A stretch of DNA of 53,755 nt from Rhodobacteraceae bacterium (ex Bugula neritina AB1). Lineage in GTDB: Bacteria > Pseudomonadota > Alphaproteobacteria > Rhodobacterales > Rhodobacteraceae. Position numbers and translations under genes: made by a program. Shown here piece by piece: positions 1-53,755 of this stretch. The stretch is taken from the NCBI GenBank assembly GCA_001730095.1, contig MDLF01000008.1, positions 1 to 53,755 of the forward strand. The letters are read 5' to 3'. The first letter of the stretch is position 1. Every line of letters starts with the position of its first letter. The notes below the pieces were generated by a model. The model searched no databases. It had not been told where the DNA came from and saw nothing but the letters and a program-made list of their open reading frames with translations.

Positions 1-78
1 CTTGTCGTAACCTTGGGCCGCGTTGGTAAACCCTGACCCAGAGAAGGCCGCAGTGGCTGTTGCACCGAAATTCCTCAT
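1..78 (-). CDS. 5' fragment of an unidentified protein, cut by the window edge
   Basis: An ATG at 76-78 (complement) opens a frame that stays open for 26 codons to base 1. The peptide starts MRNFGATATAAF and is rich in Ala, Gly, Thr and Ser. An in-frame TGA lies nine codons upstream and no other ATG lies between, so the ATG is the likely start if the gene is real. I see no strong Shine-Dalgarno sequence before it. The stretch 79-267 to its right holds no other gene that I can see. I do not recognise the family and the piece is too short for a functional guess. It could also be a chance open frame. Confidence 0.3.
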   Translation of the reverse strand, partial: MRNFGATATAAFSGSGFTNAAQGYDK

Positions 79-267
79 AGACTGAGAGGCAAGCTCCGCC
101 CTTCAACATGCCATCAAGCCCCTGCTTTAAAACATATTTTACACCAAGGGCAAAACCATGCACCTCTCCTCATCATTCAGAGGATTGTTGCCAGTTAAGA
201 CTTTGAATGGTTTGAGGATGCGACAGCGCCCGGTTGCGTCCGGCACAGGGCACGCGGCAAGGTGGGT

Positions 268-2922
268 TCACGCTTGCAGCCGCCAGTCGTCTTTGCCGGG
301 CTGCTCCGCTTCCTCCCAAGTCGGTTCCGCCGTGGCAGAATCTGTGCGGAAAGCCCCAAGAGCACTGGCCATAGCCTGCGCTTCCTTGGACAGCCCGTGG
401 CTGGAAGTGGTGACTTCCTCAAACAAGCCGGCATTCCGGGTGGTGGCGTCGTCCAGGTTGGCCATCGCAGAGTTGATTTCCTGCAGGCTGCCGGATTGTT
501 CAGAGGACGCTTCGGAAATCGTTTTCATCAGATCTGCGGCACTGACAACAGACCCTGAGATTTCGCTGATGGCTGCGCGGGTCTGTTCAACCAGATCGGC
601 GCCCAGCTCAACGTTTTGACCCGCTTCATCCACAAGAGCGGCAATTTCAGTCGCCGCCTCTTTGGAACGGTGCGCAAGGGTGCGGACCTCCGAGGCAACA
701 ACTGCAAAACCTTTGCCGACGTTGCCGGCGCGGGCGGCTTCGACACCGGCGTTCAGTGCAAGCAGATTGGTCTGCTGGGCAATCGCCTCGATCATGCCGA
801 TGATGCGGGAAATTTTCTCTGAGCTTTCTTTGATCGCCTCCATGGCGCCATAGGTGCGCTTTACCACTTCGATACTGTCGGTCGCGTTGCGCCGGGCCGC
901 TTCAACAGACGCGGAAGCCTCGCCCGAGGCCTGAGCAGTGCCGGTGATCAAAACCGACAGCTGATTCACTGCTGCAGCGGTGCCCGCCAGGGTCTGGGCA
1001 GTGCGTTCGGAACGCTCTGACAGATCGTTAGAAGCGGCGGAGATTTCAGCACTGACGCCGACGATGGACTGACCGTTGGCGCTGAGACTGCGGACCGAAG
1101 CTTCGAGTTGTTCCAGCGCCGCGTTGAAATCGTCGCGCAGCTTGGCATAGCCTTCCCCCATCTCGTCGTGGATGCGGATCGTCAGATCCCCCTGGGACAG
1201 CCGCTCCAGCCCCTTGCCAATAGCAGTCACGGCGACCGTCTGTTCTGCCAGGTGGGCATTGCGTTCTTCGTTGGCGGCGGCTTCAACCTCAGCCTTTTCC
1301 ACCAGCCCGTCGCGAAACACAGCCAAGGCCGTAGCAATCCTGCGGATTTCGTCGCTGGAGCGCTCGTAGCCCTTTACCGGGCGCAAGTTGCCTGCCGCCA
1401 GCCGTTCTGTTGTGCCGCTGATGTCCGACAGCGGGCGCAGGATCAGGATACGGGCCAGGATCAGGGCCAGCACGAACACCCCGGCAGCGACCGCCGCCAG
1501 GATCTGCAACTGCCGTTGGGCATTTGCTACGTCGGCCGCCAGACCTCCGGCAATCGAGGCGATTTCCAGCTGGCTTTCGTTGCCCAGAGCGGTTGCGCCG
1601 CCCGCAAACTCAAGCACCGCCTCCACCGTTGCCATAGTGGCGTCCGCAGCGGCTGACGCGGCCTCCAAGGAGGCAATCTTCAGTACAGGCAGCCCTTGCT
1701 CTGAAACCGCAAGCGCAATCATCCCTTCCAGTTCAGACGCGAAAACCCCACCGTTGAACCCGGTGAAGCCCTGCAGCACGCGCGCGGCCTGCTGCAAAGG
1801 CTCCGCAGCTGCGGACGCAGCGGGAATGCTGGCGGCACCGGCCACTTCCATCGCCGCAATCTGGAACGCGTTGATTGAGCCATTGATTTCAAGCAGTTTC
1901 CCAAGCACCCCGACCTGATTATCCAGCAAGTCCTGAATTGCACTTCTGTTGTCTGCCCCTGCCTGGGCCGCAGCCTCAGCCAAAGCCGCCACTTTGCGGT
2001 CCATAGCCTTGGTCAGCGGACGCACGCTGGCATTGCGCGCTGTAATCACCTTTTTGCGCATCCCCCGCAGCTCGCTGCTGCTGGCCGTCAGGGTTTTCTC
2101 AAACATTTCTATACCGCTGCGCACCTTCTTGCCCCGGAAAGCATCCAGGCCCAGCTCCTCAAGCCTTGCCAGCACCGGCGCGATCCGCTCCAGCGAGTCC
2201 TGCGCCACTTTTCTGAGAGTCCGCTTGGTCGCTGCGTCGCGCACGTAGCTGAGCGACAGTGCCGCACCGGACAGGATGCTGATATCCGCCCGCGCCTCCA
2301 TCAGCTCCTGGACCGCACCGAATTCATGCATCACAAGATTTTCCAGAACCGCATCAACCTGGTCAATGGTTTGCTCACCGCCGGCCTGCAGCCCGATACG
2401 TGCCTCGGATGCCACCGTAACCAGCTTTTGCTGCAAGGCCTGGCTCAGGGTTTGCAGGCTGGCAATCTGCTGGTCGATGCCATGCTGGTTCCGAAACGCG
2501 CCCTGGCGAGCGGCGATCAGATTGTGCAGCATTGCCGATGCCGCAGCTGCGCCTTGGGCAAACTGATCGCGCTCAGCGCCGGACAGGCTGCCAACTGTGC
2601 TTTCAAGGTTTGCGATGGCTTCAGCAGCCTCCTGTTCGGCCACTGCCAACTGATCGCCGGCTTGCGACTGCAGAACACCAATCATTGCGTTCTTGGTTTT
2701 GCTGGCTGCATTGACCAAGGCACTGCTGAGTTCCAGCTGCGGTACCTTCTCACCGGTCAGGATCTCCATCTGGCGGCCCGCCTGGGCAAACACCAGGGTA
2801 ACCAGAACGCCGCCAACCGCGGCTGTGGCCCCCATTGCCATCAAAATCAGCGTTATTTTGGCGCCAATACTGGAGAACAGCCGAAACCTGCCTTTGACCG
2901 GGAGGTCTTTCGTAGAACTCAT
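268..2922 (-). CDS. Methyl-accepting chemotaxis protein (transmembrane, HAMP plus signalling domain)
   Basis: Transmembrane chemoreceptor of about 884 residues that should pass a ligand signal to CheA/CheW. After a short basic N-terminus a membrane segment (about residues 15-40) is followed by a very long Ala-rich, helical sensory region, a second membrane segment near residue 480, HAMP-like linkers and the cytoplasmic coiled-coil signalling domain. The hairpin-tip signature ([20 protein letters not shown], then [10 protein letters not shown]) is intact. The frame continues upstream to 2967, but the ATG at 2922 is preceded by a GGGTGA-like sequence and starts directly before the basic and membrane segments, so I prefer it. 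The sensory region is much longer than the usual four-helix bundle of roughly 150 residues and I cannot name its domain. The C-terminus (WRLQA) has no obvious CheR/CheB tethering pentapeptide. It appears to be a single-gene transcription unit. Confidence 0.9.
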
Positions 2923-3142
2923 ACTATCACCCAAGCCTTTTGCCCGTATCTTGCGCTCCCGGGCCATTTCTGCGGCGCAGGCACACAGCGCAGCGGCCTG
3001 CTTCTGCTCTAAAGAAAGGGGGAAGACGTAAAGAAAGGGTGAGAATGGCGCAAATATTCCTGCGCATTTTAGTAATCCTATTGCGGAGACCGTGCCGCCG
3101 CCTAAGGCCGCGACGGCCGACCGGGACCGGCCGAAGCCCGCC

Positions 3143-4801
3143 TTACTCCGGCACTCCGGCCTGCCGCAGGGCGCTGGCCCACTCCTGACCAGCAGGGCTC
3201 ATTGCAGCCGGATTGTCGCGCTGGAACTGCGACAGGCTGAATTCCGGTGCCGCTTCCAGCAGCTCTTGCACAGTGCTGCGGGCCTCTGCGTTCTGGCCCG
3301 ACATCTGCTGGGCGATCGCCTTGGAGCGCAGTGGAACCGGGAAGGCGCCCTTGGCCTGCAGCGAGCGGTCCGAGAGTTCAATAGCGCGGCCAAAGTTGCG
3401 CGCCGACAGGTTGGCCAGCGCCGAGAGCGCATCGAAATAGTAACACTGCGGCCCCAACGGCGTCAGCCGACGGGCAGCATCGGTCATCTGCACCGCTTCG
3501 TCAGCCATATCCTGATAGGCCAGCGTCGCCCCTTTGAGCAGCAGCGCCAGCGCCTCATTCGGGTTGTCGCGCAGCGCCAGGTCATAAGCATCCAGCGCCT
3601 GATCGAAGCGGAAGGTGAGATGGCTGCAGATCAGCCCTTTGAGCGTATGCGCCAGCGAAAATCCCGGAGCCGCATCGATTGCCGCATCCGCCAGCTGGCT
3701 GGCAAGGCGACAATCCTCCACTCGGTTGCTGGACAAACCGCGTTCGACCCGCATCACATTCCAGAACCCCATCCAAGTCAGCGGCAGCGCATGGCCGGGC
3801 TCGCGCTCAAGCAAATGGGCGAGAATGCTGTTAGCCTGCTGGAACTTCTGCAGGCTCATTTCCTGCATCAGGGATATGGCCGCCATCAGTAAGGTGTGGC
3901 TTTCCAGCTCCCGCAGCGGCTTGAAATCCGCCAGCCGCACCGCTTCTCCTGCGGCGGTCTGGCCAATCTGCAGGGTTGCATCGCGCAGAACTGCGCTGCG
4001 GCCTTGCATCAGCTTGTCCATCGAACCTTCAAAGCGGCGCGACCAGATCACTTTTTCCCGCACCGCGTCATGCAAGTCGATCTCAGCATGAAAGCCACTG
4101 CCACTGCAGGTTACGGCGCCTGACACCAGGTAATCTGCCCCCGCCACCGCAGAGACATCCGCAGGCCGCACAGTGCCGGGGTTGAATTGGCGGGAAGCCA
4201 AATAAGAGGTGACGGAGAACGCCCAGCTGCGGGACAGGCAGCGCGACAGCTCCTCTGAGACCAGCGACCCCAGCGGCGCGGTGGCCTCTCCTGGCGATCG
4301 GTGTGCAAAGGGCAGCACCGCAATGGAGGGCAGCAACCCGTCCAAAACTACCCGGCCCGGCGGTGCGCCGATCCGTGCTGCCGGGGCTGCTGGCCTTAGT
4401 GAGCACTCTGCCCTTGTCTCTTCCAGCCAAACGTTGAACACCGCCTCATGCGGCAGCTCAAACCCCTCCATGAACTCGGCATTGCCGGTACGGCTGTCCA
4501 GCGCAACCCGATCCAGGTCCAGAATGACCCGCTCCCGGTTGGCATAAAGGAGCCGGGCGGCCTCTGGCCCCAAATGCCGGCGCAATGTTGACAAAGCAGT
4601 GCGCAGGCTGGCTTTGGCCTGTTCCGGCTGCGCCAGGCACCACAGCGTCTTTTCCAAAAAGGCCCGTGTCCGGATCCCGCCTTCGGCGGTGGTCAGCAAA
4701 GCCAAAAGAGCTTGATGCTTGGCGCCAAGCTGGAGACAGGCTCCATCCGCATGGAAGACACCAAAAGCACCAAACCGGCGAATATTCAAAAGGACGGTCA
4801 T
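3143..4801 (-). CDS. Winged-helix transcriptional regulator with TPR-like C-terminus (SARP/CadC-like architecture)
   Basis: About 552 residues. The first ~95 residues look like an OmpR/PhoB-type winged-helix DNA-binding domain (start [13 protein letters not shown], then [10 protein letters not shown]), as found without a receiver in SARP and HilA/CadC-like regulators. A middle region (about 155-260) with [15 protein letters not shown] and DYLVSGAV resembles the segment that links such domains to TPRs in alphaproteobacterial adenylate-cyclase-like regulators. The C-terminal half is helical with TPR-like pairs (for example [21 protein letters not shown]). No cyclase or kinase motif is visible. 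A GTG at 4813 is also possible, but ATG 4801 is preceded by a G-rich stretch and fits the domain start. The target genes are unknown; the perfect palindrome upstream suggests autoregulation. The neighbouring genes do not reveal a function. Confidence 0.7.
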
Positions 4802-5248
4802 CCGCACCCCCACTTAACGCGTGATACATTCAATATTAAAGCACCGTCATGTTGAACATCTTTAGGTTGTTTTGCAATCATTGATTGCTAAACATACTAT
4901 TTGCACACCCACAATCAGCAAAGACTGTGCAGGCAATCCTCATAATGTACTGTAAATTAATAATATTACCACACGCCCCTCTTAGGAAGATTGATTGTTT
5001 TCGACTGCCCCCTCCGCTCCTTTTCGACATGAACGCGTTGAATAAACACGCAAAGCGCGCATCAAAGGGGCGTTGTTGCAGAACTCCCTCTTGCGGCCTG
5101 ACGCCCCCTTCCCCTCTGGACGTAGGCTCCAGTCTCTTTGAATTTCAGAGCCAAACGGTGACGGCGACAGCCAGAGCAATGGGTTTTGCCGCCCCAACGG
5201 CGTGAGAGTTTCCTTGTTTGAAACCAGTGGGGTGGCAACAACGCATGA
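4802..5248. other. Gene-free, partly AT-rich upstream region
   Basis: Bases 4820-5000 are clearly AT-richer than the surroundings and probably carry the promoter of the TPR regulator on the complement strand. Apart from the 15-bp palindrome at 4874-4888 I see no gene. The short frames here lack Shine-Dalgarno sequences and resemble nothing I know. The part nearest 5248 probably belongs to the remnant insertion sequence that follows. Confidence 0.5.
4874..4888. promoter_or_regulatory. Perfect 15-bp palindrome upstream of the TPR regulator
   Basis: GCAATCA-T-TGATTGC is a perfect inverted repeat with 7-bp arms and a one-base centre, 73 bp upstream of the regulator's ATG in AT-rich DNA. This is the usual size and position of an operator for a homodimeric regulator, so autoregulation is a reasonable inference. 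A further GCAATC half-site occurs at about 4933. No binding protein can be assigned from sequence. Confidence 0.4.
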
Positions 5249-5650
5249 GCCGTTGCTCCCCAAAGACGTACGAAGACCAGAAACCGGACTTCATACAACA
5301 GGGCACCGAGGCAGCGCGCGTTCAGCGACGCGGCAATCCAAGTTTGTCTCACGCTTACGATACTTCGCCAGATCGAGCCATGGGAACGCCACCGGTCCGA
5401 GAAACCATGGCGAGGCAGGCTCGTCCAAAGCGTGTTGCAGCTGGCAAGCTTTGACTGGAACATACTGGACTTCAGAATTCTGTGTCGCCCCCGGAAAACG
5501 TTGTACGTCGCCATCATCCCGCCGCGTCAGAATGCCCAACTTTGGAAGCCATCCACCACGGGAGCTAACGCACGAAACGAAGCTGTGCGAGCCTGCAAAT
5601 ATACTGGACGGGCACTCTGGCAAAGGTAGACCGGCTCTCACCGCCGAAGT
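5249..5650 (+). pseudogene. Decayed, internally deleted IS5-family transposase
   Basis: Read in one frame, this stretch carries scattered conserved blocks of an IS5-type DDE transposase in the right order: FSDAAIQVCLT (5321-5353), LVQSVLQLASFDW...RPRKTL (about 5423-5507) and AIIPPRQNAQLWKPSTTGAN followed by ARNEAVRACKYTGRALW (about 5513-5620). The family normally has about 150 residues, including the first catalytic Asp region, between the second and third blocks; these are missing. A TAG at 5627-5629 sits where an intact copy has Trp (RWSGYHRRS), and the frame reads on as TGSHRRS before homology fades. There is also an in-frame TGA just upstream (5246-5248). The element is dead. It lies between the TPR regulator and cueR, which suggests this junction has been an insertion site. 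Recognition is from memory of the family, not from an alignment. Confidence 0.7.
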
Positions 5651-5708
5651 GTGCAACAAGCCCCCTACCAGCGCAGTCACGGGTGCGGATGCCATGGCCC
5701 TCTGCGGA

Positions 5709-6098
5709 TCACCGCTTGCCTGACAAATCCTTCAGTATCGGGCAATCCGGGCGGCTGTCGCCCGCGCAGCCCTTGACCAGTTCATCCAATGTGTCCCGCA
5801 TTGCCTGCAGGTCGGCAATCTTGGCTTGGATCTTGGCCAGATGCTCCTGTGCCAATTGTTTTACATCAGCACTGGCGCGGCTTTCATCCTCATAAAGCGC
5901 CATCAGGGTGCGGCAATCCTCGATGGTGAACCCCAGCGCCCGGGCGCGGCCGAGAAAGGCCAGCTTGTGCAGGTCAGTCTCGGCAAAGCAGCGGTAGCCG
6001 TTGGCGCTGCGATGCGGCTTGATCAGGCCGATGTCCTCGTAATAGCGGATCGTCTTGGCAGGCAGGCCCGAGCGACTGGAAACATCCCCGATATTCAT
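5709..6098 (-). CDS. cueR: Copper-responsive MerR-family regulator
   Basis: MerR-type activator of 129 residues. The N-terminal winged helix starts MNIGDVSSRSGLPAKTIRYY and is followed by the RYYEDIGL segment typical of the family, then a dimerisation helix. The C-terminal metal loop has two cysteines seven residues apart (C111 and C119, CAGDSRPDC), the spacing by which CueR/HmrR bind a single Cu(I) or Ag(I). These proteins sit on an over-spaced promoter and untwist it when metal binds. The start ATG overlaps the copA stop codon by four bases (ATGA), so the regulator is co-transcribed downstream of the pump it presumably controls. The predicted target is the promoter at 8637-8667. Confidence 0.93.
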   Translation of the reverse strand: MNIGDVSSRSGLPAKTIRYYEDIGLIKPHRSANGYRCFAETDLHKLAFLGRARALGFTIEDCRTLMALYEDESRASADVKQLAQEHLAKIQAKIADLQAMRDTLDELVKGCAGDSRPDCPILKDLSGKR

Positions 6099-8602
6099 GC
6101 ACGCACCTCCTGTTTGCCGCCTGTCTCGGGTACCGGTGCGGCCCGCTCTTCATCTATTGCAGGTTTCAGCCTGCGCAAACGCAGCGCGTTCGACAGTACA
6201 AAAACGCTCGACAGTGCCATTGCACCGGCCGCCAGCGCGGGCGACAGGAGCGGCCCGCCAAAAGGATAAAGCACGCCTGCCGCCACCGGCAGCAAAAGCA
6301 CATTATAGCCAAAAGCCCAGCCCAGGTTCTGGCGAATGTTGCGCATGGTGGCACGGCTGACAGTCAGCGCGTTGACCACACCGCGCAGATCGCCGGAGAC
6401 CAGCACCACATCTGCTGCCTCAATTGCCACATCGGTGCCGGTGCCGATGGCGATGCCCGCATCCGCTGCGGCCAAGGCCGGCGCGTCGTTGATACCATCG
6501 CCGACATAAGCCAGCGCACCATGTTCCGTCTGCAACTCCTGAAGGGCTGTGACCTTGTCTGCAGGCAGGCATTCAGCCTTGACCGCATCAATGCCAAGGC
6601 GCGCGGCAATTGTCTGTGCTGTGGCTGCTGCATCGCCGGTGATCATCGCCACCTTCAATCCCTGATCATGGAACGCCTTGATCGCAGCCGGAGTGCCGGG
6701 CTTGACCGGATCTGCCACCGCCATCACCGCCGCCGCCGTACCGTCAATGGCAGCAAAAAGCGGGGTTTCACCGCGCTCAGCCAGCCTTTGCCCCTCTGTC
6801 TCCAGCGGACCAAGCGTGATGCCTTCGCGTGCCATCAGACGGGCCGCACCGGCCAGCACCGTGCGGCCCTCGACCTCTGCCCGCAGGCCATAGCCGGGAA
6901 TGGCCTCAAAGGCCTCAGCCTTGGCCAGCCTCTTGCCTGCTGCAGCCGTGATGGCGCGGGCGACAGGGTGTTCGGACTGCGCCTCGGCGGCCCCCGTCAG
7001 GCGCAGCACCTCTTCACGGGTGAAGCCCTCAGCGCAGATCAGCTCGGTCAGCGCCGGGCGGCCTTCGGTCAGGGTGCCGGTCTTGTCGAGTGCCACCACG
7101 CGCACCTCCTGCAGACGCTGCAGCGCGTCGCCCTTGCGAAACAGCACCCCCATCTGCGCGGCACGGCCAATGCCAACCATGATCGAGGTCGGTGTTGCCA
7201 GCCCCATGGCGCAGGGGCAGGCAATGATCAGCACAGAGACCCCAGCCACCAGGGCCAAGGGCAGCGACGGCGCCGGGCCGAACACCGACCAGGCCAGCAC
7301 TGTCAGCGCCGCAGCAGCCATCACCGCCGGCACGAACCACAGGGTGATACGGTCGACCAGCCCCTGCACCGGCAGCTTGGCGCCCTGCGCCTGCTCCACC
7401 ATCCGGATGATCTGTGCCAGCACGGTATCGCGCCCCACACGGGTTGCGCGGAATTCCAGCGCGGCGTTACCGTTTATGGTCCCTGCCGTCACTTCATCGC
7501 CGTGGGATTTGGCAACCGGAACCGGTTCGCCAGAAATCATGCTTTCGTCAATGTAGGAACTGCCGGAACTGATCTCGCCATCCACTGCAATCCGTTCGCC
7601 CGGGCGGACCCGGATCAGATCGCCAACGCCAATCTCCTCGACCAGGGTTTCAATCGGATCACCGGCCAAGACCACCATGGCGGTTTTCGGCTGTAGTCCC
7701 GCCAGCTTACGGATCGCAGCACCGGTGCGGCCTTTGGCACGGGCCTCCAGGAAGCGCCCGGTGAGGATCAGCGCGACAATCACTGCGGCTGCCTCATAGT
7801 AGACATTGGCGGTGCCGGCAGGCAGCAGGCCGGGCGCAAATGTGGAGATCATGGAAAATCCAAAGGCCGCTGAGGTTCCCAAGGCCACCAGCGCATTCAT
7901 GTCGGGGGCACCCCGGAACAATGCCGGGAACCCTTTGGTGTAAAACTGCCGCCCCGGCCCCGCCAGCACCGCAAAAGTCAGCACAAATTGCAGTAAATTA
8001 CTGTTTTTTATACCGATGTTTTCCATCACCCAGTGATGCAACGCCGGGATTACATGGCCGCCCATCTCAATCAGGAACACCGGGAGGGTCAGCAGTGCGG
8101 CAATCAGAACCTGACGGCCCAGCGCGAAAACAGCCTCCGCATTGCGTCGGCTGGCTTGCTCTGCTTCATCCTCTGCCGGGCCACTAACGCGGGCGGGATA
8201 GCCTGCCTTCGTCACTGCGCGGGCCAGGTCCGCGGCGCGGACCATGCCTGTCAGGTAGCGGACCTGTGCAGTTTCATTGGCGAGGTTGACCTGTGCCCCA
8301 AGCACCCCCGGCACCGCCAGCAAAGCCCGCTCAGCCCGGCCGATGCAGGACGCGCAGGTCATTCCGCTGATCAGCAATGCAGCCTCCGATTCCGCTGCCG
8401 GATAGCCCGCGGCAGTCAGGGCGCGGGTCAAATCCGCCAGCAGCACCGTTGCCACTGCTTCCACCCGGGCCGTGGCATTGGCCAGATTTACCGACGCGCC
8501 CAGCACCCCTTCAACCCCCGTCAATGCGCGTTCGGCCCGACCAGCGCAGCCCGCACAGCTGAGACCGGTGATTTGTAAGGCGTAACGGGTTGTGTCTGGC
8601 AT
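6095..8602 (-). CDS. copA: Cu(I)-exporting P1B-type ATPase
   Basis: About 835 residues. Two N-terminal heavy-metal-associated domains carry CxxC at residues 16-19 (CAGC) and 83-86 (CASC). The transmembrane copper site CPC is at 462-464, the phosphorylation motif DKTGT at 506-510 (Asp506), and the SEHP and GDGINDAPAL motifs of P1B-ATPases follow. This pump expels cytoplasmic Cu(I) to the periplasm using ATP. The frame extends upstream to 8713, but that extension would cross the promoter and operator; ATG 8602 directly precedes the first metal-binding domain and gives the expected length. cueR follows with a 4-bp overlap. All key residues appear intact. Confidence 0.95.
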   Translation of the reverse strand: MPDTTRYALQITGLSCAGCAGRAERALTGVEGVLGASVNLANATARVEAVATVLLADLTRALTAAGYPAAESEAALLISGMTCASCIGRAERALLAVPGVLGAQVNLANETAQVRYLTGMVRAADLARAVTKAGYPARVSGPAEDEAEQASRRNAEAVFALGRQVLIAALLTLPVFLIEMGGHVIPALHHWVMENIGIKNSNLLQFVLTFAVLAGPGRQFYTKGFPALFRGAPDMNALVALGTSAAFGFSMISTFAPGLLPAGTANVYYEAAAVIVALILTGRFLEARAKGRTGAAIRKLAGLQPKTAMVVLAGDPIETLVEEIGVGDLIRVRPGERIAVDGEISSGSSYIDESMISGEPVPVAKSHGDEVTAGTINGNAALEFRATRVGRDTVLAQIIRMVEQAQGAKLPVQGLVDRITLWFVPAVMAAAALTVLAWSVFGPAPSLPLALVAGVSVLIIACPCAMGLATPTSIMVGIGRAAQMGVLFRKGDALQRLQEVRVVALDKTGTLTEGRPALTELICAEGFTREEVLRLTGAAEAQSEHPVARAITAAAGKRLAKAEAFEAIPGYGLRAEVEGRTVLAGAARLMAREGITLGPLETEGQRLAERGETPLFAAIDGTAAAVMAVADPVKPGTPAAIKAFHDQGLKVAMITGDAAATAQTIAARLGIDAVKAECLPADKVTALQELQTEHGALAYVGDGINDAPALAAADAGIAIGTGTDVAIEAADVVLVSGDLRGVVNALTVSRATMRNIRQNLGWAFGYNVLLLPVAAGVLYPFGGPLLSPALAAGAMALSSVFVLSNALRLRRLKPAIDEERAAPVPETGGKQEVRA

Positions 8603-8636
8603 CGGGAAACCGCCGGAATTTGGTACTTTGACAGGA

Positions 8637-8667
8637 GATATGAGGGTTCCAGTCAGGGGAAGGTCAA
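8637..8667 (-). promoter_or_regulatory. CueR-type promoter/operator of copA-cueR
   Basis: On the complement strand TTGACC (8667-8662) is followed, after a 19-bp spacer, by CATATC (8642-8637). The spacer contains CCTTCCCCTGACTGGAA, very close to the known copA operator of enterobacteria (ACCTTCC...GGAAGGT), although the right arm is imperfect (GGAACCC). The 19-bp spacing is the hallmark of MerR-family promoters, which are weak until the metal-bound regulator distorts the DNA. The leader to the copA ATG is short, about 30 bases. Confidence 0.8.
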
Positions 8668-8939
8668 GAGGCAGCGGCCAAAAACCTTCCCAAAACAGAA
8701 AGCCAACAGGCAAGCCCCTGTAAGGGAGAGCTTTTCCAAATTCGGGAATGGCGCGGACTGCCAGTCGGCTGTCGCATCCGGAGTAAAGCCCGGCACATCT
8801 TCCCTGTTAGGATGCCGAGGCAATGCTTGCGTGCAGTGGCCCGCAAATGTAACGCTGAACCGGACCAGAAACGGCATCGCCGCTGGCAAGGAATTCACCC
8901 CGGGCGTGACCCGGCGAATAACGACGAAGGACCAAACAC
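8668..8939. other. Intergenic region between the divergent copA promoter and frmA
   Basis: No gene is visible here; short frames lack ribosome sites and recognisable composition. It must hold the frmA promoter, for which I cannot point to convincing -35/-10 boxes. A GAAGGA Shine-Dalgarno lies at about 8925-8931, before the frmA ATG. Confidence 0.4.
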
Positions 8940-10055
<1,116 letters not shown>

Positions 10056-10077
10056 TACCGGATTCATGTGAAACAGG

Positions 10078-10105
10078 AAAACGCAGGCCATTGGGCCTGC
10101 GTTTT
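10078..10105. terminator. Bidirectional rho-independent terminator between frmA and spoVR
   Basis: Perfect 12-bp inverted repeat AAAACGCAGGCC / GGCCTGCGTTTT with a 4-base loop. It gives a GC-rich stem with a T-run on the 3' side of both strands. It lies between two convergent genes and can serve both. Confidence 0.9.
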
Positions 10106-10137
10106 CTATTTGAGAGAACAGCAGGACAAGCCTGCCA

Positions 10138-11652
10138 TCAGGTTTCGGTGGTGGCTTCCACAGCGTCCAAGCGAACACCGTAACCCCAGAGGCGTCTAAG
10201 GTGTTTCAGCACCTCCTCCTGGTCATCTTCATCCAGGTGAATGCCATCGCGCACGGTATGGGTCAGCTTCAGCTCCCGGTCGCCGCGCAAGTCGGCGTCG
10301 GTCACCTGGATGTCCGCCTCCAGATACGCAAGGTCATACTGTTTCGCCAGATCACGGCGGATCGCCTTGTAGCCGGCCCGATTGTGGATCTGGCTCACCA
10401 CAAGGTTCGGCAGCTCAGCATCATTGGTCAGGGTGAACAGCTTGAATTTGCGGATCAGATGCGGTGACAAGAACTGCTGGATGAAGCTTTCATCGCGGTA
10501 ATTGGCCCAGGCATCGCGCAGCACCCCGCGCCAATCAGGGTTGCCGGCAAAATCCGGGAACCACTCCCGATCCTCCTCTGTCGGCTCCTGGCAAATCCGG
10601 CGGATATCCTGCATCATCGCAAAGCCCAGCGCATAAGGGTTGATGCCGGAGTAGCGCGGATCATCATATTCCGGCTGCATCACCACATTGGTATGGCTGT
10701 GCAGCATCTCCATATAGGCGCCCTGGGTGATCTGGCCCTGCTCATACAATTTGTTGATGATGTAGTAATGCACAAAGGTCGCGCAGCCCTCGTTCATCAC
10801 CTTGGTCTGTTTCTGCGGATAAAAATACTGCGCCAGCATACGCACGATGCGCAAGATCTCACACTGCCAGGGTTCCAGCACCGGGCTGTGTTTTTCCAGG
10901 AAATACAGAATGTTCTCCTGCGGCAGGTTCATCATCTTTCGGCGCGCGCTGAAATCGGTGTCCTCGACCAGTTCCAGCTTGTCCCGGCGCAACGTGGAAT
11001 CAGTCCAGATGTCCAGCACGCTCTGGCTGCTTTCATATCCCTCGCGCACTTTCTGCATTGCCACCAGTTCCTCATTGGTGGGTTTGGGCGGTCGGCCGTA
11101 ACGGAACACGCCCTGAGACTGCATCGCATGGGCCGCATCCAGCACCTCTTCGACAGCCAACGGGCCATACCGTTCTTCGCAGGCCGCGATATAGTTTTTG
11201 GCAAAGGCCAGATAGTCGTGAATGCCGTCAGCGTCGGTCCATTGCCGGAACAAGTAGTTGTTCTTGAAGAAATGATTGTGTCCGAAGGCCGCATGCGCCA
11301 TCACCAGGGTCTGCATCGCCATGGTGTTTTCTTCCATGTTGTAACTGATGCAGGGGTTGGAATTGATCACGATCTCATAGGCCAGCCCCTGGCGGCCTGT
11401 GCGATAAAGCGCATCATCGCGGGCGAAGTGTTTGCCGAAAGACCAATGCTGATACATCAGCGGCAGGCCGACACAGGAGTAAGCGTCGAGCATCTGCTCG
11501 GCTGAGATGATCTCGATCTGGTTGGGATACACATCCAGCCCAAGGTCGCCCAGCGCGATCTCTTCGATCGCGTCACGCGCCTTTCCCATCAGCTCAAAGG
11601 TCCACTCCGGCCCGTCAAACAGCGGTTCGCGCGCCTTTTCAGCTGCCTGCAT
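10138..11652 (-). CDS. spoVR: SpoVR family protein
   Basis: 504 residues, close to the usual length of the YcgB/SpoVR family. The family is named from a Bacillus spore-cortex gene, but it is widespread in non-sporulating proteobacteria, where it sits with prkA and yeaH as a stress or stationary-phase module. Its biochemical role is unknown to me. Conserved-looking parts include a His-rich segment (HAAFGHNHFFKNNYLFRQW) and the NEGCATFVHYYI region, which could bind metal; that is inference. The start overlaps the yeaH stop by 14 bases, so translation is probably coupled and the three genes form an operon transcribed prkA-yeaH-spoVR. Confidence 0.9.
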   Translation of the reverse strand: MQAAEKAREPLFDGPEWTFELMGKARDAIEEIALGDLGLDVYPNQIEIISAEQMLDAYSCVGLPLMYQHWSFGKHFARDDALYRTGRQGLAYEIVINSNPCISYNMEENTMAMQTLVMAHAAFGHNHFFKNNYLFRQWTDADGIHDYLAFAKNYIAACEERYGPLAVEEVLDAAHAMQSQGVFRYGRPPKPTNEELVAMQKVREGYESSQSVLDIWTDSTLRRDKLELVEDTDFSARRKMMNLPQENILYFLEKHSPVLEPWQCEILRIVRMLAQYFYPQKQTKVMNEGCATFVHYYIINKLYEQGQITQGAYMEMLHSHTNVVMQPEYDDPRYSGINPYALGFAMMQDIRRICQEPTEEDREWFPDFAGNPDWRGVLRDAWANYRDESFIQQFLSPHLIRKFKLFTLTNDAELPNLVVSQIHNRAGYKAIRRDLAKQYDLAYLEADIQVTDADLRGDRELKLTHTVRDGIHLDEDDQEEVLKHLRRLWGYGVRLDAVEATTET

Positions 11653-12976
11653 GCTGCAATCCTTTCACCTTGGGGAGAAAAAACTCCCGGAAAATCGGAT
11701 AGATATGGCCCGGCAGCGAAACCCGTTGCATTTCAAAATGCTGGGCCTGCGCTTTCACCTCACGGAAATTCTGCCACAGGTCTTCGCCTGCTTCAGGGTT
11801 GGTGAGCAGCATTTCCGCCGCCTCGTCCACGATCTCGAGGTAAGCATAGAACTGGCAGACCGGCAGCAGATCGTTCAGCAGCAGATTCTTGCAGCGCACC
11901 GAGTCATTGCCAAAGTTTTCACCATCGGAGGCCTGGGCGCCGTAGATGTTCCACTCATCCGGCGGATAGCGTTCCTCGATGATCTCCTTCATCTTCTCCA
12001 GTGCGGTAGACACAATGGTACCGCCGGTTTCACGGGCATAGAAGAACGTATCCTCATCGACTTCCTGAGCGTGATGGGTATGGCGCACGAACACCAGTTC
12101 AGTGTGTTCATAGCAGCGTTCAAGGAACAGATGCAGCAAAAGGAAGAAGCGTTTGGCCAGATCCTTCTCGCGTTCCTGCATGGAGCCGGAGACGTCCATC
12201 AGACAGAACACCACGGCGCGGGAGTTGCGGATCTTTTCCGGCACGAAAGTGTCATAGCGCAAGTCCAGCGGGTCGATGTAACCGACGACCTTGCGCTTGC
12301 GGGTGATGCCCTCAAGCCTTTTGCGCAACGTCTCCAGAACCTCCTCCTGCGACGGGGTGCGCTCCTCCAGCGCCTCCAGTTCAGCGATCTGGTCCTCCAG
12401 CTCGCGCTGGGATTTGGTCGTCGGGCGCTGCAAGGCAATACGCCGCCCCAGTGAGTTGCGCATGGTGCGCACCAGATTGAGATTATTCGGCGTCCCTGCC
12501 GTGGTCAGGCCTGCGCGGCGGGTCCCGATGGTCTCTGTCTCCACCGTGGCTTTTTCCACCAGATCCGGCAGCTCCAGCCCTTCAAACAGGATCTCCAGAT
12601 ATTCTTCCTGCGTTAGGGTAAAGGAAAATTCATCCTCCCCGTCCCCGTCCTCAGAGGCCTGGCGGCCGCTTTCTCCGGCGCCGCCCTGCGGCCGTTTGAT
12701 CGTGTCGCCAACAACAAATTCCTTGTTGCCGGGCAGTACATGGCGGCGCAGGCCGCCCTTGGAAGAATGAAAGAACCGCGGCTCTTTCAGCCCCCGTGTT
12801 GGAATAGTGACCTGTTCGCCTTCGTCCGGGAGACCGCTGCTGCCCTGGATCGACTTGCTCCGGACCGACTGGTCAACACGCTCCTTAATGTTCTCCCGGG
12901 CCCGCCGCAGGAACCGTTGCCGGTTCCCGAGACTTTTGCCCTTTGGATTGGCGCGCCTGTCGATGAAATGATGCAT
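11639..12976 (-). CDS. yeaH: DUF444 / YeaH-YhbH family protein with VWA-like MIDAS motif
   Basis: 445 residues. The N-terminus is basic (FIDRRANPKGKSLGNRQRFL), followed by an acidic low-complexity segment (about 108-118), then a von Willebrand factor A-like domain with the metal-ion-dependent adhesion motif DVSGS at 261-265. A TGGT motif (GGTIVSTAL) downstream is also MIDAS-like. The family is a constant partner of PrkA and SpoVR and is thought to act with the kinase in stress adaptation; the mechanism is not established. The gene starts 18 bases after the prkA stop and its 3' end overlaps spoVR. Confidence 0.9.
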   Translation of the reverse strand: MHHFIDRRANPKGKSLGNRQRFLRRARENIKERVDQSVRSKSIQGSSGLPDEGEQVTIPTRGLKEPRFFHSSKGGLRRHVLPGNKEFVVGDTIKRPQGGAGESGRQASEDGDGEDEFSFTLTQEEYLEILFEGLELPDLVEKATVETETIGTRRAGLTTAGTPNNLNLVRTMRNSLGRRIALQRPTTKSQRELEDQIAELEALEERTPSQEEVLETLRKRLEGITRKRKVVGYIDPLDLRYDTFVPEKIRNSRAVVFCLMDVSGSMQEREKDLAKRFFLLLHLFLERCYEHTELVFVRHTHHAQEVDEDTFFYARETGGTIVSTALEKMKEIIEERYPPDEWNIYGAQASDGENFGNDSVRCKNLLLNDLLPVCQFYAYLEIVDEAAEMLLTNPEAGEDLWQNFREVKAQAQHFEMQRVSLPGHIYPIFREFFLPKVKGLQHAGS

Positions 12977-12994
12977 ATTGCACAGCGCTCCTCT

Positions 12995-14929
12995 TTAGCC
13001 CGCCTTGTTGACACGCATGTACCATTCAACCAGACGCCGCACCTGACGGTCGGTATAGCCGTGGCCACGCATACGCTCGACGAACTCCTGGTGCTTGCCT
13101 TCGGTCTTGCTGTCCTTCTTGGACCCGAAGGAGATCACCGGCAGCAATTCTTCGACCTGGCTGAACATGTGCTTTTCGATCACATCGCGCAGTTTCTCAT
13201 AAGAGTTCCAGGCCGGGTTTTTGCCGGTATTGGCCCGATGGCGCAGGGCAAATTTGACAACCTCGTTGCGGAAATCCTTGGGATTTGCGATGCCCACCGG
13301 CTTTTCGATCTTGGAAGGCTCAGCGTCCAGAACTTCGCGGTTGTACAATTGGCCGGTGTCAGGGTCCTTGTAATCCTGCTCTTCGATCCAGGCGTCAGCA
13401 TAGGAGATGTAGCGGTCAAAAACGTTCTGGCCGTATTCGGTATAACTTTCGAGGTACGCCTTCTGGATTTCGTTGCCGATGAACTCCTCATAGCGCGGCG
13501 CCAGTTCGGTCTTGATGAACTCAAGATACTTCTGCTCCGTCTCCTGCGGGAACTGCTCGCGTTTGATCATCTGTTCCAGCACATACATCAGATGCACCGG
13601 GTCCGCCGCCACCTCGTTGGTGTCGAAGTTGAAAGTGGTAGAGAGCACCTTGAAGGCAAAGCGGGTGGAAATGCCGTTCATGCCTTCGTCCACACCAGCA
13701 CGGTCCTGGTATTCCTGCACCGTCTTGGCCTTGGGGTCGGTGTCCTTCAGGCTTTCACCATCGTAAACCCGCATCTTGGAATAGAGGTTCGAGTTTTCAT
13801 GCGGCTTCAGACGCGTCAGAACCGAGAAGCGGCTGAGGATCTTCATTGTCTCAGGCGCACAGGGGGCATCCCGCAATTCGCTGTATTCAATCAGCTTTTC
13901 ATAGATCGAGGTTTCATCCGAAACCCGCAGGCAATAGGGTACTTTGACGATCGACACCCGGTCGATAAAGGCCTCGTTGTTTTTGTTGTTCTTGAAGCTC
14001 TGCCATTCGCTTTCGTTCGAATGCGCCAGGATCAGGCCGTTGAACGGGATCGCACCAAAGCTTTCGGTGCCCATATAGTTGCCTTCCTGCGTCGCCGTCA
14101 GCAACGGGTGCAGCATCTTGATCGGCGCCTTGAACATCTCGACGAATTCAAGCACCCCTTGCGTTGCCCGGTTCAGCCCGCCGGAGAAACTGTAGGCATC
14201 CGGGTTGTCCTGGCTGAAATGCTCCAGCTGACGGATGTCGACCTTGCCCACGAGGGTCGAGATGTCCTGGTTGTTCTCATCGCCGGGTTCGACCTTGGCC
14301 ACACAGATACGGCGTAGGCGTGACGGATACAGGCGAACAACCGTGAACTTGTTGATATCTCCGTCAAATTCATCCAGCCGCTGCACCGCCCAGGGTGACA
14401 TCAGCCCCGGCAGCCGGTGCTGGGCAATGCCGTATTCCTCTTGGAGAATTTTACCCATGCGGACCGGGTCGAACAGGCCAAGCGGGCTTTCAAAAATCGG
14501 CGAAATCTGATCGCCGGCTTTCAGTACGTAGATCGGCTGGTCTTCGACCAGGCGCTTCAGTCGCTCTGCCAAGGAAGACTTGCCGCCGCCGACCGGGCCA
14601 AGAAGGTAAAGGATCTGCTTTCGTTCCTCCAATCCCTGGGCGGCGTGGCGGAAGTAGCCGACAATCCGCTCGATTGTGTCCTCCATGCCGAAGAAATCGT
14701 GGAAGGCTCGGTAGCGCTTGATTGTCCTGTTCTGAAAGATCGGCCCGAGCCGGGCGTCCTTGGACGTGTCCACAAGCTCCTCTTCGCCAATCGCCTTCAA
14801 CATCCTCTCGGCGACGTTCGCATACATGCTGGGATCGTCACGGCAGGCATTCAAATATTCCTGCAGCGGCATCTCCTGCTCGCGCGTTTCGCCGTACTGC
14901 TCTGCAAAAAGTTCGGCAATGTCTTTCAT
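12995..14929 (-). CDS. prkA: PrkA/YeaG family serine protein kinase
   Basis: 644 residues, as far as I recall the same length as E. coli YeaG. The AAA-like N-terminal domain has a clear Walker A (GPVGGGKS, residues 111-118). The PrkA C-terminal domain follows (from about residue 400). Family members autophosphorylate and have been reported as serine kinases; in enterobacteria the yeaG-yeaH pair responds to nitrogen starvation. An AGGAGG Shine-Dalgarno lies 11 bases before the ATG. It is the first gene of the prkA-yeaH-spoVR operon; the promoter must lie in 14930 and upward. Confidence 0.93.
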   Translation of the reverse strand: MKDIAELFAEQYGETREQEMPLQEYLNACRDDPSMYANVAERMLKAIGEEELVDTSKDARLGPIFQNRTIKRYRAFHDFFGMEDTIERIVGYFRHAAQGLEERKQILYLLGPVGGGKSSLAERLKRLVEDQPIYVLKAGDQISPIFESPLGLFDPVRMGKILQEEYGIAQHRLPGLMSPWAVQRLDEFDGDINKFTVVRLYPSRLRRICVAKVEPGDENNQDISTLVGKVDIRQLEHFSQDNPDAYSFSGGLNRATQGVLEFVEMFKAPIKMLHPLLTATQEGNYMGTESFGAIPFNGLILAHSNESEWQSFKNNKNNEAFIDRVSIVKVPYCLRVSDETSIYEKLIEYSELRDAPCAPETMKILSRFSVLTRLKPHENSNLYSKMRVYDGESLKDTDPKAKTVQEYQDRAGVDEGMNGISTRFAFKVLSTTFNFDTNEVAADPVHLMYVLEQMIKREQFPQETEQKYLEFIKTELAPRYEEFIGNEIQKAYLESYTEYGQNVFDRYISYADAWIEEQDYKDPDTGQLYNREVLDAEPSKIEKPVGIANPKDFRNEVVKFALRHRANTGKNPAWNSYEKLRDVIEKHMFSQVEELLPVISFGSKKDSKTEGKHQEFVERMRGHGYTDRQVRRLVEWYMRVNKAG

Positions 14930-15291
14930 TTTGAATCAAGCCTCCTGGTTTACTGGCGCCGTTCCTCCTGGCGTTTCTAGTTAACGCACGGACAGAGTGT
15001 GCCCAGCACGTGGGCATGTATGTCCGCGTTAGTGTTGAGTTCTGATTTCTGCTCGGCGCCGCTTCTGGCGTTATGCGTCCGGTTGGCCGCTCTTGGCGGC
15101 GGCCTGCGCCCGGGTTCCAGGCTATCGGCGTCGTATCGCTTACTTTCGAGCTTACACCAATTACGAACTTCTTACTATCTGAAAGTGGTGTATTTTTAAT
15201 TAATTGCCAGAAACTTTTGCGAGAAATTGTAGTCACATTACAGCGATCACTGTCAGCGCATGACGTCGCTGCGTTGCAGCATCTGCGGGAT
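14930..15291. other. Gene-free region upstream of prkA
   Basis: No gene seen. It holds two short dyads that could be operators or mRNA leader hairpins of the prkA operon: GCGTT..AACGC around 14971-14987 and a perfect TGCCCA-GCACG-TGGGCA at 15000-15016. The segment 15160-15240 is AT-rich. I cannot define promoter boxes with confidence. Confidence 0.4.
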
Positions 15292-15326
15292 AAAAACACA
15301 AAAACCGCCTGTGTATTCAGGGCGGT
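15292..15326 (-). terminator. Rho-independent terminator on the complement strand
   Basis: On the complement strand ACCGCCCTG and CAGGCGGT pair (one bulge) across a short loop and are followed by TTTTTGTGTTTTT. This is a convincing intrinsic terminator. It has no recognised gene upstream of it on that strand, only the small frame at 15326-15490. It therefore suggests an unannotated short transcript. Confidence 0.6.
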
Positions 15327-15490
15327 CAAAGGCAGCATTCCAGACCCGTGCGACCGGCAGAAAACACAGCGCTGACGAGAACTATTCCACTCAGCAGATA
15401 CACTCCGAATGCCCGCCGATATGGCAAACGCAGCATCGCCGCGGCATGAAAAACCTTTAGGAATCTGCGGCAAGCAAGACACGGTGCCAT
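15326..15490 (-). CDS. Possible small membrane protein (54 residues)
   Basis: An ATG at 15490 (complement), preceded by GGCGGGGC at reasonable spacing, opens a 54-codon frame. It has a basic N-terminal half (ACRRF, LPYRR) and one hydrophobic segment, VYLLSGIVLVSAVF, that could span a membrane. The stop codon abuts the intrinsic terminator at 15292-15326, as expected for a real short gene. I do not recognise a family. The alternative is a small RNA using the same terminator, or a chance frame. Confidence 0.3.
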   Translation of the reverse strand: MAPCLACRRFLKVFHAAAMLRLPYRRAFGVYLLSGIVLVSAVFSAGRTGLECCL

Positions 15491-15660
15491 GAAATTTGCC
15501 CCGCCAAACGCCCGCACGCACTGGACAGAACGGCAAAATTTGTCGCATTGTAGCCTCAAAATGGCCGCAGAAGACGGTCGTGAGGCGAAACACAGGCAAC
15601 GAAACCATATGCTGCGGACCGATTTCCGGGCCGCGGCTCAAGTGAGATGGGCGGTAATTC

Positions 15661-18234
15661 ATGAGCACGGTCGCATTTATCACCCGCGATACGGCGGGCA
15701 CCACACAGCATGGCAATTTTTCCGAGGGCACGCCGGCACGCATTGATGCAGGCCAGTCCAAGGACATTTCCCTGAATCTCAGCCCTGCCGATGTCGAGAG
15801 CTACGCCCGCCAAGGCAACAATTTGCACATCACTCTGGCAAACGGTCAGGAGCTGGTGCTGGAGAACTACTACGCCTTTGGCGCAACCGGCGGCAAAAAC
15901 CTGTTCCTGAGCCAAGAAGGCCAGTTCGTTGAAGTGGTGCTGGAGGACAAATCCAGCGGCATGCTGTTTGCGACCTATGAACCGCTGGATCTGGCTGGCA
16001 AATGGAGCGCCTATGACGAGATGGTGTTCCTGGACGTTGACCGGATCGAACCGGTGGTGGCACCGCTCGTGGCGCCGCTGTTCGGCGGCCTGGGCGCGGC
16101 AGGTGCTGCTGCGGGCGTCGTCGGAGCCGCAGTAATTGCCGGCAGCGGCGGCGGAGGTGACGACGATGGCGGCGGCACAGGTGGCGGCAACAACGGCAAC
16201 ACATTTGTGGCTATCGACAGCGGCCTGGCTGGCGGCGACGACGCCATCAGTGCAACCGAAGCCGCTTCTGGCGTGACCCTGACTGGCACCGCTGAGGCTG
16301 GCTCCACTGTAGAAGTCACCTTTCAGGACGTGACCCGGACAGTCACAGCTACAGATGAAGGGACCTGGAGCGCAGATTTCGAAGCCTCTGAGATTACCGG
16401 CGGCGAATATGATGCGCCGGTCACTGTGACATCTACAAATGCTGGCGGCGACACGGCAACAGCCACGTCCACGCTCCATATCGACACGGAAACCGAGGTT
16501 GCAGTTGATGCCGGCCAGGCTGGCGGCGACGACATGATCAATGGCGCAGAGGCCGCGGACGGGGTGACCCTGACTGGCACCGCTGAAGCCGGGGCCAGCG
16601 TGGAGGTGACCTTCCAAGGGGTCACGCGTACGGTAACGGCCACCGACGAAGGGACCTGGAGCGCCGCTTTTGCCGCGTCGGAAATCAGTTCCGGTGAATA
16701 CGACGCAGAAGTGACCGCCACCGCAACCGATGCCTATGGCAACACAGAAACTTCTACTGGAACAGTCCGTGTAGACACCATCACCTCGGTGGCCATCGAC
16801 GCTGATCAGGCAGGCGGTGACGACATCGTCAACAATGCAGAAGCCACAGCGGGCCTTACCCTGACCGGCACTGGCGAGGCTGGTGCGTCGGTCAGCGTCA
16901 CCGTTGAGGGCGTGACCCGGACCGCCACGGTAGACGCCGATGGCAACTGGGCTGCAGAATTCGAAGCCGGATCTCTGCCTGCCGGCGAATATGATACAAC
17001 GATCAGCGTCACTTCGACCGACGAAGCAGGAAACACTGCAACCGCCACAGCGGACCTGCATGTGGATACCCTGGTCGACCCGCTCACAGTCGAGACAGCG
17101 ACCGTCGAGGGGGATGGCGTTGTCAACGAGAACGAACACAGCGACGGTGTCACTCTGACCGGAACCGTAGAGCCCGGTTCAACCGTGGTTGTGCAGCTGG
17201 GCGATGCGACCGAAACTGCAACCGTGGACAGCGACGGCAACTGGAGCGTGGATTTCGCGGCCTCTGACATTCCGCAAGGCAGCTACGAAGCCGATGTTAT
17301 CGTTACTGCAACGGACACAGTCGGCAACACAGCGGAAATCACCGACACCCTGACCATCGACACTGAGGTCGTGCCGTTCGAGGCTGACAGCGTAACCGAT
17401 GATGACATCGTGAATGTCGCCGAGCAGTCTGCGGGGCTGACCCTGACCGGCACGGTGGAACCCGGCTCTACGATCGATGTCACCATTGAAGGCGTGACCC
17501 GGGCTGCATCCGTCGATGACGATGGCAACTGGAGCGTGGAATTCGATGCCGGCGACCTGCCGGAAGGCACCTATGAAGCCACGGCAGAAATAACCGCGAC
17601 CGACCCGGCCGGAAACACCGCCTCTCTGAGTAAAGCCTTCAGCGTCGACACCGACTATGACGCTCCGAACGTTGGCGAAGTTATCAGTTCCGGCACCGGC
17701 GTTAGCAGCTTCTTCAGCGAGGATTTCGCAGCGGGCGACACCGTGCATGAGCTGACCAGCACAGGCGGCGTTTCGGAGGTCAGCGGCACTCTGACAGATC
17801 TGGGCGGCGGAAGGACCCTGTTTGACTTCGACGCAGAGGTTCCGGACGGCTCGCAACTGGTGGTAAACCGTGTGGATGCAGCAGGAAACAGCTCAGGCAC
17901 TTTGGTTGCGTTCCAGAGCGATGCCGATGAAACGGACCTGGACCATGTGGGACTGTCCGGGTTCAACATCGGCGAAATCAATCTGATCCATGCAGACAAT
18001 GCCGACCTGACCCTGACCGAAGCAGACATCAACAGCCTGTCGGGCAATAGCAACAGGCTGGTTGTGCACGGCAGCAAGGATGACGCGGCCGGAGAGCAGG
18101 ACACGCTCACCATTGCCGGAGCGGCCAAGACAAGTGAAACCGAGACCATCGATGGCGAAACCTACGCCGTCTACACTCTGGGTGACGACGGCACTACGGT
18201 CGTGGTCGATGAAGACATCAACACCATAATCTGA
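15661..18234 (+). CDS. Type I-secreted BapA-like adhesin with Ig-like repeats
   Basis: 857 residues, strongly acidic and cysteine-poor. Residues 1-130 form a BapA-type prefix domain (QSKDISLNLSPADVESYARQ, then NLHITLANGQELVLENY). A Gly/Ala-rich hydrophobic stretch (140-160) and a Gly/Asp linker follow. Residues 183 to about 667 hold five Ig-like repeats of about 97 residues, each with GLTLTGT..AG or EPG and GxW motifs. The end (ADLTLTEADINSLSG...YAVYTLG...VVVDEDINTII) matches the C-terminal secretion-signal region of large T1SS adhesins. There is no N-terminal signal peptide, as expected for type I export. The three following genes encode the complete exporter. Likely role: cell-surface attachment or biofilm. 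It is small for a Bap protein. Start ATG is preceded by GAGATGGG. Confidence 0.85.
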   Translation: MSTVAFITRDTAGTTQHGNFSEGTPARIDAGQSKDISLNLSPADVESYARQGNNLHITLANGQELVLENYYAFGATGGKNLFLSQEGQFVEVVLEDKSSGMLFATYEPLDLAGKWSAYDEMVFLDVDRIEPVVAPLVAPLFGGLGAAGAAAGVVGAAVIAGSGGGGDDDGGGTGGGNNGNTFVAIDSGLAGGDDAISATEAASGVTLTGTAEAGSTVEVTFQDVTRTVTATDEGTWSADFEASEITGGEYDAPVTVTSTNAGGDTATATSTLHIDTETEVAVDAGQAGGDDMINGAEAADGVTLTGTAEAGASVEVTFQGVTRTVTATDEGTWSAAFAASEISSGEYDAEVTATATDAYGNTETSTGTVRVDTITSVAIDADQAGGDDIVNNAEATAGLTLTGTGEAGASVSVTVEGVTRTATVDADGNWAAEFEAGSLPAGEYDTTISVTSTDEAGNTATATADLHVDTLVDPLTVETATVEGDGVVNENEHSDGVTLTGTVEPGSTVVVQLGDATETATVDSDGNWSVDFAASDIPQGSYEADVIVTATDTVGNTAEITDTLTIDTEVVPFEADSVTDDDIVNVAEQSAGLTLTGTVEPGSTIDVTIEGVTRAASVDDDGNWSVEFDAGDLPEGTYEATAEITATDPAGNTASLSKAFSVDTDYDAPNVGEVISSGTGVSSFFSEDFAAGDTVHELTSTGGVSEVSGTLTDLGGGRTLFDFDAEVPDGSQLVVNRVDAAGNSSGTLVAFQSDADETDLDHVGLSGFNIGEINLIHADNADLTLTEADINSLSGNSNRLVVHGSKDDAAGEQDTLTIAGAAKTSETETIDGETYAVYTLGDDGTTVVVDEDINTII
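16207..17661 (+). repeat. Five tandem Ig-like domain repeats inside the adhesin
   Basis: Five units of about 290 bp, each beginning near VAID/VAVD-x-(D/G)QAGGDD or its variants and ending near DT. The first two units are the most alike (both contain TAEAG then TRTVTATDEGTWSA), and units 3-5 diverge. Nucleotide identity is partial, so these are old domain duplications. They are coding and not a CRISPR or satellite. Confidence 0.8.
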
Positions 18235-18240
18235 TTTTCC

Positions 18241-18269
18241 GGCCTGGCAGCGGTTACTGCCGCCAGGCC
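18241..18269 (+). terminator. Stem-loop between adhesin and exporter genes
   Basis: GGCCTGGC and GCCAGGCC form a perfect 8-bp stem seven bases after the adhesin stop. No T-run follows, so it is more likely a partial attenuator or an mRNA 3'-end stabiliser. Such an element would let the adhesin be made in excess over its export machinery. Confidence 0.45.
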
Positions 18270-18315
18270 CAACACATCAAAAGCCTTGAACAAAGGGCAA
18301 AGGGCAAGGGGCAGG

Positions 18316-19605
18316 ATGCAACCGGGACGCTTTCTTTGCGCCATCGCAGCGATGTGCAGCCTAATCGGCTGCACACCCGCCCCTTTTGGCACTGCCGGAG
18401 ATGCGCCAGAAGGCGCTCCGCGCAGCAATTTCGCGCAGACTGGAGAGACCTCCTCTGCGGTGATCAGCGCACTGATGGACCGCCGCTCGCTGCTGACAGA
18501 AGACAGCGCCTACGGACAGGTGGCCACCGCCGCCATCGCAGCTTCCTCGCGCGCGACAGAAGCAGAGCTGATCAGTGCCAAACTGCGAGCCGAAGCTGCG
18601 TCTAAGAACTGGTTTCCGACCCTGGGGCCATCTGTCAGCCTGACCGACCTGGGCGATCTGGTTGCCGGCCTGCTGATTGAGCAGGTGCTGTTCGACAACG
18701 GCCGCCGCAAAGCGGAGCGTGAATTTGCGGCCGCCGATGTCGAAGTGGCTGCCGTCAGCCTGTCGGAGGACATGAACGGTCGCGTGGAAACCGCCGTCGG
18801 GCTTTATGCTGCGGCGCTGCGCGGCGACGAAAAAGCCGCCTATGGGGATCGCGCCTTGCGCCGGATGCAGGAGTTCCGCCGGATTGTGCAAGGCAGGGTC
18901 GATGGCGGCGTATCCGACCGTGCCGACCTGAATGTCGTGGACAGCAAGATCAGCGGCATCCGCACTTCCACCGCCACTGCACAGGACGCTGCGGCCACTG
19001 CACGTGCAGAGTTGCAGGCCATGACGGGACAAAGTTTCAGCCAGAAACCTTCTCATCTGTCCATTGGCACACCGCCCGGACAGGGACAGTTCCTGTCCGT
19101 GCTCAGGGCAGAAGCCGAGGCCGAACGCACGATTGCACAAGCCAAATCCGGCCGCGCCGGACTGCTGCCGCAGATCGCCGCCTCTGGCAACGTGACGTCA
19201 GATGGCTCTGGTGCAGGCCTCACATTGGGCGTGGGCCAACCGCTGGGTCTGGGCACACCTGCAGCCATTCAGGCACTGGAAGCTTCCAAGGAGGCCGCAA
19301 CCCGCCAAGTCGGCGAAGCCGAAGAAGCCGCCCGCCGCGCCTATAGCCGCCAAGTGCAGCAGATCGCCTCCTATCAGCGGCAGGAAGGCGAAACCGCGGT
19401 TTTGGTGCGGCGCAGCCGCGAGACCTATGACTTGTTCCAAAAGCAGTTCGAGGCGGGCCAGCGCCCGGTCATGGATGTCATCCAGGTCTATGAAGAACTG
19501 GTGCGTCGGGAGCAGGCCTTTATCGATGCAAAATACGAGGTTGTGCTGATCCAGCTGGCGCTGGCACGCGATCTGGGGCTTCTGGCTGATGGGGACAAGA
19601 TTTGA
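18316..19605 (+). CDS. TolC-family outer-membrane lipoprotein of a type I secretion system
   Basis: 429 residues. The N-terminus is a lipoprotein signal peptide with lipobox LIGC (lipidated Cys19). The rest is Ala-rich and helical with the duplicated architecture of outer-membrane efflux proteins (for example RADLNVVDSKISGIR and the second-half AIQALEASKEAATRQ...RRAYSRQVQQ). It should form the outer-membrane channel through which the adhesin leaves the cell. A longer frame begins at 18286, but the ATG at 18316 starts directly at the signal peptide and has an AGGGG Shine-Dalgarno. The stop TGA overlaps the next start (TTGA). Confidence 0.85.
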   Translation: MQPGRFLCAIAAMCSLIGCTPAPFGTAGDAPEGAPRSNFAQTGETSSAVISALMDRRSLLTEDSAYGQVATAAIAASSRATEAELISAKLRAEAASKNWFPTLGPSVSLTDLGDLVAGLLIEQVLFDNGRRKAEREFAAADVEVAAVSLSEDMNGRVETAVGLYAAALRGDEKAAYGDRALRRMQEFRRIVQGRVDGGVSDRADLNVVDSKISGIRTSTATAQDAAATARAELQAMTGQSFSQKPSHLSIGTPPGQGQFLSVLRAEAEAERTIAQAKSGRAGLLPQIAASGNVTSDGSGAGLTLGVGQPLGLGTPAAIQALEASKEAATRQVGEAEEAARRAYSRQVQQIASYQRQEGETAVLVRRSRETYDLFQKQFEAGQRPVMDVIQVYEELVRREQAFIDAKYEVVLIQLALARDLGLLADGDKI

Positions 19606-21956
19606 CCGACACCACGCAAAAGCCTCCGCATCCCCTGCCCGCCGCCGGCAGCAAACCAATGCTGCGGGCCGTTCCGGCAGCCCCTCCTGAAACCACGGCA
19701 CAAAGTGGAATGCAGACTGCCGCGGAGCCTGCCCCCGGCCCTTCCTCCGCCCCCGGTTCCGCTCTTGGTCCGGCTGCGCAGATAAAGCCGAAAACCGACA
19801 ACCGCCCCAAACCACAGGACGCGCAGCCTGAAGTCGGCTCTCTTCTGGAAGGCGCAGCCGCGCGCATCCAGCACCGCGCCAGCCTGATTGCCACCCTCGC
19901 CGCCTTGAAAGGCAGTGAGGTGCCAGTCAGTGATATCGCCGCTTTCCTGTGGAAGGAAACGCCGGGCGATTTGTCACTGCACACGCTTGCCAAAGCCGTG
20001 CAATCCACGGGGCTGCAACCCAAGGTGCTGGAAAAACAGAGCCTGACCCCGGCCCTGTGGCCTGCCCTGGCGGTGATGTCAGGCGGCCAATGCGTGCTGG
20101 TGCTGAGCCAGGCAGAGGACGTGCTGACAATTTACGACACGTCCTGCGCGGACAACCGCACTGAAGTGCCAATGGCGGAGTTCTCGCCATATTTCACCGG
20201 AACAGTTCTGTCCGCCCGCCCCTCACTTAAGCAAATGGCGGCCAAACATACGCCGCAGATTGATCCCGGGCACTGGTTCTGGAGCGAATTCCCCAAGTAC
20301 CGCCGCCAGGTCGGCGAGATCATGCTGGGGTCGCTGGTCGCCAACATCCTCGCGGTGTCCGTCGCCCTGTTTTCCTTGCAGGTTTATGACCGAGTGGTCC
20401 CACACCAGTCGCACGCCACCCTATGGGTGCTTGCCATCGGTGCCTTCCTGGCAATTGCACTGGAAGCGATGCTGAAACTGGCCCGCGCAAGGCTGACAGA
20501 TTCAGCCGGACGCCAGATCGAACTATCGGTGCAGCACAACCTGATGCGTCGCCTGATCGGTATGCGCTCCGACAAGAAGCCGCTGCCGCCTTCCGGCCTG
20601 TTTGCAGCGATGCGCGATTTTGGATCAGTCCGGGAATTTTTCACCTCTTCGACCATCTCGACGCTGGCTGATATCCCCTTTATTGCCGTGTTTTTGCTGC
20701 TGGTTGCTTCGATTGCGGGGCCCGTGGTCTGGGTAATCATCGCGGGCGGCATTCTGATGCTGCTGCCTGCCTACTTCATGCAGAAGAAGATGATTACATT
20801 CACCCGGCAGACACAGGGCGCCAATGCCAAGGCCGGGCGGTTGCTGCATGAGGTGGTCACCGAACTGGACACCGTGAAGACCCAGCGCGGAGAGGAGCGG
20901 GTGCTGCGGCTGTGGGATGAGCTGAACACGCTGTCCTCCCATTCCGCGACCGAGCAGCGCAAGCTGTCCAGCGCTCTTACCTATTGGTCGCAGGGCGTGC
21001 AGCAGGCAACCTATATCACCGCCGTGGTACTGGGCACCCTGCTGGTGTTTGCCGGTGAATTCACTGTTGGTACCATCATCGCCACCGGCATCCTGACCAG
21101 CCGCACGCTGGCGCCGCTGACACAGTTTGCCGCCACCCTGGCCCGCTGGAGCAACGTCAAGGCGGCTCTGGAAGGGTTGGATGCCATTGCTCAGGCGCCG
21201 CAGGAGAAAGAACAAGAACGCACCTACCTGCGCCGCCAGAAGATCGAAGGCCGGTTTGAGCTGCGCGAGATCATGTTCCGGTATGAAGATGATGCCGCAC
21301 CGACGCTGGATGTGCAGGCGGTGGCTGTCACGCCGGGCCAGCGGATTGCAGTGCTGGGCGTCAACGGCTCCGGCAAGTCGACCCTGCTGAAGCTTCTGTC
21401 AGGGCTTTACGCACCCGACCGGGGCCGCATTCTGCTTGACGGCACTGATATGGCGCAGATCGACCCACGCGACCTGCGCGCCAACATCGGCTACCTCAGC
21501 CAGGATGTGCGGCTGTTTGCAGGCTCGCTGCGCGACAACCTGAACCTGAACCAGCTGGAACGCGACGACGACCGGCTGATGGAGGCGTTGGAATTTGCCG
21601 GGCTCGGCGCCCATGTGCGCAACCACCACAAAGGGCTGGATCTGGCAATCAGCGACGGCGGCCATGGGCTGTCGATCGGCCAGCGCCAGTCGATCGGCTG
21701 GGCGCGGCTATGGCTGCAGAACCCCTCTGTTGTGCTGCTGGATGAACCCACAGCGGCCTTGGACCAAACGCTGGAACGCACCTTGGTGAGCCGCTTGGAA
21801 AGCTGGCTGGAAGGTCGCACCGCAGTGATCGCAACCCACCGGATGCCGATCCTTTCCCTGACCAACCGAACCCTGATCCTGCAATCAGGTCGGATGGTGG
21901 TGGACGGGCCGCGTGATCAGGTTCTGGCCCATCTGGCCGCCGGAGAGGGTAAATGA
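19602..21956 (+). CDS. Type I secretion ABC transporter (permease-ATPase, LapB/HlyB-like)
   Basis: 784 residues. The first ~80 are a Pro/Ala-rich extension. Residues about 85-205 look like a C39 peptidase-like domain without an evident catalytic cysteine at its start, as in HlyB/LapB-type exporters that do not cleave their substrate. A six-helix membrane domain follows (about 235-520). The ATPase has Walker A GVNGSGKST (about 586), signature LSIGQRQ (about 689) and Walker B VVLLDEPTAALD (about 710). It exports the adhesin in one step across both membranes with its neighbours. The start is a TTG overlapping the upstream stop, with GGGGA before it; an internal ATG at 19659 is a less likely alternative. 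Confidence 0.92.
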   Translation: MTDTTQKPPHPLPAAGSKPMLRAVPAAPPETTAQSGMQTAAEPAPGPSSAPGSALGPAAQIKPKTDNRPKPQDAQPEVGSLLEGAAARIQHRASLIATLAALKGSEVPVSDIAAFLWKETPGDLSLHTLAKAVQSTGLQPKVLEKQSLTPALWPALAVMSGGQCVLVLSQAEDVLTIYDTSCADNRTEVPMAEFSPYFTGTVLSARPSLKQMAAKHTPQIDPGHWFWSEFPKYRRQVGEIMLGSLVANILAVSVALFSLQVYDRVVPHQSHATLWVLAIGAFLAIALEAMLKLARARLTDSAGRQIELSVQHNLMRRLIGMRSDKKPLPPSGLFAAMRDFGSVREFFTSSTISTLADIPFIAVFLLLVASIAGPVVWVIIAGGILMLLPAYFMQKKMITFTRQTQGANAKAGRLLHEVVTELDTVKTQRGEERVLRLWDELNTLSSHSATEQRKLSSALTYWSQGVQQATYITAVVLGTLLVFAGEFTVGTIIATGILTSRTLAPLTQFAATLARWSNVKAALEGLDAIAQAPQEKEQERTYLRRQKIEGRFELREIMFRYEDDAAPTLDVQAVAVTPGQRIAVLGVNGSGKSTLLKLLSGLYAPDRGRILLDGTDMAQIDPRDLRANIGYLSQDVRLFAGSLRDNLNLNQLERDDDRLMEALEFAGLGAHVRNHHKGLDLAISDGGHGLSIGQRQSIGWARLWLQNPSVVLLDEPTAALDQTLERTLVSRLESWLEGRTAVIATHRMPILSLTNRTLILQSGRMVVDGPRDQVLAHLAAGEGK

Positions 21957-23131
21957 GCATGGCGCTGCACGACCCCTATGGCAATGCCGAGACGCCGCGC
22001 AGCGCCAGCCGCATAATCTACCTGGCGCTGGCAGCCGTTGCCACCTTCCTGATTTGGGCTGCCTTTGCCTCCATCGACGAGATTGTGCGCGGTGAAGGTC
22101 AGGTGGTCTCGTCCTCCCGTGCGCAGATCGTGCAGAACCTCGAAGGCGGCATCCTGGCAGAACTGCATGTGCGTCAGGGCGATATCGTCACTGCAGGCCA
22201 AATGCTGGCCAAGCTGCAGGACACCAAATTCCGCACTGCTGCGGATGAGCTTCAGAACCAGATTGACGCGCTGGAGATCAGACGCCACCGGCTGGAAGCA
22301 CAGATGAAAGGCGCTTTTGAATTCGCCGTGCCGGATATGCTGGCGCAGCGTTCACCCGGCATCCTCGCCTCAGAACGCGGACTACTGACCGCGCGGCAGA
22401 CAGATTTTGCCAGCCGCCGCGACAGTGCCCGGCAGATCATGAACCAGCTGAACGCAGAGCTCGCCAACATGGAAACGCTCTATAAGCAGAAGATCGTGGC
22501 ACTGATAGAGGTGAACAAGGCGCGCAAGTCAGCCACCGATGCGCGCGCCAAATACACCGAAATCGGGACACACGCTGAACTTGAGCAGGCCGAGGAATAC
22601 GCCCAGACCTTGCGCGAGATCACCACTCTGCGGCAGGAACAGCGATTGGCGGTGGACCAGTTGAACCGCACCATCATCACCTCGCCGATGGCAGGGATTG
22701 TGAACAGTCTTGCGGTCACGACAATTGGCGGTGTTATCCGCCCCGGAGAGGAGATCCTGGAAATTATCCCGCTGGGCGAAGAGCTGTTTGTCGAGGCACG
22801 CGTAAAGCCCGAAGACATCGCCAGCGTACAGCCCGGCCAGGATGCCACGATCAAGCTGTCGGCCTATGACTATACCATCTACGGCTCGCTGCGCGGCAAG
22901 GTCGATTTCGTCTCTGCCGATACCTTCGAAGATGAACGCAACCCCCGTGCCGAGTCCTACTACCGGGTGACGGTGCGGGTCGACAAATCCGGGTTTAACG
23001 AACGTCAGCAATCCATTGAAATCCGCCCGGGGATGCGGGCCACAGCAGAGCTGCAGACCGGGTCCAAAACCGTGCTGCAATACCTGCTGAAACCGCTGTA
23101 CAAGTCCCGCGAAGCCCTGCGCGAACCGTAA
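21953..23131 (+). CDS. HlyD-family periplasmic adaptor of the type I secretion system
   Basis: 392 residues. One N-terminal membrane anchor (about 18-40, IIYLALAAVATFLIWAAFA), then the lipoyl-like half (GEGQVVSSSRAQIVQNLEGG), a long coiled coil (about 95-220), the second lipoyl half (TSPMAGIVNSL) and a beta-barrel region (VEARVKPEDIASVQPGQ). These are the parts of a membrane-fusion protein bridging the ABC pump to the TolC-like channel. The ATG overlaps the ABC gene's stop by four bases (ATGA), indicating tight co-expression. Confidence 0.93.
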   Translation: MSMALHDPYGNAETPRSASRIIYLALAAVATFLIWAAFASIDEIVRGEGQVVSSSRAQIVQNLEGGILAELHVRQGDIVTAGQMLAKLQDTKFRTAADELQNQIDALEIRRHRLEAQMKGAFEFAVPDMLAQRSPGILASERGLLTARQTDFASRRDSARQIMNQLNAELANMETLYKQKIVALIEVNKARKSATDARAKYTEIGTHAELEQAEEYAQTLREITTLRQEQRLAVDQLNRTIITSPMAGIVNSLAVTTIGGVIRPGEEILEIIPLGEELFVEARVKPEDIASVQPGQDATIKLSAYDYTIYGSLRGKVDFVSADTFEDERNPRAESYYRVTVRVDKSGFNERQQSIEIRPGMRATAELQTGSKTVLQYLLKPLYKSREALREP

Positions 23132-23183
23132 ACCGCGCCATCATGCAGCGGCCCATCAGCCTGGACAGGCAGAACCCGGCTGA

Positions 23184-23897
23184 TCAGCCGGCCCGGCGGA
23201 TCAGGTCGCGGAGCGTCGCATCCAGGGCTGTGCCGATCGACACTGCACGGTGCCCCATGGCGGCCTTGGCCGATATCACTGAAACCAGACGGGGCGCCTG
23301 GCCTGGGCGCCTGGTCAGAACGGGCGAACCAGAGGCCCCGAAGTCCACCAAGCAGGACATCACCAACGTGCGGCTTTTGCGGGCCAGAACGCTGCAAGAG
23401 CGATTCAGTTTGGGTCGTGTCGCGTGATTCTGCGTGTAGGACAGAACGTCCAGAGTATCCCCGCGCTCAGCCCCCACATCCATGACCAGCGGAGCAATCT
23501 GGCTGCGGCTGATCGGCCGGTCCAGACGCAAAACAGCTATGTCACTACCAATTTGATGGGTGCCGGACGGGCGGTACTGGTACTGCGGATGCAATACAGC
23601 CTTTACCACCTGCCGCAAAGCAACGGCGCGGCGCCCGGAAAGCCCGGCCTCGAACCGGATGCTATGCGGATCAATCCTTGCCCCCGTTTGGGGATCAAAC
23701 AAGCAATGCGCAGCTGTCAGCACCAGCTGCGGCGCCACCAATGCGCCGGTGCACATGGTTTTATTCGCGATATTCAGCCGCCCGACGGCGTCCAGCCCTT
23801 GAATTGATCCAGCACGCTGCCGGGGTTCTTCCGCGGCTGTGCTGAATGGCGTGCCCAGGGTCAGGCACGCCGCAATTGCAGCAATAATCTGTCTCAT
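23184..23897 (-). CDS. Secreted trypsin-like serine protease (S1 family)
   Basis: 237 residues with a Sec signal peptide (MRQIIAAIAACLTLGTPFSTAA, cut near residue 22). The catalytic triad is visible: His64 in TAAHC, Asp119 in SDIAVLRL and Ser189 in GASGSP. The usual GDSGGP motif is altered: Ala188 replaces the Asp that in zymogen proteases pairs with the new N-terminus, and Ser191 replaces a Gly. Catalysis is still plausible. A GGAG Shine-Dalgarno supports ATG 23897 rather than the longer frame to 23960. It is convergent to the type I secretion operon; a role in trimming or releasing the adhesin is speculation from position. Otherwise it is a generic periplasmic or secreted protease. Confidence 0.85.
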   Translation of the reverse strand: MRQIIAAIAACLTLGTPFSTAAEEPRQRAGSIQGLDAVGRLNIANKTMCTGALVAPQLVLTAAHCLFDPQTGARIDPHSIRFEAGLSGRRAVALRQVVKAVLHPQYQYRPSGTHQIGSDIAVLRLDRPISRSQIAPLVMDVGAERGDTLDVLSYTQNHATRPKLNRSCSVLARKSRTLVMSCLVDFGASGSPVLTRRPGQAPRLVSVISAKAAMGHRAVSIGTALDATLRDLIRRAG

Positions 23898-24617
23898 AAC
23901 CCACTCCAGGTTCCCACGAAAGGGATCGTCATTCAGGCGTGCGGCCGGAATGAGACCCAAAATCGACGGGCTGAGACTAAAAAGTGGGCAGAATGCGGCA
24001 GCGTTAACAATTCCCTAACCCCCCGGTTATTGATGCTTAACCATGGCAAAAAAACCGGGGGCTTGGCCAGGAAAAGTAAACAAACAGTAAATATTTTTTC
24101 CAACCCGCGAACAATAAAGAAGATTTCTGCGGCTGAAACAGGCGCAGCCCGGCCCGCACAGGCTTCGATTCGGCCGTCCAACGGCCGGTTTGGTTAACAT
24201 GCCTGGCTGCAGGAAGCAGTGCTCTCGGCACACAGCACGCAGGCTGCTCAGCCCATTCGGCGCCCAAAACCTTAATTTCACCTCTCTCGTCAGCCCCAAA
24301 GGCTCACTGTGAAATTTGGCGGTTGCTCCCAACCCGGCATGACCCAGCGGCGCCGGGTTTCAGATGGGCTTCCCAGCCAGGCTTAGAAAGTTATGCGACA
24401 GTCAACCAATCCCGCAGGCTGCCTGCCCTGCGCAGGGCACGTGCCTGACCTCAGGCGGCTGTTGCATGGCGACAGAAAGTATCAAATTGAACAAATTTCG
24501 CCGCCAACCTGCCCGACGTTAATGAATAAAAAATCAATCTGGCGTTGTATCCATCTCAAACGCAGCTTTCTGCGCGGCGTCAAGCCGTCAGCCTTCTGTC
24601 AGAAGTGAAACATATCG
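23898..24617. other. Gene-free, AT-richer region between protease and chemoreceptor
   Basis: No gene recognised in about 720 bp. The part 23995-24120 is AT-rich and holds a 9-bp inverted repeat CCCCCGGTT...AACCGGGGG (24020-24028 and 24053-24061) around an inner GGTTA-N7-TTAACC. It also holds TTAA-N7-CTAA at 24004-24018, which resembles the alphaproteobacterial CtrA box. The promoters of the divergent protease and chemoreceptor genes must lie here. The two sides may once have held something else, but I see no transposase remnant. Confidence 0.4.
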
Positions 24618-26987
24618 ATGTTCAAAAACCTGAAATTGGCCCGCAAGCTTCCCCTACTGATTGTCGGCGCAGCACTGACCGTAACGATTGTCCTGATTTC
24701 CTTCAGCAGCAGCTACTTTCGCCGCAGCATCGTTCACGATGCCGAGATTGTTCTGCAATCCCTGGTCCGGGACCGCGAAACCGCGCTTCAATCCTATTTG
24801 AAATCCATTGAAGCCGCGACTTTGACGGTCTCTTCCGTGCCCTCAACGGCCAAAGCTATGAAAGACATGGGAGCAACCTGGAGCAGCCGCAGCAGCGGCG
24901 ACCAGGCGGAGGTCAGCGCCCTGTCGATGTTCGCTACGGCTGCATCGCCCTATGACATTCACTTCGACCGCAATCACACCGCCTTTCAGGCGATGATGGA
25001 AAGGCTTGGCTTTTACGACATTTTCCTGATCAACCCCGAAGGGGACGTGATCTTCTCGGTCACCAAGGAAGCAGACTATGCCACCAATCTGATTTCCGGC
25101 CTTTACAAGGAAACCGGGCTGGCTGAGGCCTTTGAACTGGCCGCCCAGGGAGAAAAAGAGCAGGTCTACTTCTCCGACATCGCCCCCTATGCCCCAAGTG
25201 CGGACGCTCCGGCGGCCTTTGCCGCCACCCGCATCCTGGACAGCAACGGGCGCTATCTCGGAGTTTTTGCGCTGCAGGTCGCAATTGATGAGATTTCCAG
25301 CATCACGACCACGTTCGGCGGTGATCTTGAAACACTCGACATCTATCTGGTCGGACCGGACTTCAAGGCTCGGACCATGTCCCGGCAGGATGGCGGCCAT
25401 GGTCTTCTTGGCGACGTCGGTCGGCTGCCACATATTCAAGATGCCATCGCAGCTGCGCCTGAGCATTCTACAGAGGCGGACTCTGCCCATGCGGTATCGT
25501 TTTATCCCGCCATCGAAAAACCCGGCGGCCGGATCGTATCCGCCGTCGCAGAGCCAGTAGCCTTTCGCAACTTGCAATGGGCGCTGGTTGCAGAACTGGA
25601 CCGAGCAGAAATTCTCGCCCCGGCGAACGCGCAGCGTCAGATCATGATCATGATTTCGCTGATCTGCGCCGGTTTTGTGTCGCTCTTTGGCTGGCTGTTC
25701 GCGCGGTCTGTGACCCGACCGATTGACCGGATCTGCACCGATATGGAGGCCGTGTCCTCGGGCGATCTCGACATCGAGGTCGACGCGGCAAACCGCGGCG
25801 ATGAAATCGGTAAGATCGGCCGGACCCTGGTCTCCATGCAGGACGACCTGAAGCTGGCCCGCGCCGCCGAAGAGGAGCGCGCCGAGATGCAGCGCCAGCA
25901 ACAGCAGGTGGTGGAAAACCTCAGCGCCGGCCTGGTGCAGCTGGCGGATGGCGATTTCTCGCAGCCGATCACCTCTGCCTTCCCGGAAGAATACGAGCAG
26001 CTGCGGCAGAACTTCAACAGCACCGTCAGCAACCTCAGCGGCACTGTGCAGCAGGTGATCGAAGCCTCCGGCAGTATCCGCAATGGCGCCGCCGAGATCA
26101 GCCAGGCCTCCGACGACCTGTCGCACCGCACCGAAAGCCAGGCGGCAACGCTGGAGCAGACAGCTGCGGCACTGGATGAGCTGACCGCCAGCGTCAAATC
26201 CGCCGCCGACGGCGCCCGCAGCGTCGAAACCACCATGGCCGAGGCCCGCACCGAGGCGGAGAACAACCGCGAAGTGGTGCAGAGCGCGGTCTCGGCGATG
26301 ACCGAGATCGAGCAGAGCTCGAACCACATCAGCCAGATCATCAGCGTGATCGACGACATCGCCTTCCAGACCAACCTGCTGGCGCTGAACGCCGGCGTCG
26401 AGGCGGCACGGGCAGGCGAGGCCGGCAAGGGCTTTGCGGTGGTTGCCAGCGAGGTGCGCGCCCTGGCGCAGCGGTCCTCTGACGCGGCGATGGAGATCAA
26501 GACGCTGATCGGCGACAGTTCCAAACAGGTGGAGCGCGGCGTCGATCTGGTCGGCAAGGCCGGCGAGGCGCTGCAGAGCATCGTCGAGCAGGTCACCCAT
26601 ATCTCGCAGCTGGTGTCTGGCATCGCCGAAGGCGCCGCCGAACAATCGACCGGCCTGCATGAGATCAACACCGGCGTGACCCAGCTGGATCAGGTAACCC
26701 AGCAGAACGCAGCAATGGTGGAACAGGCCACTGCGGCTGGTCACATGCTGAATACCGACGCAGGCAAACTGGCGGAGATGGTCGCACATTTCCGGGTCTC
26801 CGGCAGCGCAGCACCGGCCGCCCGCCGGGCAGCCCCCGCTGCCGCAGCACCGGCCGCACCGGCCGCCAGCCCGGCCCCTTCCGCACATGGCGACAACAGC
26901 TGGGACCTCGAAGCCAGCCCGGCCCCAGCCGCCGCGGCAGCCGACAGCGGCAGCAACGCCGCACGCGATCTCTGGCAGGACTTCTGA
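24618..26987 (+). CDS. Methyl-accepting chemotaxis protein with C-terminal xWxxF tail
   Basis: 789 residues. A membrane segment at about 12-32, a periplasmic sensory domain of about 300 residues that looks like a Cache-type fold ([35 protein letters not shown]), a second membrane segment (about 337-358), a HAMP domain ([18 protein letters not shown]) and a signalling domain with an intact tip ([20 protein letters not shown]). A Pro/Ala-rich linker ends in LWQDF, which fits the xWxxF pentapeptide by which CheR and CheB dock on receptors. The CheB-like and CheD genes that follow fit this. The ATG has only a weak Shine-Dalgarno. Confidence 0.93.
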
Positions 26988-26995
26988 AAAATCCA

Positions 26996-27024
26996 GAAGG
27001 CGCCGCAAATAATGCGGCGCCTTC
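26996..27024 (+). terminator. Strong stem-loop after the chemoreceptor gene
   Basis: GAAGGCGCCGCA and TGCGGCGCCTTC form a perfect 12-bp stem with a 5-base loop, eight bases after the stop codon. No T-run follows on the plus strand, so termination may be partial, giving more receptor than downstream CheB/CheD. Confidence 0.65.
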
Positions 27025-27083
27025 AGACTATGGCAACCTGTGCCTGCAATTCTACGGGCACTGCAACTTGACGGGGGATTCCA

Positions 27084-28094
27084 TTGTCTTCGCGTAACTT
27101 ATTGATAATTACCACAGACCGTAACTTTGCCCGAACTTTGCAGGGCTATATGGAATCGGCCAATCCCGGCATGAAAGTGCTTTTGGCCAACAATCTGATG
27201 ATGGCCTACAATCAGGCAGAAGCCGCGCAGCCGGTGTTTGCCTTTGTCGAAGACGGGTTCACCAAACTGCCCGAATTCGAGATGATGATGGCGTTGTTCT
27301 CTGCCATGGACACCCGTTGGGTTTCCGTGATGGACACCCAGGGAGCGACTCCGGCCCGCAAGTCCTCGCCGCTTCTGGACGTCGGAGCAGGCATCTTTGA
27401 GCTGACGAAATCCGACCATCCCAGTCAGTTTGCTCAGTATCTTGACATGATGCTGAATGCACCGCGCCGCAACCTCGGGTCCGCGGCGAGATCTGCAGCA
27501 GCCCGACCCGCAGTGGCAACAGGCGGCAGCAAGAAGCTGATCCTGATCGGGTCTTCGACAGGTGGGGTGGAGGCTTTGCGCAGCGTTCTGGTTGGCTTTC
27601 CATTCGATTGCCCGCCAACCCTGATCGTGCAGCATACCGGCAAGAATTTCGGCTCTGGCCTGGTCTCGCTGCTGGATCGGATCTGTCCGGCCCGCGTGCG
27701 CCCTGCTGAAGACGGCACCACATTGGAGCCCGGTCATGTCTATATTGCGGCCGGCCAGCGCCGACACATGGGTTTGACCAGCCGCAAACCGTTGCGGCTG
27801 CGGATGAAGGAAGGTCCGGATATTTCCGGCCACACCCCGTCTGTTGACGCTCTGTTCACCTCTGCCGTGCCATATGGAAAAGACGTCATCGCCTCCATCC
27901 TGACCGGCATGGGTCAAGACGGGGCCAGGGGTCTGCTGGAGCTGCGCAAGGCCGGTGCAAAAACCTTTGCCCAGGATGAAAAATCCTCGGTTGTCTATGG
28001 CATGCCGCGCGTGGCCTGGGAAATGGGCGCTGCCCAGCAGCAAGTCCCGCTGGCCCGGATGGCCAATACACTACTACAGGCTTGCAAGGCCTGA
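27084..28094 (+). CDS. CheB-type protein-glutamate methylesterase with degenerate receiver domain
   Basis: 336 residues. The C-terminal methylesterase domain (about 150-336) has the catalytic triad Ser158 (GSSTGG), His184 (IVQHTG) and Asp279 (TGMGQDGA). Such enzymes demethylate or deamidate receptor glutamates. The N-terminal ~125 residues have the rough length and pattern of a receiver, but the acidic pair is missing (LLIITTDRN instead of VDDS) and no Asp stands at the phospho-acceptor position (FAFVEDGF). It is therefore probably not controlled by CheA phosphorylation. The start is TTG with GGGGG six bases upstream. No cheA, cheW, cheY or cheR is in the window. cheD follows within 26 bases, and the receptor upstream carries an xWxxF tail. 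Confidence 0.85.
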   Translation: MSSRNLLIITTDRNFARTLQGYMESANPGMKVLLANNLMMAYNQAEAAQPVFAFVEDGFTKLPEFEMMMALFSAMDTRWVSVMDTQGATPARKSSPLLDVGAGIFELTKSDHPSQFAQYLDMMLNAPRRNLGSAARSAAARPAVATGGSKKLILIGSSTGGVEALRSVLVGFPFDCPPTLIVQHTGKNFGSGLVSLLDRICPARVRPAEDGTTLEPGHVYIAAGQRRHMGLTSRKPLRLRMKEGPDISGHTPSVDALFTSAVPYGKDVIASILTGMGQDGARGLLELRKAGAKTFAQDEKSSVVYGMPRVAWEMGAAQQQVPLARMANTLLQACKA

Positions 28095-28119
28095 ACGAAC
28101 TGCAGGAAGGGATCTGACT

Positions 28120-28689
28120 TTGACGACTGTTTTCGCCACATCGAAATCCGTAACGGTGCTGCAAGGGGAATACCGGGTGAGCACGGATCCGAAGATCATG
28201 TTTTCCACGGTCCTTGGCTCCTGTATCTCGGCTTGTATTTATGATCCGGAAAATGGTGTGGGTGGAATGAATCATTTCCTTCTGGCCAATTCCCGCCAGG
28301 GGGGGGCTGCCAACGCACGCTACGGCATTCACGCGATGGAACTGCTGATCAACGGCATTCTCAAAAAGGGCGCCATCCGATCGAATCTGAAGGCGAAGGT
28401 GTTCGGCGGCGCCAAAATGTCGGCAAACCTGTCCGACATCGGTGCAGCCAATACCGAGTTTGTTCAGCAATTCCTGCGGGACGAAAGCATCCCTTGCGTG
28501 TCCTCCAGCGTCGGCGGCACCTCGGCGCGCCGAGTGCGGTTCCATGCCTGCACCGGCGCCGCTCAGCAAACCCATGTGAAGGACGACCGCAAACTCGGCG
28601 AACTGGAGCAGCGCGCGGCAGCTCGTCCGGCCCCCGTTCCTGCACCCGCAGCCGCAGGTGCCGCTGCAGGCGCCGTCGATCTGTTTTGA
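28120..28689 (+). CDS. cheD: Chemoreceptor glutamine deamidase
   Basis: 189 residues with a TTG start preceded by AGGAAGGG. The core matches CheD: STVLGSCISACIYD with catalytic Cys35, and GGMNHFLLA with His52, at the Cys+17 spacing typical of the family, plus Ser29/Thr30 before the cysteine. CheD deamidates specific glutamines of receptors to glutamate and so makes new methylation sites. After the core (about residue 160) an extra Ala/Pro-rich tail ends in GAVDLF. It is the last gene of the receptor-cheB-cheD group. An upstream extension of the frame into the cheB gene is an artefact. Confidence 0.92.
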   Translation: MTTVFATSKSVTVLQGEYRVSTDPKIMFSTVLGSCISACIYDPENGVGGMNHFLLANSRQGGAANARYGIHAMELLINGILKKGAIRSNLKAKVFGGAKMSANLSDIGAANTEFVQQFLRDESIPCVSSSVGGTSARRVRFHACTGAAQQTHVKDDRKLGELEQRAAARPAPVPAPAAAGAAAGAVDLF

Positions 28690-28794
28690 CCTGCGGACCG
28701 TCCTGGCGCTGTGCCTGCGCCGGACCCCCGCAAGACGCATCGGACCAGTTTCCGTTTGCCGGAGCCTGTCTGCACAGGTAGTCCCTTAGGGGAG

Positions 28795-29598
28795 ATGAGC
28801 GCCTGTTTGACTTCAGTACTGAATGCATTGGCTTCGCCGGTTTTCCGGCGAAGCCTTGCTGTTGCCTGGGTCTTGGTGCTGAGCCTGGCCGGGCAATCAC
28901 AGGCCGACATCACTGTTTTTGCGGCCGCCAGTACAAAGACCGCTCTGGACGAGGCCGCCACCGCCTTTGAGGAGCGCACCGGCCTGCAAGTCACGCTCTC
29001 CTATGCCGGCTCGCCGGCGCTGGCCCGGCAGATCCAGCTGGGCGCCCCGGCAGATATCTTCATTTCCGCCAACCCGGGATGGATGGATGTTCTGCAGCAG
29101 GACGGTTTGACGGACCCCGCCACACGGCAAGATCTTCTGTCAAACCGGCTGGTTCTCATTGCACATGGCGACAATGCGCCACTGTTGGATCTGGAAACCA
29201 GTGATCTGGCTCAGGTGCTGGGCGACGGCCGCCTTGCGATGGCGCTGGTCGATGCCGTCCCGGCCGGGATTTACGGCAAGGCTGCACTGGCCTCTCTGGC
29301 ACAATGGCCCGCCGTTGAGCCCAAGGTGGCGCAGACGACAAATGTGCGCGCGGCTTTGGCTTTGGTCGCCTCAGGCGAAGCGCCTCTTGGCGTGGTTTAT
29401 GCCACGGACGCCGCCGCAAGCCCGGCGGTTTCGGTCGTTGCGGCCTTTCCGCAGGGCAGCCATCCTGAAATTGTCTATCCAGCCGCTGCAATAGCCGACA
29501 GAGAGGGCACCGGAACCCAGGCATTTCTGGATTTTCTGCGCAGTCCTGCGGTCATGGAGATTTTTGAGCGCCACGGCTTTGGAGTACCAGGCAGGTGA
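28795..29598 (+). CDS. modA: Molybdate ABC transporter substrate-binding protein
   Basis: Periplasmic molybdate-binding protein, about 267 residues including a signal peptide ending in LVLSLAGQSQA before DITVFAAAST. The mature part shows the ModA pattern (FEERTGLQVTLSYAGSPALA, GAPADIFISAN, then GIYGKAALASL). The start is uncertain: ATG 28795 follows AGGGGAG with no spacer, while TTG 28807 or 28828 would be better spaced or give a shorter signal peptide. A perfect hairpin overlaps this region (28830-28855). modB and modC follow with overlaps, so the three form one operon. Molybdate would serve the molybdopterin of xanthine dehydrogenase encoded in the same window. Confidence 0.92.
   Translation: MSACLTSVLNALASPVFRRSLAVAWVLVLSLAGQSQADITVFAAASTKTALDEAATAFEERTGLQVTLSYAGSPALARQIQLGAPADIFISANPGWMDVLQQDGLTDPATRQDLLSNRLVLIAHGDNAPLLDLETSDLAQVLGDGRLAMALVDAVPAGIYGKAALASLAQWPAVEPKVAQTTNVRAALALVASGEAPLGVVYATDAAASPAVSVVAAFPQGSHPEIVYPAAAIADREGTGTQAFLDFLRSPAVMEIFERHGFGVPGR
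28830..28855 (+). promoter_or_regulatory. Perfect hairpin in the modA signal-peptide region
   Basis: GGCTTCGCCGG-TTTT-CCGGCGAAGCC is an 11-bp perfect stem with a 4-base loop. It could be the terminator of the chemotaxis group if modA really starts downstream, or an RNA element near the modA start. No T-run follows beyond TTG. Confidence 0.45.
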
Positions 29599-30299
29599 GC
29601 GGCGGAGCGGCATGGCTGGGGCCAGAAGAATGGCAAGCGGTGCTGCTGTCGCTTCAGGTCTCAATCTGGGCAACGCTGGCGGCGCTGCCGCTCGCGGTGT
29701 TTGTGGCTTATGCCCTTGCGCGCTGGCACTTCCCCGGCAAGCAGATCCTCAACAGCCTGGTTCATCTGCCGCTCATTCTGCCGCCTGTGGTGACCGGCTA
29801 TCTGTTGCTGATGGTGTTTGGCACCAAAGGCCCGGTTGGCAGTGTTTTGCAGCAGGTCGGTATTGTTTTTGCCTTTCGCTGGACCGGTGCCGCGCTGGCA
29901 GCAGCCATCATGGCCTTTCCACTGATGGTGCGGGCAATCCGCCTGTCGGTGGAGGCCGTGGACCCCAAGCTGGAACAGGCCGCCGCAACCCTGGGGGCCT
30001 CCCGTTTGATGTGCTTTGCCACGATCACCCTGCCAATGATCCTGCCGGGGCTGATCGCTGGCACGGTTCTGGGCTTTGCCAAGGCGATGGGCGAATTCGG
30101 CGCCACCATCACATTTGTGTCCAGCATCCCGGGCCAGACACAAACGCTGCCCTCTGCGATTTACACCTTTCTGCAGGTGCCGGGCGGTGAAAGCGCGGCG
30201 CTGCGCCTGACGCTGGTTTCGATTGCCGTTGCTCTCAGCGCGTTGCTGCTGTCGGAGCTGCTTGCCCGCCGCGCCGCTGCGCGAATGGGGGGTCGCTGA
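29595..30299 (+). CDS. modB: Molybdate ABC transporter permease
   Basis: 234 residues with about five membrane segments. It carries the EAA-type loop that contacts the ATPase, with the sequence AATLGASRLMCFATITLPMILPG followed by AMGEFGATITF, typical of ModB. The GTG start overlaps the modA stop (GTGA), and the stop overlaps the modC ATG by one base. It forms the inner-membrane channel of ModABC. Confidence 0.94.
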   Translation: MSGGAAWLGPEEWQAVLLSLQVSIWATLAALPLAVFVAYALARWHFPGKQILNSLVHLPLILPPVVTGYLLLMVFGTKGPVGSVLQQVGIVFAFRWTGAALAAAIMAFPLMVRAIRLSVEAVDPKLEQAAATLGASRLMCFATITLPMILPGLIAGTVLGFAKAMGEFGATITFVSSIPGQTQTLPSAIYTFLQVPGGESAALRLTLVSIAVALSALLLSELLARRAAARMGGR

Positions 30300-31384
30300 T
30301 GCTGACGGTTTCGCTGCGCCATGCCCTTCCCGGGTTCGAGCTGGATGTGGAATTTGAGGCGCCACCTGGCGTCACCGTTCTGTTTGGACGCTCCGGCACT
30401 GGCAAGACAACGGTCATACAGGCCGTGGCGGGTCTGTTGCGGCCCAGCCAGGGGCGGGTGGTTTTGAATGGCAACGTGCTGCTGGACACGGAACGTCACC
30501 ATTGCCTGCCGCCGCACAAGCGCCGCATGGGCTATGTGTTTCAGGAAGGGCGACTGTTTCCGCATTTGACGGTGCGCCAGAACCTGCTGTTCGGACAATG
30601 GTTTGCGCCGCGCGATGCCAGCCGGGAAAGCCTGGACCGCGTGGTGGACATGCTGGGTATCGGGCCGCTTCTTACGCGGCGGCCCAGCGGGCTTTCGGGG
30701 GGGGAAAAGCAACGGGTGGCAATTGGCCGCGCCCTTCTGTCGGCCCCTCAGATGATCCTGGCGGATGAACCGCTCTCGGCATTGGATGAGGCACGCAAGG
30801 CAGAGATCCTGCCCTATTTTGAGCAGCTGCGGGACGAAACCGGCATCCCTATCCTTTATGTCAGCCATTCGGTGGCCGAAGTGGCCCGGCTGGCGACAAC
30901 AATTGTGGTGCTGCAGGACGGCAAGGTGCAGCGGCAGGGCCCTGCCGCCGAAGTGCTGGGCGATCCTGCCATCATGCCGACGGGTGTCCGGGCCGCCGGG
31001 GCGTTGCTGGAGGCAAAGGTTGTCCGGCACCACAGCGACGGTTTGACGGAATTGGACGCAGGAGGCGTGCCGCTGTTCCTGCCGCAAATCACCAAGACGC
31101 CCGGCAGTATCACCCGCGTCAGAATTTCAGCCCATGATGTGATCCTGTCGCGCCAACCTCCTGAAGGCTTGTCCGCGCTGAACATTTTACCGGGTACAAT
31201 TGAACAGATCCGCACCGGCAGCGGCCCCGGCGCCATTGTTTCGCTGAACACGCCTGCAGGCCGGGTCCTTGCACGGGTGACCCGGCGTTCGGCACAGGCT
31301 TTGCACCTTGATCCCGGTACAGATTGTTTCGCCGTTGTGAAAACCGTCTCCATCGCGCCTGAGGATATTGGCGGCGGCGGATAG
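30299..31384 (+). CDS. modC: Molybdate ABC transporter ATPase
   Basis: 361 residues. Walker A GRSGTGKTT (about 32-40), signature LSGGEKQRV, Walker B MILADEPLSALDEA and the switch His in YVSHSVAEV. The C-terminal part (about 290-355) is a MOP/TOBE-type domain that can bind molybdate and limit transport. It is the last gene of modABC. No modE regulator is seen nearby. Confidence 0.94.
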   Translation: MLTVSLRHALPGFELDVEFEAPPGVTVLFGRSGTGKTTVIQAVAGLLRPSQGRVVLNGNVLLDTERHHCLPPHKRRMGYVFQEGRLFPHLTVRQNLLFGQWFAPRDASRESLDRVVDMLGIGPLLTRRPSGLSGGEKQRVAIGRALLSAPQMILADEPLSALDEARKAEILPYFEQLRDETGIPILYVSHSVAEVARLATTIVVLQDGKVQRQGPAAEVLGDPAIMPTGVRAAGALLEAKVVRHHSDGLTELDAGGVPLFLPQITKTPGSITRVRISAHDVILSRQPPEGLSALNILPGTIEQIRTGSGPGAIVSLNTPAGRVLARVTRRSAQALHLDPGTDCFAVVKTVSIAPEDIGGGG

Positions 31385-31510
31385 AAGCGGTCTCTGCGGT
31401 CTTCAAAAATACCAAGATAATCCTTCAAGCATTCTTGATACGGAAATAAGTTCGGTTGCTCCGGGCAGACGGGTATCAATGGGGCAGCACTTCAGCAGGA
31501 AAGGCAGCCG

Positions 31511-32341
31511 ATGACCCAACGATCCTATTACGCACCGGAAGGCGGGCTGCCGCCGCAAACCCAGCTGCTGACTGACCGTGCAATGTTCACCGATGCTTAT
31601 GCGGTGATCCCCAAAGGCACGATGAGCGATATCGTGACCAGCCTGTTGCCGTTTTGGGACAAGGCCCGTTTCTGGGTGCTGTCGCGGCCCCTGTCCGGCT
31701 TTGCCGAGACCTTTTCCCAATATATCGCCGAGCTGCAGCCCGGCGGCGGCAGCGACCACCCGGACACCGAGCCGGGGGTTGAGGCGGTGCTGTTTGTGGT
31801 GCAGGGCGCCATGACGCTGACCATCGATGGCACCGCGCATGACATGGAGGAGGGCGGCTATGCCTTCCTGCCGCCACAAGCTGTCTGGAGCCTGCGCAAC
31901 ACCGGCGATGCGCCTGTGCGGTTCCACTGGATCCGCAAGGCCTATCAGGCGGTTGCGGGGCTGGATGCACCCGAGGCCTTTGTCACCAGCGACAAACATG
32001 TCGAACCGACCCCGATGCCGGAAACCGAAGGGAAATGGGCAACCACGCGGTTCGTAGACCCGAACGACCTGCGCCACGACATGCATGTGACCATTGTTAC
32101 CTTTGAACCCGGCGCAGTGATCCCCTTTGCCGAGACCCATGTGATGGAGCACGGGCTTTATGTGCTGGAAGGCAAGGCGGTTTATCGGCTGAACCAGGAT
32201 TGGGTCGAGGTCGAGGCCGGCGATTACATGTGGCTGCGCGCGTTTTGCCCGCAGGCCTGCTATGCAGGCGGTCCGGGCAAGTTCCGATATTTGCTGTACA
32301 AAGATGTGAACCGCCACATGCCACTGGCACCGCTGCGCTGA
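31511..32341 (+). CDS. allE: (S)-ureidoglycine aminohydrolase (bicupin)
   Basis: 276 residues, two cupin halves, the architecture of AllE/YlbA. It releases ammonia from (S)-ureidoglycine to give (S)-ureidoglycolate in the cytoplasm, with Mn2+ as cofactor in characterised members. Recognisable parts are GTMSDIVTSLLPFWDKARFW, a first cupin core (AMTLTIDGTAHDMEEGGYAFLPP) and a second one with metal ligands EHGLYVLEGKAVYRLN. An AGGAAAGG Shine-Dalgarno precedes the ATG. It is 126 bases after modC in the same direction and may be co-transcribed. It acts between the allantoinase step and AllA, both encoded about 8 kb away. Confidence 0.9.
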   Translation: MTQRSYYAPEGGLPPQTQLLTDRAMFTDAYAVIPKGTMSDIVTSLLPFWDKARFWVLSRPLSGFAETFSQYIAELQPGGGSDHPDTEPGVEAVLFVVQGAMTLTIDGTAHDMEEGGYAFLPPQAVWSLRNTGDAPVRFHWIRKAYQAVAGLDAPEAFVTSDKHVEPTPMPETEGKWATTRFVDPNDLRHDMHVTIVTFEPGAVIPFAETHVMEHGLYVLEGKAVYRLNQDWVEVEAGDYMWLRAFCPQACYAGGPGKFRYLLYKDVNRHMPLAPLR

Positions 32342-32351
32342 AAGCGGGCGT

Positions 32352-32382
32352 AGCGCCCGGCCCGGATATGTGCCCGGGCGCT
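32352..32382. terminator. Hairpin between convergent allE and bhcR
   Basis: AGCGCCCGG and CCGGGCGCT form a perfect 9-bp stem with a 13-base loop in a 51-bp gap between convergent genes. It lacks a T-run, so it is a weaker or bidirectional terminator candidate. Confidence 0.5.
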
Positions 32383-32392
32383 GCCCGGCTTG

Positions 32393-33226
32393 TCAGCCGG
32401 GCGGGGTCTCATCTGCCGCAGATGCGCCCAATCCATAGGAGAGTTTCTGCGCGGCTTCCCTGACCAGAGCGCCGATGCCGGTGATGCCGCCGTCCGGCAT
32501 CCGCGCCGTGGGGCCAGAAATGGAAATCCCGGCCAGCACCTCATTTTGCATCCCAAAAACCGGCGCTGCGACACAACGCATGCCGGGCGCCTTTTCCTCA
32601 TCATCAAAAGACCAGCCACGGTTGCGGATCTGCGCCAGATCTGCGCGCAAAGCCTCCGCCGTGGTCAGGGTTTTTGCTGTGAACCGCTCCAGGCTGCGCC
32701 CGCGCAGAAAACGGATGAGCTGATCTTCTTCAAAACAGCTGAGCAAGGCCTTGCCAATGCCCGACGCATGCATCGGTGAAATTGTTCCGGGCGGAAAGAA
32801 AGCGCGGATCGATTCATGGGTTTCCACCTGGCTCACAAACATCACATCACCGCCCCGTTCGATGCCGAGGTTGGAGGTCTCCCCCGTGGCCTCCATCAGC
32901 TCGCGCATCACCGGCCGGGCGCGTTCAATGACGCTGGAACGGCGCAGAAAAGCAGAGCCAAGGCGGAAGGCCATGGCACCGATATGCCAGGTCTGGCTTT
33001 GCGGTTCTGTTTCGACAATCTGGCGCGCCTCCAGGGTGGCCAGCACCCGGTACATGGTGGCGGCCGACTGGTCGAGTGCAGTGGAGAGTTCGGTCAGCGT
33101 CATACCGCCGGCACCGGCCAGCGCGTCCAGCACATCCAGCGCCCGGTCAAGCGATTGAATGGTGGCTGGCTGGTTGGCGGAATCAAAGCTTTTTGGGCGG
33201 CCTTTGCGGCGCGGCGGCTGGGGCAT
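32393..33226 (-). CDS. bhcR: IclR-family regulator of the beta-hydroxyaspartate cycle
   Basis: 277 residues. An N-terminal winged helix (about 22-85, SLDRALDVLDALAGAGGMTL, ATMYRVLATLEARQIVE) and a C-terminal IclR effector domain (FPPGTISPMHASGIGKALL, CVAAPVFGMQNEVLAGISISG). It is divergent from the bhcABCD operon, the same arrangement as BhcR in Paracoccus, which senses glyoxylate and controls the cycle. The family identity is clear; the specific role is inferred from position. It should bind in the AT-rich 198-bp gap before bhcA. Confidence 0.87.
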   Translation of the reverse strand: MPQPPRRKGRPKSFDSANQPATIQSLDRALDVLDALAGAGGMTLTELSTALDQSAATMYRVLATLEARQIVETEPQSQTWHIGAMAFRLGSAFLRRSSVIERARPVMRELMEATGETSNLGIERGGDVMFVSQVETHESIRAFFPPGTISPMHASGIGKALLSCFEEDQLIRFLRGRSLERFTAKTLTTAEALRADLAQIRNRGWSFDDEEKAPGMRCVAAPVFGMQNEVLAGISISGPTARMPDGGITGIGALVREAAQKLSYGLGASAADETPPG

Positions 33227-33293
33227 TTCCAGGCCTTTCTAGGCAATTCAAGCAGCAGCTTATGGATAATTATGAAAATCACTTCTGTACAGT

Positions 33294-33365
33294 GAAAAAA
33301 CTAAAGTGCTTGAAATTATGAAGTTTTTCTCCATTTTTCCAGTTTTTGAAATCTTTTTTCAAAAA
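33294..33365. promoter_or_regulatory. AT-rich bhcR-bhcA intergenic control region with inverted repeats
   Basis: The gap 33227-33424 is much AT-richer than its surroundings. It has two 8-bp inverted repeats: GAAAAACT...AGTTTTTC (arms at 33295-33302 and 33322-33329) and TTTTTGAA-N7-TTCAAAAA (33343-33350 and 33358-33365). One or both are likely BhcR binding sites. A TTGAAA at 33310 could be a -35 element, but I cannot fix the -10. Confidence 0.5.
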
Positions 33366-33424
33366 AATTCACCTGCGGACAGCTTCCCTTTACTGTGAAG
33401 GAAATCGCCACAGGAGGGCACGAA

Positions 33425-34615
33425 ATGAGCTTTCAAAACCCAGTTTTCATCCCCGGTCCGACCAATATGCCCGAAGCCCTGCGCAAGGCTGTGGACATGC
33501 CGACACTGGACCACCGCTCGCCGCTGTTCGGTCAGATCCTGCACCCGGCACTGGCCGGGGTAAAGAAGGTTCTGAAAAGCGAAAGCGCCGAGATTTTTGT
33601 CTTTCCGTCGACCGGAACTGGCGGCTGGGAAACGGCAATCAGCAATACTCTGAGTGCGGGAGACAAGGTGCTGGCGGCGCGCAACGGCATGTTCAGCCAC
33701 CGCTGGATCGACATGTGCCAGCGCCACGGGCTGGACGTTCAGCTTGTCGAAACCCCATGGGGCGAAGGCCTGCCTGCGGACCGCTACGAGGAAATCCTGA
33801 CCGCAGATACGGCGCATGAGATCAAGGCGGTTCTGGCAACCCACAACGAGACCGCAACCGGCGTGAAATCCGACATTGCCGCTGTCCGCCGCGCATTGGA
33901 TGCCGCCGGCCACCCGGCGCTGCTGTTTGTCGACGGCGTCAGCTCAATCGCTTCGATGGATTTCCGGATGGATGAATGGGGCGTCGATATTGCCGTCACC
34001 GGCTCGCAAAAAGGCTTCATGCTGCCACCCGGCCTGGCCATCGTTGGCGTCTCACCCAGGGCGATGCAGGCGGTAGAAACCGCGACCCTGCCGCGCACCT
34101 TCTTTGATATCAAGGATATGGCCAACGGCTATGCCAACAATGCCTATCCCTACACACCCTCTGTCGGGCTGCTGAACGGTCTGAACATGGCGTGTGGCAT
34201 GCTGCTGGACGAAGGGCTGGAGAATGTCTTTGCCCGCCACCACCGGATCGCCGAGGGCGTCCGCGCGGCCGTCCGGGCCTGGGGGCTGGAGCTCTGTGCT
34301 GTGTCGCCCGACGTCTATTCCGACAGCGTCAGCGCGATCCGCACGCCGGCAGGCTTTGACGCCAATAAATTCGTGAGCCTGGCGGCGGAGAAATACGGCG
34401 TCGCCTTTGGCACCGGCCTGGGCGCCGTCGCAGGCAAGGTGTTCCGCATCGGCCATCTGGGCAGCCTGACCGACGTGATGGCGCTATCAGGCCTCGCCAC
34501 CGCCGAAATGGTCATGGCCGACCTCGGCCTGAACATCCAGCTGGGCTCTGGCGTGGCGGCGGCGCAGGATTACTACCGCGGCACCCAGGCCAACAGCACC
34601 AAGGCTGCCGCCTGA
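33425..34615 (+). CDS. bhcA: Aspartate-glyoxylate aminotransferase (beta-hydroxyaspartate cycle)
   Basis: 396 residues, a class V PLP aminotransferase. It transfers the amino group of aspartate to glyoxylate, giving oxaloacetate and glycine, the step that closes the cycle. The family start NPVFIPGPTNMPEALRKAV is clear and the PLP lysine lies in TGSQKGFMLPPG. The ATG at 33425 has an AGGAGGG Shine-Dalgarno; the frame extends upstream but without support. It is the first gene of bhcABCD. Without the neighbours it could be called serine-glyoxylate aminotransferase; the operon decides. Confidence 0.92.
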   Translation: MSFQNPVFIPGPTNMPEALRKAVDMPTLDHRSPLFGQILHPALAGVKKVLKSESAEIFVFPSTGTGGWETAISNTLSAGDKVLAARNGMFSHRWIDMCQRHGLDVQLVETPWGEGLPADRYEEILTADTAHEIKAVLATHNETATGVKSDIAAVRRALDAAGHPALLFVDGVSSIASMDFRMDEWGVDIAVTGSQKGFMLPPGLAIVGVSPRAMQAVETATLPRTFFDIKDMANGYANNAYPYTPSVGLLNGLNMACGMLLDEGLENVFARHHRIAEGVRAAVRAWGLELCAVSPDVYSDSVSAIRTPAGFDANKFVSLAAEKYGVAFGTGLGAVAGKVFRIGHLGSLTDVMALSGLATAEMVMADLGLNIQLGSGVAAAQDYYRGTQANSTKAAA

Positions 34616-34629
34616 TGAAGGATACCGCG

Positions 34630-35583
34630 ATGTATATCCCGACCTATGAGGACATGCTGGCGGCGCATGAGCGCATCCAGCCCCACATCCGCCGCACGCC
34701 GGTGCGCACCTCTGCCTACCTGAATGAGCTGACCGGGGCGGAGCTGTTCTTCAAATGCGAGAACTTCCAGGAACCGGGCGCCTTCAAGGTGCGCGGCGCC
34801 AGTAACGCGGTGTTCGGGCTGGACGCGGCGCAGGCCGCCAAGGGTGTGGCGACGCATTCCTCGGGCAACCATGCCTCCTGCCTGTCTTATGCCGCGATGC
34901 TGCGCGGCATTCCCTGCAACGTGGTGATGCCGCGCACCGCGCCGCAGGCCAAGAAGGACACCGTGCGCCGTTACGGCGGCAGGATCACCGAATGCGAGCC
35001 CTCGACCTCCTCGCGTGAGGAGAGTTTTGCCAAAGTGCAGGCCGAGACCGGCGGCGATTTTGTGCATCCCTACAATGACCACCGGGTCATCGCAGGGCAG
35101 GGCACCTGCGCCAGGGAGTTTGTGGAACAGACCGATGGCCTGGACATGGTTGTCGCACCCATCGGCGGCGGCGGCATGATCTCCGGCACCTGCCTGACGC
35201 TGTCGACCCTGGCACCGGAAACCCAGGTGATCGCGGCAGAGCCAGAGCAGGCCGATGACGCCTACCGCAGCTTCAAGGCGGGTTACATCATCGCCGATGA
35301 TGCGCCCAAGACCATTGCCGACGGGCTGCTGGTGCCGCTGAAAGACCTGACCTGGCATTTTGTCTCGGGCCACGTCAGCGAAATCTACACCGCGTCGGAT
35401 GCCCAGATCATCGAGGCGATGAAAATGATCTGGAAGCACCTGCGCATCGTGATGGAGCCATCCTCGGCGGTGCCACTGGCCACCATACTGAAAAACAAAC
35501 AGGCCTTCGCGGGCAAACGCGTGGGCCTGATCGTCACCGGCGGCAATGTCGACCTCGACAAGCTGCCCTGGATGAACAGCTAA
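34630..35583 (+). CDS. bhcB: beta-Hydroxyaspartate dehydratase
   Basis: 317 residues, a fold-type II PLP enzyme of the serine/threonine dehydratase group. It removes water from (2R,3S)-beta-hydroxyaspartate to give iminosuccinate. The PLP lysine is Lys53 (EPGAFKVRGA), the Ser/Asn loop is SSGNHASCLSYA, and the glycine loop is PIGGGGMISG. ATG 34630 has AAGGA at good spacing and begins MYIPTYEDML; an ATG at 34615 overlapping the bhcA stop would add five residues. Confidence 0.92.
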   Translation: MYIPTYEDMLAAHERIQPHIRRTPVRTSAYLNELTGAELFFKCENFQEPGAFKVRGASNAVFGLDAAQAAKGVATHSSGNHASCLSYAAMLRGIPCNVVMPRTAPQAKKDTVRRYGGRITECEPSTSSREESFAKVQAETGGDFVHPYNDHRVIAGQGTCAREFVEQTDGLDMVVAPIGGGGMISGTCLTLSTLAPETQVIAAEPEQADDAYRSFKAGYIIADDAPKTIADGLLVPLKDLTWHFVSGHVSEIYTASDAQIIEAMKMIWKHLRIVMEPSSAVPLATILKNKQAFAGKRVGLIVTGGNVDLDKLPWMNS

Positions 35584-35599
35584 ACTGGGGAATAGAACC

Positions 35600-36763
35600 A
35601 TGAACGCACAGACCAAATTCGAAGAGCTTGAAGTCGGCTATGACGTCCCGGCCATTCCCGGCATGGACGAGGCTGACATCCAGACCCCGGCGCTGGTCCT
35701 CGACCTGGACGCGCTGGAGCGCAACATCAAGAAGATGGGCGATTATGCCAAGGCGCATGGCATGCGCCACCGGGTCCACGGCAAGATGCATAAATCCGTG
35801 GATGTGGCCAAGCTGCAGGAACGCTTGGGCGGCGCAGTTGGCGTCTGCTGCCAGAAGGTGTCCGAGGCCGAAGTCTTTGCCCGCGGCGGCATCAAGGACG
35901 TGCTGGTCTCCAACCAGATACGTGATCCGCGCAAAATCGACCGGCTGGCCCGCCTGCCCAAGCTGGGCGCACGCATCATCGTCTGCGTTGACGATCCGGC
36001 CAATGTTGCCGACCTGTCGGCGGCGGCGCAAAAGCGCGGCACCGAGCTGGAAGTCTTTGTCGAGATCGACTGTGGCGCCGGCTGTTGCGGCGTGACCACG
36101 ACTGCGGCGGTTGTCGAGATCGCCAAGGCAGTGACTGCGGCAGAGAACCTCAGGTTTTCCGGCATCCAGGCCTATCAGGGCGCAATGCAGCACATGGACA
36201 GCTACGAGGACCGCAAAGCCAAGCTGGACATTGCCATCGCACACGTGGCCGATGCGGTAGAGGGTCTGAAGGCCGAAGGCATCGCCTGCGAGCTGGTCTC
36301 CGGCGGCGGCACTGGCTCTTACTACTTTGAATCGAACTCGGATGTTTACAACGAATTGCAGTGCGGCTCCTACGCTTTCATGGACGCGGATTATGGCCGC
36401 ATTCTGGACAAGGACGGCAACCGGATCGACCAGGGCGAATGGGAAAACGCCTTCTTCCTGCTGACTCAGGTGATGAGCCACGCCAAGGTCGGAAAAGCCA
36501 TTGTCGACGCAGGCCTCAAGGCGCAATCCGTGGACAGCGGCCTGCCGGTCATCTTTGGTCGCGACGACGTGGAATACATTCAATGCTCGGATGAGCACGG
36601 CGTGGTTTCAGACCCTGCCGACGCGCTGAAAGTTGGCGACAAGCTGCGCCTGGTCCCCGGCCACTGCGACCCGACGGCGAATGTGCATGACTGGTACGTG
36701 GGTGTCCGGGGCGGCAAGGTCGAAACCGTCTGGCCTGTCTCGGCCCGCGGCAAGGCTTACTAA
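35600..36763 (+). CDS. bhcC: beta-Hydroxyaspartate aldolase
   Basis: 387 residues, a fold-type III PLP enzyme related to D-threonine aldolases. It condenses glycine and glyoxylate to (2R,3S)-beta-hydroxyaspartate, the entry step of the cycle. The N-terminal barrel starts IQTPALVLDLDALERNIKKM. The PLP lysine is in HGKMHKSVDV, and the phosphate-binding area is SGGGTGSYYFES. The C-terminal metal-binding residues of the family probably lie in LVPGHCDPTANVHDW (His and Cys). It begins 16 bases after bhcB. Confidence 0.93.
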   Translation: MNAQTKFEELEVGYDVPAIPGMDEADIQTPALVLDLDALERNIKKMGDYAKAHGMRHRVHGKMHKSVDVAKLQERLGGAVGVCCQKVSEAEVFARGGIKDVLVSNQIRDPRKIDRLARLPKLGARIIVCVDDPANVADLSAAAQKRGTELEVFVEIDCGAGCCGVTTTAAVVEIAKAVTAAENLRFSGIQAYQGAMQHMDSYEDRKAKLDIAIAHVADAVEGLKAEGIACELVSGGGTGSYYFESNSDVYNELQCGSYAFMDADYGRILDKDGNRIDQGEWENAFFLLTQVMSHAKVGKAIVDAGLKAQSVDSGLPVIFGRDDVEYIQCSDEHGVVSDPADALKVGDKLRLVPGHCDPTANVHDWYVGVRGGKVETVWPVSARGKAY

Positions 36764-36835
36764 CCACCCCATCCCCAAACTGGCGGAGCTGCGCACAGCC
36801 GCTCTCCGCCGGCTTTTTGCTGAGGAGAACCAGAC

Positions 36836-37801
36836 ATGTATATCGTTCCGGAAAAGGAAATAGCGGGGCTGATGACCCGCGAGGCCGCCTTTGCTGCGGT
36901 CGAGAAAGTCTTTGCCGCCATGGCATCGGATGATGCCTATAACTTTCCTGTGGTGCGCGAGGCGATTGGCCATGAGGACGCGCTTTATGGTTTCAAGGGC
37001 GGCTTTGACCGCGCGGGCCTGACGCTGGGCCTCAAGGCCGGCGGCTACTGGCCGAACAACCTGGAAAAACGCGGGCTGATCAATCACCAATCTACCGTGT
37101 TCCTGTTTGACCCGGACACCGGCAAGGCCAAGGCGATGGTGGGCGGCAATCTCTTGACCGCGTTGCGCACCGCCGCGGCGTCCTCGGTCTCGATCAAGCA
37201 TCTGGCCCGCAATGACGCCAAGGTAATCGGCATGATCGGCGCCGGCCATCAGGCCACTTTCCAGCTGCGCGCAGCCCTTGAACAGCGCCCGTTCGAAAAG
37301 GTCATCGGCTGGAACTACCACCCCGAAATGCTGCCCAATATCGAAAAAGTCGCGGCTGAGGCTGGCGTACCGTTTGAAGCGGTGGATCTCCCCGGCATGG
37401 CAGAGGCGGATGTGATCCTCTCCATCACCTCGGCCTTTGCGCCGTCGCTGCTGGCCGACCATGTCAGCCCCGGCACCCATGTCGCCTGCATGGGCACCGA
37501 CACCAAAGGCAAGCAGGAGGTCGAGGCCGAACTGCTGGTCAAGGCATCCGTGTTCACCGACGAGGTGGCGCAATCCATCTCCATAGGGGAGGCACAGCAC
37601 GCTGTGGCGCAGGGGTTGATCCGGGAGTCCGACGTGGCCCAGATTGGCGCGGTGATCAACGGCACAAATCCGGGCCGCACTTCGGCCGATCAGATCACCC
37701 TGTTCGACGGCACCGGTGTCGGTCTGCAGGACCTGGCTGTGGCGGCTTCGGTTGTTGATCTGGCGGTGGCGCAGGGCATCGCCATCGAGGTCGATTTCTG
37801 A
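36836..37801 (+). CDS. bhcD: Iminosuccinate reductase
   Basis: 321 residues, of the ornithine cyclodeaminase/mu-crystallin family. It reduces iminosuccinate to L-aspartate with NAD(P)H, which rescues the unstable imine formed by BhcB. The Rossmann motif is MIGAGHQATFQ (GxGxxA), and the family core (FKGGFDRAGLTLGLKAGGYW, LTALRTAAASSVSIKHLA) is intact. A GAGGAG Shine-Dalgarno precedes the ATG. It is the last gene of bhcABCD, followed by a terminator. By sequence alone it could be taken for ornithine cyclodeaminase or alanine dehydrogenase. Confidence 0.92.
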   Translation: MYIVPEKEIAGLMTREAAFAAVEKVFAAMASDDAYNFPVVREAIGHEDALYGFKGGFDRAGLTLGLKAGGYWPNNLEKRGLINHQSTVFLFDPDTGKAKAMVGGNLLTALRTAAASSVSIKHLARNDAKVIGMIGAGHQATFQLRAALEQRPFEKVIGWNYHPEMLPNIEKVAAEAGVPFEAVDLPGMAEADVILSITSAFAPSLLADHVSPGTHVACMGTDTKGKQEVEAELLVKASVFTDEVAQSISIGEAQHAVAQGLIRESDVAQIGAVINGTNPGRTSADQITLFDGTGVGLQDLAVAASVVDLAVAQGIAIEVDF

Positions 37802-37885
37802 GCCTCGCCCAGAAACACATTCTGCACGTCTCCGCATCGCATCACAAAGCGGCAGGTTTCACATGGGCTGCCCCGCCGAAACAGC

Positions 37886-37913
37886 AAAGCCGACCCGTCT
37901 CAGGGCCGGCTTT
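37886..37913. terminator. Terminator after bhcD, between convergent genes
   Basis: AAAGCCG-A-CCC pairs with GGG-C-CGGCTTT (one mismatch) around a 6-base loop. It lies between bhcD and the convergent purine permease and could work in both directions. Confidence 0.7.
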
Positions 37914-37944
37914 GGTATTGTCAGATGCAGTCCGAAAGCCGCGA

Positions 37945-39417
37945 TCAGACGCGGTCCTCATGCGGCAGCGACCCTTTGCCATGGCCGCTCATCCCGCCGG
38001 AGACTTCCTCAGTGGCCTCATCCGCCAGCTCTTCCGGCAGGATCAGGTTCAGCACGATGGCAATCAACGCAGCAGGCAGAATGCCCGAGGCCGCCAGGAT
38101 GCGCAGGGTATCAGGCAGATACTGCAGCGCGTTCGGCGACCCCGGCTTGAGGTTCATCACCTCCAGCTGCAGGCCAAAACCGATCGACAGCGCGATCGCA
38201 AAAATCACCATGTTGCGGCGGTTCCAGACCACGTCCGACAGCATCGAGACACCGGCAGAAACCACCATGCCGAACATCACAATGACGCCGCCGCCCAGAA
38301 CCTCGATCGGGATGGTGCGGATCAGCGCGCCAACCTTGGGGATCAACCCGCAGACGATCAGGAAGATCGCGCCGATGGTCACCACATGGCGGCTCATCAC
38401 GCCGGTCATGGCAATCAGCCCGACATTCTGGCTGAAGGAGGTGTTCGGCAATCCGCCGAACAGGCCGGCAACCGCAGTGCCGACACCGTCCGCATAGGTC
38501 GCGCCCTGGATTTCCTTGTCGGTTGCCTCGCGGTGCGCACCGCCCTTGGTGATGCCGCTGACGTCGCCGACGGTTTCAACCGCGCTGACAAAGGACATCA
38601 GGCAAAAGCCGATCACTGCGGCGGTGGTGATTTCAATGCCGTATTTGAACGGGTTCGGCAGACCAAAGGCCGCCGCCCGGTCCCAGCTCTGACCGATGCT
38701 TTCAAAGGTGACGAGGCCAAAGAACATCGCATAGACATAGCCGACCAGAATGCCGATCAGCACTGCCGAGACCGACAGCATGCCGCGAGCAAAGAATTTG
38801 AGCCCCAGGGTCGAGAAGATCACCACCAGCGCCACGGACCAGTTCAGCAGGCTGCCGTATTCTTCCTTGCCAAAGGCCTTGGCCGGGACGCCGCCAGCGG
38901 CATATTCGATGCCGACCCGCACCAGATAAAGACCGATCATCAGCACCACAAGGCCGGTAACCAATGGCGGCAGGGCAAAGCGGATGCGCCCGATCACGGT
39001 GCCAAGGGCAGCGTGGAACAGCCCGCCAATCAGCACCCCGCCGAAAATCGCGGGCAAGGCTTCTACACCCTTGCCGGCAACCAGCGGGATCATGATCGGG
39101 ATGAAGGCAAAACTGGTGCCCTGCACAATTGGCAGCCGGGCGCCCACGGGGCCCATGCCGATCGACTGGAGCAGCGTGGCAATGCCGGCAAACAGCATCG
39201 ACATCTGGATCAGATAGCTCATATCCGGGAAGCCCTGCGCGCCTGCATCAGAGCCAAAGCCGAAACCGGCGGCGCCAGAGATGATAATGGCGGGCGTGAT
39301 GTTCGATACAAACATCGCCAGCACGTGCTGGATGCCCAGCGGCACTGCCGTGATCAGCGGCGGGGTATAGTCCGGATCGCGCAGCTGCGCCGGCGTTCCA
39401 ATGGAAGTATCAGCCAT
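37945..39417 (-). CDS. NCS2/NAT-family purine permease (urate/xanthine type)
   Basis: 490 residues, about 12-14 membrane segments. The nucleobase-ascorbate transporter signature is present as NTSFSQNVGLIAMTG (Gln-x-Asn-x-Gly type) with SAVETVGDVSGIT upstream. Such carriers are proton symporters for xanthine and/or urate. The location next to allA, puuE and the bhc operon fits import of urate or xanthine. It is in the same direction as allA and puuE-uraD, 72 bases downstream of allA, so likely part of the same operon. Substrate specificity cannot be read from sequence with certainty. Confidence 0.88.
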   Translation of the reverse strand: MADTSIGTPAQLRDPDYTPPLITAVPLGIQHVLAMFVSNITPAIIISGAAGFGFGSDAGAQGFPDMSYLIQMSMLFAGIATLLQSIGMGPVGARLPIVQGTSFAFIPIMIPLVAGKGVEALPAIFGGVLIGGLFHAALGTVIGRIRFALPPLVTGLVVLMIGLYLVRVGIEYAAGGVPAKAFGKEEYGSLLNWSVALVVIFSTLGLKFFARGMLSVSAVLIGILVGYVYAMFFGLVTFESIGQSWDRAAAFGLPNPFKYGIEITTAAVIGFCLMSFVSAVETVGDVSGITKGGAHREATDKEIQGATYADGVGTAVAGLFGGLPNTSFSQNVGLIAMTGVMSRHVVTIGAIFLIVCGLIPKVGALIRTIPIEVLGGGVIVMFGMVVSAGVSMLSDVVWNRRNMVIFAIALSIGFGLQLEVMNLKPGSPNALQYLPDTLRILAASGILPAALIAIVLNLILPEELADEATEEVSGGMSGHGKGSLPHEDRV

Positions 39418-39489
39418 GAATCGTGTCTCCTGTCGGTCATGGGGATCTCGCCGCTTCTTGTTTCTTTGAGCGGCTTCAGGGTGTTGCGG

Positions 39490-39981
39490 TCAGTCAGAGA
39501 CCACAGTGAAAACCTCCTTGAACCAATGCTCTTCGAGGTTCGGGGTGGCGCCGATACGGTCGACCACAATGTATTGTCCAGGCGCACCAAGCGGCGCGAG
39601 CACCCCGTGCCAGATGCTGCGGTAAAGGTTGATGGACTGACCGGGCTGGCTGATAAAGGCTTTCAGATTGACCGGGTTGCCATTGTCATCATCGGCGACA
39701 ACAACCAGCATCGGCACGCCGCTGACGGGCACAAAGGCCTGGCTGCCTTCGGGATGGCGCTCGACCATGTCCACCTTATGCGGCAGGTGGCGGGCCTGGG
39801 CATCAAACAGGCTGATACCAGCCCGGCCATCCTCGCCGAAATCAAGGGTCGCCCGGTCGTGATGGCGACCGCAAAGCCCCTGATTGATCAGCTTGTCCGG
39901 TGCGCCGTTCACATCGATCACATCACCATAAGGCGCAAACGCCTCTGCCGTCAGCGGCACCGCTGTCAGCCAGCGGCTCAT
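39490..39981 (-). CDS. allA: Ureidoglycolate lyase
   Basis: 163 residues, the typical length of AllA. It splits (S)-ureidoglycolate into glyoxylate and urea. Recognisable parts are LTAEAFAPYGDVID at the N-terminus, VERHPEGSQAFVPVSG with the His/Glu of the cupin-like site, and NLYRSIWHGVLAPLG. The ATG overlaps the puuE-uraD stop by four bases. Its product glyoxylate is the substrate of BhcC and BhcA encoded next door. Confidence 0.93.
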   Translation of the reverse strand: MSRWLTAVPLTAEAFAPYGDVIDVNGAPDKLINQGLCGRHHDRATLDFGEDGRAGISLFDAQARHLPHKVDMVERHPEGSQAFVPVSGVPMLVVVADDDNGNPVNLKAFISQPGQSINLYRSIWHGVLAPLGAPGQYIVVDRIGATPNLEEHWFKEVFTVVSD

Positions 39982-41393
39982 GGCAGCAGATCCTGCAGCC
40001 GGAACCGGGCGATACGTTCGACCTGACGGCAGGCCTCGCCGAACTCAGTGGTGCGGTCGTTGTGGATACGGCGGTGGAAGGCCTCCATGATCGACGCCTT
40101 GTTGTGATCCCGCACTGCAATGATAAAGGGAAAGCCGTGTTTCCCGACATATTCGGTATTGAGCCGGGTAAATGTGTCCCGTTCTTCATCTGTCAGCAGA
40201 TCAAGGCCAGCGCTGGACTGTTCCGCGGTGCTCTCTGCTGTCAGACGGCCGGCGGCTGCCAGCTTGCCCGCCAGATCCGGGTGCGCAGTCAGCACGCCCA
40301 GACGCTCTGCCTCGGATGCGGTACGGAAGATCCGGCACAAAGCGTTGTGAACCCCCGCCGCGCAGTCATGTGCCGGACCTAGTTCCAGATCATAGGCGCG
40401 GTCGGCAATCCAGGGCGAATGTTCAAAGATCGTGCCGAACTTGGCAACAAACGCCTCGCGCTCCATTTGGCTCGGCCGTGCGCGCTTGACCGGCGGATGG
40501 GTCTCAGCCCAATGTTCCGCAATGTCGATCCGGCGCGGGCACCAGACGTCCGCGAACCCCTGGATGTAGTCGAGGAAACGCTTCAGCCCCGCGATCTTAC
40601 CCGGACGACCCACCAGCCGACAGTGCAGCCCGATGGTCATCATTTTTGCAGCCCCCGCCTCGCCCTCGGCATAGATCACATCAAAGGCGTCTTTCAGATA
40701 CTGAAAGAAATGCTCGCCGGTGATCCAACCCGGCGAATTGGCAAAGCGCATGTCGTTGGCTTCCAGCGTGTAGGGGATGATCAGCTGATCGCGGGCGCCG
40801 GTTTCCAGCCAATAGGGCAGGTCGTCGTCATACGTATCGGAAATATAGTCAAACCCGCCTTCCTCGGCCACCAGCCGCACCGTATTTGCGCTGCAGCGGC
40901 CGGTGTACCAGCCGCGCGGGCGGGTGCCGGTCACCTCGGTATGCAGGCGCACGGCTTCTGCAATCGCAGCGCGCTCCTCCTCTTCAGGCATGTCCTTGTG
41001 CTCGACCCATTTCAGGCCGTGGCTGGCGATTTCCCAACCTGCGTCCGTCATCGCCTGCACCTGTTCCGGGCTGCGGGCAAGCGCGGTGGCAACGCCATAG
41101 ATCGTCAGCGGAATGCCGGCCCCGGTGAACAATCGGTGCAGCCGCCAGAAGCCGGCACGGCTGCCGTACTCATAGACCGATTCCATATTCCAGTGACGCT
41201 GGCCCGGCCATTGCGCGGCACCTGGAATATCCGACAGAAACGCCTCAGACGCCGCATCCCCGTGCAGGATGCAGTTCTCGCCGCCCTCTTCATAATTCAG
41301 AACAAATTGCACGGCGGCTTTGGCCCCATTGGGCCACTGCGGGTCGGGTGCGGCAGCACCGTATCCGCGCAAGTCACGAGGATAGCGCGTCAC
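39978..41393 (-). CDS. puuE: Fusion of PuuE-type allantoinase and OHCU decarboxylase (UraD)
   Basis: 471 residues with two enzymes. Residues about 1-300 are a metal-independent allantoinase of the polysaccharide-deacetylase fold (YPRDLRGYGAAAPDPQWPNG, FVLNYEEGGENCILHGD, WEIASHGLKW); it hydrolyses allantoin to allantoate. Residues about 305-471 are 2-oxo-4-hydroxy-4-carboxy-5-ureidoimidazoline decarboxylase, with the catalytic HPDLA at 371-375, then SSAGLDLLTDEE and FPFIIAVRDHNKASI; it makes (S)-allantoin. The fusion would pass allantoin from one site to the other, although the order of domains is opposite to the order of reactions. The start is GTG with AGGAGA seven bases upstream. It is the first gene of the operon with allA and the permease. 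Confidence 0.93.
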   Translation of the reverse strand: MTRYPRDLRGYGAAAPDPQWPNGAKAAVQFVLNYEEGGENCILHGDAASEAFLSDIPGAAQWPGQRHWNMESVYEYGSRAGFWRLHRLFTGAGIPLTIYGVATALARSPEQVQAMTDAGWEIASHGLKWVEHKDMPEEEERAAIAEAVRLHTEVTGTRPRGWYTGRCSANTVRLVAEEGGFDYISDTYDDDLPYWLETGARDQLIIPYTLEANDMRFANSPGWITGEHFFQYLKDAFDVIYAEGEAGAAKMMTIGLHCRLVGRPGKIAGLKRFLDYIQGFADVWCPRRIDIAEHWAETHPPVKRARPSQMEREAFVAKFGTIFEHSPWIADRAYDLELGPAHDCAAGVHNALCRIFRTASEAERLGVLTAHPDLAGKLAAAGRLTAESTAEQSSAGLDLLTDEERDTFTRLNTEYVGKHGFPFIIAVRDHNKASIMEAFHRRIHNDRTTEFGEACRQVERIARFRLQDLLP

Positions 41394-41443
41394 GACTGGT
41401 CTCCTGTCTTTTATTCCTTATAGAACAGAACAATCCGGGTAGG

Positions 41444-41464
41444 CTTTCAGTAAATTTTTGAAAG
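41444..41464. promoter_or_regulatory. Operator candidate in the puuE-uraH divergent promoter
   Basis: CTTTCA-N9-TGAAAG is a perfect 6-bp dyad in the 149-bp gap between divergent puuE-uraD and uraH. Its core TTTCA-N9-TGAAA (41445-41463) recurs with identical spacing before xdhA at 45368-45386. A common regulator of purine catabolism is the likely reader; one of the two LysR proteins is a candidate. Confidence 0.5.
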
Positions 41465-41542
41465 AACTTTTTGACTCTTGCCGCTGTATGGGGCGGGCAG
41501 AACCAAGCATACCTAAAGAAACAGATATGACAGGAGGCTCAA

Positions 41543-41899
41543 ATGGCCGGATTTCTGACCACCCATGTGCTGGACACTGCCCGCGGCTGCCCGGCAGAAG
41601 GGCTGAAGATCGATCTTTACCGGATCGACGGCAGCGCGCGCATCCATCTGCGCAGCCTGACAACCAACAGCGACGGTCGCACCGATGAGCAGATCCTGCC
41701 CGCAGGCGAATTTGCCACCGGCACCTATGAACTGCTGTTCCACGCAGGCGGTTATCTGCGCGCCACCGGCCAGGCCGACGCCGAGCCATTGTTCCTGGAC
41801 GAAGTGCCGCTGCGCTTTGGTATGAGCGAAGCAGACAGCCATTACCATGTGCCGCTTCTGCTGTCGCCCTACGGCTATTCCACCTATCGCGGCAGCTGA
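41543..41899 (+). CDS. uraH: 5-Hydroxyisourate hydrolase (transthyretin-like)
   Basis: 118 residues, the usual size. The N-terminal signature [19 protein letters not shown] includes the catalytic His, and the protein ends with the family hallmark YRGS (YSTYRGS). It hydrolyses 5-hydroxyisourate, the product of PuuD, to OHCU, the substrate of the UraD domain. An AGGAGG Shine-Dalgarno precedes the ATG. It is divergent from puuE-uraD with a shared control region. Confidence 0.95.
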
Positions 41900-41971
41900 T
41901 CCCGCAAAATCTCCTCTTCCGGCTTGGCATCCGCCAGCAGTTCCCGTCACAGGTACCTGGGGCGGGCTTTT

Positions 41972-42880
41972 TCATTCCGGAGGCAGGGAAGCCTGGATAT
42001 GGTCCACCATGAAATCCATGAACAGCCGCACCTTCGGGTCCTGGTGACGGCGATGGACGTAAAGGCAGGCCATCTGGATCGGGACCGGCGGCTCCTCTGC
42101 CAGCACCGGCACCAGCCGGCCTGAGGCCAGGTGTTCGGAAATCTCAAACACCGGCTTCAGAATGATCCCGTGCCCCTCCAGCGCCCAATTGGTCAGCACA
42201 TCGCCGTGATCCGATTCAAACGGCCCGGTGACTGTCACCCGTTTCACCCCGTCGCGGCTGCGTAGCGGCCATTGGAATTCGGGCGCGCCGGGATAGCGCA
42301 GGTTCAGGCAGTCCTGCGTCTCGGTCTTCAATTCGTCACTGCTGACAGGCTGGCCGCGCCGCTTGATGTATTCCGGCGAGGCGCACAGCACCCGGGGGCA
42401 ATCGGTGATCTTGCGAATGCGCAGGTTGGAATCTTCCGGCACCCCAAGAAAAAAGGCGGCATCCAGCCCCTCGGCGGCCAAATCCAGCTTGCGGTCCGAC
42501 AGCCGCAGCCGGATGGAAATCAGCGGATAAGCCTCACTGAACTTCGGCACCGCGGGCGCAATCAGCCGCTGCCCCAGCCCCAGCGGCGCCGCCACATACA
42601 GCGTGCCGCGCGGCGTTTGCGTGACACTGCTGATATCGGCCTCTGCCTCATCCACCGCTTCCAGGATTTTGACAGCTCCGTGATAGAACAGGTTGCCCTG
42701 CTCTGTCGGATTAAGCAGCCGGGTGGTGCGCTGGAACAGCCGCACGTTCAGGTGGTCCTCCAGCTGCGAAATCCGTGACGAAGCAACCGCCGCCGAAATC
42801 CGCATGTCGCGTGCAGCAGCAGACATGTTGCCAAGTTCATAAACCCGGACAAAGGTGCGGATATTGTCGAGATAGGCCAT
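41972..42880 (-). CDS. LysR-family regulator, divergent from puuD
   Basis: 302 residues. N-terminal LysR helix-turn-helix (RTFVRVYELGNMSAAARDM, VASSRISQLEDHLNVRLFQR) and the substrate-binding domain (GTLYVAAPLGLGQRLIAP). It is divergent from puuD with a 105-bp gap, so regulation of puuD and autoregulation are likely; a urate-related effector is inference. It is clearly related to the LysR at 44357-45274 (both contain SDRKxDxxAEGLDxAFFxGxP and DCxRVLCAxPEY). It overlaps no neighbour; uraH is convergent. Confidence 0.88.
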   Translation of the reverse strand: MAYLDNIRTFVRVYELGNMSAAARDMRISAAVASSRISQLEDHLNVRLFQRTTRLLNPTEQGNLFYHGAVKILEAVDEAEADISSVTQTPRGTLYVAAPLGLGQRLIAPAVPKFSEAYPLISIRLRLSDRKLDLAAEGLDAAFFLGVPEDSNLRIRKITDCPRVLCASPEYIKRRGQPVSSDELKTETQDCLNLRYPGAPEFQWPLRSRDGVKRVTVTGPFESDHGDVLTNWALEGHGIILKPVFEISEHLASGRLVPVLAEEPPVPIQMACLYVHRRHQDPKVRLFMDFMVDHIQASLPPE

Positions 42881-42985
42881 TCACGTATTCTTTGACTTAT
42901 TTTGAAACAGCTTGGGTTTTTTACCTAATACATGAAAATAAGGGCATGCTCTAGTGTCCTTGCCAAAGCTTATGAGGAGAGAACA

Positions 42986-44245
42986 ATGGAAGAGCTTGTG
43001 ATCATGTGGGACTGGCTGGGCTTTGCGGTCCGCTGGCTTCACGTCATCACCGCCATTGCCTGGATCGGATCGTCCTTCTACTTTGTCGCGCTGGACCTTG
43101 GCCTGCGGAAGGTGCCGCATCTTCCGGTGGGCGCGCATGGCGAGGAATGGCAGGTCCATGGCGGCGGTTTCTACCACATTCAGAAATACCTGGTGGCGCC
43201 GGAAAACATGCCGGACCACCTGATCTGGTTCAAATGGGAAAGCTATGCCACCTGGCTGTCGGGCGCGGGCCTGTTGATGATTGTCTACTGGGCCGGCGGA
43301 GAGCTTTACTTGATCGACGCCAGCAAGGCCGACCTGGCCCTGTGGCAGGGCATCCTGATTTCCGGCGCCTCGCTGACCGTCGGCTGGCTGGTTTATGACG
43401 CCCTGTGCAAATCACCGCTGGGCGAACAGCCAACCGTGCTGATGGTGCTGCTGTTTGTGCTGCTGGTCGCCATGGGCTGGGGCTACAACCAGATCTTCAC
43501 CGGCCGCGCGGTAATGCTGCATCTGGGTGCCTTTACGGCGACCATCATGACGGCCAACGTCTTTTTCATCATCATGCCGAACCAGCGTATCGTGGTGAAA
43601 GACCTGCAGGAAGGCCGCACCCCGGATGCCAAATACGGCAAGATCGCCAAGCTGCGCTCGACACACAACAACTATCTGACGCTGCCGGTTGTGTTCCTGA
43701 TGCTGTCCAACCACTACCCGCTGGCCTTTGCCACCGAATACAACTGGCTGATCGCGGCGCTGGTGTTTCTGATGGGCGTGACCATCCGCCACTATTTCAA
43801 CAGCAACCACGCAGGCACCAGCAACCCGACCTGGACCTGGCCGGTGACTGCCATCCTGTTCATCGGCGTGATGATCCTGAGCCAGGCTCCGTTGCAGCAG
43901 GACACCTACGAAGAATCCGAAGCGCGGGAGCTGAACAAGACCGAACAGGTCTTTGCCGGCAACCAGCATTTCGAGGACGTGATGAATGTGGTGCCGGGCC
44001 GCTGCGCCATGTGCCACGCGCGCGAGCCCTACTATGACGGCATCCGCCGCGCACCCAAGAACGTGCTGCTGGAGACCCCGGCGGATGTGGCGAAATACGC
44101 CAAGGAGATCTACCTCCAGGCCGGTGCCACCCATGCGATGCCGCCCGCCAATGTCACCTATATGCAGGAAGATGAGCGCGCCCTGATCCGCCGCTGGTAC
44201 GGCAGCGCCTCCAGGGATCTGCCCTTCGCGCTGGCGGCGAACTGA
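42986..44245 (+). CDS. puuD: Membrane urate hydroxylase with C-terminal cytochrome c domain
   Basis: 419 residues. The N-terminal part has about eight membrane segments starting WLGFAVRWLHVITAIAWIGSS with potential heme-ligating His residues, as in PuuD. The C-terminal ~85 residues are a periplasmic cytochrome c domain with heme motif CAMCH at 340-344 and a candidate Met ligand in HAMPP. PuuD oxidises urate to 5-hydroxyisourate and should pass electrons to the respiratory chain instead of making hydrogen peroxide. ATG 42986 has GAGGAGAG upstream; the frame continues to 42932 without support. UraH, which uses the product, is encoded nearby. Confidence 0.93.
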   Translation: MEELVIMWDWLGFAVRWLHVITAIAWIGSSFYFVALDLGLRKVPHLPVGAHGEEWQVHGGGFYHIQKYLVAPENMPDHLIWFKWESYATWLSGAGLLMIVYWAGGELYLIDASKADLALWQGILISGASLTVGWLVYDALCKSPLGEQPTVLMVLLFVLLVAMGWGYNQIFTGRAVMLHLGAFTATIMTANVFFIIMPNQRIVVKDLQEGRTPDAKYGKIAKLRSTHNNYLTLPVVFLMLSNHYPLAFATEYNWLIAALVFLMGVTIRHYFNSNHAGTSNPTWTWPVTAILFIGVMILSQAPLQQDTYEESEARELNKTEQVFAGNQHFEDVMNVVPGRCAMCHAREPYYDGIRRAPKNVLLETPADVAKYAKEIYLQAGATHAMPPANVTYMQEDERALIRRWYGSASRDLPFALAAN

Positions 44246-44266
44246 TCCAATTTGCAAGACAATCTG

Positions 44267-44298
44267 AAACGGCCCTGCCTGCGCGGCGGGGCCGTTTT
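44267..44298 (+). terminator. Rho-independent terminator after puuD
   Basis: AAACGGCC...GGCCGTTTT forms a stem extended by inner GC pairs and is followed by a T-rich run (TTTTCCTTT). It separates puuD from the convergent LysR gene. Confidence 0.85.
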
Positions 44299-44356
44299 CC
44301 TTTGACAGCCTGCGTGCATCGCCAATGCGCCGGGCGGCCGCCAGAATGCAAGGCTG

Positions 44357-45274
44357 CTACTTTCCGCTACCGAAGCGCCGAAAGGCCGCCAGCCCCTGTT
44401 TCACCGCATAGTCCACGAACAGGCGGATCTTCGGGTCCTGCAATTTGCGGTGCGGGTAAAGACAGCCGAAAATGGTCGGCTCCGGCGGCGTGTCCGGCAG
44501 CACCTCGACCAAGGCACCGCTCTGCAGATGCGCGGCGACGTCAAACCGCGGCTTGTTGACGATGCCGCGCCCGTCCAGCGCCCAGTTGGTCAGCACATCG
44601 CTGTCATCGGCGTCAAATTTGCCCGAAACCTCCAGCTTGCGCGGGCCGTCGGGTGTTTCCAGCGTCCAGTAGTATTCAGGCGAACGCGGATAGCGCAGCA
44701 GCAGGCAGTTGTGACCACTCAGCAGATCCTCAGGTGTCTGCGGGCTGCCATACCGCGCCAGATACTCCGGCGCGGCACATAGCACCCGTTTGCAATCGGC
44801 GATCTTGCGCATCTTCAGGGTGGAGTCATGCGGTGTGCCGATAAAGAACGCCACATCCAGCCCTTCCGCCAGAATATCCACCTTCCGGTCCGACATCCGC
44901 ATGCGGATTTCAGTGGCAGGATAATCCTCGACAAACCCTGGCACCAGCGGCGCAATAATGCGGCGGCCGACACCCAGCGGCGCGGTCACCCGGATCACCC
45001 CGCGCGGTGCGGCGGAGAATTGCGAAACCACTGCCTCTGCGTCTTCAATCGATTCGAGCACCTTCTTGACTTCGGTATAAAACAGCTGCCCGGCCTCGGT
45101 CGGGGTCAGCGATCTTGTGGTGCGGTTGAACAAACGCACGCCAAGATGTTTTTCCAGCTCCTTGATCCGCTTGCTGGCCACCGCCGGCGTCAGACGCAAA
45201 TCGCGCCCGCCAGAGGTGATGCTGCCCAATTCGACAACCCGGCAAAAGACGCGCAGAGATTCCAGATACGACAT
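44357..45274 (-). CDS. LysR-family regulator, divergent from xdhABC
   Basis: 305 residues. LysR helix-turn-helix (SLRVFCRVVELGSITSGGRD, ASKRIKELEKHLGVRLFNR) and effector domain (GVIRVTAPLGVGRRIIAP). It is divergent from xdhA with a 207-bp gap that holds two dyad elements, so it probably controls xanthine dehydrogenase. It is a paralogue-like relative of the LysR at 41972-42880, and the pair flanks puuD. Confidence 0.88.
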   Translation of the reverse strand: MSYLESLRVFCRVVELGSITSGGRDLRLTPAVASKRIKELEKHLGVRLFNRTTRSLTPTEAGQLFYTEVKKVLESIEDAEAVVSQFSAAPRGVIRVTAPLGVGRRIIAPLVPGFVEDYPATEIRMRMSDRKVDILAEGLDVAFFIGTPHDSTLKMRKIADCKRVLCAAPEYLARYGSPQTPEDLLSGHNCLLLRYPRSPEYYWTLETPDGPRKLEVSGKFDADDSDVLTNWALDGRGIVNKPRFDVAAHLQSGALVEVLPDTPPEPTIFGCLYPHRKLQDPKIRLFVDYAVKQGLAAFRRFGSGK

Positions 45275-45294
45275 GTTTCACAGTCCTTTGCGGG

Positions 45295-45339
45295 GCATGT
45301 TTGCCACTTGCCACTGATGCAGCCCATCGGCAAACATGC
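45295..45339. promoter_or_regulatory. 11-bp dyad with 23-bp centre in the lysR-xdhA gap
   Basis: GCATGTTTGCC (45295-45305) and GGCAAACATGC (45329-45339) are perfect inverted copies, their centres about 34 bp apart, roughly three helical turns. This lies 20-65 bp upstream of the divergent LysR start, a position suited to LysR autoregulation. It could also fold as a long-loop hairpin in a leader RNA. Confidence 0.5.
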
Positions 45340-45367
45340 TGGTTCCGGCATCTGGCAGCCTAACCAT

Positions 45368-45386
45368 TTTCAACAGGCTGTTGAAA
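45368..45386. promoter_or_regulatory. Perfect 19-bp palindrome upstream of xdhA
   Basis: TTTCAACAG-G-CTGTTGAAA is a perfect palindrome about 95 bp upstream of the xdhA ATG. It contains TTTCA-N9-TGAAA, the same core and spacing as the element between puuE and uraH. Confidence 0.55.
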
Positions 45387-45481
45387 GCATTTCGCGATTG
45401 CAGCCGTTAACCGTGGCAGTCAGACAGGGTAAAAATGTCATACGCGGGCCAGTTCGGCCCAAGAGACACTCGGGAGGCCCC

Positions 45482-46945
45482 ATGGCACATCAAACCAGCA
45501 TACGCTTTCTTCTGAACGGCAAGGGTATCGTGCTGGAGGACGTGCCAGCGACCACCACCCTGCTGGATTTCCTGCGGCTGGAACAGCGCCTGACCGGCAC
45601 CAAGGAAGGCTGCGCCGAGGGCGATTGTGGCGCCTGCACCGTGCTGGTGGGGCGGCTGCAGGACGGCGCCCTGCGCTATGAGGCGGTGAACGCCTGCATC
45701 CGGTTTCTGGCCTCGCTCAACGGCTGCCATGTGGTCACGGTTGAGCATCTGTCCGGCCCGAACGGTCGCCTGCATCCGGTGCAGCAGGCGATGGTCGAAC
45801 ATCACGGCAGCCAATGCGGCTTCTGCACGCCCGGCTTCGTGATGTCGCTGTATGCGCTGTGGATGGAAAACCCGCAGCCCACAGAGACACAGGTGGAAAC
45901 CGCCGTGCAGGGCAACCTCTGCCGCTGCACCGGCTATGAGCCGATTGTGAAGGCAGCACTTGCAGTGAACCAATACGGCACCCCGGCCAATGACTACCTG
46001 ACCACTGAACGCGCCAGCCTGACAGCCCAGCTGCAAGCGATCCAGCCCGAAGCCCGCGTCGTGACCGGCCCCAAGGACGACCGCGCCATCCTGCCGCTGG
46101 ATGCGGCGGATCTGGCAGAGGTGCTGGCAGAAAACCCCAAGGCAACCATTGTTGCAGGCTCCACCGATGTGGGCCTCTGGGTCACCAAATTCATGAAACC
46201 GATCTCGCCAGTGGTGTTTGTCGCCCATCTGGAGGAGCTGAAGGCGGTTGAGCAGACAGATGAGGCGCTGACCCTCGGTGCCGGCGTCACCTATACCGAA
46301 AGCGAAACCGCGATCCGTGATGCCTTCCCGCATCTGAGCGCATACTGGGACCGCATCGCCGGCTGGCAGGTGCGCAACATGGGCACCATCGGTGGCAATA
46401 TCGCCAACGGCTCCCCCATCGGGGACACCCCGCCGGTGCTGATTGCGCTGGGTGCCGAGGTGACCCTGCAGAAAAAGGGCGGCTCCCGCACCCTGCCACT
46501 GGAAGACTTCTTTATCGACTACGGCAAACAGGACCGCGCGCCGGGCGATTTTGTGGCCGCCATCCGCATTCCGCTGCGCCGGGACGGGCAGATCGATGCT
46601 GCCTACAAGATTTCCAAGCGCCGGGATGAGGATATCTCCTCAGTCGCCGCCGGGATCAGCGTTACTGTGACCGACGGCGTGATCACCTCTGCCCGCATTG
46701 CCTTTGGTGGCATGGCGGCAACGCCCAAACGCGCCGCTGGCGCTGAGGCCGCGCTGCTAGGCCAGCCCTGGGGCGAGGCTGCGTTTGACGCGGCAGCGGC
46801 GGCGGTGAAGCAGGACTTCACCCCCTTGAGCGACTGGCGCGCCTCGGCTGAGTACCGCGCGCTGACAGCCAGCAACCTGCTGCGCCGCTTCTATCTGGAA
46901 AACGATGCGGGAACCGCCGGGGCCGTCCGGCTGGCCGTCGCCTGA
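45482..46945 (+). CDS. xdhA: Xanthine dehydrogenase small subunit (2Fe-2S and FAD)
   Basis: 487 residues. The plant-type [2Fe-2S] cluster has C44, C49, C52 and C72, and the second cluster has C112, C115, C147 and C149 (CGFC...CRC). A linker leads to the FAD-binding domain (about 185-360, TIVAGSTDVGLWVTKFM, MGTIGGNIANGSPIGD) and the CODH-type C-terminal domain. It passes electrons from the Mo subunit to NAD+. GGGAGG precedes the ATG at 45482; the frame runs open upstream to 44828, antisense to the LysR gene, but that part is not coding. First gene of xdhA-xdhB-xdhC-permease-guaD. Confidence 0.95.
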   Translation: MAHQTSIRFLLNGKGIVLEDVPATTTLLDFLRLEQRLTGTKEGCAEGDCGACTVLVGRLQDGALRYEAVNACIRFLASLNGCHVVTVEHLSGPNGRLHPVQQAMVEHHGSQCGFCTPGFVMSLYALWMENPQPTETQVETAVQGNLCRCTGYEPIVKAALAVNQYGTPANDYLTTERASLTAQLQAIQPEARVVTGPKDDRAILPLDAADLAEVLAENPKATIVAGSTDVGLWVTKFMKPISPVVFVAHLEELKAVEQTDEALTLGAGVTYTESETAIRDAFPHLSAYWDRIAGWQVRNMGTIGGNIANGSPIGDTPPVLIALGAEVTLQKKGGSRTLPLEDFFIDYGKQDRAPGDFVAAIRIPLRRDGQIDAAYKISKRRDEDISSVAAGISVTVTDGVITSARIAFGGMAATPKRAAGAEAALLGQPWGEAAFDAAAAAVKQDFTPLSDWRASAEYRALTASNLLRRFYLENDAGTAGAVRLAVA

Positions 46946-46956
46946 GGAGAGAGAAG

Positions 46957-49287
46957 ATGAAAGACCATCAGACCATCAGCGGCGCCGTGCATCATGACCG
47001 CCAGCACGACAGTGCCATCAAACATGTGACCGGGCGCGCCGAATACACCGACGATATCGCCGAACCCTATGGCACGCTGCACGCTTACCTGGGTGTCTCC
47101 ACCGTGGCGCATGCCAATATCAAAGGCATCGATTTGTCAGCTGTGCGCGCCGCACCCGGCGTGGTGGATGTACTGACCGCCGATGACATCCCCGGCGTCA
47201 ACGACATCAGCCCCACCGGCAAGCATGACGAGCCGGTATTCCCGACAGAGAAAGTCGAATTCCACGGCCAGCCGATGTTTGCGGTCATCGCCGAAACCCG
47301 TGATGCCGCCCGCCGGGCGGCTGAGCTGGCGCAGGTCGACTACGAAGTGCTGCCGCATGCGCTGGACGCAGGCTCCGCGCAGGAGGCCGGCTATCCCATG
47401 GTCACCGACCCGCTGAAGCTGGAGCGCGGCGATGTGGACGCGGGCCGCAAGGACGCCCCCCACCGCATTCAGGCGCAGATGACTGTGGGCGGCCAGGACC
47501 ACATGTATCTGGAGGGCCACATCGCCTTTGCCATCCCCGGCGAAGACGAGGATGTGACCCTGCATTGCTCCACCCAGCACCCCAGCGAGGCGCAGCATAT
47601 GGTGGCGCATGTTCTGGGCGTGGCGAACAATGCGGTGACCGTCAACGTGCGCCGCATGGGCGGCGGCTTTGGCGGCAAGGAAAGCCAGATGAACCTGTTC
47701 TGCGCGGTGGCTGCGATTGCCGCCAAGAAACACAACCGCGCCGTCAAGATCCGCCCTGACCGCGATCAGGACATGACCGCCACCGGCAAACGCCATGACT
47801 TCGTGATCGATTATGACGTGGCCTTTGACGGCGACGGCCGCATCCAGGCCGTTGAGGGCAGCTTTGCCGCGCGCTGCGGCTATTCCTCGGACCTGTCGGG
47901 GCCGGTCACCGACCGGGCGCTGTTCCATGCGGATAACGCCTATTTCTACCCGAACGTGCTGCTGAAAAGCCGCCCGATGAAGACCAACACGGTTTCGAAC
48001 ACCGCCTTCCGCGGCTTTGGCGGCCCGCAGGGCGTGGTTGCTGCCGAACGAATGATCGAAGAGATCGCCTATGCCCTCGGCAAGGACCCTTTGGATGTGC
48101 GCAAAGCCAACTTCTATGGCGAAGAGGGCCGCGACCTGACCCCTTACCATCAGAAGGTGGAGGATAATATCCTCGACCGGCTGATCACCGAACTGGAAGA
48201 AAACGCCGGGTACCGCAAGCGCCGCGAGGAGATCATCGCCTTCAACAAGGACTCGAAGATCATCAAGAAGGGCATTGCCCTGACGCCGGTGAAATTCGGC
48301 ATCTCCTTTACCGCGACCTGGTACAATCAGGCGGGTTCCTTGATCCATGTCTATAACGACGGCTCGATCCACCTGAACCACGGCGGCACCGAAATGGGGC
48401 AGGGCCTGAATACCAAGGTGGCGCAAGTGGTGGCCGATGCGTTCCAGGTGGATTTCGAACGCATCAAGATCACCAAAACCACAACCGAGAAAGTGCCCAA
48501 CACCTCTGCCACCGCGGCCTCTTCGGGGTCGGACCTCAACGGCATGGCAGCCTTGGATGCGGCGGAACAGATCATTGCCCGGCTGACCACATTCGCCAAG
48601 GAACATGCGCTCGACAAATGGGGCGAGGAAGATGCCGAAGTCGAATTCCTGCCCAACCGCGTGCGCGTCGGCAGCAAGGTGATCGCCTTTGATACGCTGG
48701 TGAAAGAGGCCTATATGGCCCGCGTTCACCTGTCGGCAGCGGGGTTCTACAAGACGCCGGAAATCCACTGGAACCGGGAGGAGGGCAAAGGGCAACCGTT
48801 CTTCTACTACGCCTATGGCGCGTCCTGCTCGGAAGTGTCGGTCGACACGCTGACTGGCGAATACCGGGTGGAGCGCACCGACATCCTGCATGACGTGGGC
48901 CGCTCGCTGAATCCGGTTCTGGACAAAGGCCAGGTCGAGGGCGCATTCATTCAGGGCATGGGATGGTTGACGACAGAGGAACTGTGGTGGGACGGCCAAG
49001 GCCGGTTGCGCACCCATGCGCCATCGACCTACAAGATCCCGCTGGCCTCTGACCGGCCCCGCATCTTCAACACACAGCTGGCCGAATGGTCGGTGAACAA
49101 GAAGCGCACCATCAAACGGTCCAAGGCCGTGGGTGAGCCGCCGTTCATGCTGGGGATTTCTGTCTTTGAGGCCCTGTCGATGGCGGTTGCCAGCACCGCG
49201 GATTACAGGATCTGCCCGCGCCTTGATGCGCCCGCCACGCCAGAGCGCGTGCTGATGGCGATCGAAACCCTCAAGGGGCAGGGCTGA
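46957..49287 (+). CDS. xdhB: Xanthine dehydrogenase large subunit (molybdopterin-binding)
   Basis: 776 residues. It binds the molybdopterin and oxidises hypoxanthine and xanthine to urate. Visible parts are an N-terminal ald_xan_dh domain (VTGRAEYTDDIAEPYGTLHA), the Mo-cofactor loops RRMGGGFGGKESQM, AFRGFGGPQG and NHGGTEMGQGLNTKV, the catalytic Glu region near the end (KAVGEPPFMLGISVFEAL) and TAATSSGSDLNG-like SATAASSGSDLNGMA. A GAGGAGAG ribosome site lies 11 bases after the xdhA stop. Molybdenum would come through ModABC. Confidence 0.95.
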   Translation: MKDHQTISGAVHHDRQHDSAIKHVTGRAEYTDDIAEPYGTLHAYLGVSTVAHANIKGIDLSAVRAAPGVVDVLTADDIPGVNDISPTGKHDEPVFPTEKVEFHGQPMFAVIAETRDAARRAAELAQVDYEVLPHALDAGSAQEAGYPMVTDPLKLERGDVDAGRKDAPHRIQAQMTVGGQDHMYLEGHIAFAIPGEDEDVTLHCSTQHPSEAQHMVAHVLGVANNAVTVNVRRMGGGFGGKESQMNLFCAVAAIAAKKHNRAVKIRPDRDQDMTATGKRHDFVIDYDVAFDGDGRIQAVEGSFAARCGYSSDLSGPVTDRALFHADNAYFYPNVLLKSRPMKTNTVSNTAFRGFGGPQGVVAAERMIEEIAYALGKDPLDVRKANFYGEEGRDLTPYHQKVEDNILDRLITELEENAGYRKRREEIIAFNKDSKIIKKGIALTPVKFGISFTATWYNQAGSLIHVYNDGSIHLNHGGTEMGQGLNTKVAQVVADAFQVDFERIKITKTTTEKVPNTSATAASSGSDLNGMAALDAAEQIIARLTTFAKEHALDKWGEEDAEVEFLPNRVRVGSKVIAFDTLVKEAYMARVHLSAAGFYKTPEIHWNREEGKGQPFFYYAYGASCSEVSVDTLTGEYRVERTDILHDVGRSLNPVLDKGQVEGAFIQGMGWLTTEELWWDGQGRLRTHAPSTYKIPLASDRPRIFNTQLAEWSVNKKRTIKRSKAVGEPPFMLGISVFEALSMAVASTADYRICPRLDAPATPERVLMAIETLKGQG

Positions 49288-49290
49288 GCC

Positions 49291-50220
49291 ATGACCCGCC
49301 GCCTCTCCCTCCAGGACTTTCTGGCCAGTCGCAAACATGTGGTGCAGGTTAGGCTGACCCGCGTTCGCGGATCCTCCCCGCGCGAGGCTGGCACCAGCAT
49401 GTTTGTGGCGGCAGATGGGCTGTGGGGCACTATTGGCGGCGGCCAGCTGGAATATATCACCATCGACCACGCCCGGCGGATGCTGAGACAGCATGTGATC
49501 AGCGACACGCTGGATGTGCCGCTGGGGCCGGAGATCGGCCAGTGCTGCGGCGGCCGGGTAGAAATGTCGCTGGCGCAGATGCGCCAGGCCGACCGCGATG
49601 CCGCGATGGCCCGCCAGCAGGCCGAAGACCAGGCGCTGCCGCATGTCTATGTGATGGGCGCAGGCCATGTGGGCCGGGCGCTGGCGGATCTGTTCCAGCA
49701 TATGCCGCTGCGCTGCATCCTGATCGACCAGCGCGCCGAGGAACTTGCCCTGTGCAACGCGGACGTTGAAATCCGCCAAAGCGCCATCCCCGAGATCGAC
49801 ATCGCCACGGCCCCCGCGGGCAGTGGCTTTGTGGTTCTCACCCATGATCACGCGCTTGACTTCCTGCTTGCCTCTGCTGCCCTGCAGCGCGGCGATGCGG
49901 GCTATGTCGGCCTGATCGGATCGGCCACCAAGCGGGAGAAATTCCGCCGCTGGTGCCGGGACCATTGCGACGGTCTGGGAACAGACCGTCTCATCTGCCC
50001 CATCGGGGCAGGCGGCAGCCGCGACAAGCGGCCCAGCGTCATCGCGGCCTTCGTGGCAGCGGAAGTGATCGCTGATCTGACCTCTGCAACTGCCGCGACC
50101 GCTCCAGAACGGAGCATGGAAATGCCCCCAAAGGGCAAGCAACCGGACGCAGAGGGAGACACGGCTGGAGCACCCAGCCGTCAAGGACTGCGTCCTCTTG
50201 ACAGGAGGAGGCCGCCATGA
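49291..50220 (+). CDS. xdhC: Xanthine dehydrogenase accessory protein (Mo-cofactor maturation)
   Basis: 309 residues. XdhC binds molybdopterin, favours its sulfuration and delivers it to XdhB. The N-terminal XdhC/CoxI motif VRLTRVRGSSPREAGTSMFV is followed by GTIGGGQLEYI and QCCGGRVEM. A Rossmann domain follows (VYVMGAGHVGRALADL, GFVVLTHDHALDF, YVGLIGSATKREKF, ICPIGAG). It starts three bases after xdhB. Its stop overlaps the permease ATG by four bases. The last ~45 residues are a low-complexity tail. Confidence 0.94.
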   Translation: MTRRLSLQDFLASRKHVVQVRLTRVRGSSPREAGTSMFVAADGLWGTIGGGQLEYITIDHARRMLRQHVISDTLDVPLGPEIGQCCGGRVEMSLAQMRQADRDAAMARQQAEDQALPHVYVMGAGHVGRALADLFQHMPLRCILIDQRAEELALCNADVEIRQSAIPEIDIATAPAGSGFVVLTHDHALDFLLASAALQRGDAGYVGLIGSATKREKFRRWCRDHCDGLGTDRLICPIGAGGSRDKRPSVIAAFVAAEVIADLTSATAATAPERSMEMPPKGKQPDAEGDTAGAPSRQGLRPLDRRRPP

Positions 50221-51809
50221 CCGGGCGGAGCTACACGTACAAACTGTTCGCGCGGAATGACTTCAGTGCATTCTGGGCGCTGTTCACCGACAATCTGATC
50301 AACCTGATCGTGCTTTCGGGCATCTGTCAGTTTGTGTTCAACATGCCTGCCGACATCGTGTTCGGCCGCATCGTGCCCGGCGCCGCAGTGGCGATCCTGG
50401 CCGGTATCGCGGTTTACACCTGGCTGGCCAAACATGTCGCCGAAAAGGAAGGCCGCGACGTGACCGCGCTGCCTTACGGCATCTCGACCCCCGTTATGTT
50501 CGTCTATCTGTTCGGGGTGATCGGGCCGATCTACTGGTCCACAAATGACGCGATGCTGGCCTGGCAGGTGGGTATCGGCGCGGGCTTCATGGGCGGCATC
50601 GTCGCCGCCATGGGCGCCATCGTCGGCCCCTGGCTCAAGCGGGTGACCCCGCGCGCAGGCATGCTGGGCACTCTCTGCGGTATTGCGCTGGTCTTCATCG
50701 GCACCGTGCCGCTGGCCACGATTTTCGAGGACCCCTTCATCGGCTTTGCCTCGATGATCATCATCCTGTGGGGACTGGTGGGCCGCCACCGGCTGCCGTT
50801 CAATATCCCGGCGGGCCTCTTGGCCTTAATCGTCGGCACTGTTGTGGCGCTGGGTATGGGCAAGGCGTCGATCTCCTTCGACGGTGTGGGCGTCTACCTG
50901 CCTATCCCCTATTTCGGCGACCTGATTGCCGGCATCCAGCATCTGTTTGCCAACCCGGAACTGTTCCTGGTTCTGGTGCCGGTGCAGATCTACAACTTCA
51001 TCGAAACCATGAACAACGTCGAAAGCGCCGAAGCCGCGGGCGACCATTACCCGGTCGGCGTCTGCCAGGTGACCGATGGCGTCGGCACCATGATCGGTGC
51101 GGTCTTCGGCTCGCCGTTCCCGACCACCGCCTATATCGGCCATCCGGCCTATAAACGCATGGGGGCGCGCTCGGGCTATATCATCGGCGTTGGCCTGGTG
51201 ATCCCCTTTGCCGCCTTCTTTGGCCTTCTGGCGTTCCTCAACAACCTGATCCCCGTGGCCGCTGCCGCGCCGGTGCTGGTGTTTGTGGCGCTCAGCCTGG
51301 TGACCAATACCGCACATTCGGTAAAGACTGACCATATCGCTGCGGTGACCATTGCGATGATGCCGCATGTCTCCTCCTTCCTGGTGATCAAATGGGGGGC
51401 GCTGGCCGGCGCATTGGGCGCATTGGGCGCCACCGGCATGGCCCAGCTGGGCGATCCAGAGCTGACCGCAGCGCTGCTGCAGCAGGGCGCCCATTACGAA
51501 GGCCATCTGGCGCTCAGCCAGGGGGCGATCATCACCGGCCTGATCTGGGGCGCCATCGTGGCCAGCGTGATTGACGGCGATTTCCGCAATGCCGGCGGCT
51601 TTGCCCTGGCAGCGGCGGTGATGTCGCTGGTCGGCGTGATCCATTCCGCCAGCCTGCATTGGCCAGAGTTCAGCGGTATCGCGCTTGGCTACCTGCTCGC
51701 TGCCGGTTTCCTGTTCATCTACCCGATCTTCCACAAGGCGGATGCGCATGAGGAAGAAGAGGACGACAGCGTGAAACCGCATGTGCCGCATGTGCCAGCG
51801 GGCGAATAA
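50217..51809 (+). CDS. Putative purine permease, AzgA-like branch of the NCS2 superfamily
   Basis: 530 residues, about 12-14 membrane segments. Family-like parts are LFARNDFSAFWALFTDNLIN, TALPYGISTPVMFVYLFGVI, NFIETMNNVESAEAAGDHYP and GSPFPTTAYIGHPAYKRMG. This pattern differs from the NAT permease at 37945-39417, so the cluster has two unlike carriers. Its place between xdhC and guaD suggests guanine, hypoxanthine or xanthine as substrate; that is inference. The C-terminus is an acidic/His-rich cytoplasmic tail (HEEEEDDSVKPHVPHVP). Start is coupled to xdhC (ATGA overlap) with an AGGAGGAGG ribosome site. Confidence 0.82.
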   Translation: MTGRSYTYKLFARNDFSAFWALFTDNLINLIVLSGICQFVFNMPADIVFGRIVPGAAVAILAGIAVYTWLAKHVAEKEGRDVTALPYGISTPVMFVYLFGVIGPIYWSTNDAMLAWQVGIGAGFMGGIVAAMGAIVGPWLKRVTPRAGMLGTLCGIALVFIGTVPLATIFEDPFIGFASMIIILWGLVGRHRLPFNIPAGLLALIVGTVVALGMGKASISFDGVGVYLPIPYFGDLIAGIQHLFANPELFLVLVPVQIYNFIETMNNVESAEAAGDHYPVGVCQVTDGVGTMIGAVFGSPFPTTAYIGHPAYKRMGARSGYIIGVGLVIPFAAFFGLLAFLNNLIPVAAAAPVLVFVALSLVTNTAHSVKTDHIAAVTIAMMPHVSSFLVIKWGALAGALGALGATGMAQLGDPELTAALLQQGAHYEGHLALSQGAIITGLIWGAIVASVIDGDFRNAGGFALAAAVMSLVGVIHSASLHWPEFSGIALGYLLAAGFLFIYPIFHKADAHEEEEDDSVKPHVPHVPAGE

Positions 51810-51835
51810 CCCCCAATGACCCTCTAAAAACAATG

Positions 51836-51860
51836 GGCAGGGGGCCGCGCGCCCCCTGCC
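51836..51860 (+). other. Intercistronic hairpin before guaD
   Basis: GGCAGGGGGC and GCCCCCTGCC make a perfect 10-bp GC stem with a 5-base loop, between the permease stop and the guaD ribosome site. No T-run follows. It may be an RNA-processing or partial attenuation point that sets different levels of the permease and the deaminase. Confidence 0.5.
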
Positions 51861-51883
51861 TGCGAACCAAGGACAACACTGAC

Positions 51884-53182
51884 ATGACACCGAAACAGAC
51901 GCTGCTGCGTGGCCGCGTGCTTTCCTTCACCGCCGAACCGCAAGGAGCTGAGGACACCAGCGCCTATGCGTTCATCGAAGATGGCGCACTGCTGATCGCC
52001 GACGGTATGATCCTGGCCAAGGGCAGCTATGATACGGTTTCGGCGCAGGCGGCCGACGCCACGGTGATCGATCACCGCCCGCATCTCCTGATGGCCGGCT
52101 TCATCGACACCCATCTGCATTTCCCGCAGGTGCAGGTGATCGCCTCCTGGGGCTCGCAGCTGCTGGATTGGCTGAACAATTACACCTTCCCGGAGGAGCT
52201 CCGCTTTGCCGATGCCGGCCACAGCGCCGAGATGGCCGGGCATTTCTTTGACCTCTTGACCGCCCATGGCACCACCACCGCGGTGGCCTATTGCTCAGTT
52301 CACAAAACCTCCGCCGAGGCCTATTTCACCGAGGCTGCCCGCCGCAACATGCGGATGATCGGCGGCAAGGTGCTGATGGACCGCAACGCGCCCGACGGGC
52401 TGCTGGATACGCCAATCAGCGGCTATGACGACACCAAGGCGCTGATCGCGAAATACCACGGCCAGGGCCGCGGCATGTACGCAATCACCCCGCGCTTTGC
52501 CATTACCTCCACCCCCGATCAGATGGCGATGGCAGGCGCCTTGGTGAAGGAACACCCGGACTGCTACGTGCAGACCCATCTGTCGGAGAACCACGACGAG
52601 ATCGCCCTCACCGCAGATCTCTACCCGCAGGCGCGCGACTATCTGGACGTTTACCAGTCCTATGGCCTGCTCACCGAAAAGATGCTGCTGGGCCACTCGA
52701 TCCACCTCAAGCCGCGCGAGATCGATGCGCTGGCCGAGACCCGGGCCAAACCGGTGTTCTGCCCGACCTCGAACCTGTTCCTGGGCAGCGGGCTGTTTGA
52801 TGACGCGGGCCTGCGCAGCCGCGGCATTACCAATGCGATTGCCACCGACATCGGTGCAGGCACCAGCTATTCGATGCTGCAGACCCTGAACGAAGGCTAC
52901 AAGGTCCTGCAGCTGCAGACCCAGAAGTTGCACCCTTTGCGCGCCTTCCACTGGATCACCCGCGGCAATGCGGTTGCGCTGGGGCTGGAAGACAGGATCG
53001 GCACGCTGGAGGCAGGCACCGAAGCCGATATCGTCGTGCTCGATTCCCGCGCCACACCCGCGATGGACCTGCGGATGCAGCGGGCCGAAACCCTGTCCCA
53101 AGAGCTGTTCATCCTGCAGACACTGGGCGACGACCGCTCAATTGCACAGACTTATGTATCCGGCCAACCGATGAAACCCTGA
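51884..53182 (+). CDS. guaD: Guanine deaminase
   Basis: 432 residues, amidohydrolase superfamily with one Zn. It converts guanine to xanthine, feeding XdhAB. Zn ligands are visible in the FIDTHLHFPQ motif (HxH), in THLSENHDEI and in the Asp of AIATDIGAGTSYSMLQ. The C-terminus closes with LGLEDRIGTLEAGTEADIVV typical of these enzymes. ATG 51884 has an AAGGA site; an upstream extension to 51833 runs through the intercistronic hairpin and is unlikely. Last gene of the xdh operon, ended by the terminator at 53187. Confidence 0.94.
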   Translation: MTPKQTLLRGRVLSFTAEPQGAEDTSAYAFIEDGALLIADGMILAKGSYDTVSAQAADATVIDHRPHLLMAGFIDTHLHFPQVQVIASWGSQLLDWLNNYTFPEELRFADAGHSAEMAGHFFDLLTAHGTTTAVAYCSVHKTSAEAYFTEAARRNMRMIGGKVLMDRNAPDGLLDTPISGYDDTKALIAKYHGQGRGMYAITPRFAITSTPDQMAMAGALVKEHPDCYVQTHLSENHDEIALTADLYPQARDYLDVYQSYGLLTEKMLLGHSIHLKPREIDALAETRAKPVFCPTSNLFLGSGLFDDAGLRSRGITNAIATDIGAGTSYSMLQTLNEGYKVLQLQTQKLHPLRAFHWITRGNAVALGLEDRIGTLEAGTEADIVVLDSRATPAMDLRMQRAETLSQELFILQTLGDDRSIAQTYVSGQPMKP

Positions 53183-53186
53183 ACCA

Positions 53187-53218
53187 GCCGCCGCGCACAT
53201 CAACCCGCGGCGGCCTTT
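53187..53218 (+). terminator. Terminator after guaD
   Basis: GCCGCCGCG and CGCGGCGGC form a perfect 9-bp stem with a 10-base loop, followed by CTTT. It begins five bases after the guaD stop. Confidence 0.75.
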
Positions 53219-53287
53219 CCATATTTTACATAACTCCTATTACAGGATATTTGCATGTAGCCGGGTGCGCGCTATTTTGAAGTGCGA

Positions 53288-53322
53288 CTCCTATTAGAAA
53301 ACAATGAGTTATCTAATAGGAG
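53288..53322 (+). promoter_or_regulatory. Hairpin covering the IS30 transposase ribosome-binding site
   Basis: CTCCTATTAGAAAAC (53288-53302) pairs with GTTATCTAATAGGAG (53308-53322) over 15 bp with one mismatch and a 5-base loop. The right arm includes most of the AGGAGG Shine-Dalgarno (53318-53323), eight bases before the ATG. A transcript entering from outside would fold this stem and hide the ribosome site, a known way for insertion sequences to avoid activation by read-through. A transcript starting inside the left arm would not fold it. Confidence 0.55.
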
Positions 53323-53331
53323 GAATATTGC

Positions 53332-53755
53332 ATGGGAACGGTATATACGCAACTGAGCTTACAAGAACGGCGCAGGATCGAAGACTGGTGGCTTGCAAAG
53401 GTCCCTGTCGCTGAGATGGCGCGCGTTTTGAAGCGTCACAAGTCGACGATATTCCGAGAGATCAAACGCAACTTCTGGGCCGATGATGCCTTTCCCAAGA
53501 AGTACGCGGGATACTTCGGCATGGCAGCACACCAGCGCACGCAGCAACGCCGTTCCACGCAACGCAAGCTGATCAGACATCCCGATCTGTGCAAGCGCGT
53601 CATCGAACGGATCAAGCAAGGATGGACGCCCGAGCAGATCGGCAACCGGATGATCTATGAAGGTGCTACGCTACGCGTCTGCCAGGAGACGATCTACCGC
53701 TACATCTATTCTAAGGAAGGCATGGACCAAGAGCTCTGGTGGTACTTGCCCGAAC
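53332..53755 (+). CDS. IS30-family transposase, N-terminal part
   Basis: The frame is open from ATG 53332 to the window end (141 codons). It begins MGTVYTQLSLQERRRIEDWW, with the IS30 helix-turn-helix VAEMARVLKRHKSTIFREIKRN around residues 26-47 and the conserved GWTPEQIGNRMIYEG followed by CQETIYRYIYS. The DDE catalytic domain begins after this and is cut off. An AGGAGG ribosome site lies eight bases upstream. The visible part has no disruption, so the element may be intact. Confidence 0.9.
   Translation, partial: MGTVYTQLSLQERRRIEDWWLAKVPVAEMARVLKRHKSTIFREIKRNFWADDAFPKKYAGYFGMAAHQRTQQRRSTQRKLIRHPDLCKRVIERIKQGWTPEQIGNRMIYEGATLRVCQETIYRYIYSKEGMDQELWWYLPE

Follow-up and report, generated by a model that had tools for sequence, protein, structure and literature searches.

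The window, a 53,755-nt stretch of Rhodobacteraceae DNA, probably carries a purine-to-central-carbon catabolic supercluster, in which bhcRABCD, the operon of the beta-hydroxyaspartate cycle (BHAC), would act as a plug-in glyoxylate sink joined to ureide breakdown. As predicted from the gene content, guanine and xanthine would be taken up and oxidized by GuaD, XdhABC, PuuD, UraH, UraD, and PuuE to allantoate, from which AAH and AllA would liberate glyoxylate together with urea and/or ammonia. BhcA-D would turn two molecules of glyoxylate into one oxaloacetate with no CO2 lost, and bhcRABCD would be switched by glyoxylate through BhcR. We infer that BHAC receives the ureide-derived glyoxylate in vivo, in which case BHAC would stand at ureide breakdown in place of the glycerate pathway used by other bacteria. 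If this is true, the ureide-derived glyoxylate of many Rhodobacteraceae gets a carbon-conserving destination, and the role of BHAC is widened beyond glycolate. The presence of both gene sets together, in different layouts, in many related bacteria suggests that this route lets them use purines for carbon, and it is predicted that purines and allantoin, usually viewed as nitrogen sources, supply carbon for oxaloacetate. Glyoxylate from purines and allantoin is already named in the introduction of PMC11323563. No description of bhc-purine gene linkage was found in the literature searched, which included passages of PMC11323563, PMC4016543, PMC11166783, and PMC11698098 and had most subscription journals outside its coverage.

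Gene content and putative operators of the window

All genes named by the original prediction are present in the window, all but the second permease gene being matched by NCBIfam or Pfam models, and two paralogous LysR genes missing from it were added. On paper, the chemistry from guanine to glyoxylate and through BHAC is complete, with a predicted gene for each step. The purine/ureide cluster spans 31511-53182, and bhcR and the four BHAC enzyme genes (32393-37801), all above their NCBIfam cut-offs, sit inside it. The gene first called AllE, an AllE-like cupin (31511-32341, +), is indeed present and is better named AAH: it matches NF040771 (508 bits; cut-off, 350), the model of a bifunctional allantoicase/ureidoglycine-aminohydrolase, and is predicted to convert allantoate to ureidoglycolate/ureidoglycine, filling the allantoate step that had been left open. 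Among the models tried, NF040771 is the single one that covers this step in the window; no allantoicase was found in the window's genome, and AllC was over its cut-off in 0/120 genomes of the family.

Beyond the bhc genes lie an NCS2 xanthine/urate-type permease gene (pbuX-like; 37945-39417, −), allA for ureidoglycolate lyase, which makes glyoxylate (39490-39981, −; PF04115, with NF002952 over cut-off), and a puuE-uraD fusion (39978-41393, −), a single 471-aa ORF with both the allantoinase and the OHCU decarboxylase domain (TIGR03212 and TIGR03164 over cut-offs). These are followed by uraH for hydroxyisourate hydrolase (41543-41899, +; TIGR02962 over cut-off), LysR regulator 1 (41972-42880, −), divergent from the membrane urate oxidase gene puuD (42932-44245, +; PF06181, 444 bits), and its paralogue LysR regulator 2 (44357-45274, −), divergent from xdhA; both regulators match PF00126 and PF03466. 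Xanthine dehydrogenase is represented by xdhA for the small subunit (45482-46945, +; TIGR02963, 672 bits; cut-off, 467), xdhB for the molybdopterin subunit (46957-49287, +; TIGR02965, 1313 bits; cut-off, 850), and xdhC for the accessory protein (49291-50220, +; TIGR02964, 274 bits; cut-off, 162). The xdhA start was set at ATG 45482 by homology to the annotated Leisingera thetidis gene, and a 705-aa ORF from 44828 overcalls it. A second permease gene (50217-51809, +) and guaD for guanine deaminase (51833-53182, +; TIGR02967, 548 bits; cut-off, 375) complete the cluster. Of the two purine permeases originally proposed, the NCS2 permease is upheld by models (TIGR00801 over cut-off, PF00860, and TIGR03173 at 403 bits, just below its cut-off of 414). 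The second matched no Pfam or NCBIfam model and no PDB sequence, and it is called a purine permease solely because its relatives are named "xanthine/uracil/vitamin C permease" (best, 97% in L. thetidis); the two permeases have no significant similarity to each other. Scans of 36700-41600 gave 0 promoter-like sites (1.4 expected) and 6 terminator-like sites (3.8 expected; sd, 2.4).

The molybdate ABC transporter genes modABC (28711-31384, +; NCBIfam modA, modB, and modC) had also been counted as part of the system. They lie near bhcC in one of the 80 best-matching named loci described below (Leisingera aquaemixtae), which is why they were dropped as a conserved part; they occur on an L. thetidis plasmid as well and are not annotated in the examined stretch of the Pseudosulfitobacter cluster. 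ModABC is a local Leisingera neighbour of the supercluster.

The BHAC genes form one run from bhcA to bhcD, each over its curated family cut-off: bhcA, aspartate-glyoxylate aminotransferase (33395-34615, +; NF045640, 760 bits; cut-off, 650), bhcB, beta-hydroxyaspartate dehydratase (34615-35583, +; NF045641, 578 bits; cut-off, 550), bhcC, beta-hydroxyaspartate aldolase (35600-36763, +; NF045642, 751 bits; cut-off, 690), and bhcD, iminosuccinate reductase (36836-37801, +; NF045643, 587 bits; cut-off, 500). BhcA-D are predicted to act on glyoxylate, and the BhcC of the window is the only BhcC match in its genome (E≤0.001). We also considered BhcA as a ureidoglycine-glyoxylate aminotransferase (UGXT/PucG) and rejected this assignment: the best PDB match is the serine-glyoxylate aminotransferase 6pk1 (378 bits), and UGXT 3nnk and PucG 3isl give 102 and 126 bits, respectively.

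The IclR-type regulator gene bhcR (32393-33226, −; NF045644, 411 bits; cut-off, 350) is divergent from bhcA, and a conserved palindrome with a TGAAA-N5-TTTCA core lies between them (33344-33364; score, 28.3) as a putative BhcR operator. The exact core occurs in 42/70 bhcR-bhcA regions versus a mean of 0.0 in 20 single-base shuffles, the pattern and the matrix having been derived from the same regions that were then scored; the figure of 60/63 bhcR/bhcA regions at p≤0.05 is likewise circular, since the matrix was trained on them. A weak operator-like site was seen between puuE and uraH (41456-41476; score, 9.6; shuffle p, 0.01). Among puuE/uraH regions, whose sequences are related, 7/18 (window included) have a BhcR-like site at p≤0.05; weak sites occur in 5/9 LysR2/xdhA regions, also of related sequence, and in 0/10 LysR1/puuD regions. 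Strong sites are confined to bhcR/bhcA, with none at purine promoters, and the weak excess elsewhere may reflect the relatedness of the sequences; shared BhcR control of the purine genes was therefore not adopted as part of the reading. In one locus (L068), an apparent score of 23 upstream of xdhA seems to stem from the bhc promoter motif of the same locus, reached via a misplaced start, and was not counted.

Linkage of bhc and purine genes in related genomes

We surveyed the window's family with one genome per genus (120 genomes), counting 63 BhcC rows of ≥362 bits (weaker rows were excluded) and excluding 12 sub-cut-off PuuE rows, including the sole match of genus G018, with one (G053) kept. 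In total, AAH or PuuE is found within 20 kb of 24/49 bhcC loci, or of 23/49 without G050, whose AAH is a sub-cut-off fragment. The other 25 have neither gene within 20 kb on the same contig, and contig breaks make the surveyed linkage a minimum. In AAH-bearing genomes, 19/45 bhcC loci are within 20 kb of AAH (1/19 resting on a sub-cut-off AAH fragment), for which the chance probability is P ~2e-26, assuming 1% each and independence. The corresponding GlcD comparison gave 0/48 (Fisher, 8e-8), and AAH-GlcD proximity was 1/109. Glyoxylate carboligase (Gcl) was found in 0/120 genomes at E≤1e-150, with E. coli positive as control and at most 10 first-look candidates scored per genome (all 6 in the window's genome). 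Thus, the branch usual for ureide glyoxylate was not detected, despite PuuE in 115/120 and AAH in 110/120 genomes.

We also analyzed 80 named bhcC loci, the top matches to BhcC of the window and not an even sample. Purine genes are near bhcC in 39 of these 80, and in 34/59 with ≥9 kb on both sides; the other 25/59 well-flanked loci hold none of eight purine genes, and another 16/80 loci, short-flanked and showing no purine gene, received no score. One locus scored as unlinked (L053) has genes for an NCS2 permease and UreI. Downstream of bhcD, 8 of the best 80 loci carry a gene of the AmiS/UreI urea/amide channel family. Among 10 annotated cluster representatives of these loci, no other consistent partner of unlinked bhc was found; GAPDH and malic enzyme were rejected as such because they are found at both linked and unlinked loci.

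The linkage takes at least eight layouts in the named loci. On the BhcC tree, the linked label switches 11 times, and supported branches force at least 4 of these switches. Such recurrence argues against a positional explanation, according to which two catabolic cargo modules, often plasmid-borne, became neighbours and were inherited together. The label is nevertheless clustered on the tree (0/500 shuffles as low), as joint inheritance would produce, and that about half of the bhcC loci are unlinked, with no strong operator common to bhc and purine genes, is consistent with mere neighbourhood. The cluster is also carried on plasmids of Leisingera and Pseudosulfitobacter, as expected of cargo; the one of L. 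thetidis BMJM1 is collinear with the window. However, bhc in Methylobacterium adjoins a purine set of another composition (8-oxoguanine deaminase, NCS2 permease, a molybdoenzyme, and uraD), and on a plasmid of Paracoccus SMMA_5 bhcABCD runs co-directionally into genes for an NCS2 permease and 8-oxoguanine deaminase, uraH, and then puuD (a gap of 44 bases, a 1-base overlap, and a gap of 17 through uraH). Considering both sides, we regard a purely positional co-location as improbable, and functional joining of the two gene sets is preferred. Among 18 plasmid regions picked by hand, which are no sample and one of which is unannotated, 14 annotated bhcC records comprise 6 with purine genes in the stretch, 7 without (including R. 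pomeroyi DSS-3 and P. marcusii), and 1 uncertain (Limimaricola). In Ruegeria TM1040, the ureide gene order is conserved, and no bhc block occupies the corresponding position. Since the arrangement is found in numerous genera and also on plasmids, the synteny originally proposed is not a feature of one strain only.

Sources and outlets of glyoxylate

The original prediction took ureide-derived glyoxylate as an input of BHAC. Recurrent linkage agrees with this, and the claim is narrowed by two findings in the window's genome: malate synthase G, and a glcDEF set in which GlcF exceeds its cut-off while GlcD and GlcE fall below theirs. Glycolate is therefore still a candidate input besides ureides, and glyoxylate has an outlet other than BHAC. 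A bhc operon serving mainly algal glycolate here, with its purine neighbours a minor and incidental glyoxylate source, would also fit the description of BHAC for glycolate in Paracoccus denitrificans, with glcDEF at distant locus tags (available passages of PMC11323563), and the glycolate oxidase genes that adjoin bhc in Sinorhizobium meliloti Rm41. Yet the window's glcDEF set is on contig C96 and bhc on C8, so the two are not adjacent; 0/49 surveyed bhcC loci have a GlcD-like gene within 20 kb, versus the 24/49 near AAH or PuuE; and in the best 80 named bhc loci the genome's GlcD has no match above 31% identity. We therefore consider a mainly glycolate-serving operon unlikely and retain ureide breakdown as the probable partner of BHAC. 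In the window's genome, no urease was found, and scoring 5 of the 19 urea carboxylase candidates gave none of full length, so carbon may matter more than urea nitrogen in this strain. This does not hold generally: 3/23 linked genomes are urease-negative versus 20/97 other family genomes (Fisher p, 0.56), and urease loss as a driver of linkage was rejected on this count.

In three genera (G022, G089, and G066), a lone BhcC-type aldolase gene directly follows AAH, beside ureide genes, with no bhcA, bhcB, or bhcD within the 14-19 kb around it (one stretch ends at a contig end). These aldolases branch outside operon-type BhcC, with a long-branch warning. One could imagine that the hydroxyaspartate route of Rhodobacteraceae is foremost a purine-ureide carbon sink that began as an AAH-aldolase two-gene unit, and that the full BHAC operon is a later mobile completion, reused for glycolate. 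We hold this origin to be rather doubtful: a fourth lone aldolase (G102) lacks an adjacent AAH, and only 2/14 below-cut-off aldolases of the survey are within 20 kb of AAH.

Comparison with known systems

The allantoin regulon of E. coli combines purine/allantoin genes with glycerate-pathway genes. A purine/allantoin gene set with glycerate-pathway genes is also described for Rubrobacter xylanophilus in the available passages of PMC4016543. As far as these descriptions go, both sets resemble the window in placing a glyoxylate sink beside purine-breakdown genes, whereas the sink of the window is BHAC, predicted to keep both carbons, in a family where Gcl was found in 0/120 genomes. Like the window, the SAR11 purine catabolism operon leads from purines to glyoxylate, and urea is set free in the absence of urease (available parts of PMC11698098). 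It differs in that "hydroxyaspartate" occurs 0 times in the main text of that paper, as available, so the fate of SAR11 glyoxylate is not assigned to BHAC by name there. The closest counterpart of the bhc genes themselves is bhcRABCD of P. denitrificans, for which switching by glyoxylate through BhcR has been shown (available passages of PMC11323563). Both loci have four enzymes plus a regulator, with bhcR divergent from bhcA, and the window also has the conserved palindrome in the bhcR-bhcA gap; in contrast to the P. denitrificans locus as described in those passages, the bhc genes of the window are embedded among purine/ureide genes.

Gene content of the window and the allantoate step

ORF calling and profile scans of the window confirmed the gene list of the original prediction. 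In left-to-right order come modABC, AAH (a bifunctional allantoicase/ureidoglycine-aminohydrolase cupin; 31511-32341, + strand), the regulator gene bhcR (32393-33226, -), the beta-hydroxyaspartate cycle (BHAC) genes bhcABCD (33395-37801, +), an NCS2 permease gene (-), allA (-) and puuE-uraD (-), with puuE and uraD fused in a single ORF. Next are uraH, LysR1 (-), puuD, LysR2 (-), xdhABC, a second permease gene and guaD, so that the purine/ureide cluster spans 31511-53182. NCBIfam equivalog cut-offs were exceeded by all of bhcR, bhcA, bhcB, bhcC and bhcD. The second permease (50217-51809, 530 aa), which is conserved and lies beside xdhC-guaD, has no sequence match in Pfam, NCBIfam or PDB; related proteins carry the name xanthine/uracil/vitamin C permease, with the top match in Leisingera thetidis (97% identity). 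Judging from sequence, the host of the window is probably a Leisingera. The window also encodes a heavy-metal P-type ATPase with MerR (5709-8713), a trio of PrkA kinase, YhbH-like and SpoVR proteins (10138-14929), and a Ca-tandem-repeat adhesin-like protein ahead of a TolC-like, ABC and HlyD set for type I secretion (15661-23131).

The AAH gene, originally called AllE, is present as predicted, and the allantoate step, previously left unassigned, is now filled by its match to the bifunctional allantoicase/(S)-ureidoglycine aminohydrolase model (508 bits versus a cut-off of 350). We surveyed 120 genomes of the window's family (Rhodobacteraceae-type by inference; one per genus code, completeness ≥90%) with identical search settings. 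The AAH cupin is likely to be the enzyme of the allantoate step, with either urea or ammonia as co-product, because it was found in 110 of these genomes, versus canonical allantoicase in two and AllC above cut-off in none (sub-cut-off AllC-like proteins occur in 109, two of them in the window's own genome). A 144-aa AAH-like remnant (L099:7085-7519) adjoins the second bhc operon of survey genome G050.

Recurrence and arrangement of the bhc-purine linkage

BhcC scored above cut-off in 47 of the 120 survey genomes (49 loci). AAH or PuuE lies within 20 kb of bhcC at 24 of the 49 loci (23 of 47 genomes), a lower bound owing to contig breaks, with one of the 24 depending on a sub-cut-off AAH remnant (G050); GlcD lies within that distance at none of the 49. 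PuuE was found in 115 of the 120 genomes, as were GlcD-like genes (E≤1e-120; none above the family cut-off). Pairs no more than 20 kb apart numbered 87/112 for AAH-PuuE, 1/109 for AAH-GlcD and 2/112 for PuuE-GlcD. Of 14 weaker BhcC-type loci, two have AAH and PuuE no more than 20 kb away, and none has GlcD that close. Glyoxylate carboligase was detected in 0 of 120 survey genomes at E≤1e-150 (E. coli as positive control; at most 10 first-look candidates scored per genome). The glyoxylate branch of the cluster is predicted to be the BHAC, replacing the glycerate pathway.

We also analyzed the best 80 bhcC matches from named genomes, together with as much as 10 kb of flanking sequence in either direction. 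Purine genes were scored at 45% identity and half coverage; 39 of these 80 loci have one or more of the eight sought, and 25 have AAH. Among the 59 loci whose two flanks each reach 9 kb or more, 34 hold at least one purine gene, 29 at least two, 25 at least three and 25 none. Linked loci were found in Leisingera, Shimia, Ruegeria, Roseovarius, Aliiroseovarius, Paracoccus, Palleronia, Loktanella, Sulfitobacter and others and, beyond Rhodobacterales, in Fulvimarina, Oricola and Nitratireductor. Hence the gene-order comparison bears out the predicted linkage, which recurs in many genera (39 of the best 80 named loci; 24 of 49 survey loci) and is real. We found no description of it in the literature searched.

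Layouts differ between loci. The window's order (AAH-bhc-permease-allA-puuE-uraH-LysR-puuD-LysR-xdh) is shared by L013 and L016; elsewhere, xdh-permease-guaD precedes AAH-bhc (L021, L025, L031), LysR-xdh (L008, L010, L011) or permease-guaD-uraH-puuD (L004-L006) lies 3' of bhcD, xdh is inverted (L041), AAH sits within a ureide operon (L035, L054), ureide genes are upstream of bhcR (L058), or ureide genes are on the left and urate/xanthine genes on the right (L048). In an 81-row BhcC tree in which 65 rows are labelled linked or unlinked, the label changes 11 times, at least four changes being forced by supported branches, versus a shuffled mean of 20.2 (0 of 500 shuffles as low). Since the label is both clustered and repeatedly changing, inheritance and turnover both contribute.

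In three genera (G022, G089 and G066), a BhcC-type aldolase gene lies directly 3' of AAH, beside ureide genes (L096:8113-10109, L097:8813-10785 and L098:10552-12464); in G089 the two genes overlap by 4 bases. These aldolases share 70%, 59% and 52% identity with the window's BhcC, and that of G022 alone passes the BhcC cut-off. No bhcA, bhcB or bhcD was found in the 14-19 kb read at these loci, the G066 stretch stopping at a contig end. In a 52-row tree, which carries long-branch warnings, all three branch outside operon-type BhcC, as does a fourth (G102), but without AAH beside it.

Plasmids and regulation

A BhcC-type match was present in 120 plasmid records, 117 at ≥60% identity. At least 80% of 31511-44245 is present on 17 Leisingera plasmids, and L. 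thetidis pBMJM1_3 is collinear with 25656-53176 (83-89% identity), with an extra AmiS/UreI gene between bhcD and the permease gene; for the leftmost 25 kb of the window, none of the plasmid records reaches 80% coverage. On a 108-kb Pseudosulfitobacter pseudonitzschiae plasmid the layout is mirrored, bhc-AAH-guaD-permease-xdh-puuD-uraH-puuE-allA (41 listed Pseudosulfitobacter records look like near-copies and were counted as one). The Ruegeria TM1040 megaplasmid carries AAH-permease-allA-puuE-uraH-LysR-puuD-guaD without bhc or xdh there, and 32342-37966 has no counterpart at its junction. Among 14 hand-picked annotated bhcC plasmid records, six have purine genes in the stretch, seven do not and one is uncertain. 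On the Sulfitobacter OXR-159 plasmid (L122:4485-11234), a Tn3-family transposon and other elements separate bhcA from a short IclR-family gene at the bhcR place. A small conjugative Roseovarius mucosus plasmid (L113:14042-16164) carries bhcB and bhcC without annotated bhcA or bhcD, next to TRAP transporter, oxidoreductase and mercury genes.

A palindrome with the core TGAAA-N5-TTTCA was exact in 42 of 70 bhcR-bhcA gaps (mean 0.0 in 20 single-base shuffles), the pattern having been chosen, and the site matrix trained, on those same regions. Purine promoters have at most weak copies, and the purine genes are more likely regulated by the two LysR paralogues adjoining puuD and xdhA. According to PMC11323563, glyoxylate is the signal to which BhcR of P. 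denitrificans responds, and growth on glyoxylate and glycolate requires this regulator; it is also stated there that purines and allantoin are a glyoxylate source relevant to BHAC organisms. Ureide-derived glyoxylate, proposed as a BHAC input in the original prediction, would enter a pathway for which such a source is already considered.

Fate of the products and other partners of bhc

The window's own genome encodes a ureide pathway that would make urea, yet no urease was found there (best match 60 residues, 22.6 bits); urease is present in 97 of 120 survey genomes, among which its absence is not associated with the linkage. Urea carboxylase searches of the same genome gave matches only to the biotin-carboxylase part, none full-length, among the five of 19 candidates scored. 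Because of these two results, ureide-derived urea would be lost; loss of purine-derived urea has been proposed for SAR11 in PMC11698098. A UreI-family (AmiS/UreI channel) gene lies downstream of bhcD at L106:24387-24899 and in eight of the best 80 named loci. At this place the 80 loci also contain genes that cluster with a GAPDH-like representative in 13 cases (e.g., L035:12300-13286) and with a malic enzyme-PTA representative in 10 (e.g., L015:12856-15141). The latter two kinds occur alike at linked and unlinked loci, and their position fits entry of oxaloacetate into central carbon metabolism. None of the three is in the window's bhcD-permease gap, which is just 143 bases.

The ureide cluster is the most frequent recurring bhc partner among the loci examined. 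In Paracoccus SMMA_5, bhcABCD continues co-directionally into permease, 8-oxoguanine deaminase, uraH and puuD genes; R. pomeroyi DSS-3 and P. marcusii have bhc without such partners. Other settings differ: glycolate oxidase genes lie immediately 5' of bhcABCD on an S. meliloti Rm41 plasmid (L109:4872-14175), bhc adjoins an alpha-hydroxy acid oxidase gene on an Agrobacterium plasmid, in Aminobacter and P. pantotrophus it adjoins an alcohol/aldehyde dehydrogenase plus glutamine-synthetase-like set, and it is next to purine genes of different make in Methylobacterium. In Limimaricola, its neighbours are NCS1 permease genes and a gene of the aspartate/glutamate racemase family, with genes for urea uptake close by. 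With partners so varied or lacking, bhc therefore looks like a general glyoxylate-sink module.
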